From IMG/VR virus record IMGVR_UViG_3300032783_000063, positions 1 to 64,000 of that record: a stretch of DNA of 64,000 bases; one strand, given 5' to 3'. Shown in pieces: positions 1 to 64,000 of this stretch. Position numbers and translations under genes: made by a program. Positions within the stretch are counted from its first letter, which is position 1, and every line of letters begins with the position of its first letter. A model generated the notes under the pieces. The model saw only the letters and a list, made by a program, of their open reading frames with translations, did no database searches and was not told the origin of the DNA. Origin of the DNA: a virus.

Positions 1-10
1 GAGCCCGCAC

Positions 11-928
11 CTACACCCCGACCTTCCTGGACGGGTCTATGTACCGTTGCAGCAGGTACTCGACCTGTGATCCTGCCTGCACATGCACCATGCCGAAGTC
101 GGCCATGCCCTGCACGCCGAACGGGGCGTCTTTCAGCTTGAACAGGTCGGAGGCGAGCAGCAGCGCGGCCTGGGTGATCGCCGGGGGGACGGCGGGCCAG
201 CCGAACACGCCGGTGACCTGGATCCGGTCCTGCCGGTACAGCGGCCACACGAACGGGAAGAACACGGACCCGCCGCCGATGACCCGGATCTCCCGGTACG
301 GCTGCGGCTCCCCGGATGCCATCCGGTTGTAGCGGCGTTCCCCGACGGCGAGCTCATAGTTGACGCCGGGGGTCCATATCTGCGAGAAGTCGCCGGTGCC
401 CTGCGGATCGACGGCAAGCTGGGAGATGGACACGACGTCGTCGATGTGGGCGGTCCAGATGGACTCGGGGACGTAGGTGCGGGTGTCCTGCATCTGGTAG
501 AAGTGGCGGCCGCAGCGGCCCTCGATCCACCGGGCGGCGGCCTGGACGGCGAGGTCGATCTCGAAGTCGTCCGAGGTGTCGTTGATGCCGAGGCGGGATT
601 TGATTTCCTCGCGGGAGGTGTACCACTGGCCGATCGTGTCGGGGAGGACACGCCAGGTGCCGGCGGAGACGTCAGCGGCGGCGCCGGTGCCGATCCAGAC
701 GTAGGTCCAGAGGCCGTCGGTGGTGCAAGGCTGCGTGCACTGGTAGACGCCGACGTCGAGGCGGGTGAGGGCGGGGCTGGCGCCGTAAGTGTAGTAGGTG
801 TAGAGGCCGTTCGGGTCGATGACCTGGAGGTTTACGGTGTCGGGGTCGACGGGGGTTTTGTCGATGGTGAAGACATTGGTGAGAGTGGCGTCTTCGGCGC
901 CGCCGGTGTAGAAGACGGTCGATCCCAT
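11..928 (-). CDS. Phage head-tail connector protein
   Basis: About 305 residues. The C-terminal two thirds look like the gp6/head-tail connector family of siphophages: a helical segment starting YTSREEIKSRLGI, then DLAVQAAARWIEGRCGR, and a helical end (AALLLASDLFKLKDAPFG) typical of proteins that sit under the portal. The N-terminal 95 residues are beta-rich and Gly/Thr-rich, an addition not usual in short connectors. I start at ATG 926-928, preceded by GGAGGC at good spacing; a longer frame back to 1012 would overlap the upstream gene. It is the last complete gene of the minus-strand structural operon here. Its place after the fibre genes rather than next to the capsid gene is odd. Family assignment is by pattern only. 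Confidence 0.7.
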   Translation of the reverse strand: MGSTVFYTGGAEDATLTNVFTIDKTPVDPDTVNLQVIDPNGLYTYYTYGASPALTRLDVGVYQCTQPCTTDGLWTYVWIGTGAAADVSAGTWRVLPDTIGQWYTSREEIKSRLGINDTSDDFEIDLAVQAAARWIEGRCGRHFYQMQDTRTYVPESIWTAHIDDVVSISQLAVDPQGTGDFSQIWTPGVNYELAVGERRYNRMASGEPQPYREIRVIGGGSVFFPFVWPLYRQDRIQVTGVFGWPAVPPAITQAALLLASDLFKLKDAPFGVQGMADFGMVHVQAGSQVEYLLQRYIDPSRKVGV

Positions 929-953
929 GAGGGCGCCTCCGTCTCGAGCTGGT

Positions 954-2774
954 TCAGATGAACGCGGTCCCGGCGGTGGATCCGTCAGCCCACAGGTTAT
1001 TCGCCTGGACATTCGTGTATGTCTGCCCGGACCAGTAGATCATGAAGTCGATCCAGTAGTTCGTCCCGCCGGACGAGGCAACCGGCATCGCGCCGGTTCC
1101 TGAGTTCGGGACACGGTTGGCACCCTGGAGGCCGCCGAACGCCTCTGCGGTGCCGGGCAGCGAGACGGGTCCGTTGACTGCTGTAGTGGCACCCTGGCCG
1201 CCGGAGGCGAACCAGCCGGGCGTGGATGACCATCCGTTCCCGGAGCCGGTATAGGTCATGACAGCGCGGTAGTGCGTGCCTGTGGTGGCCGTGCCGGTAG
1301 ACAGCGCGATCGGGGACGCGACCTGCACGTAAGTCCAGGTGTTTGCCAGTGCGCCGTAGGACCCGGCAGCAATCGACGACCCGGCGACAAGCGTTCCGGT
1401 AGTGCCGGTCGTGCTGGTCAGGGAAAACAGCCGCCAGGACGTGCTGGCCCCGGTACCGTCGCCGACTACCTGGCCGCCTGTGCCGTCACCGGGGGCTACA
1501 TACCAGCCATAGCCGCCGAAGGTGCATCCGGGCTGCGTGACCCAGAACTCCACGCTCAGGTCAGCATGACCGGTGCTGGCGTTCGCGTTCTCCGGCGCCG
1601 GACCGCTGAGCCTGCTGAACGGGTAATTCAGCCAGAGCGAGGGAGAGCCCGTGACCCAGCCGTCAAGCGGCGGGTAGGTATAAGGGCCGTTTCCGCCGCC
1701 GGTGGGATAGATCGCTGTCGTGATCCGGTTCCCGGTGAAATTCAGGTTCGCGACGGCGCCGTAGGGCGTGATGCTGGTGCTCTGCGCGCCGCCCAGGTAG
1801 ACGCAGTACCCAGTGCCGCCCATATAGTTGTCTTTCAGGTAATACCCGTTCGACCCGTCGGGGTTCGTCCCCCGGCCCGTCCACAAGCCGAAGTCGACGA
1901 ACATGCTGATGCAGTCAGTGTCGTTGACCTGAAGGCCGTTCTCGTCGAACTCGGCGGTGACGATATAATTTCGCTGGATCCGCATGGCGGACTGGCCGCC
2001 GCCGCAGGTGATTCCGTTGAGATGCCCGATGCTGAGATGAGTGATTTTCTCAATATAGTTCTCGAACAGATCGATGTAGGTTGTTGATGCGGCTGGCTGC
2101 AGGCCGGTGGTCACGTAACTGACATAACAGCGGTAGATGCGGATGCCGCCGCTGTTCTGGATGTCTATCGGGACTTCCTGGATTTCAGATGACGTAGGGC
2201 CGAGGCCGCCGACGTCGCAGAAATGAAACATCAGCGCCGAGGTGCTGCCACCGCCCGTGTTGAACGATCCCGGCGCAGCACCGTTCTGACGGCACCGGCA
2301 TCCCCGGAACAGCGCGCCGGTGAATCCGCCGAGAATATCAAGATTGGAAAGGCTGAAGTCCATGAACTGGAATACGTAAGTGCCGGCCGGGACGAAGAAC
2401 CCGTCGATGACCTGCCCGCCGGTCCCGCCGATGTTCTGGGCGAGGCCGCCCAGGTTAGTGGTCAGGTTGTTGTATGTGTACGGCGCTGACACGGATGTCC
2501 AGTTAGTGCACAGCCCGTTGTTGCCTGTGTCAAGCTCGCTGGATCCGTCCAGCCGCCAGTAACCGCCGGACGGCAGCGGCGGGGCAGTGAGCGGGCCGCC
2601 GGGTCCGGCGTTCACTGCCGGGTAGGCAGCTTTCTGCGCGGCGGTGAGCAGCGGTATCGGCCCGGTGTTCGCGTTCCGGTTCACTGTGGTGTTGGCGACG
2701 CCGGGGTACATGCTGGTGATCTGCTGGCCGTGGAGATTCGCTGCCCTCATCATCCGCCGCGCGCCCATGGCCAC
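954..2774 (-). CDS. Beta-helix virion protein with C-terminal DUF4082-like domain
   Basis: 606 residues with a GTG start one base after the previous TGA and AGGTGG upstream. Residues about 85-370 have the short, Gly/Asn-rich turns of a right-handed parallel beta-helix (for example RIYRCYVSYVTTG and MRIQRNYIVTAEFDENG), as in pectate-lyase-like tailspikes. Residues about 400-600 form a beta-sandwich ending in NYWIDFMIYW, which resembles DUF4082 domains of carbohydrate-active proteins. Together they suggest a fibre or spike that binds or cleaves a surface glycan of the host. No catalytic residues can be named. The gene lies between two other fibre-like genes and the connector, in the same operon. 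Confidence 0.6.
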   Translation of the reverse strand: MAMGARRMMRAANLHGQQITSMYPGVANTTVNRNANTGPIPLLTAAQKAAYPAVNAGPGGPLTAPPLPSGGYWRLDGSSELDTGNNGLCTNWTSVSAPYTYNNLTTNLGGLAQNIGGTGGQVIDGFFVPAGTYVFQFMDFSLSNLDILGGFTGALFRGCRCRQNGAAPGSFNTGGGSTSALMFHFCDVGGLGPTSSEIQEVPIDIQNSGGIRIYRCYVSYVTTGLQPAASTTYIDLFENYIEKITHLSIGHLNGITCGGGQSAMRIQRNYIVTAEFDENGLQVNDTDCISMFVDFGLWTGRGTNPDGSNGYYLKDNYMGGTGYCVYLGGAQSTSITPYGAVANLNFTGNRITTAIYPTGGGNGPYTYPPLDGWVTGSPSLWLNYPFSRLSGPAPENANASTGHADLSVEFWVTQPGCTFGGYGWYVAPGDGTGGQVVGDGTGASTSWRLFSLTSTTGTTGTLVAGSSIAAGSYGALANTWTYVQVASPIALSTGTATTGTHYRAVMTYTGSGNGWSSTPGWFASGGQGATTAVNGPVSLPGTAEAFGGLQGANRVPNSGTGAMPVASSGGTNYWIDFMIYWSGQTYTNVQANNLWADGSTAGTAFI

Positions 2775-2775
2775 G

Positions 2776-5760
2776 TCAGGCCACCTGCGATCCGTACCAG
2801 GCTGAGGTGGATGAGCCGAGGTTTTCGAACACGAGCACTGTCAGTGCCGCTGGGGATGTGGTGAGGTCGATGACGGGCACGGCGCCGGTGATCCAGGTGA
2901 CGTTCGTCCACGTCGGCTGGGTGCCGCCGGTGGCGGTGATGTAAAGGGTGATCGTAGTCGCGACCGCGCCGGTCGCCCCGCCGGCGAGGGTGATCGACGG
3001 GGAGCCGCTGTTGAGGTTCGCCGTGAACACGGTGCCCGGCGCCGATGCGGTGAGGGTGACCGACCCGGAGCCGAGGTTCCCGTGGGCCACGACGCTCTCA
3101 GCGCCGCCTGCCCCGCCAGGCGGCACCTGCCATTGCCCGTCGGCGCGCAGGAACTGGGTCGTCCCGCCCGGCGCCAGGCCGACCGAGGACGCCGCCGCCC
3201 TCGACGTGGCCCCCGTGAGCACGACCGGCGCCGCTGCCAGCCATGTCCCGGCGTAGGTGTTCAGGCCGACGTTGTTGCCGTTCGCCGCGGAGTCTTCCAG
3301 TACGGCCGTCGCGTAAGCGGTCACCGCAGTGAAGTAATTGTCTGTGACGGTGGATGCGGTGGCCCCGTTCAGGCGCACCGCGCTGGCCTGTCCGCCGGTC
3401 AGGCCCTGGCCGACGTTGAGGAACTGGCATCCGGACACCACATGGCCGGCGCCCTGCAGGACGAGCATGTCGGCGCTGTTGGTGCCGTCGAACTGGCAGC
3501 CGGTGAAAACAAGACGTCCCGGGGTGGAGTCGGATTTGACGAATGCCGCGCCGGTGGCGCCGCCGACGAAGTGGCAGCTGCTGTACGTGGACAGCCCGGC
3601 GCTGATGTCATACACCTGTCCGTTTTGCGGGGCGGAGGTGTTGCCGCAGTCCTGGATGGTACAGCCGGTGAACAGGTTCTCGTCGGCCTGCTCGACGCGC
3701 ATGGCGAGGCCGGTGCCGCCGTTGGCGTTCTTCCCGTTGCGGAACAGGCAGTTGCTGATGGTGTTGTGGTGTCCGTAGGAGCCGGTGCCGTCCTGGTAGA
3801 TGTGGATGCCCTCGCCCCACGGTTCCTCGATCCACAGGTGGTCGAAGACGCACCAGACGGCGCCGCGGGCGTAGATGCCTCCGCCTGCGGTGGTCTGGTT
3901 GGCGCCGTTGCAGTTGAGGTACAGGTCGCGGATAGTGAGTCCCGGCGTGTACACCGGGCCGGAGAGACCGAAGTCGAAAATGTAGGCGTTGGACCCGTTT
4001 GCCATGAAGATCTGGGAGTCCCAGCCGTCCCCGGCGATGGTGATCGCGCCGGGGGATCCGCCGCCGACGTTCAGCGCGGCGGAGATCTTGTAGGTTCCGG
4101 GGGGGAAGTAGACGGTCTGCCCGGTGGTTTTCGCGGCGGTGATGGCGTCCTGGATTACGGTGGTCGAGTCGGTGCCGCCGGTGGGGTCGGCGCCGTACTG
4201 GGCGGCGACGTTGATCAAGCCGGTGATGCTGGCGGTGGTCACGCCGCTGGTGTTGTCGTGGATGTTGTAGCTGGCCCGGGATGCTGCCGGGAAGTTCACT
4301 GGGTTCGCGGCGTTGGGGGTGACGGCGGTGAAGTCGTTCTCGGAAATGATGATCTCGCCGTCGCCGGTGCCGGGTACGGCGGCTGCGACACAGTACCGGC
4401 AGGTGCCGATGAACTGGTTCCCGGTGACGATGACGTTGTCGACGTTCTGGGTGATGACCAGCGCTGTGCTGCCGGCGATCGTGGCCGGAGCGGAAATCGT
4501 GTAACTGTAGGGCAGCACGGTTGAGTTGACGGCAGTAATGGTGGCACCAGCCGGGATGCCGGTCCCGGAAATCAGGCTGTTCAAATCGGTCTGCACGGCC
4601 AGCGGATCCAGGACTGTCGAGGCGCTGGCCCCGGACTGTGTCGTACCGCTGGGATCCGTCCTGGTCGTGCCGATGACGACGCTGTCGGTGGACGAGTTCT
4701 TCGTGCCGCCGATCTTGGCGCCGGACACGGTGATGTTCACGCCGTTTTTCATCAGGATCGAGCTGTCCTGCGCTGACCCGGACCCGCCGTATTCGCCGCC
4801 GACGATGTGCAAGGTGTCAAGCGCCGTGTTCCCGCCGAATGTCAGCCCGGCGCCGGCGTTCCAGCATTGCTCGAGGATGACGTTCCCGCCGCACCAGTCC
4901 AGGTTGATCCCGCCGTTGCCTTCCGGCGGGGGCCCGTTACCTGCCTCGAAGTTCGACCCCGAGTTGAAGAACGTGAGCCCCTTGTTGGGGTGGGTTTTGC
5001 CCAGGCTGTTGTGGGTGACGAGGGACAGTGGCCCGAAGAACGCGCAGGACACGAACGACGCGGACCCGGACAGGGAGTCCAGGTCGGCGCCGTAGGTGCC
5101 GCCGCCGAACTGGGACGCGACGGCGTGGACGGCGTTCTGTGTGTACATGCCGGCGTTCTCGCCGTGGAAAAACGACCCGAACATGGTGATCGTGTTCGAC
5201 CCGGTCGCGTAGAGGCCGTTCCAGACGTTGTTGGTCTGCACCCAGATGAAGTACATGTTGGCGCAGTCGGTCAGGTTCAGCGCCGCCCCGGCGGTTGTTG
5301 CCGGGGTCACCTCGGTGTCGAACCGCAGCGACTGGATGGTCAGGCCGCCGAGGCTGGACAGCTGGAAGATGTCGAAGTTCCCGGCGGCTTTGATGACGGA
5401 CCGGTAGCCGTCGCCGTAGAGGGTCAGCGCGGATCCGCCGGACACGACGACGGGCTGGCTGACGCGATACCACTGCGCGGTCGCCGGGAAGTAGACGGCG
5501 CCGTCTGCTGCGACGGCTGCGGTGCAGGCGGCGAGGATGGCGCCGTAGTCGTCGGTGCCGCCGTCGCCTGCTGCGTTGAATGGCGGGTCGGTGACGTTGA
5601 ACACTGTCGTGGTGGCGGAACTGCCGAGCAGGTTCGCAATGGTGATCTTCCGGGTGGATCCGGATGCGTCCATGGAGTGGTCGGAGATATCCACGATCGG
5701 GAGGACGTCGTTGGCTGCGATTCCGCTGGTCAGCGCCTGAAGCTCGGTTATCTTGCTCAA
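2776..5760 (-). CDS. Tailspike/fibre with two pectate-lyase-like beta-helix units
   Basis: 994 residues with a TTG start preceded by GGAGGGG. The N-terminal 48 residues (MSKITELQALTSG..., NDVLPIVDISD, TRKITIANLL) form a module shared with two other fibre genes in this operon and probably attach it to the virion. Two pectate-lyase-3-like starts follow: one near residue 60 (DYGAILAACTAAVAADGAVYFP) and one near residue 520 (AAQYGADPTGGTDSTTVIQDA). Each leads into Gly/Asn-rich beta-helix coils. The C-terminal 120 residues are Gly/Ala/Thr-rich, with a GGTTQFLRADGQW element common at fibre ends. Likely role: recognition or degradation of host surface polysaccharide. A proteolytic or catalytic site cannot be seen directly. 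Confidence 0.72.
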   Translation of the reverse strand: MSKITELQALTSGIAANDVLPIVDISDHSMDASGSTRKITIANLLGSSATTTVFNVTDPPFNAAGDGGTDDYGAILAACTAAVAADGAVYFPATAQWYRVSQPVVVSGGSALTLYGDGYRSVIKAAGNFDIFQLSSLGGLTIQSLRFDTEVTPATTAGAALNLTDCANMYFIWVQTNNVWNGLYATGSNTITMFGSFFHGENAGMYTQNAVHAVASQFGGGTYGADLDSLSGSASFVSCAFFGPLSLVTHNSLGKTHPNKGLTFFNSGSNFEAGNGPPPEGNGGINLDWCGGNVILEQCWNAGAGLTFGGNTALDTLHIVGGEYGGSGSAQDSSILMKNGVNITVSGAKIGGTKNSSTDSVVIGTTRTDPSGTTQSGASASTVLDPLAVQTDLNSLISGTGIPAGATITAVNSTVLPYSYTISAPATIAGSTALVITQNVDNVIVTGNQFIGTCRYCVAAAVPGTGDGEIIISENDFTAVTPNAANPVNFPAASRASYNIHDNTSGVTTASITGLINVAAQYGADPTGGTDSTTVIQDAITAAKTTGQTVYFPPGTYKISAALNVGGGSPGAITIAGDGWDSQIFMANGSNAYIFDFGLSGPVYTPGLTIRDLYLNCNGANQTTAGGGIYARGAVWCVFDHLWIEEPWGEGIHIYQDGTGSYGHHNTISNCLFRNGKNANGGTGLAMRVEQADENLFTGCTIQDCGNTSAPQNGQVYDISAGLSTYSSCHFVGGATGAAFVKSDSTPGRLVFTGCQFDGTNSADMLVLQGAGHVVSGCQFLNVGQGLTGGQASAVRLNGATASTVTDNYFTAVTAYATAVLEDSAANGNNVGLNTYAGTWLAAAPVVLTGATSRAAASSVGLAPGGTTQFLRADGQWQVPPGGAGGAESVVAHGNLGSGSVTLTASAPGTVFTANLNSGSPSITLAGGATGAVATTITLYITATGGTQPTWTNVTWITGAVPVIDLTTSPAALTVLVFENLGSSTSAWYGSQVA

Positions 5761-5777
5761 CGCGCCGCCCCTCCGTC

Positions 5778-5849
5778 TCAGAGCATTCCGGAGAGCCCGG
5801 TCGTCGCTGCGGTGGTGTATGACTGAGTGATCATCCGTTTTGCGCGCAC
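5778..5849 (-). CDS. Possible 23-residue peptide between fibre genes
   Basis: A GTG-started frame fills the 102-base gap between two fibre genes and ends with TGA 18 bases before the next start. The peptide begins VRAKRMITQSYTTAATTG. The next gene's ribosome site follows immediately. No family is recognised and there is no strong ribosome site of its own. It may be a short leader, a relic of a longer protein, or nothing. Confidence 0.25.
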   Translation of the reverse strand: MRAKRMITQSYTTAATTGLSGML

Positions 5850-5862
5850 CAGGCCCCGGCGT

Positions 5863-7659
5863 TTAATCGATTCCCCACCAGCCGAAGTTGTACGTGTTCG
5901 GTGAGAAGTTGGACAAGGTTAGCGGGGTTGTCAGGGTGGTGGCAGTTCCTGTGAGCAAAAGACTGCGGGCAGTGAAACCAGAACGCGCGAAACCGGTTCC
6001 CCCGACGGCCCCTTCGATATTGGTGAATACCGGTCCGACGACGGTGCCGCCCTGGGTTCCGACTACTAGGCCGACAGCCCACCAGCCGGCCGTCAGGGAT
6101 GTAACCCCTGTCGGGCCTGTGCGGATTATCGCATGGGAGGTGCTCGTTATATTCACCGGGCTGCCCTGCAATACAACGCCGTTGCTGCCGCCGGCTATGG
6201 TGTAAAGGCCGGTGTAGCAGTTCGAGTATCCGCTGGCTCCGCGCCAGTCACAGGTCACGTATCCATTGATGGTGATGGTGGTGGGTACGTAGAACAGGTT
6301 GAGTGCGATTCCGCCGCTCGGCCAGCCGCTAGCGGATACGGACTGGGAGAGGACCGGTTCCCAGTAGTCGAACGTCCAGGCGCCGTAGCCTTCGAGGACG
6401 GCGTTCTGATACATGGCGTAGTACTGGGCTGTAGCGTTTGTACTCGGGTGGATGTGTCCCGCGTCGGCGGCCTTGCCAGTCGACCCTGCGGATTGCGTCC
6501 CGGCGGGCGTGATATCTGTGGCGGTGCCGTCGAGTTGCAGGGCTCCTTGTGTGCTGGTGGTTCCCGCAGGGAGGTCGGCGGCCTGAATGGCGGCGAGAGT
6601 AGTGCTGGTCCCGTCGCTGCGGGCGTAATACCCGGCCTGCTGGCTGCCGGTCAGCGCAGTCAGCGCTGCTGTGGCAGACGTAGCGCCAGTGCCGCCGGAA
6701 TCCACGGCCAGCGGCAAGCTCGATGTGAGCACAATGCCAGTCGTCGGATGCACATGGCCTGCGTCGGCCAGTTTCCCCGTCGCCCCGGCGGCCTGCGTGC
6801 CGAGCGGGGCGATGTCCCCGGCGGTGGCATCGATGCTGGCGGTGGCGCCGCTGCTGAGTCCGAGCGCGGAGCGGGCGCCGTCTGCGGTCGTGGCGCCGGT
6901 GCCGCCGTTCCCTACCGCTACGGTCCCGGTCACATTCCCGGCCGTACCGGTGGTGTTCTGGTTCAGGTACCGGGCATCCAGTCCTGACAATGGCGCGTCT
7001 GTGGAGATGGCCAGCCAGATCCCGGCCTGGTACTGCAGGAAGATTCCCTGGTTCAGCAGGGTCAGCGCCACCGTGGTGCTTCCACCTGTTTTGTTGAACA
7101 CGTCTGGAAATGTCGTGTTCACCGTCACCCCGGCTGTGCCGAGGATCTGCTTCACGGCGGCGAGCGTTCCCGCTGGCGGCGTGGCGGGGAGGGTCACGAC
7201 GACCGGGCCGCCGGTCGTGTCTGCCGGAACGATCTGGTTTGCCGCCGCCTGGCATGGGCTGGTCAGGTTCGTCTGCACGGCAGCCTGGGTGAGGACAGGC
7301 CCTTTCGCGGCCTCGGCCGCCTCGGCGCGGGAGGTCTCGGCGTCGACGGACGCGACTGAGGCCCCCCCCAGGCTGGCGAGCGCATCGTCTGCTGTGGCTG
7401 CGCCGGTGCCCCCCTGAGCGACAGGCAGCGGCGCGGTCAGGTGCGTGGAGATGACCTGCGGCACCAGGTCGGTGTTTCCGAGGTCTCCGGCCAGAGTGAT
7501 CCCGCTGCTGCCGCCACCGGGAAGCAGGTCGGCGACGGTAATGCCTTTCGTGGTCCCGGATGCTGAGCCGTGGCTCGTGTCGGAGACGTCCACGATGGGC
7601 AGCACGTCATTGCTGGCGACTCCTGAGGTCAGCAGCGCAAGCTGCGTGATCTTGCTCAA
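5863..7659 (-). CDS. Tail fibre with collar-type repeats
   Basis: 598 residues. The TTG start overlaps the TGA of the preceding gene (TTGA) and has GGAGGCACC before it, so translation is coupled. Residues 1-50 carry the same anchoring module as the other two fibres (KITQLALLTSG, NDVLPIVDVSD, KGITVADLL). The middle has the repeats typical of phage tail fibres: GGTGATTADGARSALG, GGTGATSATAALTAL, and two DAGHVHPTT / DAGHIHPST units. The last 180 residues form an unrelated beta-rich tip (from about MYQNAVLEGYGAWTFDYW) that could be the receptor-binding part. Fibre identity is well supported by repeat type; its receptor is unknown. Confidence 0.75.
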   Translation of the reverse strand: MSKITQLALLTSGVASNDVLPIVDVSDTSHGSASGTTKGITVADLLPGGGSSGITLAGDLGNTDLVPQVISTHLTAPLPVAQGGTGAATADDALASLGGASVASVDAETSRAEAAEAAKGPVLTQAAVQTNLTSPCQAAANQIVPADTTGGPVVVTLPATPPAGTLAAVKQILGTAGVTVNTTFPDVFNKTGGSTTVALTLLNQGIFLQYQAGIWLAISTDAPLSGLDARYLNQNTTGTAGNVTGTVAVGNGGTGATTADGARSALGLSSGATASIDATAGDIAPLGTQAAGATGKLADAGHVHPTTGIVLTSSLPLAVDSGGTGATSATAALTALTGSQQAGYYARSDGTSTTLAAIQAADLPAGTTSTQGALQLDGTATDITPAGTQSAGSTGKAADAGHIHPSTNATAQYYAMYQNAVLEGYGAWTFDYWEPVLSQSVSASGWPSGGIALNLFYVPTTITINGYVTCDWRGASGYSNCYTGLYTIAGGSNGVVLQGSPVNITSTSHAIIRTGPTGVTSLTAGWWAVGLVVGTQGGTVVGPVFTNIEGAVGGTGFARSGFTARSLLLTGTATTLTTPLTLSNFSPNTYNFGWWGID

Positions 7660-10600
7660 GGTGCCTCCGTTTCCAGTCCGCCGTCGTCGTTTTCCTGGTC
7701 CAGGACAGTCCAGTCTTCGCAGAAGATTTCCTGGGTGCCCGGTACAGGCGGGGGCGGCCCGGTGACAGTGGAGTCCTGGACCGGTCCGGTGACGCTGCCG
7801 CCGTGGACCGGCCCGGCGACCGGGACGTAAACCCAGATGCGTCGCAAGAACCTGTCTGTAGCGGCGACGGCGTCCGCTGCGGCGGCAGCGGCGCCCGGCA
7901 TGGCAAGGGATTCGGCGACAGCCGCTGCGTCGTGGAGGCGGTTCTGCCCGGCAAGGTACTCCAGGGCGGCTGCCGTATCGTCGACCGCTACGGCGGTGCC
8001 GGCGAGGACGAGGGCCTCAGTGGCACCGCCGGCGTCAAAGACGCCGGGCGGCGTGACCTGGCTGCCGTCGTATGCCTCAGTCACTGCAGCGATGTCGTCC
8101 AGCTCGCTGGTGATGGTGATATAGGCGAAGCCGTCGAGAACGCCTGCGGCCTCCGGGAAGGCGATGCCGCTGACGGGGACGGTCACAGTATCGCCCGCAG
8201 CGGCTGTGTCCGCTGCCGAAGCCCCGTCGGCTGCCGCCGCTGAGGCTTCGGCAGCCCCGGCCAGGTCCGCCAGGGATACTGCGACGATACTGCTGAACGC
8301 CTCGGCGACTGCGGCGGCCTCAGCCGTTTCCGCGTCTGTCCCGGCCAGGTCCGTCTCGCCGGCCGCCGCCGTGTCAGATACCACGGGACCGGCGTCCGAT
8401 GTAAGCAGGTCCCCGGCACCTGCCAGGTCCGCCAGCAATATGGAAACGACGTAACTGAACTCGTCTGTGACCGCCGCAGCCTCGTCCGCCGCCGATGTGA
8501 CGGTTGTCAGTGTCGTGTCCGCAGCCCCGGCCGTGTCCGTCCCGGTCTTCTGCAGGACGAGGAGCTCGGCTGCAGCTGCCCGATCCGGCACGCCAGAAGT
8601 GACAGCGACATCCGGCGTGCGCTCAGCACCGGCGGCAAGATCCTGGGCTATCTCATAGTAGAAAGTCAGGACTGCAGCGCCCCACGGCGCTGACGTGATC
8701 GACGCCGACAGGGTCTGCGAAGCCACGGTCGAGCCCGGCAGCATGCTGTAGGCGGTCACCCAGGTTCCGCCGGCGGAGATGTACTGCTGGTCACCCATCT
8801 GCGGCCAGGACGGCGCTGCCGGGCTGGTGCCGCCGCCTTCCAGGGTGAGGCCGGTGCCGTCCTGCTCGAGCAGGACAGCACCGTCCTGCTCGTCCAGGCT
8901 GGTGCCGCCCGCGCCGTCGGCGGCGATGACCCCGAGGCAGATCTCGTTCTGGTATGCCAGCGGCCCGGTGGTTTCTGCCGGGGTGGCGCTGGCGGGGCTG
9001 CCTGTTCCGGCGGCGGCGTCGACGGCGAGGATTCTGGTGGCGGCAGGGATGCCGCAGATGACCGCCGCCCCGGCAGCGGGGGCGGACCAGGTGATGGTGA
9101 TCGTGTCCCCGGCGGTCGCGCCCTGGACGCATCCGGCGATGAAGAAACCGCAGGACCGGCCGGTGATGTTCAGGTTGTAGAACGTCCACGGCTGCCCGGC
9201 AGTGTCAGTGGCAGCGGCGACGGTCTGGTCGGAGTCGGTGCCCCAGGCGACGGCGATGGTGTCACCGTCAGCGATGTCCCTGTCAAGGGTGATATCAAGG
9301 GTCGCGGCGGGGGTGGCGGCTGCGGCTCCGCCGGCGGTGAACGGGGTTTTCTCGGTAAGGTCCGCGGCAGCGGCCTTGTCGGCCAGCGGTACGACTGTGG
9401 TAACCGACAGCGTGTCAGCGGCGGCGGCCTGGTCGGATTGCAGGACGTTCACCACGAGCGTCTCGGCTGCGCTGCCGCAGTCCGGGAGCGAGGCCACCGT
9501 GGCAGCCGGGGCTTCCGCGTCTGCTGCGGCCGCAGGATCTCTTACCGGGACGGCCGCTGACGCGGCCGGGGTGTCGGTCCCGGCGGCTGTGTCAGCGACC
9601 GGGACTGCGGCCAGGGATATGACTGTCTCGGCTGCCCCGGCCTGGTCGTCAGCCGCCGCAGTCACAGCGGGGACCGCGTCGGTCAGGGCCGCACCCTGGT
9701 CAGCGATCCCGGCGCCGGCGTTCAGGGCCAGGATGTCGGCGGCGGCGGCGGCGTCTGCGTAGACGGGGAACTCGGCGGACAGCAGCCCGTCCCCGGCTGC
9801 TGCCAGGTCACTGCCGAACGGAATGTCACAGGTGATATATGCGATCAGATCAGCGGCGGCGGCCAGATCGGACTGCGGGACGAACAGCGTGAGACTGTAT
9901 GTCAGCGCGTCCAGCGCGGCTGCCGGTTCCTGCTGAGGCTCGTCGGCTTCGCTGGTGATGTATGCGGCGGCCTGGTCCAGCAGGTCGTCTTGCAGATTCT
10001 CAGCCTGGATGAGGTCCGAGGGGCCGCGCAGGGTCTCAGCACCGGCGGCGGTCTCCGGCAGCCCAGCGAAGGCTGTGACACTGGTCAGGTCATCGGTACC
10101 GGCAGCGGCGTCAGCCGGCGCAGGAGTCGGCTGCGAGGCCAGCGTTTCCGCGGCGGCGGCAGCGTCGGCGGGGGTGACACTGAGAGATACATGCAGCGCT
10201 TCGGCTGCGGCACCTGGGTCGGTGAGCCCTGCCGCGTCAGCGGCAGCGGCCTGTTCCGGGAAGGCGGCCGCGACTTCGGCTGACAGCAATTCCGCTGCTG
10301 CGGCAGCGTCCAGTTCGGAGAAGGGAATCGCGGCGGCGTCCTCGGCGGCGGCGGCTTGCTCAGCGAAACTGAGCGTGTTAGCTAGCCGCAGTCTGTCGGC
10401 TGCGGCGCCGCGCTCGAGCCAGAGATTGATCGCCTCTCTCGCCGCGCCGGCATCAGCGAGTGCCACGCTCGCAGACGCCGGCATCAGCGTGTCGGCAGCC
10501 GCGCCACTGTCGGCGAACGGCACCGCGAGGGCGCCGACTGTCAGTCTGTCGGCGGCACCGCCGACATCTGCGAGCGGCCGCAGCCCCTCAACCTGGCCAG

Positions 10601-11033
10601 CCTGGTCCGTGTATGACAGTACGGCGGTGACGCTTACTGCATCCCCGGCAGCGGCGGCATCCCCGGCGGAAGCCGGCGCCGACCTCCGGTCAGCCGCGCC
10701 TGCCAGGTCCGTGAACGTGACGGCGTCTGCCGCTAGCAGGACGTCCGCCCCCGCGACCGTTTCCGTGACCGGGGCGGCGACTGGCGGCGGCCACAGCGTC
10801 TCTGCGGATCCAGCCGTGTCTGACGGCGTGAAATACAGCAGCAGAACGTCCGTGGCCGCAGCCGTATCGGCCCACGGCATCAGCGTGTCGGCAGCCGCGC
10901 CACTGTCGGCCAGCGGGATATCAGCTTCGGTCAGCTGCTGGACGTCAGCGCCGCCAGCCAGGTCAGCAGGCAGGCTGAGGATGGCGGTCAGCGTGTCGGC
11001 GGCGGCGGCGGGGTCGGGCTGGTAGTAAACCAT
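7656..11033 (-). CDS. Giant Ala/Asp-rich repeat protein, probable virion fibre
   Basis: 1125 residues with an ATG start preceded by GGGAGGG. Most of the protein is dozens of degenerate 15-25 residue units ending in forms such as DTAAAADTL, DSGAAADTLMP or DLAGAAE, with alternating short beta-like and Ala-rich helical stretches. Around residues 560-800 the repeats stop and a beta-sandwich-like domain appears (ITLDRDIADGDTIAVAW, TITWSAPAAGAAVICG). Repeats then resume to residue about 1075, followed by a short Gly/Val-rich tail. No catalytic motif is visible. The position between fibre genes and its regular architecture suggest a long extended surface fibre, possibly the substrate of the glycosyltransferases in the operon. 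That role is inference. Confidence 0.6.
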   Translation of the reverse strand: MVYYQPDPAAAADTLTAILSLPADLAGGADVQQLTEADIPLADSGAAADTLMPWADTAAATDVLLLYFTPSDTAGSAETLWPPPVAAPVTETVAGADVLLAADAVTFTDLAGAADRRSAPASAGDAAAAGDAVSVTAVLSYTDQAGQVEGLRPLADVGGAADRLTVGALAVPFADSGAAADTLMPASASVALADAGAAREAINLWLERGAAADRLRLANTLSFAEQAAAAEDAAAIPFSELDAAAAAELLSAEVAAAFPEQAAAADAAGLTDPGAAAEALHVSLSVTPADAAAAAETLASQPTPAPADAAAGTDDLTSVTAFAGLPETAAGAETLRGPSDLIQAENLQDDLLDQAAAYITSEADEPQQEPAAALDALTYSLTLFVPQSDLAAAADLIAYITCDIPFGSDLAAAGDGLLSAEFPVYADAAAAADILALNAGAGIADQGAALTDAVPAVTAAADDQAGAAETVISLAAVPVADTAAGTDTPAASAAVPVRDPAAAADAEAPAATVASLPDCGSAAETLVVNVLQSDQAAAADTLSVTTVVPLADKAAAADLTEKTPFTAGGAAAATPAATLDITLDRDIADGDTIAVAWGTDSDQTVAAATDTAGQPWTFYNLNITGRSCGFFIAGCVQGATAGDTITITWSAPAAGAAVICGIPAATRILAVDAAAGTGSPASATPAETTGPLAYQNEICLGVIAADGAGGTSLDEQDGAVLLEQDGTGLTLEGGGTSPAAPSWPQMGDQQYISAGGTWVTAYSMLPGSTVASQTLSASITSAPWGAAVLTFYYEIAQDLAAGAERTPDVAVTSGVPDRAAAAELLVLQKTGTDTAGAADTTLTTVTSAADEAAAVTDEFSYVVSILLADLAGAGDLLTSDAGPVVSDTAAAGETDLAGTDAETAEAAAVAEAFSSIVAVSLADLAGAAEASAAAADGASAADTAAAGDTVTVPVSGIAFPEAAGVLDGFAYITITSELDDIAAVTEAYDGSQVTPPGVFDAGGATEALVLAGTAVAVDDTAAALEYLAGQNRLHDAAAVAESLAMPGAAAAAADAVAATDRFLRRIWVYVPVAGPVHGGSVTGPVQDSTVTGPPPPVPGTQEIFCEDWTVLDQENDDGGLETEAP

Positions 11034-11096
11034 CCGGCCCTCCCGCCGCGGCCGCTGTGACCGCGCTCAGGGGCGGCGGCCCGGGTTAAGCCTGGA

Positions 11097-11801
11097 TCAG
11101 GTCGTGCCGAGGGTCCCGGACCCGGACGGGTATCCGAAGGAGATCGTCTCGGTGGCGGTCCATGTCTGCAGGGTTGCCTTGGTGCCCTGGCTGGATACGC
11201 CCCGGTTGAAAAACACCTCGTTGGCGCCAAGACCGGTGGCGGTGACCCCGTCAGCGTTCCAGTTGTCGGTGCCGAACTCGGCCCACGCGAAGTTCGCCAC
11301 GCCGCCGCCGAACGCGGCGGTAAAAGTCAGCGTGGCCGGGACGATGCCGGTGTTGATGACGGGCGCGCCGGATACGAGCTTGTAGTAGCTGGTGGTGGAT
11401 GCGCCGCCGGTGTCGCCGACGAGGGCGGTCTGGGTGGATGCGGCGGCGGTGTTGGAGGTGCCGACGCCGATCCGGCCGTACGCCGCCCCGAATTTGTTCG
11501 TCACCGACGTTCCGGCGATGCCGCCAAGGAGGATCACCCACCCGGTGGAGACGATCAGGTTGCAGTCGTCTTCCTGTGTTTCCAGGTAGGTTTTCACGCC
11601 GAGCTTGTCGAAATGGACGTGGGTTGGCTCCCATGCGGGCGAGAGCTCGGCGGCGTGCCGCCGCCACCTGGCGTCTGTCCACTGGGTCTGCTCCGCATCC
11701 CAGCGTCGCACGTTGAAGCTGGTGCTCACCGAGGCGTGCTCGCGGGCGACCGTGCCGACGCCTACGCCTAGCCTTTCTCCGCCTGTCGCCACATCGGGCA
11801 T
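11097..11801 (-). CDS. Putative phage structural protein (beta-rich)
   Basis: 234 residues. I use ATG 11799-11801 because GAGAGGACATC precedes it; a frame extending to 11858 would include non-protein-like residues. The protein is rich in Gly, Thr, Val and aromatic residues. It has a charged N-terminal third (WDAEQTQWTDARWRRHAAEL, HVHFDKLGVKTYLE) and a beta-rich C-terminal half ending FGYPSGSGTLGTT. This composition is usual for minor tail or tip proteins, but no family is recognised. It lies between the last glycosyltransferase and the Ala-rich repeat protein, in the same direction. Confidence 0.6.
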   Translation of the reverse strand: MPDVATGGERLGVGVGTVAREHASVSTSFNVRRWDAEQTQWTDARWRRHAAELSPAWEPTHVHFDKLGVKTYLETQEDDCNLIVSTGWVILLGGIAGTSVTNKFGAAYGRIGVGTSNTAAASTQTALVGDTGGASTTSYYKLVSGAPVINTGIVPATLTFTAAFGGGVANFAWAEFGTDNWNADGVTATGLGANEVFFNRGVSSQGTKATLQTWTATETISFGYPSGSGTLGTT

Positions 11802-11883
11802 GGTTGATGTCCTCTCAGGATTTACGGGAACTCCAAGACCCGCGTTGTGGCCGGTCAAGGTCAGTGGTTGATGTCTGGCTGGT

Positions 11884-12543
11884 TCAGATGTCAGGCCAGC
11901 CGGGGGACAGGTCCGCGACGCGTGGTTTGCCGGTCCCGATCCACAGCTCGGCGGCGATGCGCTCTGAGTCCGGCAGCACCGATACGGGCGTGATGTCCAC
12001 TTCCGGCAGCGGCGGCAGGCCCGCGATGTAGTCGCTGCGTGCCCACCAGAAATTGCCGGAGAAATGGTCGCCGGCGTCGATGGTCATGGTGATGTGGCCG
12101 GCGGTCCGGGTCATGCCGGCGGTCAGCCAGTTGCACCCGGCCGCGTCGGCGCCCTCGCCGAGGAGGCGCACGCAGTCCCGCCACCGGCCGACCACGCGGC
12201 TGGTCATGTGCTCCCGCCGGCGCGTCCGGTACTCGTCCGGTGATGCGGCGCCTTTGGTGTGGCAGTACAGCACCGCCGCAGGCTCGGGAGCGTTTATGCA
12301 CCATTGCCGCAGCGCTTCCAGGGTGACCTGCTCGTAGCCTTCGTCCGCAGTCGCGCACCGGTCCCAGCCGGGCAGTGCCTGGCACAGCCACCCTGCGGCG
12401 TCCCGCCGGTTCTGCGGCTGGCCGACCAGGCCGACTGCGGGCATGACCGGGAACTGCGCCGCCAGCAGCGCCGCCGCATGCGCGGCAGCGGGGACCCGCC
12501 AGGTACCGTCCGCCCACAGATGGTAAAAGTGGGCGATGTTCAC
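11884..12543 (-). CDS. Putative glycosyltransferase-like protein
   Basis: 219 residues with a GTG start directly after the stop of the upstream gene. The sequence begins MNIAHFYHLWADGTW and contains AAVLYCHTKGAAS near the middle, followed by WLTAGMTRTAGHITMTIDAGDHFSGNFWW and ADYI-like text. The HTKG element and the later Gly-Asn-Phe-Trp-Trp segment recall the rhamnan-synthesis-F / LPS-biosynthesis type of GT-A-like proteins, which often precede a variable sugar site. Its position at the end of the glycosyltransferase run supports a sugar-transfer role. The family call is tentative. Confidence 0.5.
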   Translation of the reverse strand: MNIAHFYHLWADGTWRVPAAAHAAALLAAQFPVMPAVGLVGQPQNRRDAAGWLCQALPGWDRCATADEGYEQVTLEALRQWCINAPEPAAVLYCHTKGAASPDEYRTRRREHMTSRVVGRWRDCVRLLGEGADAAGCNWLTAGMTRTAGHITMTIDAGDHFSGNFWWARSDYIAGLPPLPEVDITPVSVLPDSERIAAELWIGTGKPRVADLSPGWPDI

Positions 12544-12852
12544 TTACGGGCGCCGGCCGGGCGGACGCCCGGGAGGCGCCTTCACAGCCGGCGGCGTCAC
12601 CGCAGGCTGCGGAGCGGGCGCAGGTACAGGCGGAGGCTCCTGCCGGATCTCCGCAGCCGGCTGCACGGCAGGCCGGACTTCTGCCCGGGCCTCCGGGGCG
12701 GCCTTCACCTCAACGCCCCGGCCGGCGGCGATCAGCGACTCCGCGTGCATATCGTCGAACACGCCCACCTCGCCTGCGGGCGGGTACGTCCGCCACTGGA
12801 CCCCGTCGAAGTAGGCGCCCTCAGTGCCGACGTTCAGCCGGACAGCCTTCAA
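12544..12852 (-). CDS. Small protein with Pro/Ala-rich tail
   Basis: About 102 residues. I choose TTG 12850-12852, preceded by GGGAG, which overlaps the TGA of the upstream gene (TTGA). The first 45 residues are folded-looking (AVRLNVGTEGAYFDGVQW, GEVGVFDDMHAESLIAAG) and resemble small phage proteins placed near capsid or tail genes. The rest is a Pro/Ala/Glu-rich linker ending PPGRPPGRRP. No function is recognised. Confidence 0.55.
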   Translation of the reverse strand: MKAVRLNVGTEGAYFDGVQWRTYPPAGEVGVFDDMHAESLIAAGRGVEVKAAPEARAEVRPAVQPAAEIRQEPPPVPAPAPQPAVTPPAVKAPPGRPPGRRP

Positions 12853-13142
12853 TTTGTGCTCCCATCCCAGGTGGTCAGGCCGGAGGCGACGGTGGCCAGC
12901 GCGACCGGCCGGTCTTTCACGCAGTGCAGGTGCGCCCACCTGCCGTTCATCCGCAGTCCGAGCCGCTGCCCTGGTGCCAGCGGCTCACCGCAGGAACACC
13001 GCGGCGGCTGATGCTGGGACCCGCCCGGCAGCGAGCATGCGGTGCACACCCACCGGCGGCCGCGCCGCACCACAGCATGCCCGGCCTTAACGTCATGCCC
13101 GCACCCGGCCGGCCCGGACTGGCGGGCTTCCCTGGTCGGCAT
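12849..13142 (-). CDS. Small zinc-binding Cys-rich protein
   Basis: 97 residues; ATG immediately follows the TAG of the upstream gene. Two Cys pairs are visible (VCTACSLPGG and CSCGEPL) plus an upstream GCGHDVKAGH and a late HLHC, enough for one or two zinc sites. The middle has GQRLGLRMNGRWAH. Such small treble-clef-like proteins are common in actinophages, but no exact family is recognised. It is translationally coupled on both sides within the glycosyltransferase run. Confidence 0.55.
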   Translation of the reverse strand: MPTREARQSGPAGCGHDVKAGHAVVRRGRRWVCTACSLPGGSQHQPPRCSCGEPLAPGQRLGLRMNGRWAHLHCVKDRPVALATVASGLTTWDGSTN

Positions 13143-14219
13143 CTACAGGAGTTCCCGGTACACGCCGGCCCACCTGTGCCAGTTCGCCTCGATCGTGTGC
13201 GCCCGGGCGACCTCACGGGCCTTCACGCTCATTTCCTCCCGCGCCGCATGGTCATTGGCGAGCTCGCGGAGCCGCCGCCCCCAGTCGCCGGGCCTGCGGA
13301 TCAGGTACCCGGTCACCCCGTCGACCATGACATCCCGGTACGCCTCGCAATCCGACGCCAGCGCCGGAATACCCAGGGCAAAATATTCCAGAAGCTTGAT
13401 GCCGGATTTGCTGGCATCGAACACTGTCCCGGTCAGCGGCGCGAGGCCGATGTCAAAGTCCAGCTGCCGGTAATACGCCAGCGACTCATCCGCCGGCACC
13501 CATTCCGTGAACCGGCACCGGCGGCCGATCTCATCGGAGAAGTCGCAGCCGACTAGATGTAGTTCAGCTTTCGGGTGGCCGTCGATGAACTCCCGCAAAG
13601 GCTCGGTGATCATCTTGATGTCCGGGCCGTGGGAGCCGCCGCCCGCCCAGCCGACCACCAGTTTCTTCCGGTGCCGGTTCCGTTCCAGGGTCAGCAGGCC
13701 GCCGGGGACGCAGTTGGGGAGGACCCGGATCTCCGGGCAGCCCAGTTTCCGGTACACCTCGGCGAGCGGTTCCGTGGATACGGTGACGATGTCGGCGATC
13801 CTGGCCGCATGGGCGACGACGTCCTGCATGACGTTCTGCCGGTAGGTGGCGAGCGTCCACCGTTCCTCCGGCACGGAGAAAATATCGTCGTCGGTTTCGT
13901 AGACGAGCCGGTGCCGCAGCCGCAGGTTCCGCCACGGTCTGAGGGCGGTCTGCTTGTCGAGCCGCTGCGCGGTGATGATCCGGTAGTCGTCGGCGGCCTG
14001 CGGCGGCACCCCCGCCCGCCATTGTGTTTTCCAGCCGTGCCTGCCGAGCTCGGCGAGGGGAACGATCACCCGGTACCAGCCGCAGCCGGACGGGCCTGAG
14101 CTGCCCGGCACCCACCGGACCGTCTCGGAGTCGATGAGCTCGCCGCTGCTGCTGCCTGCGGCCATGTAGGAGGCCACGTAGTCGTGGACGCCCCAGACGC
14201 TCCCGGCCAGGTCGCTCAC
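13143..14219 (-). CDS. GT4-type (GT-B) glycosyltransferase
   Basis: 358 residues with a GTG start and GAAGGAGCC upstream. The C-terminal half is typical of GT-B retaining glycosyltransferases of family 4: KLVVGWAGGGSHG at the start of the nucleotide-sugar domain, HLVGCDF, then SGIKLLEYFALGIPALASD containing the E-x7-E-like donor-binding stretch, and a closing DGVTGYLI. The N-terminal half has RHRLVYETDDDIF and VSTEPLAEVYRKLG. The donor and acceptor sugars cannot be read from the sequence. It sits next to a GT2 gene in a coupled operon inside a phage structural block, so a virion protein is the likely acceptor (inference). Confidence 0.82.
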   Translation of the reverse strand: MSDLAGSVWGVHDYVASYMAAGSSSGELIDSETVRWVPGSSGPSGCGWYRVIVPLAELGRHGWKTQWRAGVPPQAADDYRIITAQRLDKQTALRPWRNLRLRHRLVYETDDDIFSVPEERWTLATYRQNVMQDVVAHAARIADIVTVSTEPLAEVYRKLGCPEIRVLPNCVPGGLLTLERNRHRKKLVVGWAGGGSHGPDIKMITEPLREFIDGHPKAELHLVGCDFSDEIGRRCRFTEWVPADESLAYYRQLDFDIGLAPLTGTVFDASKSGIKLLEYFALGIPALASDCEAYRDVMVDGVTGYLIRRPGDWGRRLRELANDHAAREEMSVKAREVARAHTIEANWHRWAGVYRELL

Positions 14220-14229
14220 GGCGGCTCCT

Positions 14230-14826
14230 TCAGGGCCAGACGTCTATGGTCTCGGCGGGGACGGCGACGAACCCGGCCCGGGCGTTCAGCCATGCGGATA
14301 CCAGTTCCCAGTCCTCCCCCGCAGACGGCGGCCCCCACGTGGCCACGTCGGCGAGGTCGGCCCAGTGGAGGATCATGGGAGTGCCGACCGTCCCGAACGC
14401 GGGCATCTCCCCTCCGATGACCGTCGCCCCGCCGTCCGGGCCGTGGCTGACCATCCTGGACACTGCGAACCGTGCTCCGGGGGCGGCCAGGAGCGCGGCA
14501 GCGAGGACCTGCAGATGGTCCGGCCGGTAGGCGTCGTCGTCGTCCAGGTAGGCGATCAGGCCGCCTTCGGCGACTTCGAGGCCGCGCCGCCGGGCCGGGC
14601 CGCCCCAGTGCTCGGTGGTGTCGTGCTCGTCCAGGCAGGTGAACGTGACCTGATGCCGGGGATTCGATGCTTCCAGGACGGCCTGGCCGAGATCCCAGTC
14701 GGGGCCGTCGGACACGATCACATGCTCCACCGATGGCCAGGTCTGCGCGGCGACCGACGGAATGCACCGTTTCAGCAGCAGGTCATGCCTGTGCCAGGTC
14801 GGCGTGATCACCGAGATCAGCGGCAT
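14230..14826 (-). CDS. GT2 family glycosyltransferase
   Basis: 198 residues; ATG 14824-14826 overlaps the upstream stop as TGATG. It has the classical GT-A start PLISVITPTWHRHDLLLKR, then EHVIVSDGPD and the metal-binding LIAYLDDDDAYRPDHL. The late EDWELVSAWLNA matches the ED catalytic-base region of GT2 enzymes. It is a close paralogue of the gene at 26605-27255: 47 bases are identical between 14513-14559 and 26960-27006. It is also related to the gene at 18819-19478. It is short for GT2, so probably a minimal catalytic domain acting in the cytoplasm on a soluble acceptor. Confidence 0.85.
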   Translation of the reverse strand: MPLISVITPTWHRHDLLLKRCIPSVAAQTWPSVEHVIVSDGPDWDLGQAVLEASNPRHQVTFTCLDEHDTTEHWGGPARRRGLEVAEGGLIAYLDDDDAYRPDHLQVLAAALLAAPGARFAVSRMVSHGPDGGATVIGGEMPAFGTVGTPMILHWADLADVATWGPPSAGEDWELVSAWLNARAGFVAVPAETIDVWP

Positions 14827-15989
14827 CACAGCGGCAGCGCCCCGGCCAGCCGCTGCCTGGCGGCGAGCATGCCCTGATCCCACCGGGGTTTCGACGTGTC
14901 CAGGACCATTTCCAGGTCAGTCCTGCTGACTGTCACCCGCGCAGGCTGCATCGGCGCCGGCGTGCTGGCGGCCAGGACTTTCGCGCAGTCCCGGACCCAC
15001 GCTGCGCCGAGGACGCCGATGCGGGTATCCCGCCACGGCCCGTGTTCCAGGCTCCCGTAAACCATCCCCGCCGCGTCCAGCACCGTCTCCGCGCCGCTGA
15101 GATCGACGTCGTCGAGAGCGGCGGTGAACGGGAGTGTATCCCGCATCCCCCGTGTCTCCGCCGCCAGGTCACGGCTGAGGGTGTGCGTGTTGCGTTCCTG
15201 CCACACCAGCGGCCGACCGTACCGCACCGACCAGCCGAACTCGCGCATCACCCGCTGCGCGACATACGACGCCCAGATGTCGTCGTAGCGGCCCGCGCCG
15301 GGCAGCATCGTCATCACCGGCAGCAGATCCCGGGCGAACGCCGTGTTCTGCGAGTTGAACGGCGCGTAGGTACCCGGGGCGACAGCGAGCCCCGCCGCTG
15401 CGGCGGGGGACACGCCCGTGCACAGCGGCCGGGCGGCGATCCGGGTCACCGCGTCAATGTCCGGGTCGCCGAGCCACAGCCCGGCCGATACCCCAACCCG
15501 GATGCCGCTGCCGTAGCCCACGGCCGGCGCCCTGTCCGGATGCCATAGCTCGTGCGGGAACCCGCGGTGATGCACCGGCGGGATCAGGAAACCGCCCGGG
15601 TCTGCCCACCTGCCGCCCAGCACCAGCCCCGAGAACGACCGCGACAGGTCCTCAGCGAAATCATCGAAATACCTGCGGTCCAGCGGGATATTGTCGTCGT
15701 CGATCATGACGACGATCGAGGCGCCGTGTTTCACCGCCTCGAGCAGGCCGATGGACCTGCGGCCAGTGCACCGCCAGCCCAGCAGCTCCGAGGACTCGTA
15801 TCCGAGCTTATGCTGATCCTCGTCGCTGTAATACACCATGCTGCCGTTGCGCTCGCAGAACGCGCGGATCTCATCGTGAGGGGCCTGCTCGTCGCCGATC
15901 ACATAGAACGGGACGTCCGGGCCGATTTCCCGGTACCAGCCGAGAACTTCGGGAACCTGGATGGTGGTGGTGACCAGCGCGATGCTCAC
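14826..15989 (-). CDS. STELLO/RGP-like GT-A glycosyltransferase
   Basis: 387 residues with a GTG start overlapping the preceding TGA (GTGA). It starts SIALVTTTIQVPEVLGWY and has PFYVIGDEQAPH, YYSDEDQHKLGY and the metal-site-like VMIDDDNIPLDRRY. A later FNSQNTAFARDLLP and GRYDDIWASYVAQRV follow. This arrangement resembles the STELLO / reversibly-glycosylated-protein type of GT-A proteins, which also carry a DDDN-like motif. The exact family is tentative, but a nucleotide-sugar-dependent enzyme is likely. It belongs to the coupled glycosyltransferase operon. Confidence 0.65.
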   Translation of the reverse strand: MSIALVTTTIQVPEVLGWYREIGPDVPFYVIGDEQAPHDEIRAFCERNGSMVYYSDEDQHKLGYESSELLGWRCTGRRSIGLLEAVKHGASIVVMIDDDNIPLDRRYFDDFAEDLSRSFSGLVLGGRWADPGGFLIPPVHHRGFPHELWHPDRAPAVGYGSGIRVGVSAGLWLGDPDIDAVTRIAARPLCTGVSPAAAAGLAVAPGTYAPFNSQNTAFARDLLPVMTMLPGAGRYDDIWASYVAQRVMREFGWSVRYGRPLVWQERNTHTLSRDLAAETRGMRDTLPFTAALDDVDLSGAETVLDAAGMVYGSLEHGPWRDTRIGVLGAAWVRDCAKVLAASTPAPMQPARVTVSRTDLEMVLDTSKPRWDQGMLAARQRLAGALPL

Positions 15990-16684
15990 CGCAGCGCCGC
16001 CAGCCGGGCGGCGTCCTCAGCCCGCCACGTGGTGTAAGGCTCACTGTAGAATTCGGCGCAGCGGATCCCGCCGCGGCCTTCCCGGTAGGTGTCGTCGCCG
16101 TTGCGGCCGGTCAGGTCGAACCGGTCCTGATACACGTAGATACCAGGCCTGGTGATCACGCCCGCGGCGAGGCCGACGTCCTGGAACCAGGTGTCCACTG
16201 CGGGAAGCGGGCACAGCCGGCCGAGCACGGCAAGGACGTCCGCGTGGACGACGGGAAAACAGGTGAGGCCGGGAATGTTGCCGTCCGTCCAGATGATCGT
16301 CCCGGCGGGCTGGGCGCGGACGATGTCGTCCCAGCCTTCTGTCTGCATGATCGCGTCGTCGTTCCATGGTGTCATGGTCCATTCGCCGTCCGCGAGCCCG
16401 AGCAGCGCAGCATGGTAGCGGGCACTTTCCGCATATCCGAACCGGTACGGGGCCTGCCAGATTGCGTCCGCAGACGCAGCAGCGGCAGCCCTGGCTGTTT
16501 CCGGGTCGTCCGGGTCGCAGGCCACCAGGATGTCCAGGAGGTCAGGGCGGGCGGCGCGGTCCCGCAGCGACGTGATTGATTCGGTGAGCATGGCGGCCCG
16601 GCGGCGGGACGGGACGGTAACTGAGATAACCCCCGGCCTGTGTTCCGCTGCTGGCCGGAGTGCCAGCGGGATCATCTCAGTCAC
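15986..16684 (-). CDS. GT2-like glycosyltransferase
   Basis: About 232 residues. GTG 16682-16684 overlaps the end of the upstream gene by 8 bases; ATG 16673-16675 is an alternative. Features seen: VISVTVPSRRRAAMLTE at the start, LDILVACDPDDPET, then WTMTPWNDDAIMQTEGWDD, which takes the place of the usual DDD metal motif (here NDDA). A closing block around WFQDVGLAAGVI could supply the base. This looks like a diverged GT-A fold. Its place between a GT17-like and a STELLO-like gene supports sugar transfer. Confidence 0.6.
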   Translation of the reverse strand: MTEMIPLALRPAAEHRPGVISVTVPSRRRAAMLTESITSLRDRAARPDLLDILVACDPDDPETARAAAAASADAIWQAPYRFGYAESARYHAALLGLADGEWTMTPWNDDAIMQTEGWDDIVRAQPAGTIIWTDGNIPGLTCFPVVHADVLAVLGRLCPLPAVDTWFQDVGLAAGVITRPGIYVYQDRFDLTGRNGDDTYREGRGGIRCAEFYSEPYTTWRAEDAARLAALR

Positions 16685-17450
16685 GGGGCCGGAACCATCC
16701 TGGCGGGCAGCGCCGCTCGAACACCCACTGCGGCCACGTCTCATCCACGTCCACCGGGGTCAGCCAGGGGGACGGCTGACCGTACCTCTCGCCGAAACAG
16801 TTCTGTCCCGCCCGGTACAGGTCGTTCGCGAGCGCGTTCTCGACCAGCGGGTTCCCGTCGGTATGACAGTGCGCGGCCATTTTCGTCCTGACGGCCGCCT
16901 CTCCCCCGAGCCAGGTCAGATGCTTCCCGGCCTTTGCGATCACCGACGGGCTGGCCTGCCCACGCTCCCGGGCCGTCCAGAACGATCCGATCATCCCGGC
17001 GGGGAAAACCGGGGATGTGCGCAGTGATTCCTTCCACAGCCAGTCAACGGAGAACATGCAGGTGTCCATCTCCATCACCGCCGGGCCACCTGCTGTGAGG
17101 GCGGTGATCGTGGCGGGTGACGGTATCTCGTCGGCGTCCGCGAGAATAACCAGATCATCACCGGCGGCGGCGGCCAGCCCGGCGGCTATCTGGTCTCGCT
17201 GGGCGTGTTCCCGGTCCCACGGGTTCGCGGTGTCCGGCAGATCCTCCGCCACCACATGAATGATCTTGCCGAGCCATGGGCTGAACCGGTCCTGGTTCTC
17301 CGCGAACATCAGCGGTTTCGGGTGGCCCTGATGGTCGGTGCGTGCCTCGACGAGGACATGCCGGTACACCGGCGACTCGTCGAGCTCGGTGAGACGGCAT
17401 TCGAGGATGTCCAGCTCGTCGCGGAACAGGAACGTGTCGAAGATCCTCAC
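16677..17450 (-). CDS. GT17-like glycosyltransferase
   Basis: 257 residues. GTG 17448-17450 overlaps the upstream TGA (GTGA). The start VRIFDTFLFRDELDILECRL matches the entry of family GT17 (beta-1,4-N-acetylglucosaminyltransferase III type), where a D-x-F-x-x-x-E-L-D-x-L-E pattern is conserved. RDQIAAGL and the DLVILADADEIPSP metal motif (DADE) follow, then VFPAGMIGSFWTARERG and GWHC-like text. GT17 members are known in bacteria, including some phages and prophages, but are uncommon. Donor and acceptor are unknown; a soluble enzyme modifying virion proteins is inferred from context. Confidence 0.75.
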   Translation of the reverse strand: MRIFDTFLFRDELDILECRLTELDESPVYRHVLVEARTDHQGHPKPLMFAENQDRFSPWLGKIIHVVAEDLPDTANPWDREHAQRDQIAAGLAAAAGDDLVILADADEIPSPATITALTAGGPAVMEMDTCMFSVDWLWKESLRTSPVFPAGMIGSFWTARERGQASPSVIAKAGKHLTWLGGEAAVRTKMAAHCHTDGNPLVENALANDLYRAGQNCFGERYGQPSPWLTPVDVDETWPQWVFERRCPPGWFRPRD

Positions 17451-18130
17451 CGGGGCAGGCTGTCCCGGAGCCGGGCCAGGTCTGCGGGCCACCGCTGGCA
17501 CAGGAACTCGTCATAGGTTCTGCGGTCAGTCCCGGCGGCTTCGAGGGCCAGCATCCGCGCATACCCGTCATCCGCTGCGGCTTTCCCCGCTGACGGATGC
17601 AGGTGCTCGATGAGCACGTCCGGGCGGTACTGCAGGTTCCCGATGTCAGTCCCCAGTTGTTTCCAGAAGGCGTCGACATACAGGTGGGTCAGTCCCGGCG
17701 GGCACATGTAGCCGAGCCTGCGGACCAGCGCGGCAGACATGACCACAGCGGTCGGGAGTTCCTCCCCCCGCAGGCCGTCGTCGCCGTAGGCAACCCCCGG
17801 CCGGGTGATGAGCGCGTCCGTCAAGGTCTTGTCCCATCCGGGCGTGCGGGGCCGGTGGTCGTCGCCGAGGAACCCGACCGCCGGGAACACGGCGGCAAGG
17901 CCAGGGGCGACCATGTTGAGGACCGGCCCCGGCCCGCGCGGCCCGCTGATGACCGCTACCTGTGCCATCTGCCACCGGGACAGCCGGGCATAGCCGTCTG
18001 CGTGCGGGTCGTCAGCGTCGGCGACTACCAGGAGCATGGCGGCGGCTGTGACCTGCGGCCACAGCCTGATGAGCTCGGCGGCGCTGTGCGGCCTGCCGCG
18101 TGATGGGCAGATCATCACCAGTTGGGTCAA
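17447..18130 (-). CDS. GT2-like glycosyltransferase
   Basis: 227 residues with a TTG start in a TTGA overlap with the previous gene. It starts VMICPSRGRPHSAAELI and has MLLVVADADDPHADGY and a metal-site-like FLGDDHRPRTPGWD. It then has GVAYGDDGLRGEELPTAVVM and a DAFWKQLG helix. This is the pattern of short GT-A proteins found in phage genomes. No substrate can be named. Confidence 0.65.
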   Translation of the reverse strand: MTQLVMICPSRGRPHSAAELIRLWPQVTAAAMLLVVADADDPHADGYARLSRWQMAQVAVISGPRGPGPVLNMVAPGLAAVFPAVGFLGDDHRPRTPGWDKTLTDALITRPGVAYGDDGLRGEELPTAVVMSAALVRRLGYMCPPGLTHLYVDAFWKQLGTDIGNLQYRPDVLIEHLHPSAGKAAADDGYARMLALEAAGTDRRTYDEFLCQRWPADLARLRDSLPR

Positions 18131-18819
18131 GGCTTGACTCCGGTGAACATGCCCCGGTCTCCGGGGTGCCCGGAGTAGGCGTAGGAGCCCGTGGTGATGT
18201 CATCAAGGTAGTCGAACTGCCGGAAGACCAGCGGGAACCCGGCGCATCGGATCGCATCGCACAGGTCTGGGATAGCCAGCCAGAACGATCGCTGGTTCCC
18301 CCATGATCCCCACCGGCTGTCTGCGGCCGGATCGTCCTGATACCAGTGTCCGCGGCGGCCCTCGTTCTCCGTGCCGGGGCGGTCGGAGTAGTGGGTCTGG
18401 AGGATCAGCAGCCTGCGGGTGATCTTGCCGAGCATGTTCAGGAACGCTACCGGCCCGTCCAGGTGGTAGAGGAGGCCGCAGCAGAACACGGCGTCGAATC
18501 CGCCGTGCCGGTGCAGGTTCCGGGCGTCGTCCCGGACGAACCGCAGGTTCGGCAGATCCAGCGCTTCGGCGATCCGCTGGCAGTTGGCCATGTTGACGGC
18601 CCGGACCTCGACGCCGACTACGTCGTATCCGGCGCGGGCGAACTCGGCCGCATAGCCGCCTTCGAGGCAGCCGACGTCGGCGATCCTGCCGCCGCCGGGG
18701 AGCGCCAGTTTCAGGTCCCGCAGAGCGGCCTGGCAGATTCCCGTGTCTGCGGTCAGCGGCACGCCCGGAAGCGTCTCCGACCCGTCCGGCAGCCGGATGT
18801 TGTGCGCGGTGAATGCCAT
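18127..18819 (-). CDS. Class I SAM-dependent methyltransferase
   Basis: 230 residues; the ATG overlaps the upstream stop (TGATG). The Rossmann SAM motif is IADVGCLEGGYAAEFARAG, followed by VVGVEVRAVNMANC (acidic residue after strand 2), FVRDDARNL, and the post-motif FDAVFCCGLLYHLDGP. This is the layout of Methyltransf_23/11 small-molecule or sugar methyltransferases. Flanked by GT2 genes, it may methylate a sugar hydroxyl or terminal residue of the glycan built by the neighbours (inference). The C-terminal third (GHWYQDDPAADSRWGSWG) could form the acceptor pocket. Confidence 0.78.
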   Translation of the reverse strand: MAFTAHNIRLPDGSETLPGVPLTADTGICQAALRDLKLALPGGGRIADVGCLEGGYAAEFARAGYDVVGVEVRAVNMANCQRIAEALDLPNLRFVRDDARNLHRHGGFDAVFCCGLLYHLDGPVAFLNMLGKITRRLLILQTHYSDRPGTENEGRRGHWYQDDPAADSRWGSWGNQRSFWLAIPDLCDAIRCAGFPLVFRQFDYLDDITTGSYAYSGHPGDRGMFTGVKP

Positions 18820-19478
18820 CAGAAACGTACTTCGCGGGTTATAGGTGGCGATGGGTATTTACAGTCTCGGTAGTAGTAATCTGCGGTAATTTGCGGGTCG
18901 CATGCCCATGTCACCCCGGCTTTCATCCAGCGCTCTACCAGATCCCAGTCATCGGCAGGCACCCCTGTCTGCCACGTCGCTACGTCCAGGATTTCGCGGC
19001 GGTGCAGGATCGCGGACGTGTCGATCCCCCCGAACATCGGCGGATCGGAGCCGACGATCACTGACCGGTGCGCGTGATGCATCTCGATCCGCGAATACGC
19101 GAACCCGGCTTCCGGGTGGTCCCGCAGTAGCCTGGCGAGGCGGTGCAGGTGAGCGGGCCGGAACGTATTGTCGTCGTCCAGCCACGCAACTAAGCTGCCC
19201 GTGGCGAGCTGGACGCCGCGGAGCTTGGCCCGGTACCCCCAGCGGATGGCCGGGTCATGGCTGGCGAGCTCGCCGAGGACCAGGGACACCCTGCGGCCGG
19301 GCCGCCCGGATCTGATCATCGCGGCGGCGAGGCCCGGGTCGGGGCCGTCGGACACGATCACATGCTCGATCTCGCCGGGATAGGTCTGGTTCCGGACCGA
19401 TGGCATGCACGTGGTAGTCAGTTCCGCGTGCCTCTGCCACGTCGGCGTGATCACCGAGATGAGAGGCCAGCCGCCCAT
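18819..19478 (-). CDS. GT2 family glycosyltransferase
   Basis: 219 residues; ATG 19476-19478 overlaps the preceding TGA (TGATG). It carries PLISVITPTWQRHAELT, IEHVIVSDGPDPGLA, LVAWLDDDNTFRPAHL (DDD metal site) and ADDWDLVERWMKAG. It is related to the GT2 genes at 14230 and 26605, the three sharing order and spacing of motifs. A cytoplasmic transferase is expected, as no membrane segment is seen. It is part of the run placed directly after the giant beta-helix fibre. Confidence 0.85.
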   Translation of the reverse strand: MGGWPLISVITPTWQRHAELTTTCMPSVRNQTYPGEIEHVIVSDGPDPGLAAAMIRSGRPGRRVSLVLGELASHDPAIRWGYRAKLRGVQLATGSLVAWLDDDNTFRPAHLHRLARLLRDHPEAGFAYSRIEMHHAHRSVIVGSDPPMFGGIDTSAILHRREILDVATWQTGVPADDWDLVERWMKAGVTWACDPQITADYYYRDCKYPSPPITREVRF

Positions 19479-19789
19479 CAGGCGGGGCTGCTGTCGAAAA
19501 TGTATGCGGCGGCCGGGTGTGCCTTGCAGTCTTCGCACCACGGCGTGGCGGCGGCCGGGACTGGTCTGCGGCCACGGTGATCCTCGGCGGGGTGGCACGG
19601 GTTGAGCCGGTGCTCAGGGTGGATCTCCGTAGTCATATGGGAGTGCCAGACGACGGCCCCGGCGTGGTGCAGCACATCACCGGTAACAGGATTGATGACA
19701 GGCTCGGTGGTGATGCAGTCAATCACTTGACAGTTGTCGTGGCCATGACGGCAGGGACCGCCAGGCTGGATGCGCTGGATGAAGGCCAT
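19478..19789 (-). CDS. Small Cys/His-rich protein
   Basis: 103 residues, starting at ATG 19787-19789 in a TGATG overlap with the fibre gene and ending in another TGATG overlap with a GT2 gene. Many Cys and His residues are visible (CRHGHDNC, VIDCITTEPV, VLHHAGAVVWHSH, WCEDCKAH), suggesting zinc binding. The tight coupling between fibre and glycosyltransferase suggests a role with one of them, but no family is recognised. Confidence 0.6.
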   Translation of the reverse strand: MAFIQRIQPGGPCRHGHDNCQVIDCITTEPVINPVTGDVLHHAGAVVWHSHMTTEIHPEHRLNPCHPAEDHRGRRPVPAAATPWCEDCKAHPAAAYIFDSSPA

Positions 19790-22700
19790 CAGGTGATCCC
19801 GTACATGACTGCCTGGCAGTAAGCACCTGTCGATACCAGCGCCGGGGGGCTGAGCAGAGGATGACCTCCGGTGGTTACCGTCAGACCGCCCGTGGCGTAT
19901 GTGACCGGGCTGGAGATTGTGTAACTGGTGTTGGCGACGGCATTGGTGATGGTGGTCCTGGGCGGGATGACCTGGACGCCGACGAGAAGGGTGTCGGTGC
20001 CGGCGCTGTTCCCGGCCGGGTTCTGGGAGAGCGTGTAGCCGGTGCCTGCCTGGACGGCGATGATGATGGTCCCTGCCGTGATGTTCCCGGGCGTGGTGGC
20101 ATCGGTGACGACCGCGCCGACGTCGGCGGCAACGGCGGATGGAACCCCGGTTACCGTGGCAGTGCTCGTGCTGAACGTGCATGCGGGGCAGCTGCGGGCC
20201 GGGTTGGGGCCGCATGGACCAATCAGCAGGTTCTGGGCAGCGCTGGCCTGGCCGGTGGCCTGCGCAGGGGAGGTCGTGAAGGTAGACGGCGACCCGGGAG
20301 TGACAGTATCTATCACTGTGCCCGGGGTGAAATTCGCCGGGGTTGTCTTGTTGAAGACTGTCGCGCCGACGTCAGTTGCCAGAACGGCAGCGTCGGTTAT
20401 CGCGCCGGTGGATGGTACGGTGCAACTGGTGTCACTGCGGGCTGTCGCGGCGATGATGCCCCGTCCGATATTGGCAACTGCCGCGCTGGGACACAGGATG
20501 ATGTTCTGGCTGGGCGACGCCTGGGCCGTGCAGCCGAGGCTGCCGGATCCGTTAGCGCACCAGACGAGCCCGGTCATGATGTTGTTCCCGCCAGAGAACG
20601 CGGAGACGGAAATAGTCTGGTTGTCGAATGATATGGCCAGCCAGTCGGCCAGCTGCGGTATGCAGCTCGCCCCGAGAGGTATTACCGGCTGACCCGCTGC
20701 CGGGCACGGTATATTACCGCTGGTCGCGTTGAGGTACATGCCGCCGTTCGGCTTGGCGTTCAGACCTGACCCGCTGTTCTTGTAATAGGCAACAGAGATA
20801 TTCCCGTAGGAAACGGCCACTGACTCGATGACGATATTAGCGGAACTGTACCCGGCTGACTTGAGCCGCGTGTAGGCCGCCGCCATGAAGCTGATAGGCG
20901 ACGCGGAAGTCCAGGACATGACTGAGCTGAAATTAGAATTGAACCCGTTCTGCAGCGGGTCGTTGGCGCTGGCGTAGCCGCTGGACGGGCCGACCTGAGC
21001 CCATGCGGATGTGCCACCGCCCGTCCCGGCCGTGGTGCAGATCCAGATGAGCCCGGTCTGGTCAATGACGAAATCGCCGGCCAGGTACGTTCCCGACCGG
21101 GGGGCGCCGCCCGCCGTCGCTCCCGCATACCGGCTGGCTGCGGTAGCCCCCGGCAGCCCTGCCGGAGCGTAGTCAGGGAGACTCTGGCCTGCCTGCGCCC
21201 AGGTGGCAAGAGTTCCGGTCCCGCCCGTGGTGCAGATCCAGATGAACCCGGTCTGGTCAATGACGAAATCGCCGGCCAGGTAGGTTCCCGACGTCGGCTT
21301 GCCGCTGACAGTCGCGCCGACAAAGCGGCTCCCGGCACCGGCCCCCGTTATCATGCTCCCGCCGCTGGCCGCGACAAGGCCAGCGGCAGCGAACGCCTGC
21401 GCGCTTGCGACCTCCTGGAAATTAGGCCCGGTTCCGCAGTTGATGATGGTGGTCTGCTGCAGCGGCACGTTGAGCAGCGGCTGCAGCCCCCAGTTGCCGA
21501 CCGTGTCGAGCAGCAGGCCCGTGGTACTGCTGTCTGCGTAGACGTGGAAGTAGACGCCGGCGCCGAGATTGTGCGTAAGCTGACCGGATTGCCGGACTAT
21601 TATGTTGCGGCAGGGAGTGCCAGCTGTACTTTTGGTGAACTGGAATGCGTTTCCCGTCCACGAGCTGGCGTCCCAGCCGCGGACGTGCTCTATGGTAACA
21701 CTGAATCCGGCTGCTATGTTGATCAGCCCTGCGGGGGCCAGCTCAACGACGATGTTCCGGAATAGCATATCCTGTGCGTATCCGGCTGCATTCTGCATGT
21801 CAAAGTTAAAGAATGGCACAAAGTTATTGTTGCCAAAATATCCGGTGTCCAGATCTTGCCAGGAGCAGGATGTGACGCCTACCTGCAGTGAGTTCCAGGC
21901 GGAATTAGTGGCCAGCGCGGAGCCGTAAATACGGCATTCGCCGTACACCACGAGATCAATAGCGGTGCCGCCGAATTCCGACCAGACGCTGTGTGCCGGA
22001 TTATCCTGCTGAGCCTGGACGCCGCAGATGCGGAACTTGGACAGCCCGACGTTGCCGCCCAGGGTGAAGGTGGCAGTGCCTGCGGCGCTGTCGGTGGCAG
22101 GCTTGCTCAGCACGTATCCGGGGCCGGCGTCTCCGGGTGTTATGTAAGAAGAGATAACCGTGGACGCCTGTATGTTAGTTCCGCTGATCGGGGCGCCGAC
22201 GTCGGTGGAGACCGCCGACGGGTCATATACAGTGGCTGAGCCGTTACTGGTCGTGCAGCCGGTATCGGCGCGCCGTGTGATATCCCATACGTGACCGGTA
22301 ACCGGTGCGATCGTGACTGATCCGCCGTTGATGCTGCCGGCTCCGGTGATGCTGAGCATGGGGGCCTGCCCTGGCGCAGGCGCATATGCCTGATTGTTGA
22401 AAAGCACCAGGTAAGCAGTCCCGGCCGGGACGGGAAACGTGTACGGGCCGCCGGCCACTCCCGTCAGCGTGGCAGTGCCTGTTGCTGTCGTCGGAGACGG
22501 GTAGCCGACAGATGCGGTGAAGGAAACACTTGCGCTTGACGCCGCCTGCGCAGACGACAGGGATACTGTTCCGGTGCCTGACGGCGAGACGGCCCCCGTA
22601 ACACCCTTCCCCGAAGCATACAGGAAACAATGCTCAAAAGTAATGTCGTGAGTGTTCTTGTACATGGTGAAGAGACTCGACACGGAATTTATGATCGAGC

Positions 22701-23355
22701 CGCCGGCGCCGCTGCTGCTGTTCGGCCCGTCGATGTTCGAGCCGCGGACATGCATGCCGCTGTACATGGAGATCGGAGTCGACGTCCTGAAGCCTCTGTT
22801 GCCGAGATCCACGATGCCGGACGCAGCCTGTGCGGCGGCGAAGCACGCGTGGACAGGAACGTCGTCATCAGTAACGCCGTCGCCGGCGGCACCGAACGAC
22901 ATCGGGCTGAAGATGCCCTGGGTGGCGTTGACGGCAAGCGGAACACCGGTGAACGCCCCGGCGGAAACGACCTGGCGGACGGTGAACCCTGCGGCGTGAG
23001 CGACAGGAACAGACGCCAAAGCGCCGCGGATCACCGTCCACGTCACGCCGGATACGTCCGTGACCGCAACCATCTCGGAAGACAGCACCGGATCCCCGGC
23101 ATAGAACGGGTTCCCTGCAGACGGGACCGGGAACCCGTCCGACGATGCGACAGTCCACGTCTCGGTGCTGCCTGGCGCAGGCGCGCCGGTGCCTCCGGCG
23201 GTCACCGTGGTCGTGGCGAGCAGATTCCCGGCGGTGATCTTCTTGGTGGTCCCGGACCCGGCCATGGAGAAGTCGCTGGTGTCGACCACCGGGAACAGGT
23301 CACCGGGCTGCAGGCTGGACCCGGCCAGCGCCCCGTATTCGCTGATCTTGCCCAT
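19789..23355 (-). CDS. Giant fibre/beta-helix protein
   Basis: 1188 residues with ATG preceded by TAGGAG. Residues 1-48 (MGKISEYGALAGS, GDLFPVVDTSD, TTKKITAGNLL) match the anchoring module of the two other fibres. A beta-helix follows from about residue 130 (FGAAGDGVTDDDVPVHACFAAA, a pectate-lyase-3 type entry). Two similar 65-70 residue units lie near residues 690-790 (GTYLAGDFVIDQTG twice). Degenerate S-x-V-T-D-x-G-A repeats fill the C-terminal 250 residues. It starts the post-capsid fibre/glycosylation block. The three-domain layout fits a long tail or head fibre; location on the virion is not visible. Confidence 0.7.
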   Translation of the reverse strand: MGKISEYGALAGSSLQPGDLFPVVDTSDFSMAGSGTTKKITAGNLLATTTVTAGGTGAPAPGSTETWTVASSDGFPVPSAGNPFYAGDPVLSSEMVAVTDVSGVTWTVIRGALASVPVAHAAGFTVRQVVSAGAFTGVPLAVNATQGIFSPMSFGAAGDGVTDDDVPVHACFAAAQAASGIVDLGNRGFRTSTPISMYSGMHVRGSNIDGPNSSSGAGGSIINSVSSLFTMYKNTHDITFEHCFLYASGKGVTGAVSPSGTGTVSLSSAQAASSASVSFTASVGYPSPTTATGTATLTGVAGGPYTFPVPAGTAYLVLFNNQAYAPAPGQAPMLSITGAGSINGGSVTIAPVTGHVWDITRRADTGCTTSNGSATVYDPSAVSTDVGAPISGTNIQASTVISSYITPGDAGPGYVLSKPATDSAAGTATFTLGGNVGLSKFRICGVQAQQDNPAHSVWSEFGGTAIDLVVYGECRIYGSALATNSAWNSLQVGVTSCSWQDLDTGYFGNNNFVPFFNFDMQNAAGYAQDMLFRNIVVELAPAGLINIAAGFSVTIEHVRGWDASSWTGNAFQFTKSTAGTPCRNIIVRQSGQLTHNLGAGVYFHVYADSSTTGLLLDTVGNWGLQPLLNVPLQQTTIINCGTGPNFQEVASAQAFAAAGLVAASGGSMITGAGAGSRFVGATVSGKPTSGTYLAGDFVIDQTGFIWICTTGGTGTLATWAQAGQSLPDYAPAGLPGATAASRYAGATAGGAPRSGTYLAGDFVIDQTGLIWICTTAGTGGGTSAWAQVGPSSGYASANDPLQNGFNSNFSSVMSWTSASPISFMAAAYTRLKSAGYSSANIVIESVAVSYGNISVAYYKNSGSGLNAKPNGGMYLNATSGNIPCPAAGQPVIPLGASCIPQLADWLAISFDNQTISVSAFSGGNNIMTGLVWCANGSGSLGCTAQASPSQNIILCPSAAVANIGRGIIAATARSDTSCTVPSTGAITDAAVLATDVGATVFNKTTPANFTPGTVIDTVTPGSPSTFTTSPAQATGQASAAQNLLIGPCGPNPARSCPACTFSTSTATVTGVPSAVAADVGAVVTDATTPGNITAGTIIIAVQAGTGYTLSQNPAGNSAGTDTLLVGVQVIPPRTTITNAVANTSYTISSPVTYATGGLTVTTGGHPLLSPPALVSTGAYCQAVMYGIT
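21031..21292 (-). repeat. 67-bp direct repeat inside the fibre gene
   Basis: The segments 21031-21097 and 21226-21292 are near-identical, differing at about two positions. They encode the two GTYLAGDFVIDQTG units of the fibre, so this is a recent internal duplication within coding sequence and a possible site of unit gain or loss. Confidence 0.85.
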
Positions 23356-23364
23356 CGTGGTCTC

Positions 23365-23928
23365 CTAACGCCCTGCTGCCGCCCTGGCAGCGGCAGCGGC
23401 GTAGATCCCCATGCTGCCGATAATCTTGTCCGGCTCGCCAAGGATCTCGTCCAGCGCCGGGGCAACCTCACGGCAGCAACAGCGTTCCTCCCTGTCGTGA
23501 CAGGCCAGGGTGCCGCCTGCGGCGAGGAGCGGCAGGGCAAGGTTCACGTCAGCCCCGACCTGCGTCCCGGCGTGGTCGCCGTCGATGAAGATAAACCCGA
23601 ACCGGGTCCCGGCTGCAGCCATCCCCGGTAGAACATCCTGGCTGGCATGGCGGAGGATGGTCACCTTACCTGCCGCCCCGGCGAGGAGCAGGTTAGCGGT
23701 CATCACCGGCAGCGAGTCCAGCCAATCATGCGGATCCACTGCGGTGACCGACCGGGCACCCCCGAGAGCCATCACGATCGCCGAGTACCCGAACGCTGAG
23801 CCGATCTCCAGGACATCCTGGTCTTTCGCCATCCGGGCAAGCGCGGCGGCTTCTTCCGGGAGGACCGAGGTCGGGATGGTCTGCGGATGCAGGCCGCCGA
23901 CCGGCTGTTCCTGCCACGCCAGATGCAT
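23365..23928 (-). CDS. Class I SAM methyltransferase (Methyltransf_24-like)
   Basis: 187 residues; ATG 23926-23928 is two bases after the upstream stop. It has motif I VLEIGSAFGYSAIVMA, motif II SVTAVDPHDW, and the FGFIFIDGDHAG segment that marks the methyltransferase-24 / TylF-like group, where the Asp-His pair sits near the metal or SAM. A CCCR cluster follows at about residue 150. It lies between the Gly/Pro-rich capsid-associated genes and the large fibre. A sugar or small-molecule O-methyltransferase acting with the glycosyltransferases is plausible; a peptide substrate is also possible. Confidence 0.75.
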   Translation of the reverse strand: MHLAWQEQPVGGLHPQTIPTSVLPEEAAALARMAKDQDVLEIGSAFGYSAIVMALGGARSVTAVDPHDWLDSLPVMTANLLLAGAAGKVTILRHASQDVLPGMAAAGTRFGFIFIDGDHAGTQVGADVNLALPLLAAGGTLACHDREERCCCREVAPALDEILGEPDKIIGSMGIYAAAAARAAAGR

Positions 23929-23930
23929 GC

Positions 23931-24293
23931 TTACCCGGCGGCGGGGGTTTTCGTCCAGGTGAACCGGGACGGCCCCGAACTCCCCGCACCCGGGTTCCCG
24001 GCGCCCTGCAGGCCGCCGGGCTGAATGCCCTGCGTCCACCCGCCCGAGGGCGCGGCGGGCCCGGCGGCGGGGCTCTTGCCGCCGTCTTTCCCTATCAGGG
24101 TGGACACCGGCGCCGGGGCGCCTGGCGGCAGGACCGGCAGCGGCAAGACCTCCGGGCCCGCGCCAGGATCACCCGGCGACGGGCTCGAGATCGGCACCGA
24201 CCCGGACCCGGACTGGCCGAGATCGCCGTGGACCTCGCCGCCCGCGCTCATCGAGGACGGGACCAGCGGCGGGGCGGTCAGGTGCTGCACCAT
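23931..24293 (-). CDS. Gly/Pro-rich small protein
   Basis: 120 residues, low complexity, rich in Gly, Pro and Ser (SGSGSVPISSPSPGDPGAG, VLPLPVLPPGAPAPVS). It ends RFTWTKTPAAG. It is coupled to both neighbours and is one of three such genes directly after the major capsid protein. It may be a virion decoration or linker. No fold or motif is recognised. Confidence 0.5.
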   Translation of the reverse strand: MVQHLTAPPLVPSSMSAGGEVHGDLGQSGSGSVPISSPSPGDPGAGPEVLPLPVLPPGAPAPVSTLIGKDGGKSPAAGPAAPSGGWTQGIQPGGLQGAGNPGAGSSGPSRFTWTKTPAAG

Positions 24294-24499
24294 CAGGTCT
24301 GCCTGAACGGGCCGGAGTCGCCGTCAAGATACGGATAGTCCGCAGTCTTCATGAACCCGGCGTTGTTGGTGCCGCCAGGGTCGGTCGGCTGCGGCCGGTC
24401 CACGTCCTGCGCGCCGCCGTAGTTCACCGGATCGCTGCGGTCCGGCATGCCGGCCACCGCGCCCTGCCGGACACCGGAACCGCCGGGAAACGTAGCCAT
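24293..24499 (-). CDS. Small Gly/Pro/Asp-rich protein
   Basis: 68 residues (MATFPGGSGVRQGAVAG ... YPYLDGDSGPFRQT) in a tight run after the capsid gene. ATG is one base before the upstream gene's end. Tyr/Asp-rich C-terminal end; no family recognised. The position suggests a capsid-associated accessory. Confidence 0.5.
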   Translation of the reverse strand: MATFPGGSGVRQGAVAGMPDRSDPVNYGGAQDVDRPQPTDPGGTNNAGFMKTADYPYLDGDSGPFRQT

Positions 24500-25024
24500 C
24501 TACCGCTGTCCTTTCTTCCAGCCGCCGACCATGATGTTCCCCTGCCCCGCCCCGTCAGAAGTGGGGTAGAACCCGCCCTCGACGAGGGGCCGCGCCGGCG
24601 GGTACGTCCCCGCCGGGGCGGTCGAGTCCGGGCCGACCACCGCGGACACGACATAGTTGCCGGTGCCGCCGCCGGGCTTGCCGTACACGGCGTTCGGGTC
24701 GGTGACCTGGATGGTCATGCCGGGCTGCTGGATCTGCCCGGCCGGCGCCCCGCCGGACCCGGGCGCGCCCGTGCCGCCCAGCGGCGTCCCGGCCAGCGTG
24801 TCATTAGCCGGGTAAATTCCCGGCGGAGCCGTCGGGTCAGACGCCTCCCCGGCGACTGACGGCGAACCGCCCGCGCCAGTCGAGTAGGAAAGCGGGATGC
24901 CGAACGCCGACGCCGGGTCCTGGCCGGGCGCCAGCGTCGAGTCATTCGGGTTCGCGGGGACACCTGGCGCGGGGGCGAAGCCGTCCCCGGATTCGTCCGG
25001 GCCCCTGTACTTCAGGTCAGCCAT
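24500..25024 (-). CDS. Gly/Pro-rich capsid-associated protein with internal repeat
   Basis: About 174 residues; I take ATG 25022-25024 because GAGGAGC precedes it, though GTG at 25025-25027 is possible. It starts MADLKYRGPDESGDGF. Two similar units occur: DPTAPPGIYPANDTLAG (about residues 64-80) and DSTAPAGTYPPARPLVEG (about residues 133-150), sharing D-x-T-A-P-x-G-x-Y-P. The rest is Gly/Pro/Ala-rich linker. It is the first gene after the capsid gene and follows a strong hairpin at 25056-25095. A decoration or stabilising protein is a reasonable guess only. Confidence 0.55.
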   Translation of the reverse strand: MADLKYRGPDESGDGFAPAPGVPANPNDSTLAPGQDPASAFGIPLSYSTGAGGSPSVAGEASDPTAPPGIYPANDTLAGTPLGGTGAPGSGGAPAGQIQQPGMTIQVTDPNAVYGKPGGGTGNYVVSAVVGPDSTAPAGTYPPARPLVEGGFYPTSDGAGQGNIMVGGWKKGQR

Positions 25025-25055
25025 CACAGCTCCTCGCTGCCGGTTTCCGTTGGAC

Positions 25056-25095
25056 CGCGCCGGGCCGGGCGTTCACAGTCGCCCGGCCCGGCGCG
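25056..25095 (-). terminator. Perfect 16-bp hairpin after the capsid gene
   Basis: The arms 25056-25071 and 25080-25095 are perfectly complementary (CGCGCCGGGCCGGGCG), with an 8-base loop at 25072-25079. It lies 54 bases past the stop of the major capsid gene and before the next gene. There is no clear T-run, so it may act as an attenuator or mRNA 3' stabiliser, giving more capsid than downstream product. Confidence 0.75.
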
Positions 25096-25148
25096 CACCT
25101 TGACTGCAGGTGGCGGCAGCCAAGGAAGATACAGGCGTACAGGAAGGA

Positions 25149-26420
25149 TCAGGTACTTCCTCCCACGTAGTACTTCATGCAGTTGCCGGTCCGATCGACC
25201 AGGGTGCCGTCGCCCCTGATCACGGCCCGGAACGTCACCAGGTCAGTGTTGAACTGGTAATCATCGGACCGCTCGAACCGGACTGGGCCGACCAGCCGCA
25301 CGAAGAACTGGGCGAAGTCGCCGAACACCACCGACTTCGCTGACGTCGCCACCGCCGGCATGAACGGGTCCGCGACCAGCGGCTTGCCCAGCAGCAGGTC
25401 CGGGGACCCGAGGACCACCGACGGCTCCCAGATCGGCCGCAGGTTCGCGTCGAGCAGCAGCCGGAACCCGGCGATCGTCTTGTCCGCCGCCAGCCAGTAG
25501 CAGCTGCGGGACTGACGGTAAGGAGCGATAACGCTGTACTCCAGGTTCACCAGGTCCGAGTACTGCGGGGCGCCGGTCTTGCCGGTTGTGGTGCCGAGGA
25601 CACCCTGGCCTGCGTTCTTGAGCAGCCCGTCCGGCTTGGTGGTGCCCGTGCCGGTGATCAGGTCCGAGCCGAAAGCGTTCCCGATCGCCCGCCCCGACGA
25701 CATGGCCAGGTAGCCGACCAGGTCAACACCCGAGTCGTCGAGAAGCTCGCGGGCCACGGACAGGAGCACGCCGTACTTGTAGGCGCCGAGCGTGACGACG
25801 TCGAACTGCGGGTCAACCTCGTTGATGGAGCCGATCTGCCCAGTCAGCGCCGCCGTGGTGTGCGACGTGGTGCGGGGCACGGTCAGGTTCTCACCGCCGG
25901 CAGTGTTCAGGATCGTCGGCCCGGCCTGCAGCAGCCCCGACACCTCGATCAGGTGGCTTATGAGCTGGTCGTAGAAGTCCGTCGGGGTCAGCGCCCCGCC
26001 GGACGCAGCCGAGTAGGTCATCAGGGCCCGGTAGTTCACCGGCCCCCGGGCCGGGTCGTGGCGCAGTTCCAGCACCCGCGGCGATCCGGCGTCGCCGCGG
26101 AACCAGGCCCGGATCTCGCCGTCCGACCCGCCGCCGGGACTGGTTTCCGGCTGCCGCCACGCCGACTGCCGTTTCTTGTCGACGTCCTTGCCGACAATCG
26201 AGTTGAACGCCGCATCCGCGTCCTTCGACCGCTTCTCCGCCTCGAGGACGGCCTTGATGCGCTTGTCCAGGTTGTCGAGTTCCTCGTTCGCCGCGTCCCA
26301 GGAACCCTGCTCCTCGGCGGTCAGCGCCCGGTTCTCTTCCGTTGCCCGGTCGGCGATGGCTTTTGCCTGCTCCCAGACGTTCAGCCTGCGGTCACGCAGG
26401 GTCTTGGCCACTTCGGACAT
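25149..26420 (-). CDS. HK97-type major capsid protein
   Basis: 423 residues. It forms the icosahedral shell. The first about 95 residues are a charged coiled coil (MSEVAKTLRDRRLNVWEQAK, ELDNLDKRIKAVLEAEKRSK), the delta/scaffold domain removed by the prohead protease in this family. The rest has the HK97-fold signature order: LLQAGPTILNTAGG, a VPRTT stretch, FDVVTLGAYKYGVLLSVARELLDDS, VDLVGYLAMSSGRAIG, a NLEYSVIAPYRQS E-loop/P-domain region, and the end FRAVIRGDGTLVD. The protease gene lies upstream, separated only by a glycosyltransferase gene. Length and order fit the family well. Confidence 0.92.
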   Translation of the reverse strand: MSEVAKTLRDRRLNVWEQAKAIADRATEENRALTAEEQGSWDAANEELDNLDKRIKAVLEAEKRSKDADAAFNSIVGKDVDKKRQSAWRQPETSPGGGSDGEIRAWFRGDAGSPRVLELRHDPARGPVNYRALMTYSAASGGALTPTDFYDQLISHLIEVSGLLQAGPTILNTAGGENLTVPRTTSHTTAALTGQIGSINEVDPQFDVVTLGAYKYGVLLSVARELLDDSGVDLVGYLAMSSGRAIGNAFGSDLITGTGTTKPDGLLKNAGQGVLGTTTGKTGAPQYSDLVNLEYSVIAPYRQSRSCYWLAADKTIAGFRLLLDANLRPIWEPSVVLGSPDLLLGKPLVADPFMPAVATSAKSVVFGDFAQFFVRLVGPVRFERSDDYQFNTDLVTFRAVIRGDGTLVDRTGNCMKYYVGGST

Positions 26421-26604
26421 GTGACAGTTCTCCGTTTCAGTAGCGAGGTGTCCGAAACGGCGATCCAGCGCGGCCCTGTGTTGTGTCCCGGTGCCTGCCT
26501 CGCGGCCGGGAGTCCGTGCCAGTGATGCGTCCGTGTCACGCCTGTCCAGGTGGTGTCGAGCCGGCCTGGAGGCGCCGTGCGCGGGGTTGTGCTTGTTCTT
26601 CCGC

Positions 26605-27255
26605 TTACATGCGGGAAGCTGCGTGCGGTACAGGACGGTGCGGCGGGAAGCACGCCGGCGTGCCCGTCAGCGGCACCGACGGGTAGTAGTCACAGGTCAC
26701 CGCGTCCACCGACGCGCACGTGATGCCGGCGTCCAGCCACCGGGAAACCAGATCCCAGTCATCGGCGCGGATCAGGCTCCGCCACGACGCCACGTCGAGG
26801 AGCTCACGGCGGTGCAGCAGCATGCACGACAGCACGCGGCCGTGCGCCAGCGGCCCGTCGCCGATCCGCAGCACGCTGTCCCCGGCGCACTTGATGACTG
26901 CCCGCGAGTACGCGAACCCCGCAGCCGGGTCAGACTCCAGAGCATCAGCCAGCAGCCGGAGATGGTCCGGCCGGTAGGCGTCGTCGTCGTCCAGGTAGGC
27001 GATCAGATTCCCGCGGGCGAGAGTGAGAGCGTGGTTGCGGGCATCCGCCCCGCCCGGCCCCGTAGTGACCGTCTCGCCGTACACGACCGGCAGCCCGGCG
27101 ACCAGGGCCTGCAGTTCCGGGTCCGGGTCGGAGACGACAACATGCTCAACGTCGGGATACGTCTGCGCCCGCACCGACGGGACACAGCGGCCCAGCAGCA
27201 GGTCGTGCCTGTGCCAGGTGGGCGTGATGACGGAGATCAGCCCTCGTCGGCCCAC
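26605..27255 (-). CDS. GT2 family glycosyltransferase between protease and capsid genes
   Basis: 216 residues. GTG 27253-27255 has GAGGA upstream and overlaps the protease gene by 19 bases. It carries LISVITPTWHRHDLLLGR, EHVVVSDPDPE, LIAYLDDDDAYRPDHL and ADDWDLVSRWLDAG. It is closest to the GT2 gene at 14230, sharing 47 identical bases. A GT gene directly between protease and capsid is notable: the capsid or its neighbours may be its acceptor (inference). The last about 20 residues (PACFPPHRPVPHA) are an unstructured tail. Confidence 0.85.
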   Translation of the reverse strand: MGRRGLISVITPTWHRHDLLLGRCVPSVRAQTYPDVEHVVVSDPDPELQALVAGLPVVYGETVTTGPGGADARNHALTLARGNLIAYLDDDDAYRPDHLRLLADALESDPAAGFAYSRAVIKCAGDSVLRIGDGPLAHGRVLSCMLLHRRELLDVASWRSLIRADDWDLVSRWLDAGITCASVDAVTCDYYPSVPLTGTPACFPPHRPVPHAASRM

Positions 27256-28214
27256 GGGTCCTCACGGCGCCCCAGCAGCGTCGCCGCCGCGGCAGCACCC
27301 AGCAGCCGCTTCGGCTGCGGCCGCGGCTTCACAGCCACCGACGGCCGGTCCGTCCGCACGAAGAACCGCCGCAGCTCATCCTGATCCGCGAGCTTCCGGA
27401 CCTCATCCACCTCAACACCCATATGATCCGCCAGCGACCGCAGCCCGGCCGACGCATCCGGGTACGCCGGGTCGACTACCGGGGCCACATCCACCAACTG
27501 CACCTCGACCAGCGACCTGACCGGATAGTTCGTGTCCTCCGTCAGATCCCACTCCTCGCCCCCGGAGGGCACCCGGAACGCGAAACTGGAATGCTGCACG
27601 TCACCCCGGCCCACCAGCTCGAGAATGTCGCCCCGGGACTGCGGCGGCAGCACGTCATAATGCAGCCCCACCCGGTCAACCTCGAGCCTCAGCGTGTTCC
27701 CCGCCGTCGTGCCCAGCAGCATGTCATCGGAATGGTTGTACCGGCACACCGCACCCGACCAGCCGCCCTGCCGCGCCTGGTTGAACGCCGACGGGAGGAC
27801 ACGCTCCACGAACCCGCCCAGGTTCCGCGACGTCACCGGCCGCTGCGTGGTGTGGAACACTGCGCCGTAGCCGACGATCCGGTTCCCCTCAACCTCGGAA
27901 CGGCATTCGACGGGGCCGCGGGTATAGCGGCGCTCCACCGGGACACGCTCGAGCATGGACCGCCCCGCATCGGACGCGACCTTTATGCCCATGCGTTCGG
28001 CCGCTGCTTTGATCTTCGGAAGGGCTTTGTCACCGAATGGGGACTGAGGGGCGCGAGCTAGGGCATTCCGGACATGAGCCTCGTCATGTATCGGAAAATG
28101 CCGCAAACTACGCGGAACGGTCTTGCCCTCTGCGTCTTTTGAGCCGCCGCTCTCCACGAATGCGAACTGACTGTCCGGGAGGTCGTTAATGTCCGATGTG
28201 GACATCTGTGTCAT
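27237..28214 (-). CDS. Prohead (capsid maturation) protease, S78 family
   Basis: 325 residues. Residues about 100-270 form an HK97 prohead protease: VGYGAVFHTTQ, VERVLPSAFNQA, the His at 161 in YNHSDDMLLG, and the catalytic Ser region QHSSFAF near 209-210, followed by PVRSLVEVQLVDVAPVVDPAYPDA. The N-terminal 80 residues (DLPDSQFAFVESGG, RHFPIHDEAHVRNALARA) are a DUF6582-like segment often fused to actinophage proteases or structural proteins. The C-terminal 45 residues are basic. It should cut the capsid delta-domain. ATG has GGGGCGC upstream. Confidence 0.88.
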   Translation of the reverse strand: MTQMSTSDINDLPDSQFAFVESGGSKDAEGKTVPRSLRHFPIHDEAHVRNALARAPQSPFGDKALPKIKAAAERMGIKVASDAGRSMLERVPVERRYTRGPVECRSEVEGNRIVGYGAVFHTTQRPVTSRNLGGFVERVLPSAFNQARQGGWSGAVCRYNHSDDMLLGTTAGNTLRLEVDRVGLHYDVLPPQSRGDILELVGRGDVQHSSFAFRVPSGGEEWDLTEDTNYPVRSLVEVQLVDVAPVVDPAYPDASAGLRSLADHMGVEVDEVRKLADQDELRRFFVRTDRPSVAVKPRPQPKRLLGAAAAATLLGRREDPWADEG

Positions 28215-28232
28215 AGTTGCGCCCCAATCGGG

Positions 28233-30818
28233 TTAATGCCAGCCGTTCGCCATGATCTTGCGTATTGCATCTGGGTCCAGCGGGTCGAGGTCGTAGTCCC
28301 CGTCCCACCTAGCGCGGGCCGCAGCCGCAGCGGCCTGCGGGTTCCCCGCCGCGCCCTTCCCGTTCGCCGCAGCCGCAGGCGCGGCCTGGCCAGGAGCCTG
28401 CGCCTGCGCAGGCTTCGTCTTCGCGATCGTCTCCGCCGACTTCATCGCCAGCAGATCCGCAGGCCCCGGCTGCACAAGCTTCTCCATCGACACCGGGATC
28501 TCCTTGATCCCGCGTGCCATCGCCACCAGCACCTCGAGCGGCATCGGGTCATCCCCGATCGCCCCGGCCAGCGGCTCCTCTTCTTCTTTCGCCCGGACCT
28601 CGTTCGCCGTCATCATCCCGATGTCACGGGCCAGCTTGTAAATGTTGAACCTGGCCTCAGTCGTCGTCTTCAGCATTGCTGCAGTGTTGAACCGGACGTA
28701 CTGGGCTTCGGGGAGGATGCCGAACAGCGCGGTCTCGAACCGGACCAGCCACGGCCGCAGCGTGTCCGTTACCAGACTGATGGACTCCTGCTCTTGGGTG
28801 GAATAAGTCAAACTGCTACCTCTTGACCCACCGATACGCTCTGGAGGCAGCCCCAGGATCGCCGCGATCTGCGTCGCATTCAGCTGCATGGAGTTATGGG
28901 TGATCAGGCCCTCGGTGACATGCGTGTGCGTGCCAGCCACCGTGACCGCGTAAGTGTGCTGATCAGGGGCATCCTCGACAGCGACAACCCTGGTCCATCG
29001 GACGTCCGAACGGGCGCCGTTAGTGCGGTACCCCGTTGCCGCGGCGGCCCAGGTAGCTAGCCGTGCCGCCTTTCTTGGGTGCGCGGGCGTCAGCAGGCCA
29101 GCTAGACGAGCAACGTTGCCGCGGCCGCAGACCGTCAGAGTCCAGCAGTCCTTGGCGTTGCATTCCTGCCCCATGACCATCCGGACATGGGCGGCCTCAT
29201 GGAGCCGTATGGCCGACTGGACGCCCATCATGGCAAGCATGTGCTGGCACTCATCAAGAAGCCGACGGGACACTGAGGCCCAGTAGACGATCGGCTGAGG
29301 CCGAGTCTCAGCTACTACACAGCCATCCGTGTCCAGGTATCCGCTGAGGAACGACGCCTGGGCCTTACGGCCGCCAGTCAGGACAGCTTCGGGTACACGC
29401 TTGTGTTCTGCGCTGAACCCGAGGACGCCGAAGTCGCTCAGTTCCTTACGTAGTCCGCTGAGACGCCCAGGATGTCCGCCAGTTTTCATTCGGTAATTGC
29501 CGGGGCGCCTCCGTGGCATAAGCGCCCCACCGCGCTCACCAAGCCAGTCATCTAGCCTGCTGATGATCGCTGGCTCATCGCCGGTGAACGAGGAGTGGCG
29601 CCCGGTCAGTCCACCGTCGCCGACAAGCGCGCCCAGCGCCCATGCGGTTTCCGTGTCGAGGTCTCCGCCGCCATCCCAGTCCAGTGCGACCCGGACGTAA
29701 TCGCCGACCCGCAAGTCGCTTGCTTTGACCCATCGGGCGTTATCGTCCAGGGATCCGTAATAGCGCTTACCGGGGGACCGCGGGCGGCGGGACGCCCAGT
29801 ACGGGTGCTGCGGGGATGTTTCCAGTTGACGTCCACACTGGGTGCGGATCCGGTTCACCGGGCCTGCTGGCTTCTTGGCGACAGCAGCGACCGTGGCGGG
29901 CACCAGTCGTGTACCGTCCCACGACAGAACTTCATCGCCAACTGCGAGTTCATCGGCGCGCCGAAGGGCGCCGTTCGGTAGGGAGAACATACTTGATCCT
30001 ACCGCGCATTCTAGAAACTGCGCCTCACTTGGCGGCACCGACACGGGCTTGTAATCCCAGTCCCGTCCGTACACCAATGGCTCACGGCGGCGGATCGAGT
30101 TGCTCAGACGGCGGCGGATCTCATCCGCCTGCTCGCTGTCGACCTCGATTTCCGTGTTCTGGAATGTTCCCGGCGGCCACCCGCCGGCCCGGTACCACGA
30201 CGCCCCGTACTCCAGCGCATCCTGACCCGAGTTGATCAGGTTCATGAACAGCCGCAGAGGCGACAGGCCCAGGACTTTCCCCGGCACGGAGAACGCCCGG
30301 ATGTGGAACAGGTCCGCCCGGTTCAGCTGCGTCCCGTGGAACAGGATCCGCGCCCTGAGCGGGTTCCAGGGCTGGTCGTCGTCTTCGATGACCTCGACCC
30401 GGTCCATCGGCAGCCACTCGATGCCCGTCGGATACCCGTAGCCGTCGCGGCCGGTGATCAGGCCCATGGCGTTGCCCTGGAGGATCAGGGACACCATCGC
30501 CATGTGCACCCAGTCGTAGATGGTGCCCATGGCGGACGGCTGGGTCAGCAGCTGCCCGGTCGTGACTTTGACGGGGTCGCCGTTGGGGAGTTTCCGGTAC
30601 TGCTGGATGGGGAGCGAGGCGACCATGTCGGCGATGAGGCGGGCGCCGGCGTAGAGGGGGCCGAGGCGGAGGGCGTGCTCGACGCCGACGACCATCTGCG
30701 AGGGATGCGCCGGCCCGCCCGCGCTGTAGGGCACGTAGGGGCTATCCCAGGGGCGCCAGGGTACCTGGATCGCTCTGCGTTCCTCGCGGGAGGCGGCGAT
30801 CCGGTCCAGGAGACCCAC
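28233..30818 (-). CDS. Portal protein interrupted by an intein
   Basis: 861-residue precursor. GTG 30816-30818 is chosen because CCGGAGGGGGCGC lies just before it; the reading frame is open to 30872, which would overlap the divergent gene's regulatory region. The portal parts are LYAGARLIADMVASLPIQ, TIYDWVHMAMVSLILQGNA, LFHIRAFSVPGKVLGLSPL and, after splicing, ATQIAAILGLPPERIGG with TTEARFNIYKLARDIGMMT. A 372-residue intein separates FLE from SMQLN. Without it the portal is about 489 residues, the normal size. The portal forms the 12-mer DNA entry ring; it follows the terminase genes. Confidence 0.9.
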   Translation of the reverse strand: MGLLDRIAASREERRAIQVPWRPWDSPYVPYSAGGPAHPSQMVVGVEHALRLGPLYAGARLIADMVASLPIQQYRKLPNGDPVKVTTGQLLTQPSAMGTIYDWVHMAMVSLILQGNAMGLITGRDGYGYPTGIEWLPMDRVEVIEDDDQPWNPLRARILFHGTQLNRADLFHIRAFSVPGKVLGLSPLRLFMNLINSGQDALEYGASWYRAGGWPPGTFQNTEIEVDSEQADEIRRRLSNSIRRREPLVYGRDWDYKPVSVPPSEAQFLECAVGSSMFSLPNGALRRADELAVGDEVLSWDGTRLVPATVAAVAKKPAGPVNRIRTQCGRQLETSPQHPYWASRRPRSPGKRYYGSLDDNARWVKASDLRVGDYVRVALDWDGGGDLDTETAWALGALVGDGGLTGRHSSFTGDEPAIISRLDDWLGERGGALMPRRRPGNYRMKTGGHPGRLSGLRKELSDFGVLGFSAEHKRVPEAVLTGGRKAQASFLSGYLDTDGCVVAETRPQPIVYWASVSRRLLDECQHMLAMMGVQSAIRLHEAAHVRMVMGQECNAKDCWTLTVCGRGNVARLAGLLTPAHPRKAARLATWAAAATGYRTNGARSDVRWTRVVAVEDAPDQHTYAVTVAGTHTHVTEGLITHNSMQLNATQIAAILGLPPERIGGSRGSSLTYSTQEQESISLVTDTLRPWLVRFETALFGILPEAQYVRFNTAAMLKTTTEARFNIYKLARDIGMMTANEVRAKEEEEPLAGAIGDDPMPLEVLVAMARGIKEIPVSMEKLVQPGPADLLAMKSAETIAKTKPAQAQAPGQAAPAAAANGKGAAGNPQAAAAAARARWDGDYDLDPLDPDAIRKIMANGWH
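28893..30008 (-). mobile_element. Intein with LAGLIDADG homing endonuclease
   Basis: Encodes 372 residues from Cys1 (codon 30006-30008) to the final Asn (codon 28893-28895), with Ser as the +1 residue. Splicing blocks: block A GDEVLSWDG, block B TSPQHPYW (His about 68), block F HTYAVTVAGTHTHV and block G ending LITHN. Two LAGLIDADG motifs, ALGALVGDGG (about 124) and FLSGYLDTDG (about 220), keep their acidic residues, so the homing endonuclease looks intact. All residues needed for self-splicing (Cys1, penultimate His, last Asn, +1 Ser) are present. The insertion is in a highly conserved portal stretch, as inteins prefer. Confidence 0.93.
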
Positions 30819-30851
30819 AGCGCCCCCTCCGGCGTGTCGCATGCCTGTTTG

Positions 30852-30879
30852 CGGTGTACCGACAGCCATCACGGTGTAC
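30852..30879. promoter_or_regulatory. Paired CGGTGTAC repeats in divergent gap
   Basis: CGGTGTAC occurs at 30852-30859 and 30872-30879, exactly 20 bases apart (two helix turns), between the portal gene and the divergent HTH gene. It is a candidate operator for that HTH protein. No clean promoter boxes were seen. Confidence 0.35.
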
Positions 30880-30889
30880 GGTGGCAGAC

Positions 30890-31117
30890 ATGAGCATGGA
30901 ACCCATGGTTGAACAACAGCAAGCCGACGCCCTCGCGGCCCTCATCGAGCCCGGTCGCCGCCGCCGCGCCGCAGTCACCACCGCAGCCGACGCTGACGCC
31001 GAACTGCACCCGCTCGTCGTCGCCGCAGTCAAAGCCGGATGCTCCTACCGGCGCATCCGGCAGCTCACCGGACTATCCCTGGACACCATCGGCGCCTGGG
31101 CAAAGGCCGGACGATGA
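30890..31117 (+). CDS. Small helix-turn-helix protein
   Basis: 75 residues; ATG 30890. The C-terminal 30 residues (AGCSYRRIRQLTGLSLDTIG) look like a resolvase/MerR-type helix-turn-helix, with RRIRQLTGLS as the turn. The rest is charged helix. It is coupled to the helicase gene by ATGA. It opens the plus-strand cassette and could regulate it. Confidence 0.6.
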   Translation: MSMEPMVEQQQADALAALIEPGRRRRAAVTTAADADAELHPLVVAAVKAGCSYRRIRQLTGLSLDTIGAWAKAGR

Positions 31118-32496
31118 CCGGCGGCTATGCGGCGTTCCTCGCCGCCAAAGCCCAGCTAGACGGTGCCGCTGGCTTTGAGCCCTCATGGATGCCGTCCGCC
31201 CTGTTCCCGTTCCAGGTCTTCCTCACCGAATGGGCTATCCGCCAGGGCCGCGCTGCCCTGTTCGAAGACTGCGGTCTCGGCAAGTCTTGCCAGGAACTGG
31301 CCTGGGCGCAGAACGTCTACAAGCACACCGGGAAACCCGTGCTGATGCTCGCCCCGCTCGGGGTCACATTCCAGATGCAGGCCGAAGCGGAGAAGTTCGG
31401 CATCGAGGCAGCCATCTCGCGGGACGGATCGGCACCCGCCGGGATAACGGTCACCAACTACGAGCGGCTGGAAAAGTTCGACTCCAGCCGGTTCGGCGGC
31501 GTGGTCTGCGACGAATCCAGCGTCCTCAAGTCTTTCGACGGGGTACGCCGCACGAGGATCACTGAGTTCGCGCGGACCCTGCCGTACCGGCTGCTGGGCA
31601 CTGCGACAGCAGCCCCGAACGACTACATCGAGCTCGGCACGTCATCCGAGGCACTCGGATATCTCGGCCACATGGACATGCTCGCCGCGTTCTTCACCAA
31701 CAAAGAGAAAACGATGAAAGCCATGGGCGGGAAGTGGCGGCCGCGGACAGGCGAGGCGTGGCGGTTCAAAGGCCACGCCGAGGACCAGTTCTGGCGGTGG
31801 GTGTCGTCGTGGGCCCGGACAGCCCGGAAACCATCCGATCTCGGATTCGACGACAACGGGTTCATTCTCCCGCCGCTTGAGGAACGGCTGCATATCGTGA
31901 AGGCCCGGACGCTGGCCGACGGCACCCTGTTCGACCTGCCCGCGCACGGCCTGCAGGAAGAACGTGAGGAAGCTCGCCGCACCCTGCCCGAACGATGCGA
32001 GAAAGCCGCCGAGCTCCTCGCCGCCGACGACCATGGTGTCGCCTGGTGTCACCTCAACGACGAGGGAAAACTTCTCGCCAGGCTGATCGACGGAGCCGTC
32101 GAAGTAGCCGGATCGGACAGCAACGAAGACAAAGAAGAGAAACTGGCCGCGTTCGCCTGCGGCGAGATCCGCGTCCTGGTAACCAAACCGAAAATCGCAT
32201 CATTCGGGCTGAACTGGCAGCACTGCCATCGGATGACGTTCTTCCCGAGCCACAGTTACGAGCAGATGTTCCAGGCCATCCGGCGATGCTGGCGGTTCGG
32301 CCAGACCCAGCCAGTCACCGTGGACATGGTCGCCACCGAAGGCGGCGCGAACGTGCTCAAGAACCTCGAGCGCAAAGCAGCCGCCGCCGACCGCATGTTC
32401 GACTCCCTGACCGCGCACGTCAACGACGCGCTGTCGATCCGCCGCAGCCAGACCTTCAACCAGGAAGCAGAGGTGCCCTCATGGGTAACGTCCTAG
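31114..32496 (+). CDS. SNF2-like DEAD/DEAH helicase
   Basis: 460 residues; ATG overlaps the previous stop (ATGA). Motif I is EDCGLGKS (residues 51-58, giving Walker A GLGKS). Motif II is CDESSVLKS (133-136, DESS). Motif III is LLGTATAAPND. Late motifs include LVTKPKIASFGLNWQ (V) and QAIRRCWRFGQTQPVTVD (VI). These are signatures of SF2 helicases of the SNF2/RapA-like branch widely found in phages next to DNA methyltransferases. It may translocate on DNA for modification or remodel replication or transcription complexes. No nuclease domain is seen. Confidence 0.85.
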   Translation: MTGGYAAFLAAKAQLDGAAGFEPSWMPSALFPFQVFLTEWAIRQGRAALFEDCGLGKSCQELAWAQNVYKHTGKPVLMLAPLGVTFQMQAEAEKFGIEAAISRDGSAPAGITVTNYERLEKFDSSRFGGVVCDESSVLKSFDGVRRTRITEFARTLPYRLLGTATAAPNDYIELGTSSEALGYLGHMDMLAAFFTNKEKTMKAMGGKWRPRTGEAWRFKGHAEDQFWRWVSSWARTARKPSDLGFDDNGFILPPLEERLHIVKARTLADGTLFDLPAHGLQEEREEARRTLPERCEKAAELLAADDHGVAWCHLNDEGKLLARLIDGAVEVAGSDSNEDKEEKLAAFACGEIRVLVTKPKIASFGLNWQHCHRMTFFPSHSYEQMFQAIRRCWRFGQTQPVTVDMVATEGGANVLKNLERKAAAADRMFDSLTAHVNDALSIRRSQTFNQEAEVPSWVTS

Positions 32497-33503
32497 ACCA
32501 GGAAATCACCGGCCGGTGGGCCCTGTACAACAGCGACTGCCTGGAAGTGATGCCAGGACTACCCGACGGCTCCATACACCTGTCCGTATACAGCCCGCCG
32601 TTCATCGGCCTGTACGTTTACAGTTCCTCAGACCGCGACCTGTCGAACTGCCGGAGTTACGACGAGTTCTTCACCCAGTACGAGTTCATGGTCGAGGAGA
32701 TCGCCCGGCTGACCATGCCAGGCAGGATCAGCGCCGTGCACTGCATGGACGTCCCGTCCGGGAACTCCGGCGGAGACTCCCTGACAGACTTCCCCGGCGA
32801 CATCATCCGGCTGCACTGCCGCCTCGGCTTCGAATACGTCGGCCGTCACTCCATCTGGAAAGAGCCCCTGGCGGTCCGGAACCGGACCATGGTCAAAGAC
32901 CTGACCCATCAGACCACCGTGCAGGACTCCGGGCTCGCCGGGATCGCCTCAGCGGACTACCTGCTGATCTTCCGCAAAACCGGGACCAGCCCCGTCCCGG
33001 TGACACACCCGAACGGGTTCACCACCTACCACGGTGCCAGCAGCCCGCCAGCCGACGTCCTCCGATACCAGGGATGGACAGGCAACCAGATCGAGAACCG
33101 GTACTCACAGTGGGTATGGCGCCAGTATGCGTCGTCGGTGTGGGATGACATCCGCGGGAACCTCGGCCAGTGGGACAAGCGCCCCGGCCAGGAAGGCTAC
33201 ATAGCACCCGTGCTTCCTTACCGCGAGTCCCGCGACGAGGAAGACGAGAAGCACGTCCACCCACTGCAGCTGGATGTAATCCGCCGGGTCGTTGACCTGC
33301 GCACCAACCCAGGCGAGGTGGTGCTCACACCGTTCCTCGGGGTCGGATCAGAGGCATATGCGGCGGTGGAACTCGGCCGCCGGGCGATCGGCATCGAACT
33401 GAAGCCCTCCTACTACCGGCAGGCCGTCAAGAACCTCCGTGAGATTCGGCACGACCAGGAGGCCGGCCAGGCTGACCTGTTCGAGACAGCGGGCGTGTCA
33501 TGA
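32481..33503 (+). CDS. DNA methyltransferase (beta class, N6A or N4C)
   Basis: 340 residues; ATG 32481 has AGAGGTG upstream and overlaps the helicase gene by 16 bases. The catalytic motif SVYSPPF (SPPF at 38-41) comes first, and the SAM motif FLGVGSEAYAAVELGRRAIG (from 285) comes late. That order is the beta class, used for N6-adenine or N4-cytosine methylation. Between them lies a target-recognition region with GRISAVHCMDVPSG. No restriction enzyme is adjacent, so protection of phage DNA from host restriction is the likely use. Confidence 0.85.
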   Translation: MGNVLDQEITGRWALYNSDCLEVMPGLPDGSIHLSVYSPPFIGLYVYSSSDRDLSNCRSYDEFFTQYEFMVEEIARLTMPGRISAVHCMDVPSGNSGGDSLTDFPGDIIRLHCRLGFEYVGRHSIWKEPLAVRNRTMVKDLTHQTTVQDSGLAGIASADYLLIFRKTGTSPVPVTHPNGFTTYHGASSPPADVLRYQGWTGNQIENRYSQWVWRQYASSVWDDIRGNLGQWDKRPGQEGYIAPVLPYRESRDEEDEKHVHPLQLDVIRRVVDLRTNPGEVVLTPFLGVGSEAYAAVELGRRAIGIELKPSYYRQAVKNLREIRHDQEAGQADLFETAGVS

Positions 33504-33781
33504 GCCTGCAGGACCGGGTGGTTGCCTACCATGAGGCCCGGTTCCCGGTCTGCACCCCCCACGAGGTGATCCTCAAGGCCATGGCGGAACTCGGCGAGGT
33601 CGCCGACGCAGCCCAGATCCAGATGCCCCGCGGCGACCTGGTCGAGGAAGCCGCAGATGTGGTGATCACCATGTTCGCACTGACCGGCCGCTGGTACGGG
33701 GCGAACCTGCTGGACGCGGTAGAGGCGAAGCTAGGGATCCTGTCGACGCCGGGGGCGCACCGGGCATCCCTGGCTGGCTAG
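33500..33781 (+). CDS. MazG-like nucleotide pyrophosphohydrolase
   Basis: 93 residues; ATG overlaps the methyltransferase stop. The all-alpha NTP-PPase core is visible: KAMAELGEVADAA (E-x-x-E) and EEAADVVITMFALTG (E-x-x-D), then NLLDAVEAKLGIL. It would hydrolyse NTP or dNTP analogues to monophosphate plus pyrophosphate, useful for nucleotide pool control in phage infection. Convergent with the next gene with a 4-base overlap. Confidence 0.75.
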   Translation: MSLQDRVVAYHEARFPVCTPHEVILKAMAELGEVADAAQIQMPRGDLVEEAADVVITMFALTGRWYGANLLDAVEAKLGILSTPGAHRASLAG

Positions 33782-34164
33782 CGGCCCTTCGCACGGCGGA
33801 CGGCCTCACGGGTGGCGTTCATCGCGGGCTGGTCGCCACCCATCCGCTCCAGCGCGGCCCGCATCGCCAGGTTGTCTTCCACCAGGTCAGCCTTGGACGG
33901 ACCCTGCCCGCGGCCGTTCTTCCACCCCAGCGCAGCAGCAGCCCACGACCAGGCCATCACCGCGAACAGGACGGTGAACACCTTGCCGACCAGCCACGCA
34001 GCCCCGTACAAGACGGAGGCAACCCCGGTAAGGAACGCCTCGCGTGGTTCCGCCGCATGGGCACGGGCGGAAATCTGCTCGAGCCGCTCATGCCTGCCGG
34101 CCGCCCGCGGATCGGAGACACCGGTCAGGTCAAGCTGTTCGGTGAGATCAGCGGCCAGCGCCAT
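33778..34164 (-). CDS. Small membrane protein
   Basis: 128 residues, ATG 34162-34164, GGGAAGGA upstream. It has a charged N-terminal helix (HERLEQISARAHAAEPREAF), one clear hydrophobic span (VLYGAAWLVGKVFTVLFAVM) and a basic/amphipathic C-terminal tail. Its end overlaps the MazG gene and its start lies inside the end of the upstream gene (40 bases). No family recognised. Confidence 0.6.
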   Translation of the reverse strand: MALAADLTEQLDLTGVSDPRAAGRHERLEQISARAHAAEPREAFLTGVASVLYGAAWLVGKVFTVLFAVMAWSWAAAALGWKNGRGQGPSKADLVEDNLAMRAALERMGGDQPAMNATREAVRRAKGR

Positions 34165-34442
34165 AACCGGTCCTTCCCTGCCTCGCGCGGCGGATGGTGA
34201 CGGATGTAGTGCTCCCACGGCGCCTCGTAGGTCGGGTGCTGCCCGCAGGCGTTCTCGACGCGGCGGTGCAGCGGTTTGAGGATGTACATGCGCCGGCCGG
34301 CACGGACGCCAATGAGATGCCCGTGGAGCCGCAAAAGGTACATGTCGCAGCCGTAGCGGACGACGACATCGACGGGGTTCCACCATTGCGGGCGGCGGAC
34401 GTTCAGCCCGTAAGCTGCCAGCACCCGCCACAGCCGGTCCAC
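34125..34442 (-). CDS. Small hypothetical protein (WWNP-type)
   Basis: 105 residues, GTG start with AGGCGTCC just before it. Composition is aromatic and His/Arg-rich: RRPQWWNPVDVVVRYG, MYLLRLHGHLIGVRAGRRMY, APWEHYIRHHP. It is well conserved-looking but no family is recognised. It follows the zinc-finger gene in a compact minus-strand run after the terminase. Confidence 0.5.
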   Translation of the reverse strand: MDRLWRVLAAYGLNVRRPQWWNPVDVVVRYGCDMYLLRLHGHLIGVRAGRRMYILKPLHRRVENACGQHPTYEAPWEHYIRHHPPREAGKDRLWRWPLISPNSLT

Positions 34443-34448
34443 GGACGC

Positions 34449-34697
34449 CTATGGCATGCGGGTCATGAAAACACCGCCGCTGGGTGCCGAGTTGAGTTCC
34501 TCGGGCATGACTTTCCCGGAGCCGCCACAGTCGGGGCATTCCCGGCCGCCGTTCATGATGGTGCCAGTGCCGTCACAGGTCGGGCAGGTCACCTCGCCGG
34601 GAGTACCCGTGTCCGGAGGCTCGGGCATGGGCGCGGCGGCGCGGAGTTGGCCGACCGTGGACGCACGGACCACGGCACGCTGCCGGACCTGGCCCAT
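34449..34697 (-). CDS. Small DnaJ-type zinc finger protein
   Basis: 82 residues with GGGGGGC upstream. Two C-x-x-C-x-G-x-G units (CPTCDGTGTI and CPDCGGSGKV) form a DnaJ-central-domain-like zinc site, here without a J domain. Such stand-alone units occur in phages. It sits just after the large terminase gene. Confidence 0.65.
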   Translation of the reverse strand: MGQVRQRAVVRASTVGQLRAAAPMPEPPDTGTPGEVTCPTCDGTGTIMNGGRECPDCGGSGKVMPEELNSAPSGGVFMTRMP

Positions 34698-34718
34698 CAG
34701 TTGCCCCCCGGAAACAGT

Positions 34719-36275
34719 TCAGGCGATTGACGCAAGCGGGTCATAAGTGACGCGGGCGTACTTGTTGTGACCCCACGTAGCCAAAGTGACTGCGATCAGC
34801 GGGCTTATGTCCACTGGCGTGAGTTTCCGGCCCCAGGCATGATTCCCGTCACCAAGATCCCGCTGCACTGCCCCCGCAACCGCAGTCCGCAGATTCGGCT
34901 GGCTATCCCCCAGATGCACAAACGTGCGATCCTTCACGCTAACCAGGAACAAACCGAAAGCCTGAGCCAGCTCAGTAGACGACGGCCGGGTCACCTCAAT
35001 CCGGGCCCGCTCCACCTCGTCAATCAGATGCCCCGCCGGCCCATGCGGATCAATCACAACCGCAGCAGGCCGGTACTTCGCAGTCAGCTCAGCCAGCCGG
35101 TCAACCACCCACGCAGTCCCCGGCCGGTGATCACCAGCCGGGATCTCCCCCACAACCTTCCCATCCGGCCGCCGCCCCGCAACCGCAATCGCCGCAGTCG
35201 CCCCGCCCTCCGACGCATCCACCGCCAGAGCCAGACCCCGGCCCGACGGCCGCCGCGTCACCGGATCAGCACACGCATCCCACGCCAGCTCACTGATCAC
35301 CATCCACCCGGCCTCATCAGCAGGCCAATCCGACACAGCCAGATGCGACGCCGCGAACGTCCCCGCATCCATCGACGCATACGCCTTCGACAGATACGCC
35401 TGCGAAATCCGGATCCCCATCCCCGGGTTAGCCTTCGCCCACGTCGCCGGCGACCCCGGGTCGTCATGACGGGTGCAGTTCTTCTCGCACATCTCATGAC
35501 ACAGCTCGGCGGACCACTCAGCCCACATCAGGTCGCTGGCGCCGCCGTCCATGCCGCGGCGGCGGATCCTCGCCAGGTGGAAGGCGTCCGCGCGGCCCTC
35601 AGACGCCGTGTACCACAGCTGCGGGTTCGGCCTGGTTGACATGGTGGGCATCGACGCGCCGACTGCCTCAGCGGACAGGATCATCGCCTCGTCGTAGTAC
35701 AGGCAGTCACACGTGAACCCGCGCGCGCTCGACCTCGAGCGGGCCAGGAACCTCAGCCGCCGGGAGGCCAGGCCGCGGCGCACCGAACCGCTGTCGGAGC
35801 CCATGATGATCGTCGGCGTCGGGTAGAGCTCGATGCCCTCGGAACCATGCGACGTGATGATCTTCCGGACCAGGCGGCACAGGTCCGGGGTTGTCTCCAC
35901 GAGGGCCTGCATCCGCAGGAAATGTTCCTCAGTCGTCTTGAACTCGTGGGATGTGTGGATTTGCAGCAGGTCGTCTAGCAGGAACATCCCCGCCAGCTGC
36001 CGCGCCTCAATTATGCAATTCTTGCCATTCTGGCGCGGGATGAGGAGCCCGACCTCGAACGCTGCCCACTGACCGCCCGGCAGAGTCCCCATCGACTCCC
36101 GCAGAACCCACGCTTCCCACTCATCCAGAACCAGCCCAGCCGACGCAGCGAGCTCCACCGCGTCATCGCCCTGCGCATGCGACACCGCAGGCGGCGCCCA
36201 GAACACCCGCGGCCGGGGATTCCCCTCAGCCTTCGGCGGCGGCGCGTTCCGCGCGTCTCGCCCTGAGCTCGTCAA
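34719..36275 (-). CDS. Terminase large subunit
   Basis: 518 residues. TTG 36273-36275 is preceded by GGAAGG; an upstream start at 36314 would overlap the small subunit more. ATPase Walker A LIPRQNGKN (about 80-86), Walker B CLYYDEA (about 192-197), followed by ASRRLRFLARSRSSARG. The C-terminal nuclease region starts GLALAVDASEGGATAAIAV, with VVIDPHGPAGHLI and WGRKLTPVDISPLIAVTLATWG later, giving the acidic triad of RNase-H-like terminase nucleases. It packages DNA into the prohead together with the portal. It overlaps the small-subunit gene. Confidence 0.88.
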   Translation of the reverse strand: MTSSGRDARNAPPPKAEGNPRPRVFWAPPAVSHAQGDDAVELAASAGLVLDEWEAWVLRESMGTLPGGQWAAFEVGLLIPRQNGKNCIIEARQLAGMFLLDDLLQIHTSHEFKTTEEHFLRMQALVETTPDLCRLVRKIITSHGSEGIELYPTPTIIMGSDSGSVRRGLASRRLRFLARSRSSARGFTCDCLYYDEAMILSAEAVGASMPTMSTRPNPQLWYTASEGRADAFHLARIRRRGMDGGASDLMWAEWSAELCHEMCEKNCTRHDDPGSPATWAKANPGMGIRISQAYLSKAYASMDAGTFAASHLAVSDWPADEAGWMVISELAWDACADPVTRRPSGRGLALAVDASEGGATAAIAVAGRRPDGKVVGEIPAGDHRPGTAWVVDRLAELTAKYRPAAVVIDPHGPAGHLIDEVERARIEVTRPSSTELAQAFGLFLVSVKDRTFVHLGDSQPNLRTAVAGAVQRDLGDGNHAWGRKLTPVDISPLIAVTLATWGHNKYARVTYDPLASIA

Positions 36276-36666
36276 CCGTCGACCCTTCCGACTCCGGCGG
36301 CGCCAGAGCCGCAAGCTCCGACAGCGTGATCCGCAGTTCCCGCGCGACCGCTGTCAGATCCCCCGCATTCACGCCACCGTCCAGCCGCCGCGCCAGCAGG
36401 CCAGCCAGCCGCGCCGACGCAGACATGCGCAACTTCTCCGGCAGCACACCCACATCCGCCACAACAGCCGACTCCGTCTCGCCCGGCGCCAGCGCGGGGC
36501 CGACCGCAGTGCGCCGCTCCGAGATCAGCAGCAGCCGGTCCACCGCCCGCAGCACCATCGTCGCGTTGTTGGCTTCCGCGGCCTGGCGGAGCACCGCCTG
36601 GCAGCACCGCTCAAGCTCAGCCAGCCGCGCCTGCTCTGATTCCGCCCAGGCCGTCACATCATCCAC
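36226..36666 (-). CDS. Probable terminase small subunit
   Basis: 146 residues, GTG start with GGGGAACC upstream. Mostly helical (AELERCCQAVLRQAAEANN, MVLRAVDRLLLISERR), with a charged tail (TVDELRARRAERAAAEG). Position directly upstream of and overlapping the large subunit, length and helical content fit a small terminase. No sequence motif proves it. It would bind pac/cos DNA. Confidence 0.6.
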   Translation of the reverse strand: MDDVTAWAESEQARLAELERCCQAVLRQAAEANNATMVLRAVDRLLLISERRTAVGPALAPGETESAVVADVGVLPEKLRMSASARLAGLLARRLDGGVNAGDLTAVARELRITLSELAALAPPESEGSTVDELRARRAERAAAEG

Positions 36667-36680
36667 TCGGTTCCCCTGCC

Positions 36681-36908
36681 TTAACCACCCGGCGGGTTGC
36701 GGCCACGTTCCCGCCGCAGCCGGGCTGCGGCGGCACGCCTTCGACGCTTCTTCTCGTCGTCGGACAGGCCCTCCGGCGGCGGACCGCCGCCAGCACCCCC
36801 AGCACCCAGCACCGCCCCAGCGCCGAGCAGCCCAGCAGCCGTCTTCAGACCGTGGCCGCCGCGGCCGCCAGCACGGCCCCTACCCCCGCCGCCGCCTCGA
36901 CCGCCCAC
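36681..36908 (-). CDS. Small Gly/Arg-rich protein
   Basis: 75 residues from GTG 36906-36908 (weak ribosome site); overlaps the upstream gene by 29 bases. It has a Gly-rich N-terminus (GRGRAGGRGGHGLKTAAG), a Gly/Ala stretch, and a basic end LSDDEKKRRRRAAAARLRR. The composition suggests nucleic-acid contact, but no family is recognised. Confidence 0.4.
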   Translation of the reverse strand: MGGRGGGGGRGRAGGRGGHGLKTAAGLLGAGAVLGAGGAGGGPPPEGLSDDEKKRRRRAAAARLRRERGRNPPGG

Positions 36909-37611
36909 TCCCGTCAGCCCCCTGCCACCGCGTCGGGTACAGCCTGACCGGCACACCGTGAGTATCAGCGCCTGGCGGGAGCTTCCCGTACACCAGCAGC
37001 ACCGACGGGGCGACACGCTCCGCCAGCGCGCTCAGCCCCGCCTGGAACCCCGCATGCGCCGACCGGTCACGCACCACACCCACCGCCGACACCGCCACCG
37101 GACACCCATGCGGCATCGTCCCGAACGCAAACCCGAACGTCTCCGGCCCAGCCCACTGCGCCGTACAGATCACCCGCACACCATGCGACTGCCACCACGC
37201 CGCACACCAACGAGACCGGTACACCTGCCACGACTGCACAACCCACGGCGCACCCCGCCACAACGAGAAATCCGGCGACAGCGCCATGCACCCGGCCGTC
37301 TTCAGCCGCGCGACCGACTTCTCCGCCCGCGCCCACATCGACTCGAACCGGTAATCATCCAGGAACGAATGCGCCGCCGCGTTCGGCCCGGCATCGGCCA
37401 GGGCCGCGCGGTCCGTCCACGCCAGCATTCGCTCCGGCACTGTGTACTCCGCCGCGACGTCTGGAATACCCCACTCATTTGAGCTCGGGAACACGGCCCG
37501 CAGGTTCAGGTCGTCAAGGTGGCCAGGCGGCTTGGACAGCCACAGGGCGCTCGTCCGGGTGCCCGCCAGGTCAAACGCGCCTGGCTGCTCCGGAAACAGG
37601 ACTTCCTGCAA
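36880..37611 (-). CDS. DUF4417-like protein
   Basis: 243 residues with a TTG start (weak upstream site). Text matching the DUF4417 family: AAHSFLDDYRFESMWARAEK, GCMALSPDFSLW, QSWQVYRSRWCAAWWQSHG, VSAVGVVRDRSAH and VLLVYGKL in the right order. The family is common in actinobacterial and Firmicute mobile elements near replication or packaging genes; its function is not established. It precedes the terminase pair. The Arg/Gly-rich end (GSGRSRRRRG) is an addition. Confidence 0.75.
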   Translation of the reverse strand: MQEVLFPEQPGAFDLAGTRTSALWLSKPPGHLDDLNLRAVFPSSNEWGIPDVAAEYTVPERMLAWTDRAALADAGPNAAAHSFLDDYRFESMWARAEKSVARLKTAGCMALSPDFSLWRGAPWVVQSWQVYRSRWCAAWWQSHGVRVICTAQWAGPETFGFAFGTMPHGCPVAVSAVGVVRDRSAHAGFQAGLSALAERVAPSVLLVYGKLPPGADTHGVPVRLYPTRWQGADGSGRSRRRRG

Positions 37612-37723
37612 GCTCGAATGTCCGATTTGAACCTTCCAGGGGGTTCTGAATGTCCGAAATAGCCCCTGAAAGTTGCCTAGGGAGAGAAAAACCTAAATGC
37701 ACCTGGGCATCCTCAGTGCGATC

Positions 37724-37795
37724 ATGAAAAAAACGACCGCGTTCATCGCCGGGCTGCTCGCGTTCTCCGGGTGCTGTCCGGCCTGTCCTGTTTGA
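37724..37795 (+). CDS. Possible 23-residue lipoprotein-like peptide
   Basis: ATG frame encoding MKKTTAFIAGLLAFSGCCPA plus three more residues. The start, hydrophobic core and S-G-C lipobox-like end look like a short lipoprotein signal. It stands alone in a non-coding stretch with no strong ribosome site. It may be a lysis-type peptide or chance. Confidence 0.3.
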   Translation: MKKTTAFIAGLLAFSGCCPACPV

Positions 37796-38013
37796 TCGCA
37801 TCGCGGGCGAAGGGGGGTGGCTTGTCTGAGTCCTCGGCGCGCGCCCTCAGTCGTTCGGTCCGGGGTCTCATCGCAGGCACATGCCGGGAGGTTCCCGAAG
37901 GTACTGGAATCAGGGACTCGGTCACCGACTCCCATTCCTTTAAATGGGAACTACTATAGTCATACCATCTTGTTTATCTTGAATGCTTATCGTGTAATGA
38001 TTGCTGTCACATG

Positions 38014-38027
38014 CACACATATGTGTG
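38014..38027. promoter_or_regulatory. 14-bp palindrome
   Basis: CACACATATGTGTG is a perfect palindrome, in a low-GC stretch upstream of the minus-strand structural genes. Candidate operator for a dimeric regulator. Confidence 0.4.
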
Positions 38028-38060
38028 GATGGTCGCATGCGGCAGGCATACGGGCAGGGC

Positions 38061-38120
38061 ATGCCACCACCCCCCTGCCATGGGCACCACCCCCCTGCCA
38101 TGGGCACCACCCCCCTGCTG
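38061..38120 (+). repeat. Three 20-bp tandem repeats
   Basis: The unit TGGGCACCACCCCCCTGCCA is present at 38081-38100, with diverged copies at 38061-38080 and 38101-38120. No coding frame runs through it. Iteron-like, or a slipped-strand repeat. Confidence 0.8.
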
Positions 38121-38126
38121 GCAGGC

Positions 38127-38214
38127 ACTCCCTCACCGTGGCCCTCTAATCACCAGGACCGTCCGCTGACACTCCCTCACCGTGGCCCTCTAATCACCAG
38201 GACCGTCCACTGAC
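38127..38214 (+). repeat. Two 44-bp tandem repeats
   Basis: 38127-38170 and 38171-38214 are identical but for one base (GCTGAC versus ACTGAC near the end). The second copy contains the stop codon and last codons of the HNH gene, so the duplication happened at that gene's end. Confidence 0.9.
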
Positions 38215-38568
38215 AGGCTGCGGCTGGTCGCCACGCTTCACTGCGTCAGCATGCTCACGACTACAGGCAAGCTGGCTGGCACGGGTGGCACGGTAGGTCA
38301 CGTGGCAGATGGGGCAGACACGCTGGCGTGTTCTCTTGCCCTGCCTGCTGGTGCCGACGACACCGCCGGCTGACTCGTTGCACCGGTCGTGCTCGAGTCC
38401 CAGGTAAGCGCGCGGGCCTGCGCCGTCGCGGTGGCCGAGGTGCAGCTTAGTGGCGTCCCACGTGGGCTGGCCGCAGCGTGCGCATGGCTGGCCCGGGCGC
38501 CAGCGGGCGATGAGCCTGGCGCGCATCTTCTGGTGCGCAGGCCCGTATTTGGAGCCCTTGGGTGCCAT
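38194..38568 (-). CDS. HNH endonuclease
   Basis: 124 residues. The zinc-binding HNH core is PCARCGQP, LHLGHRDGAGP and LGLEHDRCNESAGG, the type found next to terminase genes in many phages, where it helps the terminase cut concatemers at cos sites. A second Cys/His cluster (CPICHVTY, QLACSREHA) lies after residue 85. The ATG has no strong ribosome site; the small gene upstream ends three bases before it. Its 3' end lies in a tandem repeat. Confidence 0.8.
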   Translation of the reverse strand: MAPKGSKYGPAHQKMRARLIARWRPGQPCARCGQPTWDATKLHLGHRDGAGPRAYLGLEHDRCNESAGGVVGTSRQGKRTRQRVCPICHVTYRATRASQLACSREHADAVKRGDQPQPVSGRSW

Positions 38569-38571
38569 CGT

Positions 38572-38742
38572 TCAGCCGATGTAGGTTCGTTCGCCGTTGA
38601 GGACGCGCACTGCGGTGATGGCGTCCATGATCCTGAGCACAGGCTCGCCCCACCGCTCGCTGAGTACGCCAAGCGGCAGCTGGTGGTCGGCGTCAGGCAG
38701 CGACTGGACTTCTTCCATGAGTCGCTCGAAGGGCATCCGCAT
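38572..38742 (-). CDS. Small hypothetical protein, 56 residues
   Basis: Starts MRMPFERLMEEVQSLPDADH and continues through SERWGEPVLRIMDAITAVRV to GERTYIG. ATG 38740-38742. Acidic-amphipathic helices. Tight packing between HTH and HNH genes supports a real gene. No family recognised. Confidence 0.6.
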   Translation of the reverse strand: MRMPFERLMEEVQSLPDADHQLPLGVLSERWGEPVLRIMDAITAVRVLNGERTYIG

Positions 38743-38752
38743 GGGTCAGCGC

Positions 38753-39094
38753 CTAGTCGGTATGGCGTGTGCGAGGCCGGCGAGGTAGCGGACCGGTCAT
38801 GGTTTCCCTGTGCGGGCATGAGGTGTCAGGCCCAATATCACCACACATTTCGGGGTGGTGTCTAACCGTCCGTAAGACGCGTGCGAGCCAGGGTCCGAGG
38901 GCGGCGTGGAGGCGGAGGAGTTCCTGGGCGTTGTAGGTGAGTTCCGGGTGTCCTCGGCGGCCGGTGTAGCGGTAGCCGGTCGGGAGGAGGCCGAGTGCGC
39001 GGACGATGGCGCGGAGTTGTCTTGTGGTGATGGGCGGGTCGAGGAAGCTGGCGGCTTCGGTGAGGGTGAACCCTACTTCTGCGGGTGCGGACAC
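38753..39094 (-). CDS. MerR/excisionase-like helix-turn-helix protein
   Basis: 113 residues, GTG start. The N-terminal 70 residues (FTLTEAASFLDPPITTRQLR, then ALGLLPTGYRYTGRRGHPEL) have the layout of winged helix-turn-helix proteins of the MerR/Xis type. The C-terminal 35 residues are polar. A DNA-binding regulator of the nearby phage genes is likely. Confidence 0.65.
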   Translation of the reverse strand: MSAPAEVGFTLTEAASFLDPPITTRQLRAIVRALGLLPTGYRYTGRRGHPELTYNAQELLRLHAALGPWLARVLRTVRHHPEMCGDIGPDTSCPHRETMTGPLPRRPRTRHTD

Positions 39095-39103
39095 CGGTCC
39101 AGA

Positions 39104-39799
39104 TTAGCGGTGTGTAATTGTTTTAGCGCTGTGTGGTGACTGTGCGTATTCGGCGGATGTTGGCCGTAGCCGCAGCATGATCTCGGGTGTTGTGTAGATC
39201 GCCGCTGACGGGTAGTGGCGGCTGAGTTTGTCCTCGATCTCGGCTTTAACCAGGTCTGTGTCGGGTGACGGCACGAGCCGCTGGGTGACTGCATGTCCGG
39301 TGAGTGCCTCGAATGTGGCTGCGCCTGCGGGGCCGCGGCGGAACATGTTCGGATGTGGTGTCCAGCGCCGCTGGCCGCCGCCGGCTGGGATGAGGTTTTC
39401 GTGGTCGATGGCGAGGGCTACGATGCGTGCCCGCGCGGAGCGGAAGCCGAGCGGGCCGCCGATGACTTTCCCGTCGCCTTCGATGACGCCGATGATGGCG
39501 TTCTCGGGGTCGTAGATGGGTGCGTGGGCTCGTTGCCAGTATGCCCAGAACCCGCAGCCGCAGCGGTACGTGAACCCGGCGGGCTGGAGGTTCGCGGGAC
39601 TTTTGTAATAGTCGAAGTCGACGGGCGGCTGGTGGGTGCGGTCATTGGAGCAGACGGCCTGGTTGTCGCCGTCTTTCCACACGTACCAGTTGGATCCCCG
39701 GAGCATGCCTTCGCCGGTGAGCGTCCAGGTGCGGACGCCGAACACTGACCCGGCGGTGAATAACCCCGGGCCGTTCTCGTGGAATCCGTCTGCGCTCAT
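39104..39799 (-). CDS. Hypothetical phage protein with Cys cluster
   Basis: 231 residues. ATG in an ATGA overlap with the upstream small gene. It has FTYRCGCGFWAYWQRAHAP and VIGVIEGDGKVIGGPLGFRS, which are seen in actinobacterial mobile-element proteins of unknown function, and TTPEIMLRLRPTSAEYAQ. No domain is recognised. Confidence 0.6.
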   Translation of the reverse strand: MSADGFHENGPGLFTAGSVFGVRTWTLTGEGMLRGSNWYVWKDGDNQAVCSNDRTHQPPVDFDYYKSPANLQPAGFTYRCGCGFWAYWQRAHAPIYDPENAIIGVIEGDGKVIGGPLGFRSARARIVALAIDHENLIPAGGGQRRWTPHPNMFRRGPAGAATFEALTGHAVTQRLVPSPDTDLVKAEIEDKLSRHYPSAAIYTTPEIMLRLRPTSAEYAQSPHSAKTITHR

Positions 39800-39930
39800 G
39801 CGGGGATGGGTTCCCTGGCGGGTGCAGGCTGCGCCGGTGCTGGCTGCGGTACGGGTGCTGGTTCCTGTGCTGGGTGGTCGGGCCAGCGTTCATATTCGCG
39901 GACCCATTCAGTTTCGCCGATGTTGCCCAT
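39796..39930 (-). CDS. Small Pro/Ala-rich peptide, 44 residues
   Basis: MGNIGETEWVREYERWPDHP followed by a Pro/Ala/Glu tail. Its ATG overlaps the upstream stop (TGATG) and its TGA overlaps the next ATG, so it is coupled on both sides. Function unknown. Confidence 0.55.
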   Translation of the reverse strand: MGNIGETEWVREYERWPDHPAQEPAPVPQPAPAQPAPAREPIPA

Positions 39931-40577
39931 CAGTCCGCCTCGCTGTCGGGTTGCGGTGGCACTGGCGGCACTTGTATCTGCCCGTCTGCCCATACGAGCA
40001 TCGGCTCGCCGGATGCCTGCCCTATCTCCATGGTAGCTGTCGGGCGGCGGCCGGAACTGTCGGCGCAGTCCCCGTACCAGCACATGACAACGCCGGTGCG
40101 CTGTGCCACGCGAAGGGAGAATGTGGAGCAGTATGGGCAGCGTGGCGGGAGGCCGTCGGGTCCTGGCAGCAGACGGCGCCATACGGGTGCGGTGTCGATG
40201 GCGGGCAACTGCTGGGCTGCGGTGATCCACCGGGAGACAAGGTGCATGGCAGTGGTCTCGGCGTCGGTGCCGAGCTGGACGCCGAGCATGGCGATCGCGT
40301 CGATGGCTGCGAGGGTGTGGGCGTCGCTGCCGCCGCGGCGCCTGCCTGGCGTGCCGGTCAGGGCGAGCCGCATGGATGCCTCGAGGCGCCGGGATCCTTC
40401 ATGCACGTCGGTGATGACAGCGGCGACACGGGGGTTCCACGGTGGCGCGGAAGTGGCCTGGCCGTGGCCGTGGACGCCTTCCTCGTCGGGCTGGGTGATG
40501 AGCGCTTCGACTTTGGGCATCCAGGCTGCGAGGTCGTTGCAGGCGTCGGCGAGCTCGGATGGCCGTTCAGCCGGCAT
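39930..40577 (-). CDS. Hypothetical protein with zinc ribbon
   Basis: 215 residues from ATG 40575-40577. A helical N-terminal region (ELADACNDLAAWMPKVEALI; RRLEASMRLALTGTPGRRR; IDAIAMLGVQLGTDAETTAM) is followed by a zinc ribbon PRCPYCSTFSLRVAQ ... VMCWYGDCAD. This layout is common in actinophage or AICE proteins of unknown role. It overlaps the upstream gene by 11 bases. Confidence 0.6.
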   Translation of the reverse strand: MPAERPSELADACNDLAAWMPKVEALITQPDEEGVHGHGQATSAPPWNPRVAAVITDVHEGSRRLEASMRLALTGTPGRRRGGSDAHTLAAIDAIAMLGVQLGTDAETTAMHLVSRWITAAQQLPAIDTAPVWRRLLPGPDGLPPRCPYCSTFSLRVAQRTGVVMCWYGDCADSSGRRPTATMEIGQASGEPMLVWADGQIQVPPVPPQPDSEAD

Positions 40578-40947
40578 GGGTGTCTTCGGGTTGCTCGGTG
40601 ACTTCGCCTTCTCCCCGCACTGTGACCTGTGGTTTGTCGCCGTGTGTAACAATTTCGTCACGCATTGCGATCCGCGAGCCTATACCTTTCCCGGCGTAAA
40701 GTTTTAGGTTGCGGTCTGGGTTATAAGCAGCGTTGGATTCGTCCGGGACTACAGCGGCCTGAACGACGTGCCATGGGGAACAGTCGCGCATGACCAGAGT
40801 GTGTCCGCCCGCGCCGAAATTGCAGCCGCAGTCGCGGTTAAGGCGGTCACGCTCGGCGGCCAGGCCATACCGATTCTGGTATGACGGTCCGGTGGAGACA
40901 CTACCGTCTGGGTGCATGATCCCCCATTCGCGGCGGTCAGTCGGCAT
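40567..40947 (-). CDS. Hypothetical protein
   Basis: 126 residues; ATG overlaps the end of the RHH gene. It has a Gly/Ser-rich start (WGIMHPDGSVSTGPSYQNRY), a Cys pair (DCGCNFGAGG), and a charged end. A small MHPDGSV-type head is seen in several actinophage proteins, but I recognise no function. Confidence 0.55.
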   Translation of the reverse strand: MPTDRREWGIMHPDGSVSTGPSYQNRYGLAAERDRLNRDCGCNFGAGGHTLVMRDCSPWHVVQAAVVPDESNAAYNPDRNLKLYAGKGIGSRIAMRDEIVTHGDKPQVTVRGEGEVTEQPEDTHAG

Positions 40948-41170
40948 GTGACCAGGTGGTGTCGGGCGGGGGCCTGAAGGTAACCATGGGCAGCGGTTTG
41001 TCCCGTTTCAGTGTGCTGGTGTCTTTGCGTTTGATGCGGCCTTCGGCGGCGAGGCGCATGATGACGGCGGTGACGAGCCAGGAGGACATGGGCTCGCCGT
41101 CGCGGGCGTCGTTGACGGCGGCGAGGACTTTCGCGGGCATTCTGGCCTGCACGACGGGTGAATTGGCCAC
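40937..41170 (-). CDS. Ribbon-helix-helix-like protein
   Basis: 77 residues from GTG 41168-41170. ARMPAKVLAAVNDARDGEPM followed by SSWLVTAVIMRLAAEGRIKR has the beta-helix-helix spacing of RHH/CopG regulators, with a basic tail. The neighbour is a second RHH-like gene. It may regulate transfer or maintenance genes. Confidence 0.6.
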   Translation of the reverse strand: MANSPVVQARMPAKVLAAVNDARDGEPMSSWLVTAVIMRLAAEGRIKRKDTSTLKRDKPLPMVTFRPPPDTTWSHAD

Positions 41171-41183
41171 GTTTTCTACTGTA

Positions 41184-41426
41184 TTACAGGTTGCCGGGGT
41201 CGGCTGGGTCGGGGATGCCCTGCTTGAGGACGACGACCGGGATAGTGGTGGTGCCGGTGCTGCTCGTGGCGGTGCTGGCGCCGAGGGCATGCGCCAGGCG
41301 GAGTGAGATGGCGTGCCTCAGCCATCCCGACCGTGTCATGTCGCCGCGGGCGTCGTCGATGGCCTCGAGGGTCTGCGCGCTGACCTTGACAGACAGGGTG
41401 GCTCGTTTGCCGGCGGACCGTGGCAC
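41184..41426 (-). CDS. Ribbon-helix-helix-like protein
   Basis: 80 residues, GTG start. RATLSVKVSAQTLEAIDDAR and MTRSGWLRHAISLRLAHALG are the strand and two helices of a CopG/Arc-type DNA-binding fold. The Thr/Ser/Pro-rich end is unstructured. It is divergent from the LysM gene and could repress it. Confidence 0.65.
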   Translation of the reverse strand: MPRSAGKRATLSVKVSAQTLEAIDDARGDMTRSGWLRHAISLRLAHALGASTATSSTGTTTIPVVVLKQGIPDPADPGNL

Positions 41427-41559
41427 CTGGCCAGCGTAGCGAAACGTGAGACACGGGACACGGGGTGTCGTTAGGCTCCCGCGTCATCAGGCGCTCGGAG
41501 GAACGCCAGCAGGACCGGCGGTCGTCCGCATGGGCGCGAAGCGCGCGAGAAGGACGTTT

Positions 41560-42366
41560 ATGGGCCGCCATAGGAAACCGTCACGCCTGCTGACAGGTGC
41601 GACCGCTGGTGCCGCTGCTGCCCCCGCGCTGGCCGGGGTGGCGGCGGCTTTCTGTCTTACTCAGCCGCCGCCGCAGGAGCCTGCGGTGCTGCCTGACGTG
41701 CAGCATGTGGCCATGGCTGCCCTGTCGGCGCCAGCGGGGACGTACACGGTGCAGCCAGGCGACACCCTGTCAGGCATCGCCGGCCGAGTGTGGGACAACC
41801 CGGCCGGATGGACAGAGATTTACGGCCAGAACCGGCAGGTGATCGGCGGCGACCCGAACCTGATCCTGGCGGGTGAGCGGCTGACGGTGGGCGCCGAGTT
41901 CCCGAGCCGGCCAGTGCAGGCTGCGCCGGCGCAGTCCGTGCCGCACCTGCAGGGCACTTACGGGCATCCGTATTACTGCGGTGACGGCGACGGCGACGGC
42001 TTCGACATGCCGTGCTGGAAACTCCACCATGATGCTCCTGGACGGGCGTCCGCTCCCCCACAGGCGCCCGTCCAGGGATACCGGGCACCCGCGGCACCCG
42101 TGCAGGCCCCCGCCCGCGCGGTGTCATACACAGGCTCCGGCGGGTTCCAGTCATGTGTGATCGCACGCGAGTCGGGCGGGAACAGCCAGGTGATGAACTC
42201 GTCGGGGCATTACGGCCTGTACCAGTTCGCCGCGGGCACATGGGCGGCGGCGGGCGGGAACCCCGGCGACTTCGGGCATGCGTCGGTGGCCGAGCAGAAC
42301 CAGGTGTTCGCGTCCGCGTATGCGAAGTGGGGCACACAGCCCTGGGCGGGTTACGACGGCTGCTGA
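41560..42366 (+). CDS. Secreted LysM / transglycosylase (Rpf-like) protein
   Basis: 268 residues; ATG 41560 has AGAAGGA just before. Residues 1-33 are a basic-then-hydrophobic signal peptide. LysM (about 61-111) reads TYTVQPGDTLSGIAGRVWDN. A DGDGDGFDMPC loop (about 140-150) recalls Excalibur Ca-binding motifs. The C-terminal 75 residues (SCVIARESGGNSQVMN, SGHYGLYQFAAGTWAAAGG) resemble the Rpf/SLT lysozyme-like domain with the catalytic Glu in RESGG. It probably cleaves or remodels peptidoglycan outside the cell, which would aid DNA transfer or phage release. Confidence 0.8.
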   Translation: MGRHRKPSRLLTGATAGAAAAPALAGVAAAFCLTQPPPQEPAVLPDVQHVAMAALSAPAGTYTVQPGDTLSGIAGRVWDNPAGWTEIYGQNRQVIGGDPNLILAGERLTVGAEFPSRPVQAAPAQSVPHLQGTYGHPYYCGDGDGDGFDMPCWKLHHDAPGRASAPPQAPVQGYRAPAAPVQAPARAVSYTGSGGFQSCVIARESGGNSQVMNSSGHYGLYQFAAGTWAAAGGNPGDFGHASVAEQNQVFASAYAKWGTQPWAGYDGC

Positions 42367-42376
42367 GGAGGGCTGG

Positions 42377-42508
42377 TTGGACGTTGCTGAGGTTCTCGGA
42401 CTTTTGCTGACCGGGCTGGCCGGGGTGGCGTGTGTTGTGCTGCTGCGGGCCGTCCTCCACGTGATCCGGCACTGGAGGACGGCCCGCGACATCATCGACG
42501 ACAGCTAG
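42377..42508 (+). CDS. Small membrane protein, 43 residues
   Basis: TTG 42377 has GAGGAGG at ideal distance, ten bases after the LysM stop. Hydrophobic span LGLLLTGLAGVACVVLLRAV with a basic end. Likely cotranslated with the LysM protein. Function unknown (holin-like size, not proven). Confidence 0.55.
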   Translation: MDVAEVLGLLLTGLAGVACVVLLRAVLHVIRHWRTARDIIDDS

Positions 42509-42843
42509 CCCGTAGCTAGCACCGGCTTGTCGAACGCCCGCACCTTCCCGTGCCAGGACTCGACCATGTCGAGGATGATCCTGGCCTCGGATACGTCCAC
42601 CCGCAGGCTGCGGCGTTCACCGTGGCGGGCGCGGTCCATGACTGCCAGCAGCCTGTCCGTTGCGGCGGTCAGCTGGCTGGCCAGGTCCTCACCGCACGCC
42701 GGGTCGGATGTCGGCCAGTGGTCGCACTCGTCGGCGACGAAGTAGCCTTCCGGAGCGAGACCCGGGCTGGGCTCGAGGTGGACTGGGCGGCCTTCCTGCC
42801 AGTCCCTGAGACAGGCGGGGCACATCAGCTCGGGTTTTGTCAT
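42505..42843 (-). CDS. Small zinc-ribbon protein
   Basis: 112 residues from ATG 42841-42843, AGGAAAGGA upstream. MCPACLRDW and ECDHWPTSDPACGEDL supply Cys/His ligands; then an amphipathic helix LASQLTAATDRLLAVMDRA. It overlaps the 3' end of the convergent membrane-protein gene. Unknown function. Confidence 0.55.
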   Translation of the reverse strand: MTKPELMCPACLRDWQEGRPVHLEPSPGLAPEGYFVADECDHWPTSDPACGEDLASQLTAATDRLLAVMDRARHGERRSLRVDVSEARIILDMVESWHGKVRAFDKPVLATG

Positions 42844-43271
42844 TGTGGTCCTTTCCTGTTGCCGCATGTGTAGTGTCCGCGGTTTTGCGAGCAAAGCTCG
42901 ACGTAGATGTGCTTGTAGGCGAACAGGGTGTCGGTGGTGGAGAAGTGCGTGCCGGCGGTCCCGCCGTTTTCCGCGGTTCCGACGGTGATGTCCTTGGGGT
43001 TGCTGACCGTGTCGTAGTGGAGGTGGAGTTTCGCCCATCCTGTGCGGCAGGTGGATTTGAGGGTTCCGTCGACGTCGAGGTAGTGATCGCCGAGGGGGTG
43101 CGTGCCCCAGCCGATGGTGCCTTTCCATGTGGCGCAGCTGATGGCGGAACTGTAGTGCGCTGCGTACGCTACTGCCGGCCTGGGTGGTGGCTGCGTGGAT
43201 GCGCGGGCTGCTGCGGGTGCGGCCAGCAGGCTGAGTGTTCCTGCGGTGGCCAGGATGGTGCGTGTCCTCAA
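42840..43271 (-). CDS. Secreted protein
   Basis: 143 residues; TTG 43269-43271 has AAAGGG before it. The signal peptide TILATAGTLSLLAAPAAARA ends near residue 24. The mature part has four Cys (ISCATWKGTIG, KSTCRTGWAKLH, LCSQNRGHYTCG), suggesting disulfides. Overlaps the zinc-ribbon gene as ATGA. A minus-strand TATACT box lies about 145 bases upstream at 43417-43422. Function unknown. Confidence 0.6.
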   Translation of the reverse strand: MRTRTILATAGTLSLLAAPAAARASTQPPPRPAVAYAAHYSSAISCATWKGTIGWGTHPLGDHYLDVDGTLKSTCRTGWAKLHLHYDTVSNPKDITVGTAENGGTAGTHFSTTDTLFAYKHIYVELCSQNRGHYTCGNRKGPQ

Positions 43272-43533
43272 GTGTCGCCCTTTCGCTGGACGGACACCAG
43301 CCATGCGGACGGGAAGATGACAGAAACAGGTAGGATCATCGCATCTGCACCGGGTTCGCGTGGTCGGTGTGGGTCACGGCCTGGGACGCTCGAACGTCGC
43401 CAGGCCACTTACGTTGAGTATACCAGCCATCACCGCAGGTTAAACGGCTGTGCTGTCATACACAGTGGCGGTGGTGGCGCGGTGGCGGCCGACCGAAGCC
43501 GCCCCGCGCCAGACAAGCCTACGCTGGCCACAG

Positions 43534-43749
43534 TCACCCAGGCGGCGGCGCGTACGGGTCGACGGTCTGCTGCGGCAGCGCCGGCGCCCCCGAGAACGAC
43601 GGCGCCGGGCCGTTGTACCCGCCCCCGCCGTCGGGTACATCCGGGGAGTCCTCGTGCACACGGCTGCACGAGCGCGCCGACGACACCGGGACGCCGACGA
43701 ACACGATCGCAGCCGCCAGGACTGACGCTAACCGCCGCCACTTCACCAT
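43534..43749 (-). CDS. Small secreted protein, Pro-rich
   Basis: 71 residues; ATG after AGGTGGTGG. N-terminal hydrophobic signal RLASVLAAAIVFVGVPVSSA, then a Pro/Gly-rich mature part. Shares LAAA-x-x-F-x-GVPVS with the neighbour at 43781, so the two are probably a duplicated pair. Confidence 0.5.
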   Translation of the reverse strand: MVKWRRLASVLAAAIVFVGVPVSSARSCSRVHEDSPDVPDGGGGYNGPAPSFSGAPALPQQTVDPYAPPPG

Positions 43750-43780
43750 TCCACCACCTATCTACCCGGATTGATCAAGG

Positions 43781-43918
43781 TTAGCCGTTGACGTCGCCGC
43801 CGCCAGTTTCGCCGGACGACGGGTGCTTGTGCGCCGGCCAGCAGCCGCTGACCGCCACCGGGACGCCGGCGAACATAATCGCAGCCAGCAGGATCGCAGC
43901 CGCCCGCCGTTTCTTCAT
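43781..43918 (-). CDS. Small lipoprotein
   Basis: 45 residues from ATG 43916-43918 with GGCGGTGG upstream. Signal KKRRAAAILLAAIMFAGVPV ends in lipobox AVSGC, so lipidation is expected. The tail is short and Gly/Asp-rich. Paralogue of the gene at 43534. Confidence 0.55.
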   Translation of the reverse strand: MKKRRAAAILLAAIMFAGVPVAVSGCWPAHKHPSSGETGGGDVNG

Positions 43919-44156
43919 TCCACCGCCTACGGGATGATCGGGCCGGTTGTCATGGGCGTCGGCGCTGTCGGGTCGCCGTTCCGGCACACCGTGTCGCATC
44001 CCTTGCTAAGGGTTCGCAGGCCGGGCCCCCACGGGCTCCCGTATCTCCTGCGCTTCGATGACCGTTTGCGCCACGGCCTAAGGTCAAGGATAGTAAGGAA
44101 CACTATCACGCTCGACCACGCGAAGGCCCCGTGCTTATACTTGCCATGTCACACAC

Positions 44157-45407
44157 TCAAGCAGCACCATAGGTAATGAATCCACCTGGTGATGGTTTAT
44201 GTGAATCACACCATTTCCCGCCTGCGTATAGTCGTGGCGGCTGAGTGCAGTCAGGCACTATGCAACCTGTCACCTGCAGCACTGGCTCGGCGTTCTCCTG
44301 CCGCATGTTCTCGACCAGATTGAGATCGCAGATCCAGCAAAGCTGTCCAGGACCTGGACTGCGGTTACCGCGTCCCGTTTTGTGGTCGTGCGGGTTAGCC
44401 GTACGCCAGCGATCTAGTTCCGCCAGCGCCACGGGATCGGGTTCCCCAGGGCGCATGTCACACAGGCATGGGATGTGACCATGATAGCGACATCGGCCAG
44501 ACTTATACCGTTGGGTTCGTTTCGTCTGAAACGCGCTACCAGGCATCCATGTGCCTTGACCATCAGTCAGATGCTGGTAACGCTCAAAGCAAGACGAATG
44601 AACTAGGTAAGCGTGGCCGTCCCAACTGCGCAGCGGAACGATCTCGCCGGCTGGCACGCCGACGACGACATCATCGACAGACAATCCCAGGGCGGGCGTG
44701 AGGACTGGATGCTCGCGACCGCAGGGACGTCGACTGCCGTCTGGGCAGCGGGGCAGCAAGTTGTCGAAGGTCGCGCACTTGCGGGCTTCGACAACTCTGA
44801 GGCCGGTCGCTGTGACCGCGCGGCGTGGCGGTACACCTTCGCTGAAGATCCTCGGATTGTTGCAGCCCAAAGCTGGTACGGAGTCAAGCATCCGAGGCCG
44901 TGGGCCCCAGTCGTTGAACCACGCTGGAAGATACCCGGCAGCGTAGTACGTTTTAGTTCGATTGTTGATCTTTCTGGAATGTTGCTCGTATCGCTGGATT
45001 TCGATGTCCGTTGGCACGACGCATCCTGTGATCGCCACATCGAGAACGCCTCCGTCGACCACAACCTCCTGGCCAACGGTCATCCCGGCGTCTTGCGGCG
45101 GCCGAGCACAGTAGTCCTGCTCATTCTGATGTTCAGCGCTCTTCCTGCTGATCTCATGATCATCGTCGTGCCGGTCGTGGCCTTCCCCCGCGAAGTGCCG
45201 CGCAAAGTATTTCTCCGGTGCGCTGGATGTGGCTTGCCGTCGAACGACGTGCATCGCCCCGTCCCCACCATGCTCTAAGCAGAGCAGAACTCGATCATCG
45301 CGCTTGATCTCGTTGTGCAGACTGGTGATAACCCGGTAATCCGCGCCGGACAGCTTGCCGAGATCCAGGTCGCGATGTTCAGGGACATAATGTACACGGC
45401 CGGTCAT
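44157..45407 (-). CDS. CoiA-like PD-(D/E)XK nuclease
   Basis: 416 residues; ATG with GAAGG upstream. The central part matches CoiA-like competence-family nucleases: KSAEHQNEQDY, GQEVVVDGGVLDVAI (E114, D123) and TDIEIQRYEQHSRKINNRT (E136-I-Q138), then YYAAGYLPAWF. These give a PD-(D/E)XK active site. The C-terminal 150 residues have Cys/His groups (CRYHGHIPCLCDM, CWICDLNL, WCDSHK) for zinc. CoiA-like proteins are found in mobile elements and competence loci and bind or cut DNA. Base use here is less GC-rich than in flanking genes, suggesting recent arrival. Confidence 0.65.
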   Translation of the reverse strand: MTGRVHYVPEHRDLDLGKLSGADYRVITSLHNEIKRDDRVLLCLEHGGDGAMHVVRRQATSSAPEKYFARHFAGEGHDRHDDDHEISRKSAEHQNEQDYCARPPQDAGMTVGQEVVVDGGVLDVAITGCVVPTDIEIQRYEQHSRKINNRTKTYYAAGYLPAWFNDWGPRPRMLDSVPALGCNNPRIFSEGVPPRRAVTATGLRVVEARKCATFDNLLPRCPDGSRRPCGREHPVLTPALGLSVDDVVVGVPAGEIVPLRSWDGHAYLVHSSCFERYQHLTDGQGTWMPGSAFQTKRTQRYKSGRCRYHGHIPCLCDMRPGEPDPVALAELDRWRTANPHDHKTGRGNRSPGPGQLCWICDLNLVENMRQENAEPVLQVTGCIVPDCTQPPRLYAGGKWCDSHKPSPGGFITYGAA

Positions 45408-45472
45408 TGGACACCTTCACGAAGTCATGGATATGCATGACCTCAGGGTATACGGACCCTCGGACACTCTGA

Positions 45473-45667
45473 TGTCACGGACGCGCGGCCCTTGACACGC
45501 AGTCCAGGGACAACGGGACATCGCGCCTGCCGTGGCCGTCGCTGGCGGAGGATGAGCTGGCGCGGTTCGCGGCGAAGCGGCTGTCCGAGGAGATGGCTGA
45601 ACGGCAGCGGCAGGGCCAGGCCGCCAGGGCCAGGGCTGTGGCCGGGGACTCTGGTGATGCGGCGTGA
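45473..45667 (+). pseudogene. 5'-truncated gene fragment
   Basis: An open frame reading RLPWPSLAEDELARFAAKRL and on to a stop at 45665-45667, with no usable start codon near its 5' end and a stop just before 45473. The protein-like text resembles short actinobacterial regulator-associated proteins, so this is probably the remaining end of a broken gene. Its break lies close to the boundary of the lower-GC CoiA pocket. Confidence 0.45.
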
Positions 45668-46011
45668 GAACCGACCTGCGTATCGCCTGCGACCGTTGCG
45701 GCATCGACGCCCCGGACATGCCCGACGTTCTGCGCTGGCTGATCAGCGATGAGGCCGGTGGCGGTGTCCCCGCTGTCTGCCCGGCTTGCCAGACCCTGGC
45801 TGAGAGGGGTCTTGTCGCAGCGGCTCACGAGGGGCTCCGGTGGATTCATGACAACGCTGGTGTAGGCGGTCCGGGGACGATGTTCCTGGATTACGTGTCC
45901 TGTGTCGGTGACCAGCTGGTTCGCCGTCGTCATCGCCGGGGTGACCATTCCCGGTGTTACGCGGACGACGGCTGCCGTTCTGCGGGGGCGCGTGTGTTAC
46001 CGCCGGGGTGA
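45664..46011 (+). CDS. Small zinc-ribbon protein
   Basis: 115 residues, GTG start in a GTGA overlap with the truncated frame. CDRCGIDAPDMPDVLRW and AVCPACQTLAERGLV give a C-x-x-C pair of zinc knuckles. The last 35 residues are less convincing. Function unknown. Confidence 0.5.
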   Translation: MRTDLRIACDRCGIDAPDMPDVLRWLISDEAGGGVPAVCPACQTLAERGLVAAAHEGLRWIHDNAGVGGPGTMFLDYVSCVGDQLVRRRHRRGDHSRCYADDGCRSAGARVLPPG

Positions 46012-46580
46012 CCCCGGATATGCGGAACGGCCGGGGTTACCACGCCCGGCCGCCCGCCAAACCAGCCCGGCTCCCTCAACAGAGCCGTCCAACAGCACCG
46101 GATCCCCACCGTCAAGAGAGGCCCAGATATGGAAAGAGTACCGGAAGAGGCCGACAGAACCACTGCTCCCCGGCCGGCTGCGTCCCGGCTGCATCGCATC
46201 AGCAAAGGCCGGTGGGGGTCGCACCTCTCGCACCCGCTCCGCGCTGGCTCGGGTCAGAGGAGGCGTCGCACCTCTCCCGCCCGCGCCGCAGGGCCCTGGC
46301 CTCGGGCGCTGTGCTCGGCGCGGGGGGCGCGGGAGGACCCGGACCGACCACAATGTCCGCCGATGAGTCGCACCTCACGCGGCACCAACTGCCCGGCCCC
46401 AGTGCAAACCAGTGTCACACCTCCCCGACCGCGAGGCCCGGCAGAGGGCCTACAGCAGCACGCATGGCCACCGCCACCCGGACCACACAGCGCTGCTGGC
46501 GCCAGCTCGAACAGGCCGGCTGGCTGTCACCGGCCCTCCGGCTCCATCCCGCCCTGAGACTTCGCGGCCGCTGAGGAGCC
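46012..46580. other. Non-coding stretch downstream of tnpB
   Basis: 569 bases, GC-rich, without a convincing gene on either strand; the open frames are Pro/Arg/Ala-rich with no motif. It lies downstream of the TnpB reading frame on the minus strand, so it may contain the guide-RNA scaffold and end of an IS200/IS605-type element. Confidence 0.5.
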
Positions 46581-48137
46581 TCATGCCCTCATGTCGCCCC
46601 TCTGAGCGGTCAGGCAGCCTTGCGTACGGGCCCGCCGTCTGCGGCGGTGCTTACGTGTGCGCGGCGGCCCCAGGCCCCAGGCAGACGGCACCAGCGCGCC
46701 AGACGGCTCCGCGGCGCTCGGGAGTCGCGCGGCCTCTATGGAGTTAGGAGAGTTCACGGGCTGCTCCCTGACGGGTTGGCATATCTCCCGTGCTGCCACC
46801 GTTTGCGCCACGGCGGTAAAGCGATCCTTAATGTTACCTGCTGCGATTATGTCGGCGTGCCCTGACAATCCGCATCCGACACATTGGAACACGGCCCGGC
46901 TCGGCCGGTTCGCTGCGTCGACCAGCCCGCAACCGGGACACGTCTGCGACGTGTGCGGGGCCGGGACTTTCACCAGGGTCGTCTTGTAGGCAACGAACTG
47001 CTGGAGCTGATACCAGTTCCCGGCGAGGATCTCTCGGTTCAGCCCCGTCTTCTGTTTCACGTTCCGGCCCGGGGCGTCTTCGGTGCCTTTCGCTGATGCG
47101 GTCATGGCGGACACGTCCAGGTTCTCCATCACCACGGTCGCGTATCTGGCCGCCAGCGCCCTGGAGGCCAGGTGAGCGCCTGCGGTGCGCTGCCTGGTCT
47201 CATGCTGCATCAGCTTCAGGTGCGCCATCTTGTCCCGCAGATACCTGCGCGAATGCTTCCAGCAATCACAATCGTGACCATCAGCGCCTGGCGGGGGGCA
47301 GTAGCCACGGAGCAGATGCGCGCGCCCATTCCGCTGGGTCCAGGTGTCGTGCCGACACGGGTTCAGCCGCCGTTTGCGGGCCATCGCAACCTGCAGCCGC
47401 CGTTTCCGCTCCTGCTGACCAGCAGACAAGCCAGGTGCGTCGTATGTTTCGCCATCCGACGTCATCGCCGTCACCGTCACGCCACGATCCACGCCCACCA
47501 CCCCGGACGTCGCAGGCTGCCGCACCTCTGCAGTGTCATATTGGACAGTCGCCCAGTACCGGCCTGTGTCATCCACTCGCAGCGACGCGAACCCCACCAG
47601 CGTGTCCTCGGGCAGCACCCGGTGATAGCGGATCTTCACCAGGCCGATCGCACCGGGCACCTTCAACATGGCCCGGCCAGGACGGCCCGGCCGGATAACA
47701 CCCGGCAGCGGACACCGCACCGAGCCCTCCTGCGTCTGCCAGTACAACGACCCGCCCTTATGAACCGACCGGAACCGAGGCGGACTGGACGGCTTGCCTT
47801 CCTTCAGCATCGTGAAATGCCGCGTCCACGACGCCGACAACTGCCGCAGGGCACCATGCAGCATCACCGACGGCACTATGGTGAATGGGTGGGTCTGGCC
47901 GTGATGCCGAAACTCGCACCCCGCCTTGCGTGCTACCGACACCGCATAGCTGAGGCTCATGCACGACTCGACCCCGGCGTGATGCTTCCACCGGTCCAGC
48001 TGCGACGCCACAGCCTCATTGAAGAACGCCGTCACCCCGGCGCGCTGCAAGGCGAATGTCTCAGCCTGGGCGGGCGATAACTCGGCGGCGTACACCTGGG
48101 CGCGCTTGTAACGCACCGGGACAACTAGCTGAGACAT
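46581..48137 (-). CDS. tnpB: TnpB-family RNA-guided nuclease (IS200/IS605-type)
   Basis: 518 residues. RuvC motifs are complete: D217 in VVGVDRGV, E338 in VVMENLDV and D429 in GLSGHADIIAAGN. A zinc finger (TCPGC at 400-403, CVGC at 419-422) lies between RuvC-II and -III. The N-terminal third matches TnpB recognition text. An insertion at residues about 257-295 (NPCRHDTW, YCPPPGADGHDCDCW) adds four extra Cys. The C-terminal 70 residues are an Arg-rich tail. No TnpA is adjacent. TnpB cuts DNA guided by an omegaRNA encoded over the 3' end; a 6-bp stem hairpin lies at 46632-46647 within that end. Confidence 0.88.
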   Translation of the reverse strand: MSQLVVPVRYKRAQVYAAELSPAQAETFALQRAGVTAFFNEAVASQLDRWKHHAGVESCMSLSYAVSVARKAGCEFRHHGQTHPFTIVPSVMLHGALRQLSASWTRHFTMLKEGKPSSPPRFRSVHKGGSLYWQTQEGSVRCPLPGVIRPGRPGRAMLKVPGAIGLVKIRYHRVLPEDTLVGFASLRVDDTGRYWATVQYDTAEVRQPATSGVVGVDRGVTVTAMTSDGETYDAPGLSAGQQERKRRLQVAMARKRRLNPCRHDTWTQRNGRAHLLRGYCPPPGADGHDCDCWKHSRRYLRDKMAHLKLMQHETRQRTAGAHLASRALAARYATVVMENLDVSAMTASAKGTEDAPGRNVKQKTGLNREILAGNWYQLQQFVAYKTTLVKVPAPHTSQTCPGCGLVDAANRPSRAVFQCVGCGLSGHADIIAAGNIKDRFTAVAQTVAAREICQPVREQPVNSPNSIEAARLPSAAEPSGALVPSAWGLGPPRTRKHRRRRRARTQGCLTAQRGDMRA

Positions 48138-48357
48138 GCTGTAACCGTACTGCTGGAGTCCGACAGTGCAGGGTCACTGCCGGGCCAACCTGCCCGCCCG
48201 GCAGAGTGGGCGAAGTGACCTGGCGCGAAGATGGCCACTACCTGCCGCTGCCAGGGCACCCAGGAGGGATTGCACCATCATCCAGGACATGCTCAGTGCT
48301 TAGGAACACTGTGCGGCCTGACTTGCCAGTGACATTCCGCTACGTCGACACACGACA

Positions 48358-48391
48358 AGGGCGCCACGCTCCCGAGGGAACACGGCGCCCT
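48358..48391 (-). terminator. Probable terminator after the UTRA gene
   Basis: 8-bp inverted repeat AGGGCGCC (48358-48365) / GGCGCCCT (48384-48391) with an 18-base loop, just past the UTRA gene stop. GC-rich stem without a T-run. Confidence 0.45.
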
Positions 48392-48407
48392 GTCCTACAC
48401 CCCGCGG

Positions 48408-48962
48408 CTACCCGTCGATCGTGAACTCGTAGTCCAGCACCCACTGGGAGGCCGCCACAACATGCACGCACACCTCAACCGCCCGGCCTTCAGCAGTCCA
48501 GCCCACGTGGAAGATCTCCGTCACGAACTGGTCAGGGTCCAAGCCGAGCGCGGTCGCCTCGGCCTCGGTGGGCCGCCGTGACCTCACCGCCTCGGTGATC
48601 CTGGTCTGCGCGTAGCCGAGCTCAGCAAACCGCGACACGATCCCGCCCGGCCCCGAGTCCTGGTCGACGAGCCGGGTGCCGTCTGCGATGTCAGTCGGGA
48701 TAAACGATGTGGCGAGCTGGACCGTGACCCCGTCCGCGGCCATGCGGCGACGACGGGCCACCACCGGCACGCCCTCGTGAATGCCCAGCACGCGGGCGAC
48801 GTCTGCCGACGCGGGAACGCGGCTGACCTCGACTTCTGAGTGCGGTTCGAGGCCGAGGCTGCGGATCTCGGCGTCGAACGCGCCACGGCCGCCGTTGCGT
48901 TCGCGCGCCTGGCGGTTGTAGCGGGTTACTGCGTTGCGGTGGATGACTGGGATCGTGCGCAC
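48408..48962 (-). CDS. UTRA-domain protein lacking the HTH
   Basis: 184 residues from GTG 48960-48962, AAAGGGAG upstream. The UTRA ligand-binding fold of GntR/HutC regulators is visible: EVEVSRVPASADVARVLGI, VVARRRRMAADGVTVQLATS, and ADGTRLVDQDSGPGGI and QTRITEAVRSRRPTEAEATA. The winged HTH expected in front is missing; only IPVIHRNAVTRYNRQARE precedes it. Without a DNA-binding part it may heterodimerise with the neighbouring full GntR protein. Confidence 0.75.
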   Translation of the reverse strand: MRTIPVIHRNAVTRYNRQARERNGGRGAFDAEIRSLGLEPHSEVEVSRVPASADVARVLGIHEGVPVVARRRRMAADGVTVQLATSFIPTDIADGTRLVDQDSGPGGIVSRFAELGYAQTRITEAVRSRRPTEAEATALGLDPDQFVTEIFHVGWTAEGRAVEVCVHVVAASQWVLDYEFTIDG

Positions 48963-49031
48963 TGTGCTCCCTTTTCTTGTCGTGCGGTTATGTTGCGCTG
49001 CCATTGAGCGGTAGCGCGTCGTAGACGAGAG

Positions 49032-49781
49032 CTACCCGACAGGCTCCGGGTCCACCGCGTAGTCGTAACTGACTACCTGGTCAGGGGGCAGCACGTGCTC
49101 ACCGTAGATCAGCACACCAGCATCGTCGGACCATACGTTCGTCGTGGCCAGGATCGGGGTGCCGATCGGAATACGCAGCGCACCCGCCTCTCGCGCATCT
49201 GCCGCCCGGCCGCGGAGATGATCCCGGCCGTGCGTGACACGCCGCCCCGTCACCGACTCAACCACACGAACAGTGCCGTCCGCCAGCGGCTCCGGTGATG
49301 TGAGCTCAGCTGCGAGCGGGCTGGAGCCGATCGGCGGCACCCAGTCCACCGACAGCATCTGCGGCCGGGCCCTCTTGTAAGTGACCTCTTCACGTCGGTT
49401 GACCACCGTGCCGATCGGGATGCCCAGCAGTTCAGCCACATAGTTGGGTGCGGTGACCGTCTCTGCGGCGTTGACGATGATCCGTTCGCCGTTGGTGGTG
49501 GAGCGGCGCGGCCCGCCGCCTGTAATACGGTCACGGGCAGACTTGGTGATGATCTCCTTGTCGGCGACAAAAGACCCTTGGGGACTGGTCCAGATGGCGC
49601 CTTCTACCTGAAGCTGGCTGATGGCCCGGGCGGCCGTGGCTACTGAGATGCCCCAGTCGGTGGCGATCTGGCTGATGGGCGGGAGCTTCTGCCCGGGAAC
49701 AAGGTCACCATCGAGGATCGCGGTGCGGTAGTGATCCGCCACCTGTACGTAAACAGGTAGTGGCCGGTCGGCGCGTGGCAT
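49032..49781 (-). CDS. GntR/HutC family repressor (KorSA-like)
   Basis: 249 residues; ATG 49779-49781 follows CAGGAGGCGG. N-terminal wHTH (PVYVQVADHYRTAILDGDLV, PPISQIATDWGISVATAARA) and a C-terminal UTRA domain (VVNRREEVTYKRARPQMLSV, RVVESVTGRRVTHGRDHLRG) form the pattern of the KorSA-type repressors of actinobacterial integrative/conjugative elements. It is divergent from the operon beginning at 49936 and probably represses it. Confidence 0.82.
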   Translation of the reverse strand: MPRADRPLPVYVQVADHYRTAILDGDLVPGQKLPPISQIATDWGISVATAARAISQLQVEGAIWTSPQGSFVADKEIITKSARDRITGGGPRRSTTNGERIIVNAAETVTAPNYVAELLGIPIGTVVNRREEVTYKRARPQMLSVDWVPPIGSSPLAAELTSPEPLADGTVRVVESVTGRRVTHGRDHLRGRAADAREAGALRIPIGTPILATTNVWSDDAGVLIYGEHVLPPDQVVSYDYAVDPEPVG

Positions 49782-49863
49782 TAAGGTCCGCCTCCTGAGG
49801 TGGGGGTCCTTTGGCAGCGTACTCATAGATCTACTGCCCAACCGTATTCTAGTACACGAGTGC

Positions 49864-49900
49864 TTGTGCTGTGTACGGTGCAGGCGTATGCTGTATACAG
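49864..49900 (+). promoter_or_regulatory. Promoter with overlapping palindromic operator
   Basis: TTGTGC at 49864-49869 and TATGCT at 49887-49892 are 17 bases apart, 36-70 bases before the first gene of the plus-strand operon. The perfect palindrome CTGTATACAG (49891-49900) overlaps the -10. Its core GTATAC is like HutC-type GntR half-sites, so KorSA-like repression there is plausible. Confidence 0.6.
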
Positions 49901-49935
49901 ACAGCAACGGAACGCAACCGAAGGGAGCACGCAGC

Positions 49936-50169
49936 ATGAGCGCCCCCACCATCACCAGCGCACACCCCCCGCTCACCGTGGAGCAGGCCGACATACTCAC
50001 CGAGGCCATCGCCGACGCCATCACATTCCGGCAGCCCCACCACGACTGCCCGGCCTGCATGTGGGAGCCCATCCCGTGGGCCTGTGTCGAGCATTTCGCC
50101 GACGAGGCCCGCGCCGAGGCATACATCTCCCTCGCCGCCGAGCTCGGCCTGGAAGCACCGGAGGTCTAG
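49936..50169 (+). CDS. Small hypothetical protein (operon leader)
   Basis: 77 residues; GAAGGGAG upstream. DCPACMWEPIPWACVEHF contains three Cys and a Trp cluster; flanking helices EQADILTEAIADAITFRQ and AEAYISLAAELGLEAP. First gene of the long operon. Function unknown. Confidence 0.6.
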   Translation: MSAPTITSAHPPLTVEQADILTEAIADAITFRQPHHDCPACMWEPIPWACVEHFADEARAEAYISLAAELGLEAPEV

Positions 50170-50397
50170 ATGCCTGACGAACTAGCAGTCACGCCGATCG
50201 TTACCGGCAGCCCCGTCAAGTCGATCGCATATCTCGTCGGCTACGGCGAATACGACGACCAGGTAATCCTGTGTGTCTGCGTGGACGCGCGTGACGCCGC
50301 AATGCAGGCCGACGAGTGGAACCGCACCGGCCGCGAACGGATGCATGACAAAGCGTGGATCGAGACGGTGGACTTCATCCCCGCAGGCGGCTCCTGA
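50170..50397 (+). CDS. Small hypothetical protein
   Basis: 75 residues, starting with ATG immediately after the previous stop. SIAYLVGYGEYDDQVILCVCVD and a Trp/Asp-rich end (DKAWIETVDFIPAGG). Coupled to the next gene by TGATG. Function unknown. Confidence 0.55.
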   Translation: MPDELAVTPIVTGSPVKSIAYLVGYGEYDDQVILCVCVDARDAAMQADEWNRTGRERMHDKAWIETVDFIPAGGS

Positions 50398-50681
50398 TGT
50401 CTGACTGCGACCTGAACACTGAAAGCCCTCACATCGCCATGTCGGCGCCCGCCCGGTATGGCAAGAGCCCCGGCAAGTTCCTGCGGCTGGTCCCCCCCGA
50501 CGGCGACTATTACGCGAACGTCCTGGACGAGGAACTCGTGCAGACCGTCACAGCCCTGTGCGCTGAATGCGCCCACTGTCACCAGCCGGTCCGCCGCGAG
50601 CACGGCGGCGTCTGGTGCCACGTGTTCGCGTTCGACATGTTCATGTGCCCCGGCGTGCCAGAACCGGAGGCAGCGTCATGA
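50397..50681 (+). CDS. Small zinc-binding protein
   Basis: 94 residues, ATG overlaps the previous stop (TGATG). CAECAHCHQPVRREHGG followed by VWCHVFAFDMFMCPG offers Cys/His ligands for a zinc knuckle. Next gene starts in an ATGA overlap. Function unknown. Confidence 0.55.
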   Translation: MSDCDLNTESPHIAMSAPARYGKSPGKFLRLVPPDGDYYANVLDEELVQTVTALCAECAHCHQPVRREHGGVWCHVFAFDMFMCPGVPEPEAAS

Positions 50682-50950
50682 TCTGGGTGATGGGCGGGTC
50701 GATGGCCCTGTTCCTGGTTGTGATCGTCGGTTTCGGCGTGGCTGTGGTGGCCGAGCTTCTCGGCGGCGGCCGCCGGGCTGATAGGCCGCGGCTGCGGGAC
50801 GCGGATGTGGCCCTGGCCGTGGACGCAGCCCGGCAGGCCGCCTACGCCCAGGGCCAGGCAGACCAGGCCAGCCAGACGTTCGACGCCTACATCGCCGCCG
50901 GTCTTGACGACGTGGAGGCGTTCGCGAACGGCGAGCGGAGGCAGCCATGA
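50678..50950 (+). CDS. Small membrane protein, paralogue A
   Basis: 90 residues. One membrane span (MALFLVVIVGFGVAVVAELL), then a helical cytoplasmic part (LAVDAARQAAYAQGQADQAS) ending FANGERRQP. The next gene has the same layout and a similar C-terminal helix, so it is a tandem duplicate. Confidence 0.6.
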   Translation: MIWVMGGSMALFLVVIVGFGVAVVAELLGGGRRADRPRLRDADVALAVDAARQAAYAQGQADQASQTFDAYIAAGLDDVEAFANGERRQP

Positions 50951-51243
50951 CCGCCTGGGCTGTCCTCGGCGCCATGTTCGTATTCCTGTGCCTCGTCTTC
51001 GCCGCCGGCGAATGGGCGTTCGACATCGTCGGTGTGCGCCGCCGGTATTACGCGTGGCGGCTGGACCGGTGGGAGGCATCCCGGCAGGCCGCCTACGACC
51101 GGGCCGTCGCCGACCAGGAAGAAGAGGAACGCTACGTCCGCGCCGCCGCGGCCGCCGTGCAGGACGAAGCCTGGGACGACATGGTGGCCAAGGGCCTCGA
51201 CCTCCTCGAGGCGTGCGCCAATAACGAGAGGACGGACTGGTGA
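50947..51243 (+). CDS. Small membrane protein, paralogue B
   Basis: 98 residues. One span (AVLGAMFVFLCLVFAAGEWA), then RYYAWRLDRWEASRQAAYDR and a helical tail ending ANNERTDW. Corresponds to paralogue A: QAAY, an acidic ADQ run and an AN-x-ER end. Coupled to both neighbours. Function unknown. Confidence 0.6.
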   Translation: MTAWAVLGAMFVFLCLVFAAGEWAFDIVGVRRRYYAWRLDRWEASRQAAYDRAVADQEEEERYVRAAAAAVQDEAWDDMVAKGLDLLEACANNERTDW

Positions 51244-51692
51244 TGCACACCGTATCGACGTACAGCCCGCAGCTTGTGCTGGATGTCACTGACATGGCCT
51301 GGGCGGATGACGGCGACTGTCAGTACGCCGACCCGGAACTGTGGTTCCCCGCGCCGGGCGAACGGGCCGAAGAAGCGAAATCCATCTGCGCGCAGTGCCC
51401 GGTGAAAGCGGAGTGCCTGGCGTATGCGATGCCCCGCAGCGAGCTGGAGGGCATCTGGGGCGGGACGTCGCAACGTCAGCGTGCCCGCATGCGGGTCAAG
51501 GCCCAGCTGGCGCCCAGGAAGCACGCTGAGGCGGCGGCGCTGGCCGCGGAAGGCATGAAACGGTGCACCCGCTGCCGCCACCCGAAGCCCTATGCGGAGT
51601 TTTCGCTGGATTCCCGTTCACGGGACGGGCGGCGGCCGGATTGCAAGGCGTGCCTGTCGGCGCGCGGGTGGCGGAAGGAGAAGGCGGCATGA
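51243..51692 (+). CDS. WhiB-family regulator with C-terminal zinc finger
   Basis: 149 residues. WhiB Fe-S cysteines are C26, C49, C52 and C58 in GDCQYADPELWF, ICAQCPVKAECLAYA; the signature GIWGGTSQ (70-77) follows. A basic tail QRARMRVKAQ is the DNA-binding hook. The C-terminus adds a four-Cys finger (RCTRCRHPKPYAEFS, DCKACLSARGW; C108, C111, C134, C137), unusual in WhiB proteins. Fe-S sensing plus zinc finger could give a dual-domain regulator of the element. Start: ATG overlaps the upstream stop. Confidence 0.87.
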   Translation: MHTVSTYSPQLVLDVTDMAWADDGDCQYADPELWFPAPGERAEEAKSICAQCPVKAECLAYAMPRSELEGIWGGTSQRQRARMRVKAQLAPRKHAEAAALAAEGMKRCTRCRHPKPYAEFSLDSRSRDGRRPDCKACLSARGWRKEKAA

Positions 51693-51742
51693 ACGCCCGC
51701 GAGAAATACGCCCGCCACCACGACAGACCTGAAGGGAACACC

Positions 51743-52267
51743 ATGAGCCAGCCATCTGACACGACACCCGGGGCAGCCCGCCTGAACGAGATCCGCGCCC
51801 GCGAGCAGGCCGCCACGCCCGGCCCGTGGGGCTGGCGCGGACACCTGAGCCAGTCCGTTGAACTGCGCACGATCGGCCAGGGCGGCAAGCGGATCATCAC
51901 GACGATGCGGCAGGACCCGTGCATCGGCGGGACCGAAGACATCGGCCTGTTCCTGCACGACGACCCATGCCAGACCTGCCGCAAGGCATTCGAGACCGGG
52001 GAACTGGTCGAGCCCTTTCAGTGTGAGAAGCCCGAGAATCTGGATACCGTCTGGGTCTGGGGACCGAACGATGCTTGCGAGCCGGTCAACAAGTACGCCA
52101 AGGCCGAGGTACTCGAATGGTCTGACCACGTGTACCGCGACGATGTGAAGGACACCACGCATCCGGACGCCGAGTTCATCGCCCACGCCCGCGAAGACAT
52201 CAGGTTCCTCCTGGACATCATCGACGGCATGCAGGAGCAGGTCCGGGATCGTGACGGTGCGGCATGA
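51743..52267 (+). CDS. Conserved mobile-element protein of unknown function
   Basis: 174 residues. ATG 51743 has GAAGGGA; an ATG at 51689 overlapping the WhiB stop is the alternative. The start LNEIRAREQAATPGPWGWRG and the end PDAEFIAHAREDIRFLLDII match a widespread actinobacterial/actinophage family of unknown function. The middle has CQTCRKAFETGE. Conserved across plasmids and phages. Confidence 0.6.
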   Translation: MSQPSDTTPGAARLNEIRAREQAATPGPWGWRGHLSQSVELRTIGQGGKRIITTMRQDPCIGGTEDIGLFLHDDPCQTCRKAFETGELVEPFQCEKPENLDTVWVWGPNDACEPVNKYAKAEVLEWSDHVYRDDVKDTTHPDAEFIAHAREDIRFLLDIIDGMQEQVRDRDGAA

Positions 52268-52485
52268 CTACGACCACTGTTTTGCAGCCGGGGCGGGCGC
52301 ACCGGAACGTCAGGCGCGCTGTCCGGCTGTGGCGCAAGCACAAGGCTGCGGCGGCCGTGATGGCCGCTGCGGCGGCCGCTGAGGTTGTCCTGTGGGCGGC
52401 GTGGACTGTGGTCGCCCTGGCCCTGGCCGTGGCTGTGGCGGGCGTGTCGCGGGCCGCCGCTTACATCAGGGGACGGCGGTCATGA
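52264..52485 (+). CDS. Small membrane protein
   Basis: 73 residues, ATGA overlap with the preceding gene. Basic N-terminus (RNVRRAVRLWRKHKAAAAVM) followed by one long hydrophobic stretch. Adjacent to the coupling-protein gene, so it may assist membrane transfer. Function unknown. Confidence 0.55.
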   Translation: MTTTTVLQPGRAHRNVRRAVRLWRKHKAAAAVMAAAAAAEVVLWAAWTVVALALAVAVAGVSRAAAYIRGRRS

Positions 52486-54185
52486 ACATCATCACCACTT
52501 CCCATATCAAGGCCCAGGTTCGTGACAGTCATGCGGCGCGGCGGACAGCATGGGCGGGGGGTGTCATCCTGGCAGCGGGTGTCATACAGGCGGCACACCG
52601 TGTCATGCACCTGCCAGGATGGCCGTATGCGCTGATGGCCGCCGCCATCCTGGCCTACCACTATGCGCGGGCCGGGTGGGAACTGGTGGAGTTCCGCCGG
52701 ACCGGCGGCCGGGCCGCGCGACGTCGGCGGCGGAAGTATCAGGGCGCTGCCACATTGCGCGACATTCACAAGCACTTGTCACCGGCTGCGGTCACTAAGC
52801 GGGCGGCGGTGACCCGGCCGTCGCTGGACGGGAAGGTAACGCTGGCCGACACGGGTGTCTTCCTCGGCCGCACCCTCCGCGCCAGACGCCGGCTGTGCGG
52901 CACCCACGAGGACTCGTATCTGATCGTCGGCCCGCCCAGGACGGGAAAGACGGGATGGCTGGCGGGTGTCGTACAGGACGCTCCCGGTGCGTGTGTCGCC
53001 ACCTCGAGCCGGGTTGACGTCCTCGTTCACACTGCCCCTGTCCGTGCTGCGAAAGGCCCGGCGTGGGTGCTGAACCCCGGCGGGGACGGGTCCATCCCCA
53101 CCACGCTCGCCTGGTCGCCGCTCGACGGCTGCTACACCGCCGCCGGGGCAGTGGAACGCGCCGGCTACCTGATGGCCGCCGCGCCCAAAGACTCGTCCGG
53201 GAAAGACGCCTGGTGGGAAGGCAAAGGCCACGAGCTCCTCCGCCTCGCCCTGCACGCCGCCGCAGTCGACGGCGGCACCATCCGCGACGCAGCCCAGTGG
53301 GTCCGCGACCCAGCCGACCCGGGCTTCGCCGCCGCGCTAGCCCTCCCCGACGCGGCCCCCGGCTGGGCCGCCGAGCATGCGCGGCTCATCGAATCCGCGG
53401 GGGAGATGCTGTCCGGCATCGTCGCCTCCGCCGCGGCGGCGCTGGCGTGGCTGGCCGACCCGGCCATGGCACAGGTCGCCGACCCGGACCCTGGCACCGA
53501 GTTCTCCGCCGAGGAGTTCATCCTGTCGCGCGGCACCCTCTACATGATCGGCGCCGACAAGCCCCACTCCAGTTACGCACCCTATTTCGCGGCACTGACA
53601 GCGGAGATTTTCGAGGCAGCGAAACGGGTCGCATCGAACATGCGGAACGGCAGGCTTGACCCGCCGCTGACACTGGCCCTGGACGAGGCGGCGATCATCT
53701 GCCCCGTCCCGCTGGACCGGTGGACGTCCGAGGCCGGCGGTCACGGTGTCACCGTCCTGGCAGGCGTGCAGGCCATGTCACAGCTGCGCGCCCGGTGGGG
53801 CGACGAAGGCGGCCGTACCATCTTCTCCAACTCCACGGTGAAGATGATTTTCGGCGGGCTGACAGACCACGCTGATCTGGAGGCACTGTCAGCGGTGTGC
53901 GGTGACCGTGACACGTGGCACAAGGTCAAGAGCGACGGCGGGTCGACCAGGCAGCCCGGCAGCGAGCGGCTGTTCCCGCCGGAACGGATCCGGCTGCTGC
54001 CCGCCTGGCATGCCCTGATCCTGCACCGGTCCACGCGGCCGGTGGTAGCCCGTGTCACCCCCGTGTGGCAGCGGAAGGACTATCTGCCGCTGCCCGAGGC
54101 CACCTGCCCGCCGCCCGCTGACATGCCGGCGGTCACCGACGACATCCAGCTCGCACTGCCGCCCGGCACCCAGCCGGCGGCCTGA
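52482..54185 (+). CDS. VirD4/TraG-like coupling ATPase
   Basis: 567 residues, ATG overlaps the preceding stop. Two N-terminal membrane spans (about 25-40 and 48-63). Walker A GPPRTGKT (150-157); VLNPGGDGSIPTTLAWSPLD; a Walker B-like LTLALDEAAII and GGHGVTVLAGVQAMSQLRA with IFSNSTVKMIF, the latter as in the TraM-recognition/TraD-type AAA domain. It should deliver DNA to a membrane channel in conjugation. No VirB-type channel genes are visible here, so it may work with the FtsK-like translocase or another partner. Confidence 0.8.
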   Translation: MNIITTSHIKAQVRDSHAARRTAWAGGVILAAGVIQAAHRVMHLPGWPYALMAAAILAYHYARAGWELVEFRRTGGRAARRRRRKYQGAATLRDIHKHLSPAAVTKRAAVTRPSLDGKVTLADTGVFLGRTLRARRRLCGTHEDSYLIVGPPRTGKTGWLAGVVQDAPGACVATSSRVDVLVHTAPVRAAKGPAWVLNPGGDGSIPTTLAWSPLDGCYTAAGAVERAGYLMAAAPKDSSGKDAWWEGKGHELLRLALHAAAVDGGTIRDAAQWVRDPADPGFAAALALPDAAPGWAAEHARLIESAGEMLSGIVASAAAALAWLADPAMAQVADPDPGTEFSAEEFILSRGTLYMIGADKPHSSYAPYFAALTAEIFEAAKRVASNMRNGRLDPPLTLALDEAAIICPVPLDRWTSEAGGHGVTVLAGVQAMSQLRARWGDEGGRTIFSNSTVKMIFGGLTDHADLEALSAVCGDRDTWHKVKSDGGSTRQPGSERLFPPERIRLLPAWHALILHRSTRPVVARVTPVWQRKDYLPLPEATCPPPADMPAVTDDIQLALPPGTQPAA

Positions 54186-54206
54186 CCGGAGAAAGGACAC
54201 ACCACG

Positions 54207-55028
54207 ATGAGCGAAAGCACCTATTCGCCGCTCTCCCGCAGAGCAAAGCAGCTGCTCAGCCTGCTGAAACGCACCAAGGACAAAGGCGTCCAGCGGGCGA
54301 TTCTGCAGGCCCTGGCCCGTGAGATCGAGAAAGGCAAGCGGGCGGTCGTCAGGCGCGCGAAGGAAGCCGCCGAGCGTGCGAAGGACCGGATCAAGTACGG
54401 CAAGGAGTTCGCCCGCAAGGAGGCCCGGAAAGCATCGACGCGGGCGAAGGAGCCGCTGATGCGGCAGCACGCCGCTGGCGGGCAGGCCAGGAAGCCGGGG
54501 CCGAAGATGACCCGCGACGGCTACCACAAAGCTGCCGGGCTCACCCCCGAGCAGTCACGGAAGGTAGCAGCCGGGCCGAAGCCGCTCCGCCGCAGCGTCC
54601 GGGACCGGGCAGCGAAGGTGCAGGCGAAACTCCAGTCGAAAGCCCGGCCTGTGACGGTGCGCAACCCGGCACCGGCTAAGGCGAAGGTGGTGCACATCGG
54701 CGGCAAGCCGGCCGCTAAGCCAGCACGGACCGTCCGCCCGGCGCCCGCCCCGTCAGCGCCGGCCAGGACCACGCCAGCGCCAGCCCGCGCCCCCGCCGCC
54801 ACCGCAGCCAGGACCCCCGTGCGGGCCCCCGCAGCACCCGCCAGGACACCCGTGCCGCTCCCGTCGCAGACCGTCGCACGCGACCACGCAGCCCGCCTCG
54901 CGCCCAGGCCCCGCAAGCCCGCAGCGCCCATCCGCGTCCGCGCACCCAGGGCCCGGGCGCCCAGGCCAGCCGTGCACCCCGTCAAGATCCGCGCACCACG
55001 GGTCCGCATCCCCATCCGCGGCCGCTAA
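54207..55028 (+). CDS. Very basic Lys/Ala/Pro-rich protein
   Basis: 273 residues with GAGAAAGG upstream. N-terminal 100 residues are helical and charged (AKQLLSLLKRTKDKGVQRAI, KEAAERAKDRIKYGKEFARK). The remainder is low-complexity Lys, Ala and Pro (PAPARAPAATAARTPVR), like a histone-H1-type tail. It may compact or coat DNA for transfer. Same pattern as the gene at 55536. Confidence 0.6.
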   Translation: MSESTYSPLSRRAKQLLSLLKRTKDKGVQRAILQALAREIEKGKRAVVRRAKEAAERAKDRIKYGKEFARKEARKASTRAKEPLMRQHAAGGQARKPGPKMTRDGYHKAAGLTPEQSRKVAAGPKPLRRSVRDRAAKVQAKLQSKARPVTVRNPAPAKAKVVHIGGKPAAKPARTVRPAPAPSAPARTTPAPARAPAATAARTPVRAPAAPARTPVPLPSQTVARDHAARLAPRPRKPAAPIRVRAPRARAPRPAVHPVKIRAPRVRIPIRGR

Positions 55029-55047
55029 CAGAAAGGAGAACACGCTC

Positions 55048-55326
55048 ATGGATGACAACAGGGCGAAAGCACTGAGCGAAGCCCGCCAGAAACTCACCGA
55101 AATGGAATTCGCATGGGCCGACGCCACCATCAACAGCGTCCACGCGACCGAGGACCCGGACCGCGACCCGCCGACGATCCGCCAGGGATTCGCCGCACTG
55201 CGTGGTCTTGCCGCCGAACAGGCACAACATGACGCGCTGGAAGCGCAGCGGAAGCTGATCTGGGACCTGGAATGGGGTCCGCAGTCGGCGCAGCGCCGCG
55301 CTCCCGGGCTTCGCCGCAGCCGGTAA
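55048..55326 (+). CDS. Small helical protein
   Basis: 92 residues after AGAAAGGAG. Charged helices (RAKALSEARQKLTEMEFAWA; AALRGLAAEQAQHDALEAQR). No family. Part of the operon between the coupling ATPase and the translocase. Confidence 0.55.
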   Translation: MDDNRAKALSEARQKLTEMEFAWADATINSVHATEDPDRDPPTIRQGFAALRGLAAEQAQHDALEAQRKLIWDLEWGPQSAQRRAPGLRRSR

Positions 55327-55341
55327 CAGGAGAAAAAGAAC

Positions 55342-55518
55342 ATGAAAACCTTCCGGACCATCGTAGGCATCGGGTTCTTCGGTCTGATGGCCGTCGTCGC
55401 CACATGGGCGATAGTGACGAGCCCCGGTCCTGTCCACTGGGGCCGGATGCTCGTCTTCGGCGTGATCGCGAGCATCCCGCTTGTGATCAAGATGCGCCGC
55501 GCCGACCGTAACCGCTAA
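55342..55518 (+). CDS. Small membrane protein, 58 residues
   Basis: ATG 55342 after AACAGGAG. Two hydrophobic spans (TIVGIGFFGLMAVVATWAIV and GRMLVFGVIASIPLVIKM) with basic ends. Likely inner-membrane component in the transfer operon. Too short for family assignment. Confidence 0.6.
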   Translation: MKTFRTIVGIGFFGLMAVVATWAIVTSPGPVHWGRMLVFGVIASIPLVIKMRRADRNR

Positions 55519-55535
55519 CACAGAAAGACACACAA

Positions 55536-56204
55536 ATGTCCATTAACCTCCGCATCAGCCAGCGCAACCGTGGCACCGAACCCGGCAACCCGTTCAGATG
55601 TGCCATCGCCAACGCCTGGCGGGCGCAGAAAGGCGGTGACCCGTACGTACCAGGAGACGGCCGCGTACACGTAAGCCACGGCCCGTTCTGGCGCGAAACC
55701 CACAAGATCGGCCCGGACGGCAACAAGGTCATCAAAACCCACGACACCAAAGGCCCGAAAGCAGTCCCGGACCAGGACATCACCCTCGACGGCCCCGCCA
55801 AGACACCCGCGAAGACCAAGACACCGGCCAAGACGGCGGCGAAGGCATCTGCCCGCGCTGACCGGAAAGCCGCCAGGGCCGCCAGGAAAACAGACACCAA
55901 ACCGGCCGCGAAGGCACCTGCTGCTGCCGCAGCACCACAGCAGCAGCGAGCGTGGCCGCCGAAACCAGCACGCACCGCCCCCCCGCAGCAGACACGCGCC
56001 ACACTGCGCCGCCCGGCACCCCCGCAGCCAGCCAGACAGCCCGCCGCGACCGCCCAGGCACGCACCAGAGCGGCAGCCCCGGCCCAGGCCCGTGCCACCC
56101 AGCGGCAAGCCATCACCGCAGGCAAACCAGCACAGCAATGGCCGCCGCCATACCGGGAACCCGAGAAAGTCCCCGTCACCCGCAGCCGCAGCCGCGGACG
56201 GTAA
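55536..56204 (+). CDS. Basic Ala/Lys/Pro-rich protein
   Basis: 222 residues. The first 75 residues are folded-looking (NRGTEPGNPFRCAIANAWRA, HVSHGPFWRETHKIGPDGNK); the rest is Lys/Ala/Pro/Gln-rich (AKASARADRKAARAARKTDT). Ends RSRSRGR. Paralogous in style to the gene at 54207. DNA-binding or linker role guessed from charge. Coupled operon. Confidence 0.55.
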   Translation: MSINLRISQRNRGTEPGNPFRCAIANAWRAQKGGDPYVPGDGRVHVSHGPFWRETHKIGPDGNKVIKTHDTKGPKAVPDQDITLDGPAKTPAKTKTPAKTAAKASARADRKAARAARKTDTKPAAKAPAAAAAPQQQRAWPPKPARTAPPQQTRATLRRPAPPQPARQPAATAQARTRAAAPAQARATQRQAITAGKPAQQWPPPYREPEKVPVTRSRSRGR

Positions 56205-56216
56205 AAGGAGCCCTGC

Positions 56217-58148
56217 ATGAGTGCCAGCAAGAAAGAAACCGCCGCGATGGACGCCATCGTCATGACCATCCGGTTCCTCTGGCGCTGGCACTCCGGCTAC
56301 CCCCTCCACGGCCCCCACGGCAAATTCCGCACCGACGCCACCTGGTCAAAAGACGCAAAAAACGTCCTCCACCCGATCCCAGGCGGATACGCGCCCCGGT
56401 GGCATCACCTCCGCTGGCGCCGCCGCGGCCTCTACCGCTCCGCCGCCACCTGGACTGTCATCGGCGCCATCTACGGGTACCTCACCGCACCCGCCGTCAC
56501 CCTGGCCATCATCGCTGCCGCCACTGCGGCAGCAGCCGGATACGGCACCTGGAAAGCCATCCGCGTCATCCGCACCTGGCAGTCCGAACGACACGAAATC
56601 AGGCCGCTGAAAGCCCGCCTCAAGCACCTCACCGGCTGGGAACCCGTCAGCATCACCATCGTCCGCGAAGACAACCCCGGCGGCAAGGACTGGCGGGAAC
56701 TCAAGATCGTAGACGTCGAGATCGAATGGCCAGTCGCCGCGCAGCTCGGCCCCCGCGACCAGCCCCTCATCCTCGAGGGCCTCACCGACCGCCTAGCCAT
56801 CGAAGCCCCCGAACAGGCCGGGTCAAAATTCAAAGGACGCAACCGGGTTGTCCGATACGTCCAGTCCGAGCCGCCTCCCGGCCTGATCGGCTGGGATCAC
56901 GTCGCTGAAGCCGTCGCCGGCGCCGACCGGAACGAGCTCGTGTTCGGCCTCGGCCGGCCCGAGGTGACGGGCAACAGGAAAACCTACGCGATCGTCAAGG
57001 CATCCCTGTCCACCGATAGCCCGCACCTCGCGTGCTCCGGCGGAACAGGCGGCGGGAAAACCAACCTGGGCGCGCTCATCATCCTCCAGGAACTGCACCG
57101 CGGCGCGATCCTCTTCAACATCGACCCCCGCTGGGACTCCCACCTGTGGTCTGAGGGCCTGCCCAACGTCATCTCCGCCCATTCCATCCCCGACGTTCAC
57201 AACGCCCTGGCCTGGCTCGGCGAAGAACTCCACCGCCGCTACCAGACCGTGTTCTACGCTTCCCGCGGCACCGGCCGCGCCAGGCCCAAGTGGGCCCGCA
57301 TCCTCGTCAACTGCGAAGAACTCAACTTCGGCATGCAGGACCTCAAGGACTACTGGACCGAGTGCCGCGCCGGCGACAAGAGCCTGCCGAAACGGTCCCC
57401 CGCGCTGAAAGCCCTCCAGGCCCTGTCCTGCGCCGGGCGGGCCGTCGACATCCACATCATGCTCTGGGCACAGATGCTCACCGTCGAATGCACCGGAGTG
57501 AAGGACTCCACCGTCCGCGCCAACGCCGGAATCAAAGCCATGGTCCGCTACGACACCAACAACTGGAACATGCAGATCGGCAAACGGTTCCCCATGCCCC
57601 CCGAGCCCACCGAGCCCGGCCGCATACAACTGGTAACCGCCCGCGGTGTCCAGGAAACCCAGGTCCCCTACCTGTGCCTCGACCAGGACAAGGGTGACGA
57701 AGAAGGCGACAAGGCAGTCGCATGGGCTCGCGAGTACGCCGTCAGCGGCCAAGTCGCAGCACTGCCCACAGGCAAGCACGGAATCCCCCAGAGACTGTGG
57801 CCGGTACCCATCGCCGAACCCGTCCTAGGACAACTGCAACTTTCGCAAAACGCGGACTCAACCCCAGGTCAGAACCCTGAGACGCCTAGGACAGTCTCAA
57901 CTGAGACACCCGCGATCGAAGCTCCGGTGACCCTTTCCGAGGCATGCGACGAGGAAACAGGGTTCCTCACGTGCGGTCTGATCGCCGCCCGCCGCGCCAG
58001 CACCCGGCCCGGATTCCCCCCGTCATGCGGACACAGGGGCGCAGCGAAGCTGTACTGGCCTGCCGACCTCCGCGCCAAGCTCGCGCGCCCCGACGACACC
58101 AGCCAGATAGCGGACAGTGACGACGATCAGCAGGACGGCGCGGCATGA
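56217..58148 (+). CDS. FtsK/SpoIIIE-type DNA translocase (TraB-like)
   Basis: 643 residues after AAAAGGAG. Two membrane spans (about 77-110). An FtsK-like AAA core starts near 235: LVFGLGRPEVTG, Walker A GGTGGGKT (275-282), GAILFNIDPRWDSHLWSEGL, the Walker B-like WARILVNCEELNF and DIHIMLWAQMLTVECTGVK. Single-protein TraB/FtsK translocases move double-stranded DNA in actinobacterial AICE and plasmid conjugation. The C-terminal 150 residues (LSEACDEETGFLTCGLIAAR) may be the DNA-binding wHTH. It sits next to a possible clt at 59.1-59.3 kb. Confidence 0.86.
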   Translation: MSASKKETAAMDAIVMTIRFLWRWHSGYPLHGPHGKFRTDATWSKDAKNVLHPIPGGYAPRWHHLRWRRRGLYRSAATWTVIGAIYGYLTAPAVTLAIIAAATAAAAGYGTWKAIRVIRTWQSERHEIRPLKARLKHLTGWEPVSITIVREDNPGGKDWRELKIVDVEIEWPVAAQLGPRDQPLILEGLTDRLAIEAPEQAGSKFKGRNRVVRYVQSEPPPGLIGWDHVAEAVAGADRNELVFGLGRPEVTGNRKTYAIVKASLSTDSPHLACSGGTGGGKTNLGALIILQELHRGAILFNIDPRWDSHLWSEGLPNVISAHSIPDVHNALAWLGEELHRRYQTVFYASRGTGRARPKWARILVNCEELNFGMQDLKDYWTECRAGDKSLPKRSPALKALQALSCAGRAVDIHIMLWAQMLTVECTGVKDSTVRANAGIKAMVRYDTNNWNMQIGKRFPMPPEPTEPGRIQLVTARGVQETQVPYLCLDQDKGDEEGDKAVAWAREYAVSGQVAALPTGKHGIPQRLWPVPIAEPVLGQLQLSQNADSTPGQNPETPRTVSTETPAIEAPVTLSEACDEETGFLTCGLIAARRASTRPGFPPSCGHRGAAKLYWPADLRAKLARPDDTSQIADSDDDQQDGAA

Positions 58149-59032
58149 CACGCCAACTCACCGAGATCGTGCTCGCCAGCCGTGACGACATCCCCGCCGT
58201 CCCCCTCGGGGCGTGGCGCACCAGCGAGATCTGGTGCCCAGTCGGCGCCCCGTTCGGCGCCTATCAGGCGTCGTCACGCGGCCGTATCCGCAGCGTCGAC
58301 CGCACCGCAGCCAACGGCCGCGCCTACAAGGGCGTAGTGCTCAGCGCGCGGCTCTCCCACCGCGGCCCGAGCGCGGGCACCAGGCACTCCTACGAGCAAG
58401 TCAACGTCACCGCCGGCGACGGCACGAAGCACACCAGGCCCGTCCACTGGCTTGTCACGCTCGCCTTCGAGGGCCCCAGGCCCGCAGGCCAGCCCGAGAC
58501 CCGCCACTACAACGACCAGCCGCTCGACAACAGGTGGGCCCCGGGCGCCACGAAAGAGGAACGGCAGGCCAACGGCGGGAACCTGGGCTACGGGTCGCGG
58601 GAGGACCAGGAACGCGACCAGGCCGAGAACAACCCGCCCGAGCCGAGGCCGCCGCGACCGGTCGTCCTCTGCGAGCCCCACGGCCGGCCCGTAGTCAACG
58701 GCAGCAAGGTCCGCTGCCAGGCGTGCATCGAGCAGCTGGGCATCGCCGGCGCCCGCCTCATCGCCTCGGGCCTCAGCCCGGCCGAGGCAGCTGAGCAGCT
58801 GGGCTACAGCTCGCCGGACGGCCTGGTGCGCCACGCCAAAAACCACGGCGGCCTGATCGAGACCATCACCTACTCGCTCGCCGGCGGGACACCGCCCGTG
58901 ATACTCGCCGGGGACCCTCCCGCGAGTGTTATACGCAACCACCCTGTGACCAGCGGAAACGTGCCGGATGGCGGCCGCCGCCGAGTGTCCCGGCTGAGGC
59001 GCCTGTTCCGCCAGGTCGGTGACTCACAGTGA
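58145..59032 (+). CDS. NUMOD4/HNH-type homing-like protein
   Basis: 295 residues, ATGA overlap with the translocase gene. The NUMOD4 motif EIWCPVGAPFGAYQASSRGRIRSVDR-like (residues about 28-53) and an HNH_3-like part (VHWLVTLAFEGPRPAGQ, ETRHYNDQPLDNRWAPG, NLGYGSREDQERDQ) are visible. A later CEPHGRPVVNG ... RCQACIEQLG zinc-like site and an HTH (GLSPAEAAEQLGYSSPDGLV) follow. Could be a free-standing homing endonuclease or domesticated DNA-binding factor. Confidence 0.7.
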   Translation: MTRQLTEIVLASRDDIPAVPLGAWRTSEIWCPVGAPFGAYQASSRGRIRSVDRTAANGRAYKGVVLSARLSHRGPSAGTRHSYEQVNVTAGDGTKHTRPVHWLVTLAFEGPRPAGQPETRHYNDQPLDNRWAPGATKEERQANGGNLGYGSREDQERDQAENNPPEPRPPRPVVLCEPHGRPVVNGSKVRCQACIEQLGIAGARLIASGLSPAEAAEQLGYSSPDGLVRHAKNHGGLIETITYSLAGGTPPVILAGDPPASVIRNHPVTSGNVPDGGRRRVSRLRRLFRQVGDSQ

Positions 59033-59175
59033 ACGCCGGCCTGACGTCACGCACAGTGAGCGGCCCGCTAATCCGATCGAACTGGAAACTCGCCCAAGAT
59101 CGTTCACCGCTAACCATAGTACGCAGCCACATAAGGGGCATAAGCGGGCGTTCTACGCTGGGGCGAGTTGCTCGC

Positions 59176-59223
59176 GGGGGGAGGCCCGCCGCGAAGCGGC
59201 GTAAAGGCGCGTGGCCTCCCCCC
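59176..59223 (+). repeat. Nested perfect hairpin
   Basis: Outer arms 59176-59186 and 59213-59223 pair over 11 bases (GGGGGGAGGCC). An inner CGCCGC (59187-59192) / GCGGCG (59196-59201) stem with GAA loop lies inside. Strong single-strand structure; may be an origin-type or sso-like site or a terminator for the upstream operon. Confidence 0.85.
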
Positions 59224-59229
59224 AAACCC

Positions 59230-59267
59230 GTCCCAGATGGGACAAACTGGGACACCCTTCTGGGACA
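59230..59267 (+). repeat. TGGGACA direct repeats
   Basis: TGGGACA at 59238-59244, 59248-59254 and 59261-59267; the second and third are the same 8-mer CTGGGACA, 13 bases apart. The inverted GTCCCA at 59230-59235 pairs with the first. Short 8-bp repeats are used by TraB/FtsK proteins to recognise clt DNA, so these are candidates. Confidence 0.65.
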
Positions 59268-59378
59268 GCCCAGGGAGACGAGTTGTTTGCTTGATATACA
59301 CAGCAAACCGGCTGCCGAGCCGAGTCACACACAGTGAGCAACAAAAACAAAGGTCAGGTTCAAGGCAGGGGGACATCC

Positions 59379-59422
59379 TGTACACGTACATGGTTTCACG
59401 TGCCACGTACAGTGGGTATACT
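59379..59422 (+). promoter_or_regulatory. Promoter with TGTACACGTACA operator
   Basis: TTTCAC (59394-59399) and TATACT (59417-59422) are spaced 17 bases; the inverted repeat TGTAC-AC-GTACA lies at 59379-59390, directly upstream. It drives the RHH gene at 59463 and could be an autoregulatory site. Confidence 0.55.
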
Positions 59423-59462
59423 TACGCGCAGAGAGATTCACTCCCTAGCCAACAGAGAGGCC

Positions 59463-59882
59463 ATGTTGAACATCACGGTGTACCTGCCAGAAGAGATCGG
59501 CACCTGGGCGAAGAAAGCGGACCTGAACCTGAGTTACATGCTGCGACGAGCAGTAGAGGGCGAGCAGCACCGCCAGGCCGTGCGGATGAACCTGGGCGAC
59601 CAATCAGGCGTACACGAACTGGAGGTACAAGACAAGCACAAGCGGATCTACACCGCCAGGTTCCACGGCCGCCTGCTGACAGAGCATGACGGCGTAACGG
59701 CATACCTCAGCGACGACGGGAACATCTGGACATACGACGGCTCATCTTTCGACCTGTGCCCGCACGATGAGCCGTGGCTGGACCTGCAGGACTGGCCGCT
59801 AGATGACTATCTCACCGTGATGGAGGCCATCGGCGTGACAGGCGTCGTGGAGATCGGAAAAAGAAAGGGCATCGTCCCGTGA
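59463..59882 (+). CDS. Ribbon-helix-helix regulator with C-terminal domain
   Basis: 139 residues; ATG 59463 with GAGAGG upstream. N-terminal RHH: MLNITVYLPEEIGTWAKKAD then LNLSYMLRRAVEGEQ. The C-terminal about 80 residues (HKRIYTARFHGRLLTEHDGV, LSDDGNIWTYDGSSFDLCPH) make a separate beta-rich domain. Regulators of this kind are common in plasmid maintenance. The upstream palindrome suggests self-repression. Confidence 0.68.
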   Translation: MLNITVYLPEEIGTWAKKADLNLSYMLRRAVEGEQHRQAVRMNLGDQSGVHELEVQDKHKRIYTARFHGRLLTEHDGVTAYLSDDGNIWTYDGSSFDLCPHDEPWLDLQDWPLDDYLTVMEAIGVTGVVEIGKRKGIVP

Positions 59883-59919
59883 CCACCAACATCAACTGTC
59901 AGGCGGGGGAGGTGCCCGC

Positions 59920-60102
59920 ATGAGCGGCCAGCGGTTCGTGGTCGCCTGCATCACCGTGTCATTGCTGGTGATCGTCACCCAGGTTCTGCTGTGCGTCCTG
60001 GGCGACGCCCGCCTGGCGCGGGCGTGGGCCGCCGGGTTCGCTGGCGTCGCAGTCGCATCCGGCCTCATGTATCTCCGCAGCCAGAGAGGCGGCCAACGAT
60101 GA
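59920..60102 (+). CDS. Small membrane protein, 60 residues
   Basis: ATG 59920 with GGGGAGGTG upstream. Two membrane spans (VVACITVSLLVIVTQVLLCV and WAAGFAGVAVASGLMYL). Start of a chain of tiny membrane proteins; ATGA overlap with the next peptide. Confidence 0.6.
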   Translation: MSGQRFVVACITVSLLVIVTQVLLCVLGDARLARAWAAGFAGVAVASGLMYLRSQRGGQR

Positions 60103-60161
60103 CCGCCATTGTGGCCGTGGACCGGCGGCAGCACGACAGTAGGGGGGGCATCGTCCCGTGA
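60099..60161 (+). CDS. Possible 20-residue peptide
   Basis: ATG 60099 overlaps the previous stop (ATGA) and the frame ends at TGA 60161, overlapping the next GTG. It reads MTAIVAVDRRQHDSRGGIVP. Its last bases (GGCATCGTCCCGTGA) repeat the end of the RHH gene at 59868-59882, so it may be a duplicated gene end rather than a functional peptide. Confidence 0.35.
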   Translation: MTAIVAVDRRQHDSRGGIVP

Positions 60162-60334
60162 GCACACTCATCGTCGTCGCGGTCATCGTGTTCGTCTTGC
60201 TGCACGTCCTGGGCGCCGGACAGCATCACCGGCGCCGGTCACGCGGACTCCAGCCCAGGTTCTACTGGTCCTCGAAGTGGGGGCCGTACGGGTCGATCAA
60301 GATCGGGGGCTTTCGCATCGGTCACAAACTGTAG
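60158..60334 (+). CDS. Small membrane protein, 58 residues
   Basis: GTG 60158 after GGGGGGG. One N-terminal span (TLIVVAVIVFVLLHVLGAG), then a basic/aromatic tail (RFYWSSKWGPYGSIKIGGF). Coupled to the preceding frame. Function unknown. Confidence 0.55.
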   Translation: MSTLIVVAVIVFVLLHVLGAGQHHRRRSRGLQPRFYWSSKWGPYGSIKIGGFRIGHKL

Positions 60335-60397
60335 GGGGGGGGATTATCCCCTCTATTAACTACTAGATAGTCGTTTCAAGTCAAGGGAGCACGAATC

Positions 60398-60841
60398 ATG
60401 TCATCTTGCCCGGGTTTGCATTGCCCAGGGTGCGGCGAGGTGGGGGCTGGCGGCCTGGTGGTCGCCGGTGTTGCCGCAGCGCTGGCTTATGAACTGGGTG
60501 CGACGATCGCCACGATCGCCGCACTCGTCCTGACCATCGCCGGTGTCACGACTCTCGTCGTCGTCGTGCTGATGGCCATCTTCCTGCGGAAGGTCCTGAA
60601 GGACACTGCGGGCCAGGAGCAGATCTTGCCGTTCGGTGAGGCGATGCGCCGGTCTGCGGCGGTGCGGGGGCCGTCGAATGCGGCGATCGGGCGGCGGCTG
60701 CGGGCGCTGGAGAACCGGCCTGCGCTGCATGTGCATCTGGGCGGCGAGCAGGACACCGCGCCGGTGTGGACGGCGCGCCAGCAGGCGACGGAGCGGAAGC
60801 AGCTGCCGGGCCGGTCGTGGCCGCGAGAGGACCAGCCGTGA
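60398..60841 (+). CDS. Membrane protein with N-terminal Cys motif
   Basis: 147 residues after CAAGGGAG. SCPGLHCPGCGEVG at the start (three to four Cys), then two hydrophobic spans (GGLVVAGVAAALAYELG, LTIAGVTTLVVVVLMAIFLR) and a basic end (RRLRALENRPALHVHLGGEQ). A small GGGGAT/ATCCCC hairpin lies at 60339-60351 upstream. Function unknown; probably part of the spread/maintenance set. Confidence 0.55.
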   Translation: MSSCPGLHCPGCGEVGAGGLVVAGVAAALAYELGATIATIAALVLTIAGVTTLVVVVLMAIFLRKVLKDTAGQEQILPFGEAMRRSAAVRGPSNAAIGRRLRALENRPALHVHLGGEQDTAPVWTARQQATERKQLPGRSWPREDQP

Positions 60842-61221
60842 TCGTCCTGGCTGTGGCCGGGGTGGCCGTGCTGATCCTGTGGGCGGCGTTCGGGGATGTT
60901 GTTCTCTGGTCGCTGCTGGCCGCCGGGGTCGTGGTGGCCGCTGCCGGGGCGGTGTTCGCGGTGTGGTGGTGTCGGCGGACTGTGCCGCAGATCCGGCAGC
61001 CGTGGACTGGTGACATGACCCTGGACGTGCTCAAGGCGCGCGAGCTGGCTGAGGAGCATCCGGTGAAGGTGATCGAGGGCGTGTTCGAGGTGTCGGAGGA
61101 ACGGCTCCCGGCACGCAGGAAGAGAGCATGGACCGCTACCCCCAGTAATCAACCGAAGGGAACACACGCAGTGACCAAGCTCAGCGAATGCGACGACCGG
61201 CGGGACCGGTCTAGGCGATGA
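60838..61221 (+). CDS. Membrane protein
   Basis: 127 residues; GTG overlaps the previous TGA. Two hydrophobic spans (VLAVAGVAVLILWAAFGDVV and LAAGVVVAAAGAVFAVWW) then a cytoplasmic tail (LDVLKARELAEEHPVKVIEG). The ATG of the next gene overlaps its stop. Function unknown. Confidence 0.55.
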   Translation: MIVLAVAGVAVLILWAAFGDVVLWSLLAAGVVVAAAGAVFAVWWCRRTVPQIRQPWTGDMTLDVLKARELAEEHPVKVIEGVFEVSEERLPARRKRAWTATPSNQPKGTHAVTKLSECDDRRDRSRR

Positions 61222-61586
61222 ACATTCCAGTCACTCTGACCGGTTTGACTGCCGATGGCGAACTAGTGCCCTTTACCGGTTTCCCGACAGGTGTCCCCGG
61301 TCTTGTGGTCGCTAAGTCGGCCTTCCACCGTGACCCGCCACGGTATGCCGTGGTCCATGCCCGGTCAGGTCTGAGCCTTGGCTACTGCTTCACCGACCCG
61401 GAGGCTGCGCTCAGCTTCGCGCAGGCTGTCGGCTCCGTCGCCTGCTGGCGGCAGCCGGGACCTGCGGTACACGCCGCACTGCGAACCGATCGTTTCAAGG
61501 TGGCGCGAGAGCCATACCTGCGTGCGCGATGCCCTCATGGGCGTACTCGCGGAGCCCTGGATCACGACAACGGGGCAACGCTATGA
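61218..61586 (+). CDS. Hypothetical protein
   Basis: 122 residues; ATGA coupling. Beta-rich (IPVTLTGLTADGELVPFTGF, YAVVHARSGLSLGYCFTDPE), then AALSFAQAVGSVACW. No family recognised; small regulatory or accessory protein in the operon. Confidence 0.5.
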   Translation: MNIPVTLTGLTADGELVPFTGFPTGVPGLVVAKSAFHRDPPRYAVVHARSGLSLGYCFTDPEAALSFAQAVGSVACWRQPGPAVHAALRTDRFKVAREPYLRARCPHGRTRGALDHDNGATL

Positions 61587-61987
61587 GCGGCGAAGAGAAG
61601 GGATGCGTCATGAACTCCACGAAAGGAATCGATCAGATGAATGCAATATCCGGGCCAGCAGTGCGGGCCGCCCCGCAGCCCGATTTCCCGTCCACCGCCT
61701 ACGGTGTGCGCTTGACCTGGCTCGGTGAAGACGGTGGCATGGCCGCCGAAGGCCACGTCCCGCTGCTGCGGTTCGTCGCTGCCTGCAACCGTGTAGCGCG
61801 CACGGAGTGTGGTCTGCGGAACCTGGCAGACGAGCGAGGGTTCGCGCTGGACGATGTCCTGGACGTAGTCCGGCACGTCTGGGCCGTGACCGTCCCGCCA
61901 GAGGGCTGGTGCGAGTGGGCGGTCAGCTGGCAGGACGTCACGAAGGAAACTCCCGGCGCCATTCCCCTCACCGTCTACTGGCCGTAA
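61583..61987 (+). CDS. Hypothetical protein
   Basis: 134 residues from ATG 61583 (overlap with previous stop); internal ATGs at 61610 and 61637 have better ribosome sites (GAAGGG, GAAAGGA), so the real start may be later. Contains YGVRLTWLGEDGGMAAEGHV and VVRHVWAVTVPPEGWCEWAV. Unknown function. Confidence 0.5.
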   Translation: MSGEEKGCVMNSTKGIDQMNAISGPAVRAAPQPDFPSTAYGVRLTWLGEDGGMAAEGHVPLLRFVAACNRVARTECGLRNLADERGFALDDVLDVVRHVWAVTVPPEGWCEWAVSWQDVTKETPGAIPLTVYWP

Positions 61988-62005
61988 GCGGACAGGGAGC
62001 ACGCA

Positions 62006-62170
62006 ATGAGTGTGTATGACAAGGCTCTGGCGGCTCGGTGTGAGTTGTGCTGGGCGTCGCCGGGGACGGTGTGTCAGCGGCATCCGGCGGGGGTGCATGT
62101 GGGACGCTTCCCGGACACTACGGTCACAGGCCGGGATGCGTACCGGATCGTACTGGAGGCGGCAGCGTGA
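62006..62170 (+). CDS. Small Cys-containing protein, 54 residues
   Basis: ATG 62006 after ACAGGGAG. MSVYDKALAARCELCWASPG and TVCQRHPAGVH supply a C-x-x-C plus Cys/His pair typical of small actinobacterial zinc-finger proteins in mobile elements. GTGA coupling to the next frame. Confidence 0.55.
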   Translation: MSVYDKALAARCELCWASPGTVCQRHPAGVHVGRFPDTTVTGRDAYRIVLEAAA

Positions 62171-62262
62171 TTCTCGATCTGGCCATGTTCGCGGTGGGGG
62201 TTGTCATGGGCTGGGGTGCGGCCTGGTGGATGGCGCGCCGCGATAGGAAGGACAAGTCATGA
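62167..62262 (+). CDS. Small membrane peptide, 31 residues
   Basis: GTG 62167 after TGGAGGCGG, overlapping the previous stop. One span (MILDLAMFAVGVVMGWGAAW) with a basic tail (RRDRKDKS). Coupled to the DUF2637 gene by ATGA, so probably a partner of it. Confidence 0.5.
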   Translation: MILDLAMFAVGVVMGWGAAWWMARRDRKDKS

Positions 62263-62909
62263 CGCGCACGGGCAACACCACCAGGTACACGGCGGCGGCT
62301 GCGCTGGCTGGCGTGTCACTCATCGCCGCCGTCATCTCCTACCTGCACGCCCTCGCCGTGGTCCGCGCGGTCGGCGCCACGCCGCCGGTGGTGTACCTGA
62401 TCCCGTTCCTCGCGGACCTGGTGATCCTGGGGGCGTCGGCGTCGCTGCTGGACGCAGCGTCGTCCGGGAAGGCGAAGCCGCGGCTGGCGGTGGTGTCGCT
62501 GGCGACGGGGGTTGGGGTGACTCTGGCGATGAACGTGGCGGCGGGGCTGGGTCATGGTGTGGCGGGCGGTCTGGTGGCGGGGTGGCCGGCGGTGGCGTTC
62601 GTGTTGTCGCTGGAGTCCCTGGCGGTGATCGTCCGCTCAAACAGCCGCGAGGCGGCGCGGGCGGCGCGGCAGAGTGCCGTGGCGCCTGTCATACACGACG
62701 ACAGGCCCGTCGCTCCCGCCACGGCCGAGCCTGCGCCGGTGGCGTCGGCGGCCGGGGACAACCATGAGGAGATCCGGCGGCTTCTCACCGCCGTCCCGCC
62801 GCTGTCGGTTTCCCAGATCGCTGACAGGGCGAATGTTTCCAAGTCCACGGTCCACCGGGTGAAGCGGCAGTCCCGCAACAACCGGCACGGCCTGTCCGCT
62901 GTCCGGTAG
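62259..62909 (+). CDS. DUF2637-like spread/transfer membrane protein with HTH
   Basis: 216 residues, ATGA overlap with the small membrane peptide. Four hydrophobic spans in the first 125 residues (AAALAGVSLIAAVISYLHAL, PPVVYLIPFLADLVILGASA) fit DUF2637, a family found in Streptomyces plasmid and AICE transfer regions. The C-terminus (LSVSQIADRANVSKSTVHRV) is a helix-turn-helix. The combination suggests a membrane protein that also binds DNA, perhaps for intramycelial spread (inference). Confidence 0.72.
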   Translation: MTRTGNTTRYTAAAALAGVSLIAAVISYLHALAVVRAVGATPPVVYLIPFLADLVILGASASLLDAASSGKAKPRLAVVSLATGVGVTLAMNVAAGLGHGVAGGLVAGWPAVAFVLSLESLAVIVRSNSREAARAARQSAVAPVIHDDRPVAPATAEPAPVASAAGDNHEEIRRLLTAVPPLSVSQIADRANVSKSTVHRVKRQSRNNRHGLSAVR

Positions 62910-62920
62910 GAGGGAACCCC

Positions 62921-63646
62921 ATGGACGGTCACATGCTGAAGCGGACCCTGGCCGTGCACCAGCGCATAGCCGACGCGTTCAACGATGACCGGTTCCCGGT
63001 ACGCGGCCCGAATACGCGGATGCTCGTTGTCACGGGCCTGTGGGTGGTCGGGATCGAGAGGCCCCCGCCTGGTGAGCGGTGGGATCGTGTCCGGGATCTG
63101 CTGCAGCTGAGTCCGTACGGGCTGCTGAACATGTTCAGGGAGGACGCACCTCGGTGGGCGCCGACTGACGAGCATGGCGTTGACCGACGCCGGGTGTGTG
63201 AGGCGCCGATGGTCCGCCGGTCCGGCCCGTGCGGGCAGTCTGAGTCGACTGCGTTCCGGGTGACTGATCCTGCTGATGGGACGTGGCGTATTGCCGGGTT
63301 CTGTAACCGGCACCGGGAGTATGCGGCGGCGGTGCAGCAGGCTGAGCGTGTCCGCCGCCAGTCCGGGACGTTGCCGGTGCCTGTGCCGAACACGGGAGGG
63401 CTGCTGCCGTGTTATCTCGGCGGTAAACGGGAAGCCTGGGCTGAGAATTATGCGCGTGCCCGGCCGGGGTGGCAGCCTCCTGCGGAGGGTTTGCGGGCGG
63501 ATGACTGGCCAGTCATGGCAAAGGTCGTAGCCAAGGCGGCGGCTCCGCAGCTGTCGCTGCTCGAGGGTGACGGTGAGACCGAGTTCCTGTTCGCTGATGG
63601 TACCGGCCCTCCTTCGCTGCGTCTTTTGCCCGGAGGTGCGGCGTAA
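62921..63646 (+). CDS. Hypothetical protein
   Basis: 241 residues with AGGAGGG upstream. N-terminal half: RTLAVHQRIADAFNDDRFPV, LVVTGLWVVGIERPPPGERW, then CEAPMVRRSGPCGQSESTAF with Cys/His (FCNRHREYAAAVQQ) possibly zinc-binding. A replication or regulatory role is possible, but no family is recognised. Confidence 0.55.
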   Translation: MDGHMLKRTLAVHQRIADAFNDDRFPVRGPNTRMLVVTGLWVVGIERPPPGERWDRVRDLLQLSPYGLLNMFREDAPRWAPTDEHGVDRRRVCEAPMVRRSGPCGQSESTAFRVTDPADGTWRIAGFCNRHREYAAAVQQAERVRRQSGTLPVPVPNTGGLLPCYLGGKREAWAENYARARPGWQPPAEGLRADDWPVMAKVVAKAAAPQLSLLEGDGETEFLFADGTGPPSLRLLPGGAA

Positions 63647-63680
63647 GACTGGCAGCCGACATGAGTAGAAAGGCATCACC

Positions 63681-64000
63681 ATGTGCAACCCCGTGACAAC
63701 CCTCAACCCGGACTGCCTCCTCGCCAAAGGCACGGCGAACGGCTACGAGTGGGAAGTCGTCAGCAACCCGCTTGGCTACCGCTGCGGCTATGTGCGCATC
63801 CCGGCCGGGCACCCGTGGCACGGCAAGGGCATCGACGACGTCAACCCGGACCCGTTCGTACATGGCGGCCTGAACTTCGCCCGGGCGGACACTGACTGCG
63901 GCAAGGGCGGCGGGGATGATGCGTGGTGGCTCGGATTCGATTGTGCCCATGCGGGGGACGCCCCGGACCCGGCGCTGCCAGGCCATGATCCTCACATGCT
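63681..64000 (+). CDS. Conserved mobile-element protein (cut by window end)
   Basis: Open to the right edge (at least 106 residues). ATG after GAAAGGC. GYEWEVVSNPLGYRCGYVRI and HPWHGKGIDDVNPDPFVHGG with DAWWLGFDCAHAGDAPDP make a Gly/Trp/Asp-rich protein seen widely in actinobacterial plasmids and phages; function unknown. The 3' end lies beyond the window. Confidence 0.6.
   Translation, partial: MCNPVTTLNPDCLLAKGTANGYEWEVVSNPLGYRCGYVRIPAGHPWHGKGIDDVNPDPFVHGGLNFARADTDCGKGGGDDAWWLGFDCAHAGDAPDPALPGHDPHM

What the first reader, a model, noticed from the sequence alone, without database searches (positions are those of the whole stretch)
11884..27255. Nine sugar-transfer genes and two methyltransferases inside a phage structural operon
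Seen: glycosyltransferases at 11884, 13143, 14230, 14826, 15986, 16677, 17447, 18819 and 26605, with methyltransferases at 18127 and 23365, mostly chained by TTGA, GTGA or TGATG overlaps and flanked by fibre and capsid genes. Known: a few actinophages glycosylate virion proteins. Inference: a dedicated glycan-building line coats the capsid and/or fibres, perhaps for masking or receptor use.
Basis: partly seen in the sequence, partly recalled or inferred. Interest (0 to 1): 0.8.

Follow-up and report, generated by a model that had tools for sequence, protein, structure and literature searches.

The report
Sugar-building enzymes in phage structural operon
An uncultivated soil actinobacterial phage carries about ten sugar-handling enzymes and two methyltransferases inside the operon that builds its head and tail, most likely to coat its own particle with methylated sugars; this is an unusually large and variable version of the particle glycosylation known from a few mycobacteriophages.

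Summary
Between the prohead protease and the fibre and head-tail genes, on the virion-operon strand, lie three GT2 enzymes, one GT4, one GT17, two members of an actinophage GT-A family, one weakly supported GT-like protein and two methyltransferases. One correction: the gene at 14826 belongs to GT75 and most resembles the NDP-sugar furanose mutase MtdL, so it more likely makes a donor than transfers a sugar. One addition: the same operon, outside the window, has a further GT gene between tail terminator and tail tube. Two dozen related soil contigs (MCP 61-74% identical) have GT blocks at the same place, all on the capsid strand. Their blocks add NDP-sugar dehydratases/epimerases, a cupin, a deoxysugar C-methyltransferase, TylF-type O-methyltransferases and a GT homologous to Che8 gp108. 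A Streptomyces phage-plasmid with homologous head genes lacks the GTs. The best reading is virion glycosylation, with a variable, methyl- and perhaps furanose-containing glycan. DNA glycosylation is less likely but not excluded. The acceptor protein and the glycan are unproven. Novelty: new variant of a known kind.

The parts
28233..30872 (-). portal protein gene, interrupted by an intein with a LAGLIDADG domain; start of the virion operon
   Evidence: PF04860 1.1e-52, PF14528 3.9e-11, PF14890
27237..28214 (-). prohead protease
   Evidence: PF04586 2.4e-26
26605..27255 (-). GT2 glycosyltransferase between protease and capsid genes
   Evidence: PF00535 3e-18; DDDD and DDW motifs present; relative G013 also has a GT2 between protease and capsid genes
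25149..26420 (-). HK97-type major capsid protein; candidate acceptor
   Evidence: PF05065 1.2e-53
24500..25027 (-). S/T/P/G-rich, probably disordered protein directly after the capsid gene; candidate acceptor
   Evidence: homologous or analogous protein after the capsid gene in 24 of 24 relatives, with recurring 'PTNEPGQYP' and 'TGAPG(T/S)' motifs
23365..24039 (-). class I methyltransferase (Methyltransf_24)
   Evidence: PF13578 2.1e-16; also matches the C-terminal part of phrog_2675, whose N-terminal part matches the GT at 17447
19789..23355 (-). 1188-aa fibre-like protein with an N-terminus shared with the fibre-like genes at 5863 and 2776
   Evidence: sequence comparison; no Pfam or PHROG hit
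18819..19598 (-). GT2 glycosyltransferase
   Evidence: PF00535 3.9e-11; LDDDN and DDW motifs
18127..18819 (-). SAM-dependent methyltransferase; family also lies between GT genes in relatives G013 and L063
   Evidence: PF13649 1.6e-11
17447..18130 (-). actinophage GT-A type glycosyltransferase, part of the family's core set
   Evidence: phrog_14945 9.5e-41; 63 of 69 isolate-phage hits are Streptomyces phages; 17447/15986 family present in 21 of 25 loci
16677..17501 (-). GT17 glycosyltransferase, absent from the isolated phages searched
   Evidence: PF04724 2.2e-26; no tblastn hit in 50,697 phage records; DADE motif
15986..16744 (-). probable GT, divergent member of the 17447 family
   Evidence: PDB fold hits only weak
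14826..15989 (-). GT75 protein, probable NDP-pyranose to NDP-furanose mutase
   Evidence: MtdL 3e-27; 11 of 12 MtdL key residues kept, His287 to Gln; PMC9937993
14230..14883 (-). GT2 glycosyltransferase, core set
   Evidence: PF00535 1.3e-13; GT2 family in 21 of 25 loci
13143..14219 (-). GT4-type glycosyltransferase, core set
   Evidence: PF13692 4.9e-10, phrog_7162 2.1e-45; 20 of 25 loci
11884..12543 (-). putative GT-like protein of a family without library match (no DxD motif)
   Evidence: fold resembles nucleotidyl/sugar transferases; family in 8 of 25 loci, inside GT blocks
11097..11858 (-). virion-operon protein of unknown function, conserved after the GT block in G012 and L036
   Evidence: phrog_23653 3.1e-17
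7656..11033 (-). 1125-aa protein with about 30 degenerate D.AAAAD.L repeats; a similar repeat forms the C-terminal extension of a tail-tube paralogue
5863..7659 (-). fibre-like protein
   Evidence: tail fibre PHROGs 3.8e-9
2776..5760 (-). fibre/spike with pectate-lyase-like domain
   Evidence: PF12708 1.6e-18
11..1012 (-). head-tail adaptor; far boundary of the variable interval
   Evidence: phrog_442 5e-23

Best explanation
The cluster is a phage-encoded virion glycosylation module. Shown: GT, methyltransferase and GT75 genes are packed, with coupled start and stop codons, into the operon that makes head and tail; related phages keep a GT block in the same place and strand; a further GT is kept between tail terminator and tail tube. 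Inferred: the enzymes work in the cytoplasm during late infection. The GT75 enzyme turns a host NDP-hexose into its furanose form, the GTs build a short branched glycan on Ser/Thr-type sites of virion proteins (capsid or the S/T/P/G-rich protein after it, tail tube, fibres), and the methyltransferases cap sugars. Which enzymes are present varies between relatives, so the surface glycan probably varies too, as expected if it hides the particle or tunes attachment.
For: Operon position and coupling. In 25 of 25 loci every GT found with the window-derived profiles is on the capsid strand, most 2-20 kb downstream of the capsid gene; in the large related records (97-210 kb) the GT2 and PF13524-type GT genes lie downstream of the capsid gene in or near the virion genes, with one weak exception in G003. 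Relatives add NDP-sugar epimerase/dehydratase, sugar C-methyltransferase (PF08421+PF08484), cupin, FkbM and TylF (5e-97) methyltransferases in the same block. Gene order terminator - GT - tail tube in G001, G003, G013 and this phage, and terminator - GT in G006 and G011. Relative L113 has 17447-type and GT17 genes among tail genes. A Streptomyces phage-plasmid with homologous terminase, portal, protease, capsid, adaptor and terminator has neither GT site. The GT2 half of Che8 gp108 matches a GT family of 11 relatives (HMM 1e-27) and its methyltransferase half matches TylF (1e-15); Che8, Corndog and Myrna are reported to glycosylate capsid and tail tube proteins (PMC12363180, PMC12619734). No thymidylate synthase or dCMP-hydroxymethylase homologue in nine records.
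Against: No acceptor is identified; the capsid C-terminus looks alike in GT-bearing and GT-lacking relatives. The window phage lacks the sugar-biosynthesis genes of its relatives, so it must draw on host NDP-sugars. No window GT is closely related to the Che8 GTs. GT75 homologues in unrelated phages sit near a C5 DNA methyltransferase and recombination-type genes, and this phage has a C5 methyltransferase gene at 73.5 kb. The MtdL metal-binding His287 is Gln here. 11884 is weakly supported as a GT.
Confidence: 0.73

Rival explanations
1. The GTs hypermodify phage DNA: a modified base is glycosylated in several steps to block restriction, with the DNA methyltransferases supplying the base precursor.
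For: C5 cytosine methyltransferase at G000 73.5 kb and an N4/N6 DNA methyltransferase at 32481; GT75 homologues of other phages lie near a C5 methyltransferase, an epimerase and DNA genes; phage DNA glycosylation by virus-encoded GTs is cited in PMC12619734.
Against: GT genes lie in the virion operon and next to the tail tube gene, not with DNA genes; no Tet_JBP dioxygenase found (weak control), no thymidylate synthase homologue (control works); relatives carry sugar-type C- and O-methyltransferases.
Confidence: 0.11
2. The enzymes modify host surface glycans (seroconversion or superinfection exclusion), as gtr clusters of temperate phages do.
For: The genome has plasmid/temperate-like features (ParB, TraG-like ATPase, GntR regulators); GT2 and GT4 enzymes are common in such clusters.
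Against: No convincing membrane segment in the window enzymes (maximum 19-residue hydropathy 1.86 in one, at most 1.68 in the rest) and no flippase-like gene recognised in the block; embedded in the virion operon; one GT is beside the tail tube gene in several relatives.
Confidence: 0.08
3. A narrower form of the main reading: the module glycosylates only the large fibre/spike proteins encoded in the same interval (receptor-binding proteins), not capsid or tail tube.
For: Fibre genes flank the GT block in this phage, and large fibre-like ORFs lie in the same interval in many relatives; the interval lacking GTs in NBC_01335 also lacks fibre genes.
Against: A GT is conserved between tail terminator and tail tube; a GT2 lies between protease and capsid genes.
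Confidence: 0.2

Closest known systems
Virion glycosylation of mycobacteriophages Che8 (gp108-110), Corndog (gp38) and Myrna (Freeman et al. 2023, known here through PMC12363180 and PMC12619734)
   Same: phage-encoded small GTs in a row; GT2 and TylF-type methyltransferase components homologous to those of the relatives; capsid and tail tube are the reported targets
   Different: Che8 GTs lie at the far right end of its genome (56-58.7 kb of 59.5 kb), only three; here eight to ten enzymes lie inside the virion operon, with GT75 and GT17 members and, in relatives, a deoxysugar pathway
Streptomyces phages of the Zuko/KimJongPhill and MeganTheeKilla/Samisti12 kinds with GT (+ UDP-glucose dehydrogenase, methyltransferase or nucleotidyltransferase) genes
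   Same: homologous GT4 (34% identity) before the terminase-portal-capsid genes; homologous 17447-type GT (about 40%)
   Different: few GTs, different positions; function not known to me to be shown there
GT75 NDP-pyranose mutases MtdL and Hyg20 of actinobacterial antibiotic pathways
   Same: DDD, Arg159, Asp195, Ser228, Gln229, Arg257, Asp260, Arg289, His292 kept
   Different: His287 is Gln; found in a phage structural operon; activity unknown
gtr seroconversion clusters of temperate phages
   Same: phage-borne GTs
   Different: no flippase or GtrC-like membrane GT recognised in the block; virion-operon location

Membership tests
phage virion glycosylation system (Che8/Corndog/Myrna kind) | phage-encoded glycosyltransferases | tested here: met
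phage virion glycosylation system (Che8/Corndog/Myrna kind) | GT genes linked to virion structural genes or homologous to proven virion GTs | tested here: met
   position in operon; homology of relatives' GT and MT to Che8 gp108; the window GTs themselves match Che8 GTs only marginally
phage virion glycosylation system (Che8/Corndog/Myrna kind) | sugars on capsid and/or tail tube protein | not testable with these tools
   needs mass spectrometry
DNA hypermodification by MT + TET/5mYOX dioxygenase + GT | Tet_JBP-type dioxygenase in the genome | tested here: inconclusive
   none in the records tested, but the control did not confirm sensitivity
DNA hypermodification via hydroxymethyl-dNMP (T4 / SPO1 kind) | thymidylate synthase/dCMP hydroxymethylase homologue | tested here: not met
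   none in nine records; control works
GT75 NDP-pyranose mutase | DDD motif, catalytic Arg159 and base Asp260 | tested here: met
   residue roles from PMC9937993
GT75 NDP-pyranose mutase | metal-binding His287 | tested here: not met
   Gln264 at this position; it is a GT75 sequence homologue, the mutase activity itself is inferred
gtr seroconversion cluster | multi-pass membrane flippase/GT (GtrA, GtrC) | tested here: not met
   hydropathy of the window enzymes and no such family hit in the block

The most novel reading that the evidence does not exclude
A whole lineage of soil actinophages carries a hypervariable 'virion glycan locus' in its morphogenetic operon, with one GT site after the capsid gene and one beside the tail tube gene, that builds lineage-specific glycans with C- and O-methylated deoxysugars and, in this phage, a furanose made by a phage GT75 mutase: in effect a particle-surface equivalent of O-antigen variation.
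Probability: 0.35. Interest if true: 0.78.

Novelty: new variant of a known kind. Interest (0 to 1): 0.6.

Why it matters
Virion glycosylation has been shown for only a few phages. A lineage in which a sugar-building module is a fixed but variable part of the capsid-to-tail operon would mean that phage particles outside animals also carry diverse glycan coats, raising testable questions about what they hide from or bind to in soil. The GT75 mutase and GT17 are rare or unseen in the isolated phage genomes searched and would be new tools for making furanosyl and branched sugars.

Tried and rejected
Megablast of the cluster against isolated phages: no match. GTDB scan with the capsid profile found one short, irrelevant hit, so the host is inferred only. 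Capsid alignment showed no S/T-rich insertion or tail specific to GT-bearing phages. PF12851 search had no working positive control, so absence of TET is not proven; the 453-aa protein beside a GT75 homologue in L088 was not a recognised dioxygenase. Accessions tried for Corndog (two) and Cooper (one) were not held; the Freeman et al. paper is not in the library. The window enzymes as membrane GTs: not supported by hydropathy. The relatives' 208-240-aa cluster first labelled a methyltransferase in scripts proved to be a GT2-like family related to Che8 gp108. Whether the D.AAAAD.L repeats of the tail-tube extension are truly homologous to those of the 1125-aa protein is only modestly above composition (39.3 against a shuffled maximum of 34.7 bits).
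Full report
WHAT IS THERE. The window is the first 64 kb of a 101,305-bp virus record with a 127-bp terminal direct repeat, so the genome is probably complete and the minus-strand operon that leaves the window at base 1 continues at the other end of the record. Read in transcription order the operon is: probable terminase (34719; placed by its position and by homology of the corresponding gene in the NBC_01335 phage-plasmid), portal with intein (28233), prohead protease (27237), GT2 (26605), major capsid (25149), three short S/T/P/G-rich proteins (24500, 24293, 23931), methyltransferase (23365), 1188-aa fibre-like protein (19789), the enzyme block 19598 to 11884, a conserved 253-aa protein (11097), a 1125-aa Ala/Asp-repeat protein (7656), two fibre-like proteins (5863, 2776; the latter pectate-lyase-like), a 606-aa protein (954) and the head-tail adaptor (11). 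It then continues through the wrap with a tail-tube paralogue (99892), a pectate-lyase-like protein (97884), tail terminator (97464), a GT (96361), tail tube (95920), tape measure (91352), a weakly Dit-like protein (88782) and endolysin (84952).

THE ENZYMES. Six of the nine claimed GTs pass curated Pfam cut-offs: 26605, 18819 and 14230 (GT2), 13143 (GT4-type), 16677 (GT17), 14826 (GT75/RGP). 17447 belongs to a GT family whose isolate-phage members are almost all from Streptomyces phages, and 15986 is a divergent member of it. 11884 has no library match and no DxD motif; a model of moderate confidence resembles nucleotidyl/sugar-transferase folds. GT motifs (DxD/DDD and, in GT2, the ED/DDW motif) are intact. 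Both methyltransferases are class I enzymes. phrog_2675 in other phages joins in one protein a GT like 17447 and a methyltransferase like 23365, which hints that the two act in one pathway. Several genes overlap by 1-4 bases.

A CORRECTION. The gene at 14826 is not best read as a transferase. Its nearest solved relatives are MtdL structures (E 3e-27), a GT75 enzyme that converts GDP-L-fucose/galactose between pyranose and furanose forms (PMC9937993). Of twelve residues named there, eleven are kept, among them the DDD motif, the sugar-accepting Arg159 and base Asp260; the metal-binding His287 is Gln (MtdL in that alignment carries the S228A mutation, the wild-type residue Ser is what the window protein has). 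So the block probably makes a furanosyl donor as well as transferring sugars. The mutase activity is inferred.

RELATIVES. The capsid query found 80 loci with 61-74% identity in IMG/VR contigs. I read 24 of them with flanks, not all independent (for example G006/G007, L043/L047 and L058/L067 are near-duplicates), and extended 14. Each has at least two GT genes by the window-derived profiles, all on the capsid strand, most of them downstream of the capsid gene and, where the adaptor is held, before it. A core recurs: the 17447-type GT, a GT2, and the 13143-type GT4, often in that order. Around it the content changes: 11884-type proteins (8 of 25 loci), 18127-type methyltransferases, and, not in the window phage, an NDP-sugar epimerase/dehydratase (15 loci), a sugar C-methyltransferase (12), a cupin (11), FkbM-type and TylF-type methyltransferases, and a further GT2-like family (11). 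GT17 and GT75 are private to this phage among the 25. Whole-record searches of the large relatives put the GT2 and PF13524 matches downstream of the capsid gene in or near the virion genes, with one weak exception.

A SECOND SITE. The GT at 96361 lies between tail terminator and tail tube. The same order is seen in G001, G003 and G013, and terminator followed by the GT in G006 and G011. In L113 a 17447-type GT and a GT17 are themselves inserted among tail genes. Capsid and tail tube are the proteins reported as glycosylated in mycobacteriophages (PMC12619734, PMC12363180).

A NATURAL CONTROL. The 34-kb phage-plasmid of Streptomyces sp. NBC_01335 has homologous terminase, portal, protease, capsid (46.5%), adaptor and tail terminator, in the same order, and neither GT site nor a recognisable S/T/P/G-rich protein. 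The module is therefore an addition to, not a requirement of, this morphogenetic plan.

LINK TO PROVEN SYSTEMS. The three Che8 GTs were fetched. gp108 is a fusion whose first half matches the additional GT2-like family of 11 relatives (HMM 1e-27; 23-29% identity) and whose second half matches the relatives' TylF-type methyltransferase (1e-15). The window's own GTs match Che8 proteins only marginally. So the lineage is linked to a phage with reported virion glycosylation by parts, not by a conserved cluster.

RIVALS. DNA glycosylation: this phage has C5 and N4/N6 DNA methyltransferases, and GT75 homologues in other phages lie near a C5 methyltransferase and recombination-type genes, so the idea is not idle; but the GT genes are in the virion operon, no thymidylate-synthase-type hydroxymethylase is present, and no TET-type dioxygenase was found, though that test lacked a good control. 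Host-surface modification: the window enzymes look soluble and no flippase was recognised. Fibres only: possible, and not separable from capsid or tail tube by sequence; the capsid sequence shows no feature that sets GT-bearing phages apart.

HOST. Not shown. Indirect signs point to Actinomycetota: Streptomyces phage-plasmid capsid, Streptomyces/Arthrobacter/Actinoplanes GT relatives, and a DUF2637/TraG-like plasmid gene set.

VERDICT. Observation confirmed with one correction and one addition; interpretation supported as the best of several, acceptor and glycan unknown. New variant of a known kind.

Noticed in passing
window 28233-30872: Portal gene carries an intein with a LAGLIDADG endonuclease domain.
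   Followed up: no
record G000:99892-100536 and 95920-96267 (L003), window 7656-11033: Two tail-tube paralogues, 60% identical over 107 residues; the longer has a C-terminal extension of three D.AAAAD.L repeats that also occur about 30 times in the 1125-aa virion-operon protein.
   Followed up: partly
L088 10-15 kb and L084-L093: GT75 homologues in other phages, nearly always with an epimerase/dehydratase about 1 kb downstream and, in L088, a C5 DNA methyltransferase and DUF669: a possible DNA or other sugar-modification cassette.
   Followed up: partly
window 46581-48137; L045 12733-14442: TnpB/Cas12f-like protein (PF07282); a related copy lies between capsid and GT genes in relative G009.
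   Followed up: no
window 52482-54185, 62259-62909; L002 4733-5581: TraG/TraD-like coupling ATPase, DUF2637-type HTH protein and ParB: plasmid-like gene set in a phage genome.
   Followed up: no
G008, G010, G011, G014 (for example L109 16895-18055): Glycoside hydrolase family 5 gene on the opposite strand inside the GT/fibre interval of relatives.
   Followed up: no
window 19789-23355, 5863-7659, 2776-5760: Three fibre-like proteins share an N-terminal segment (roughly K-I-[ST]-[EQ]...D-x-[LF]-P-[IV]-V-D-x-S-D), suggesting one common attachment point.
   Followed up: no
record G000:86532-87095 (L003): Enoyl-CoA hydratase-like protein (phrog_1128, 5e-10) in the tail/lysis region.
   Followed up: no
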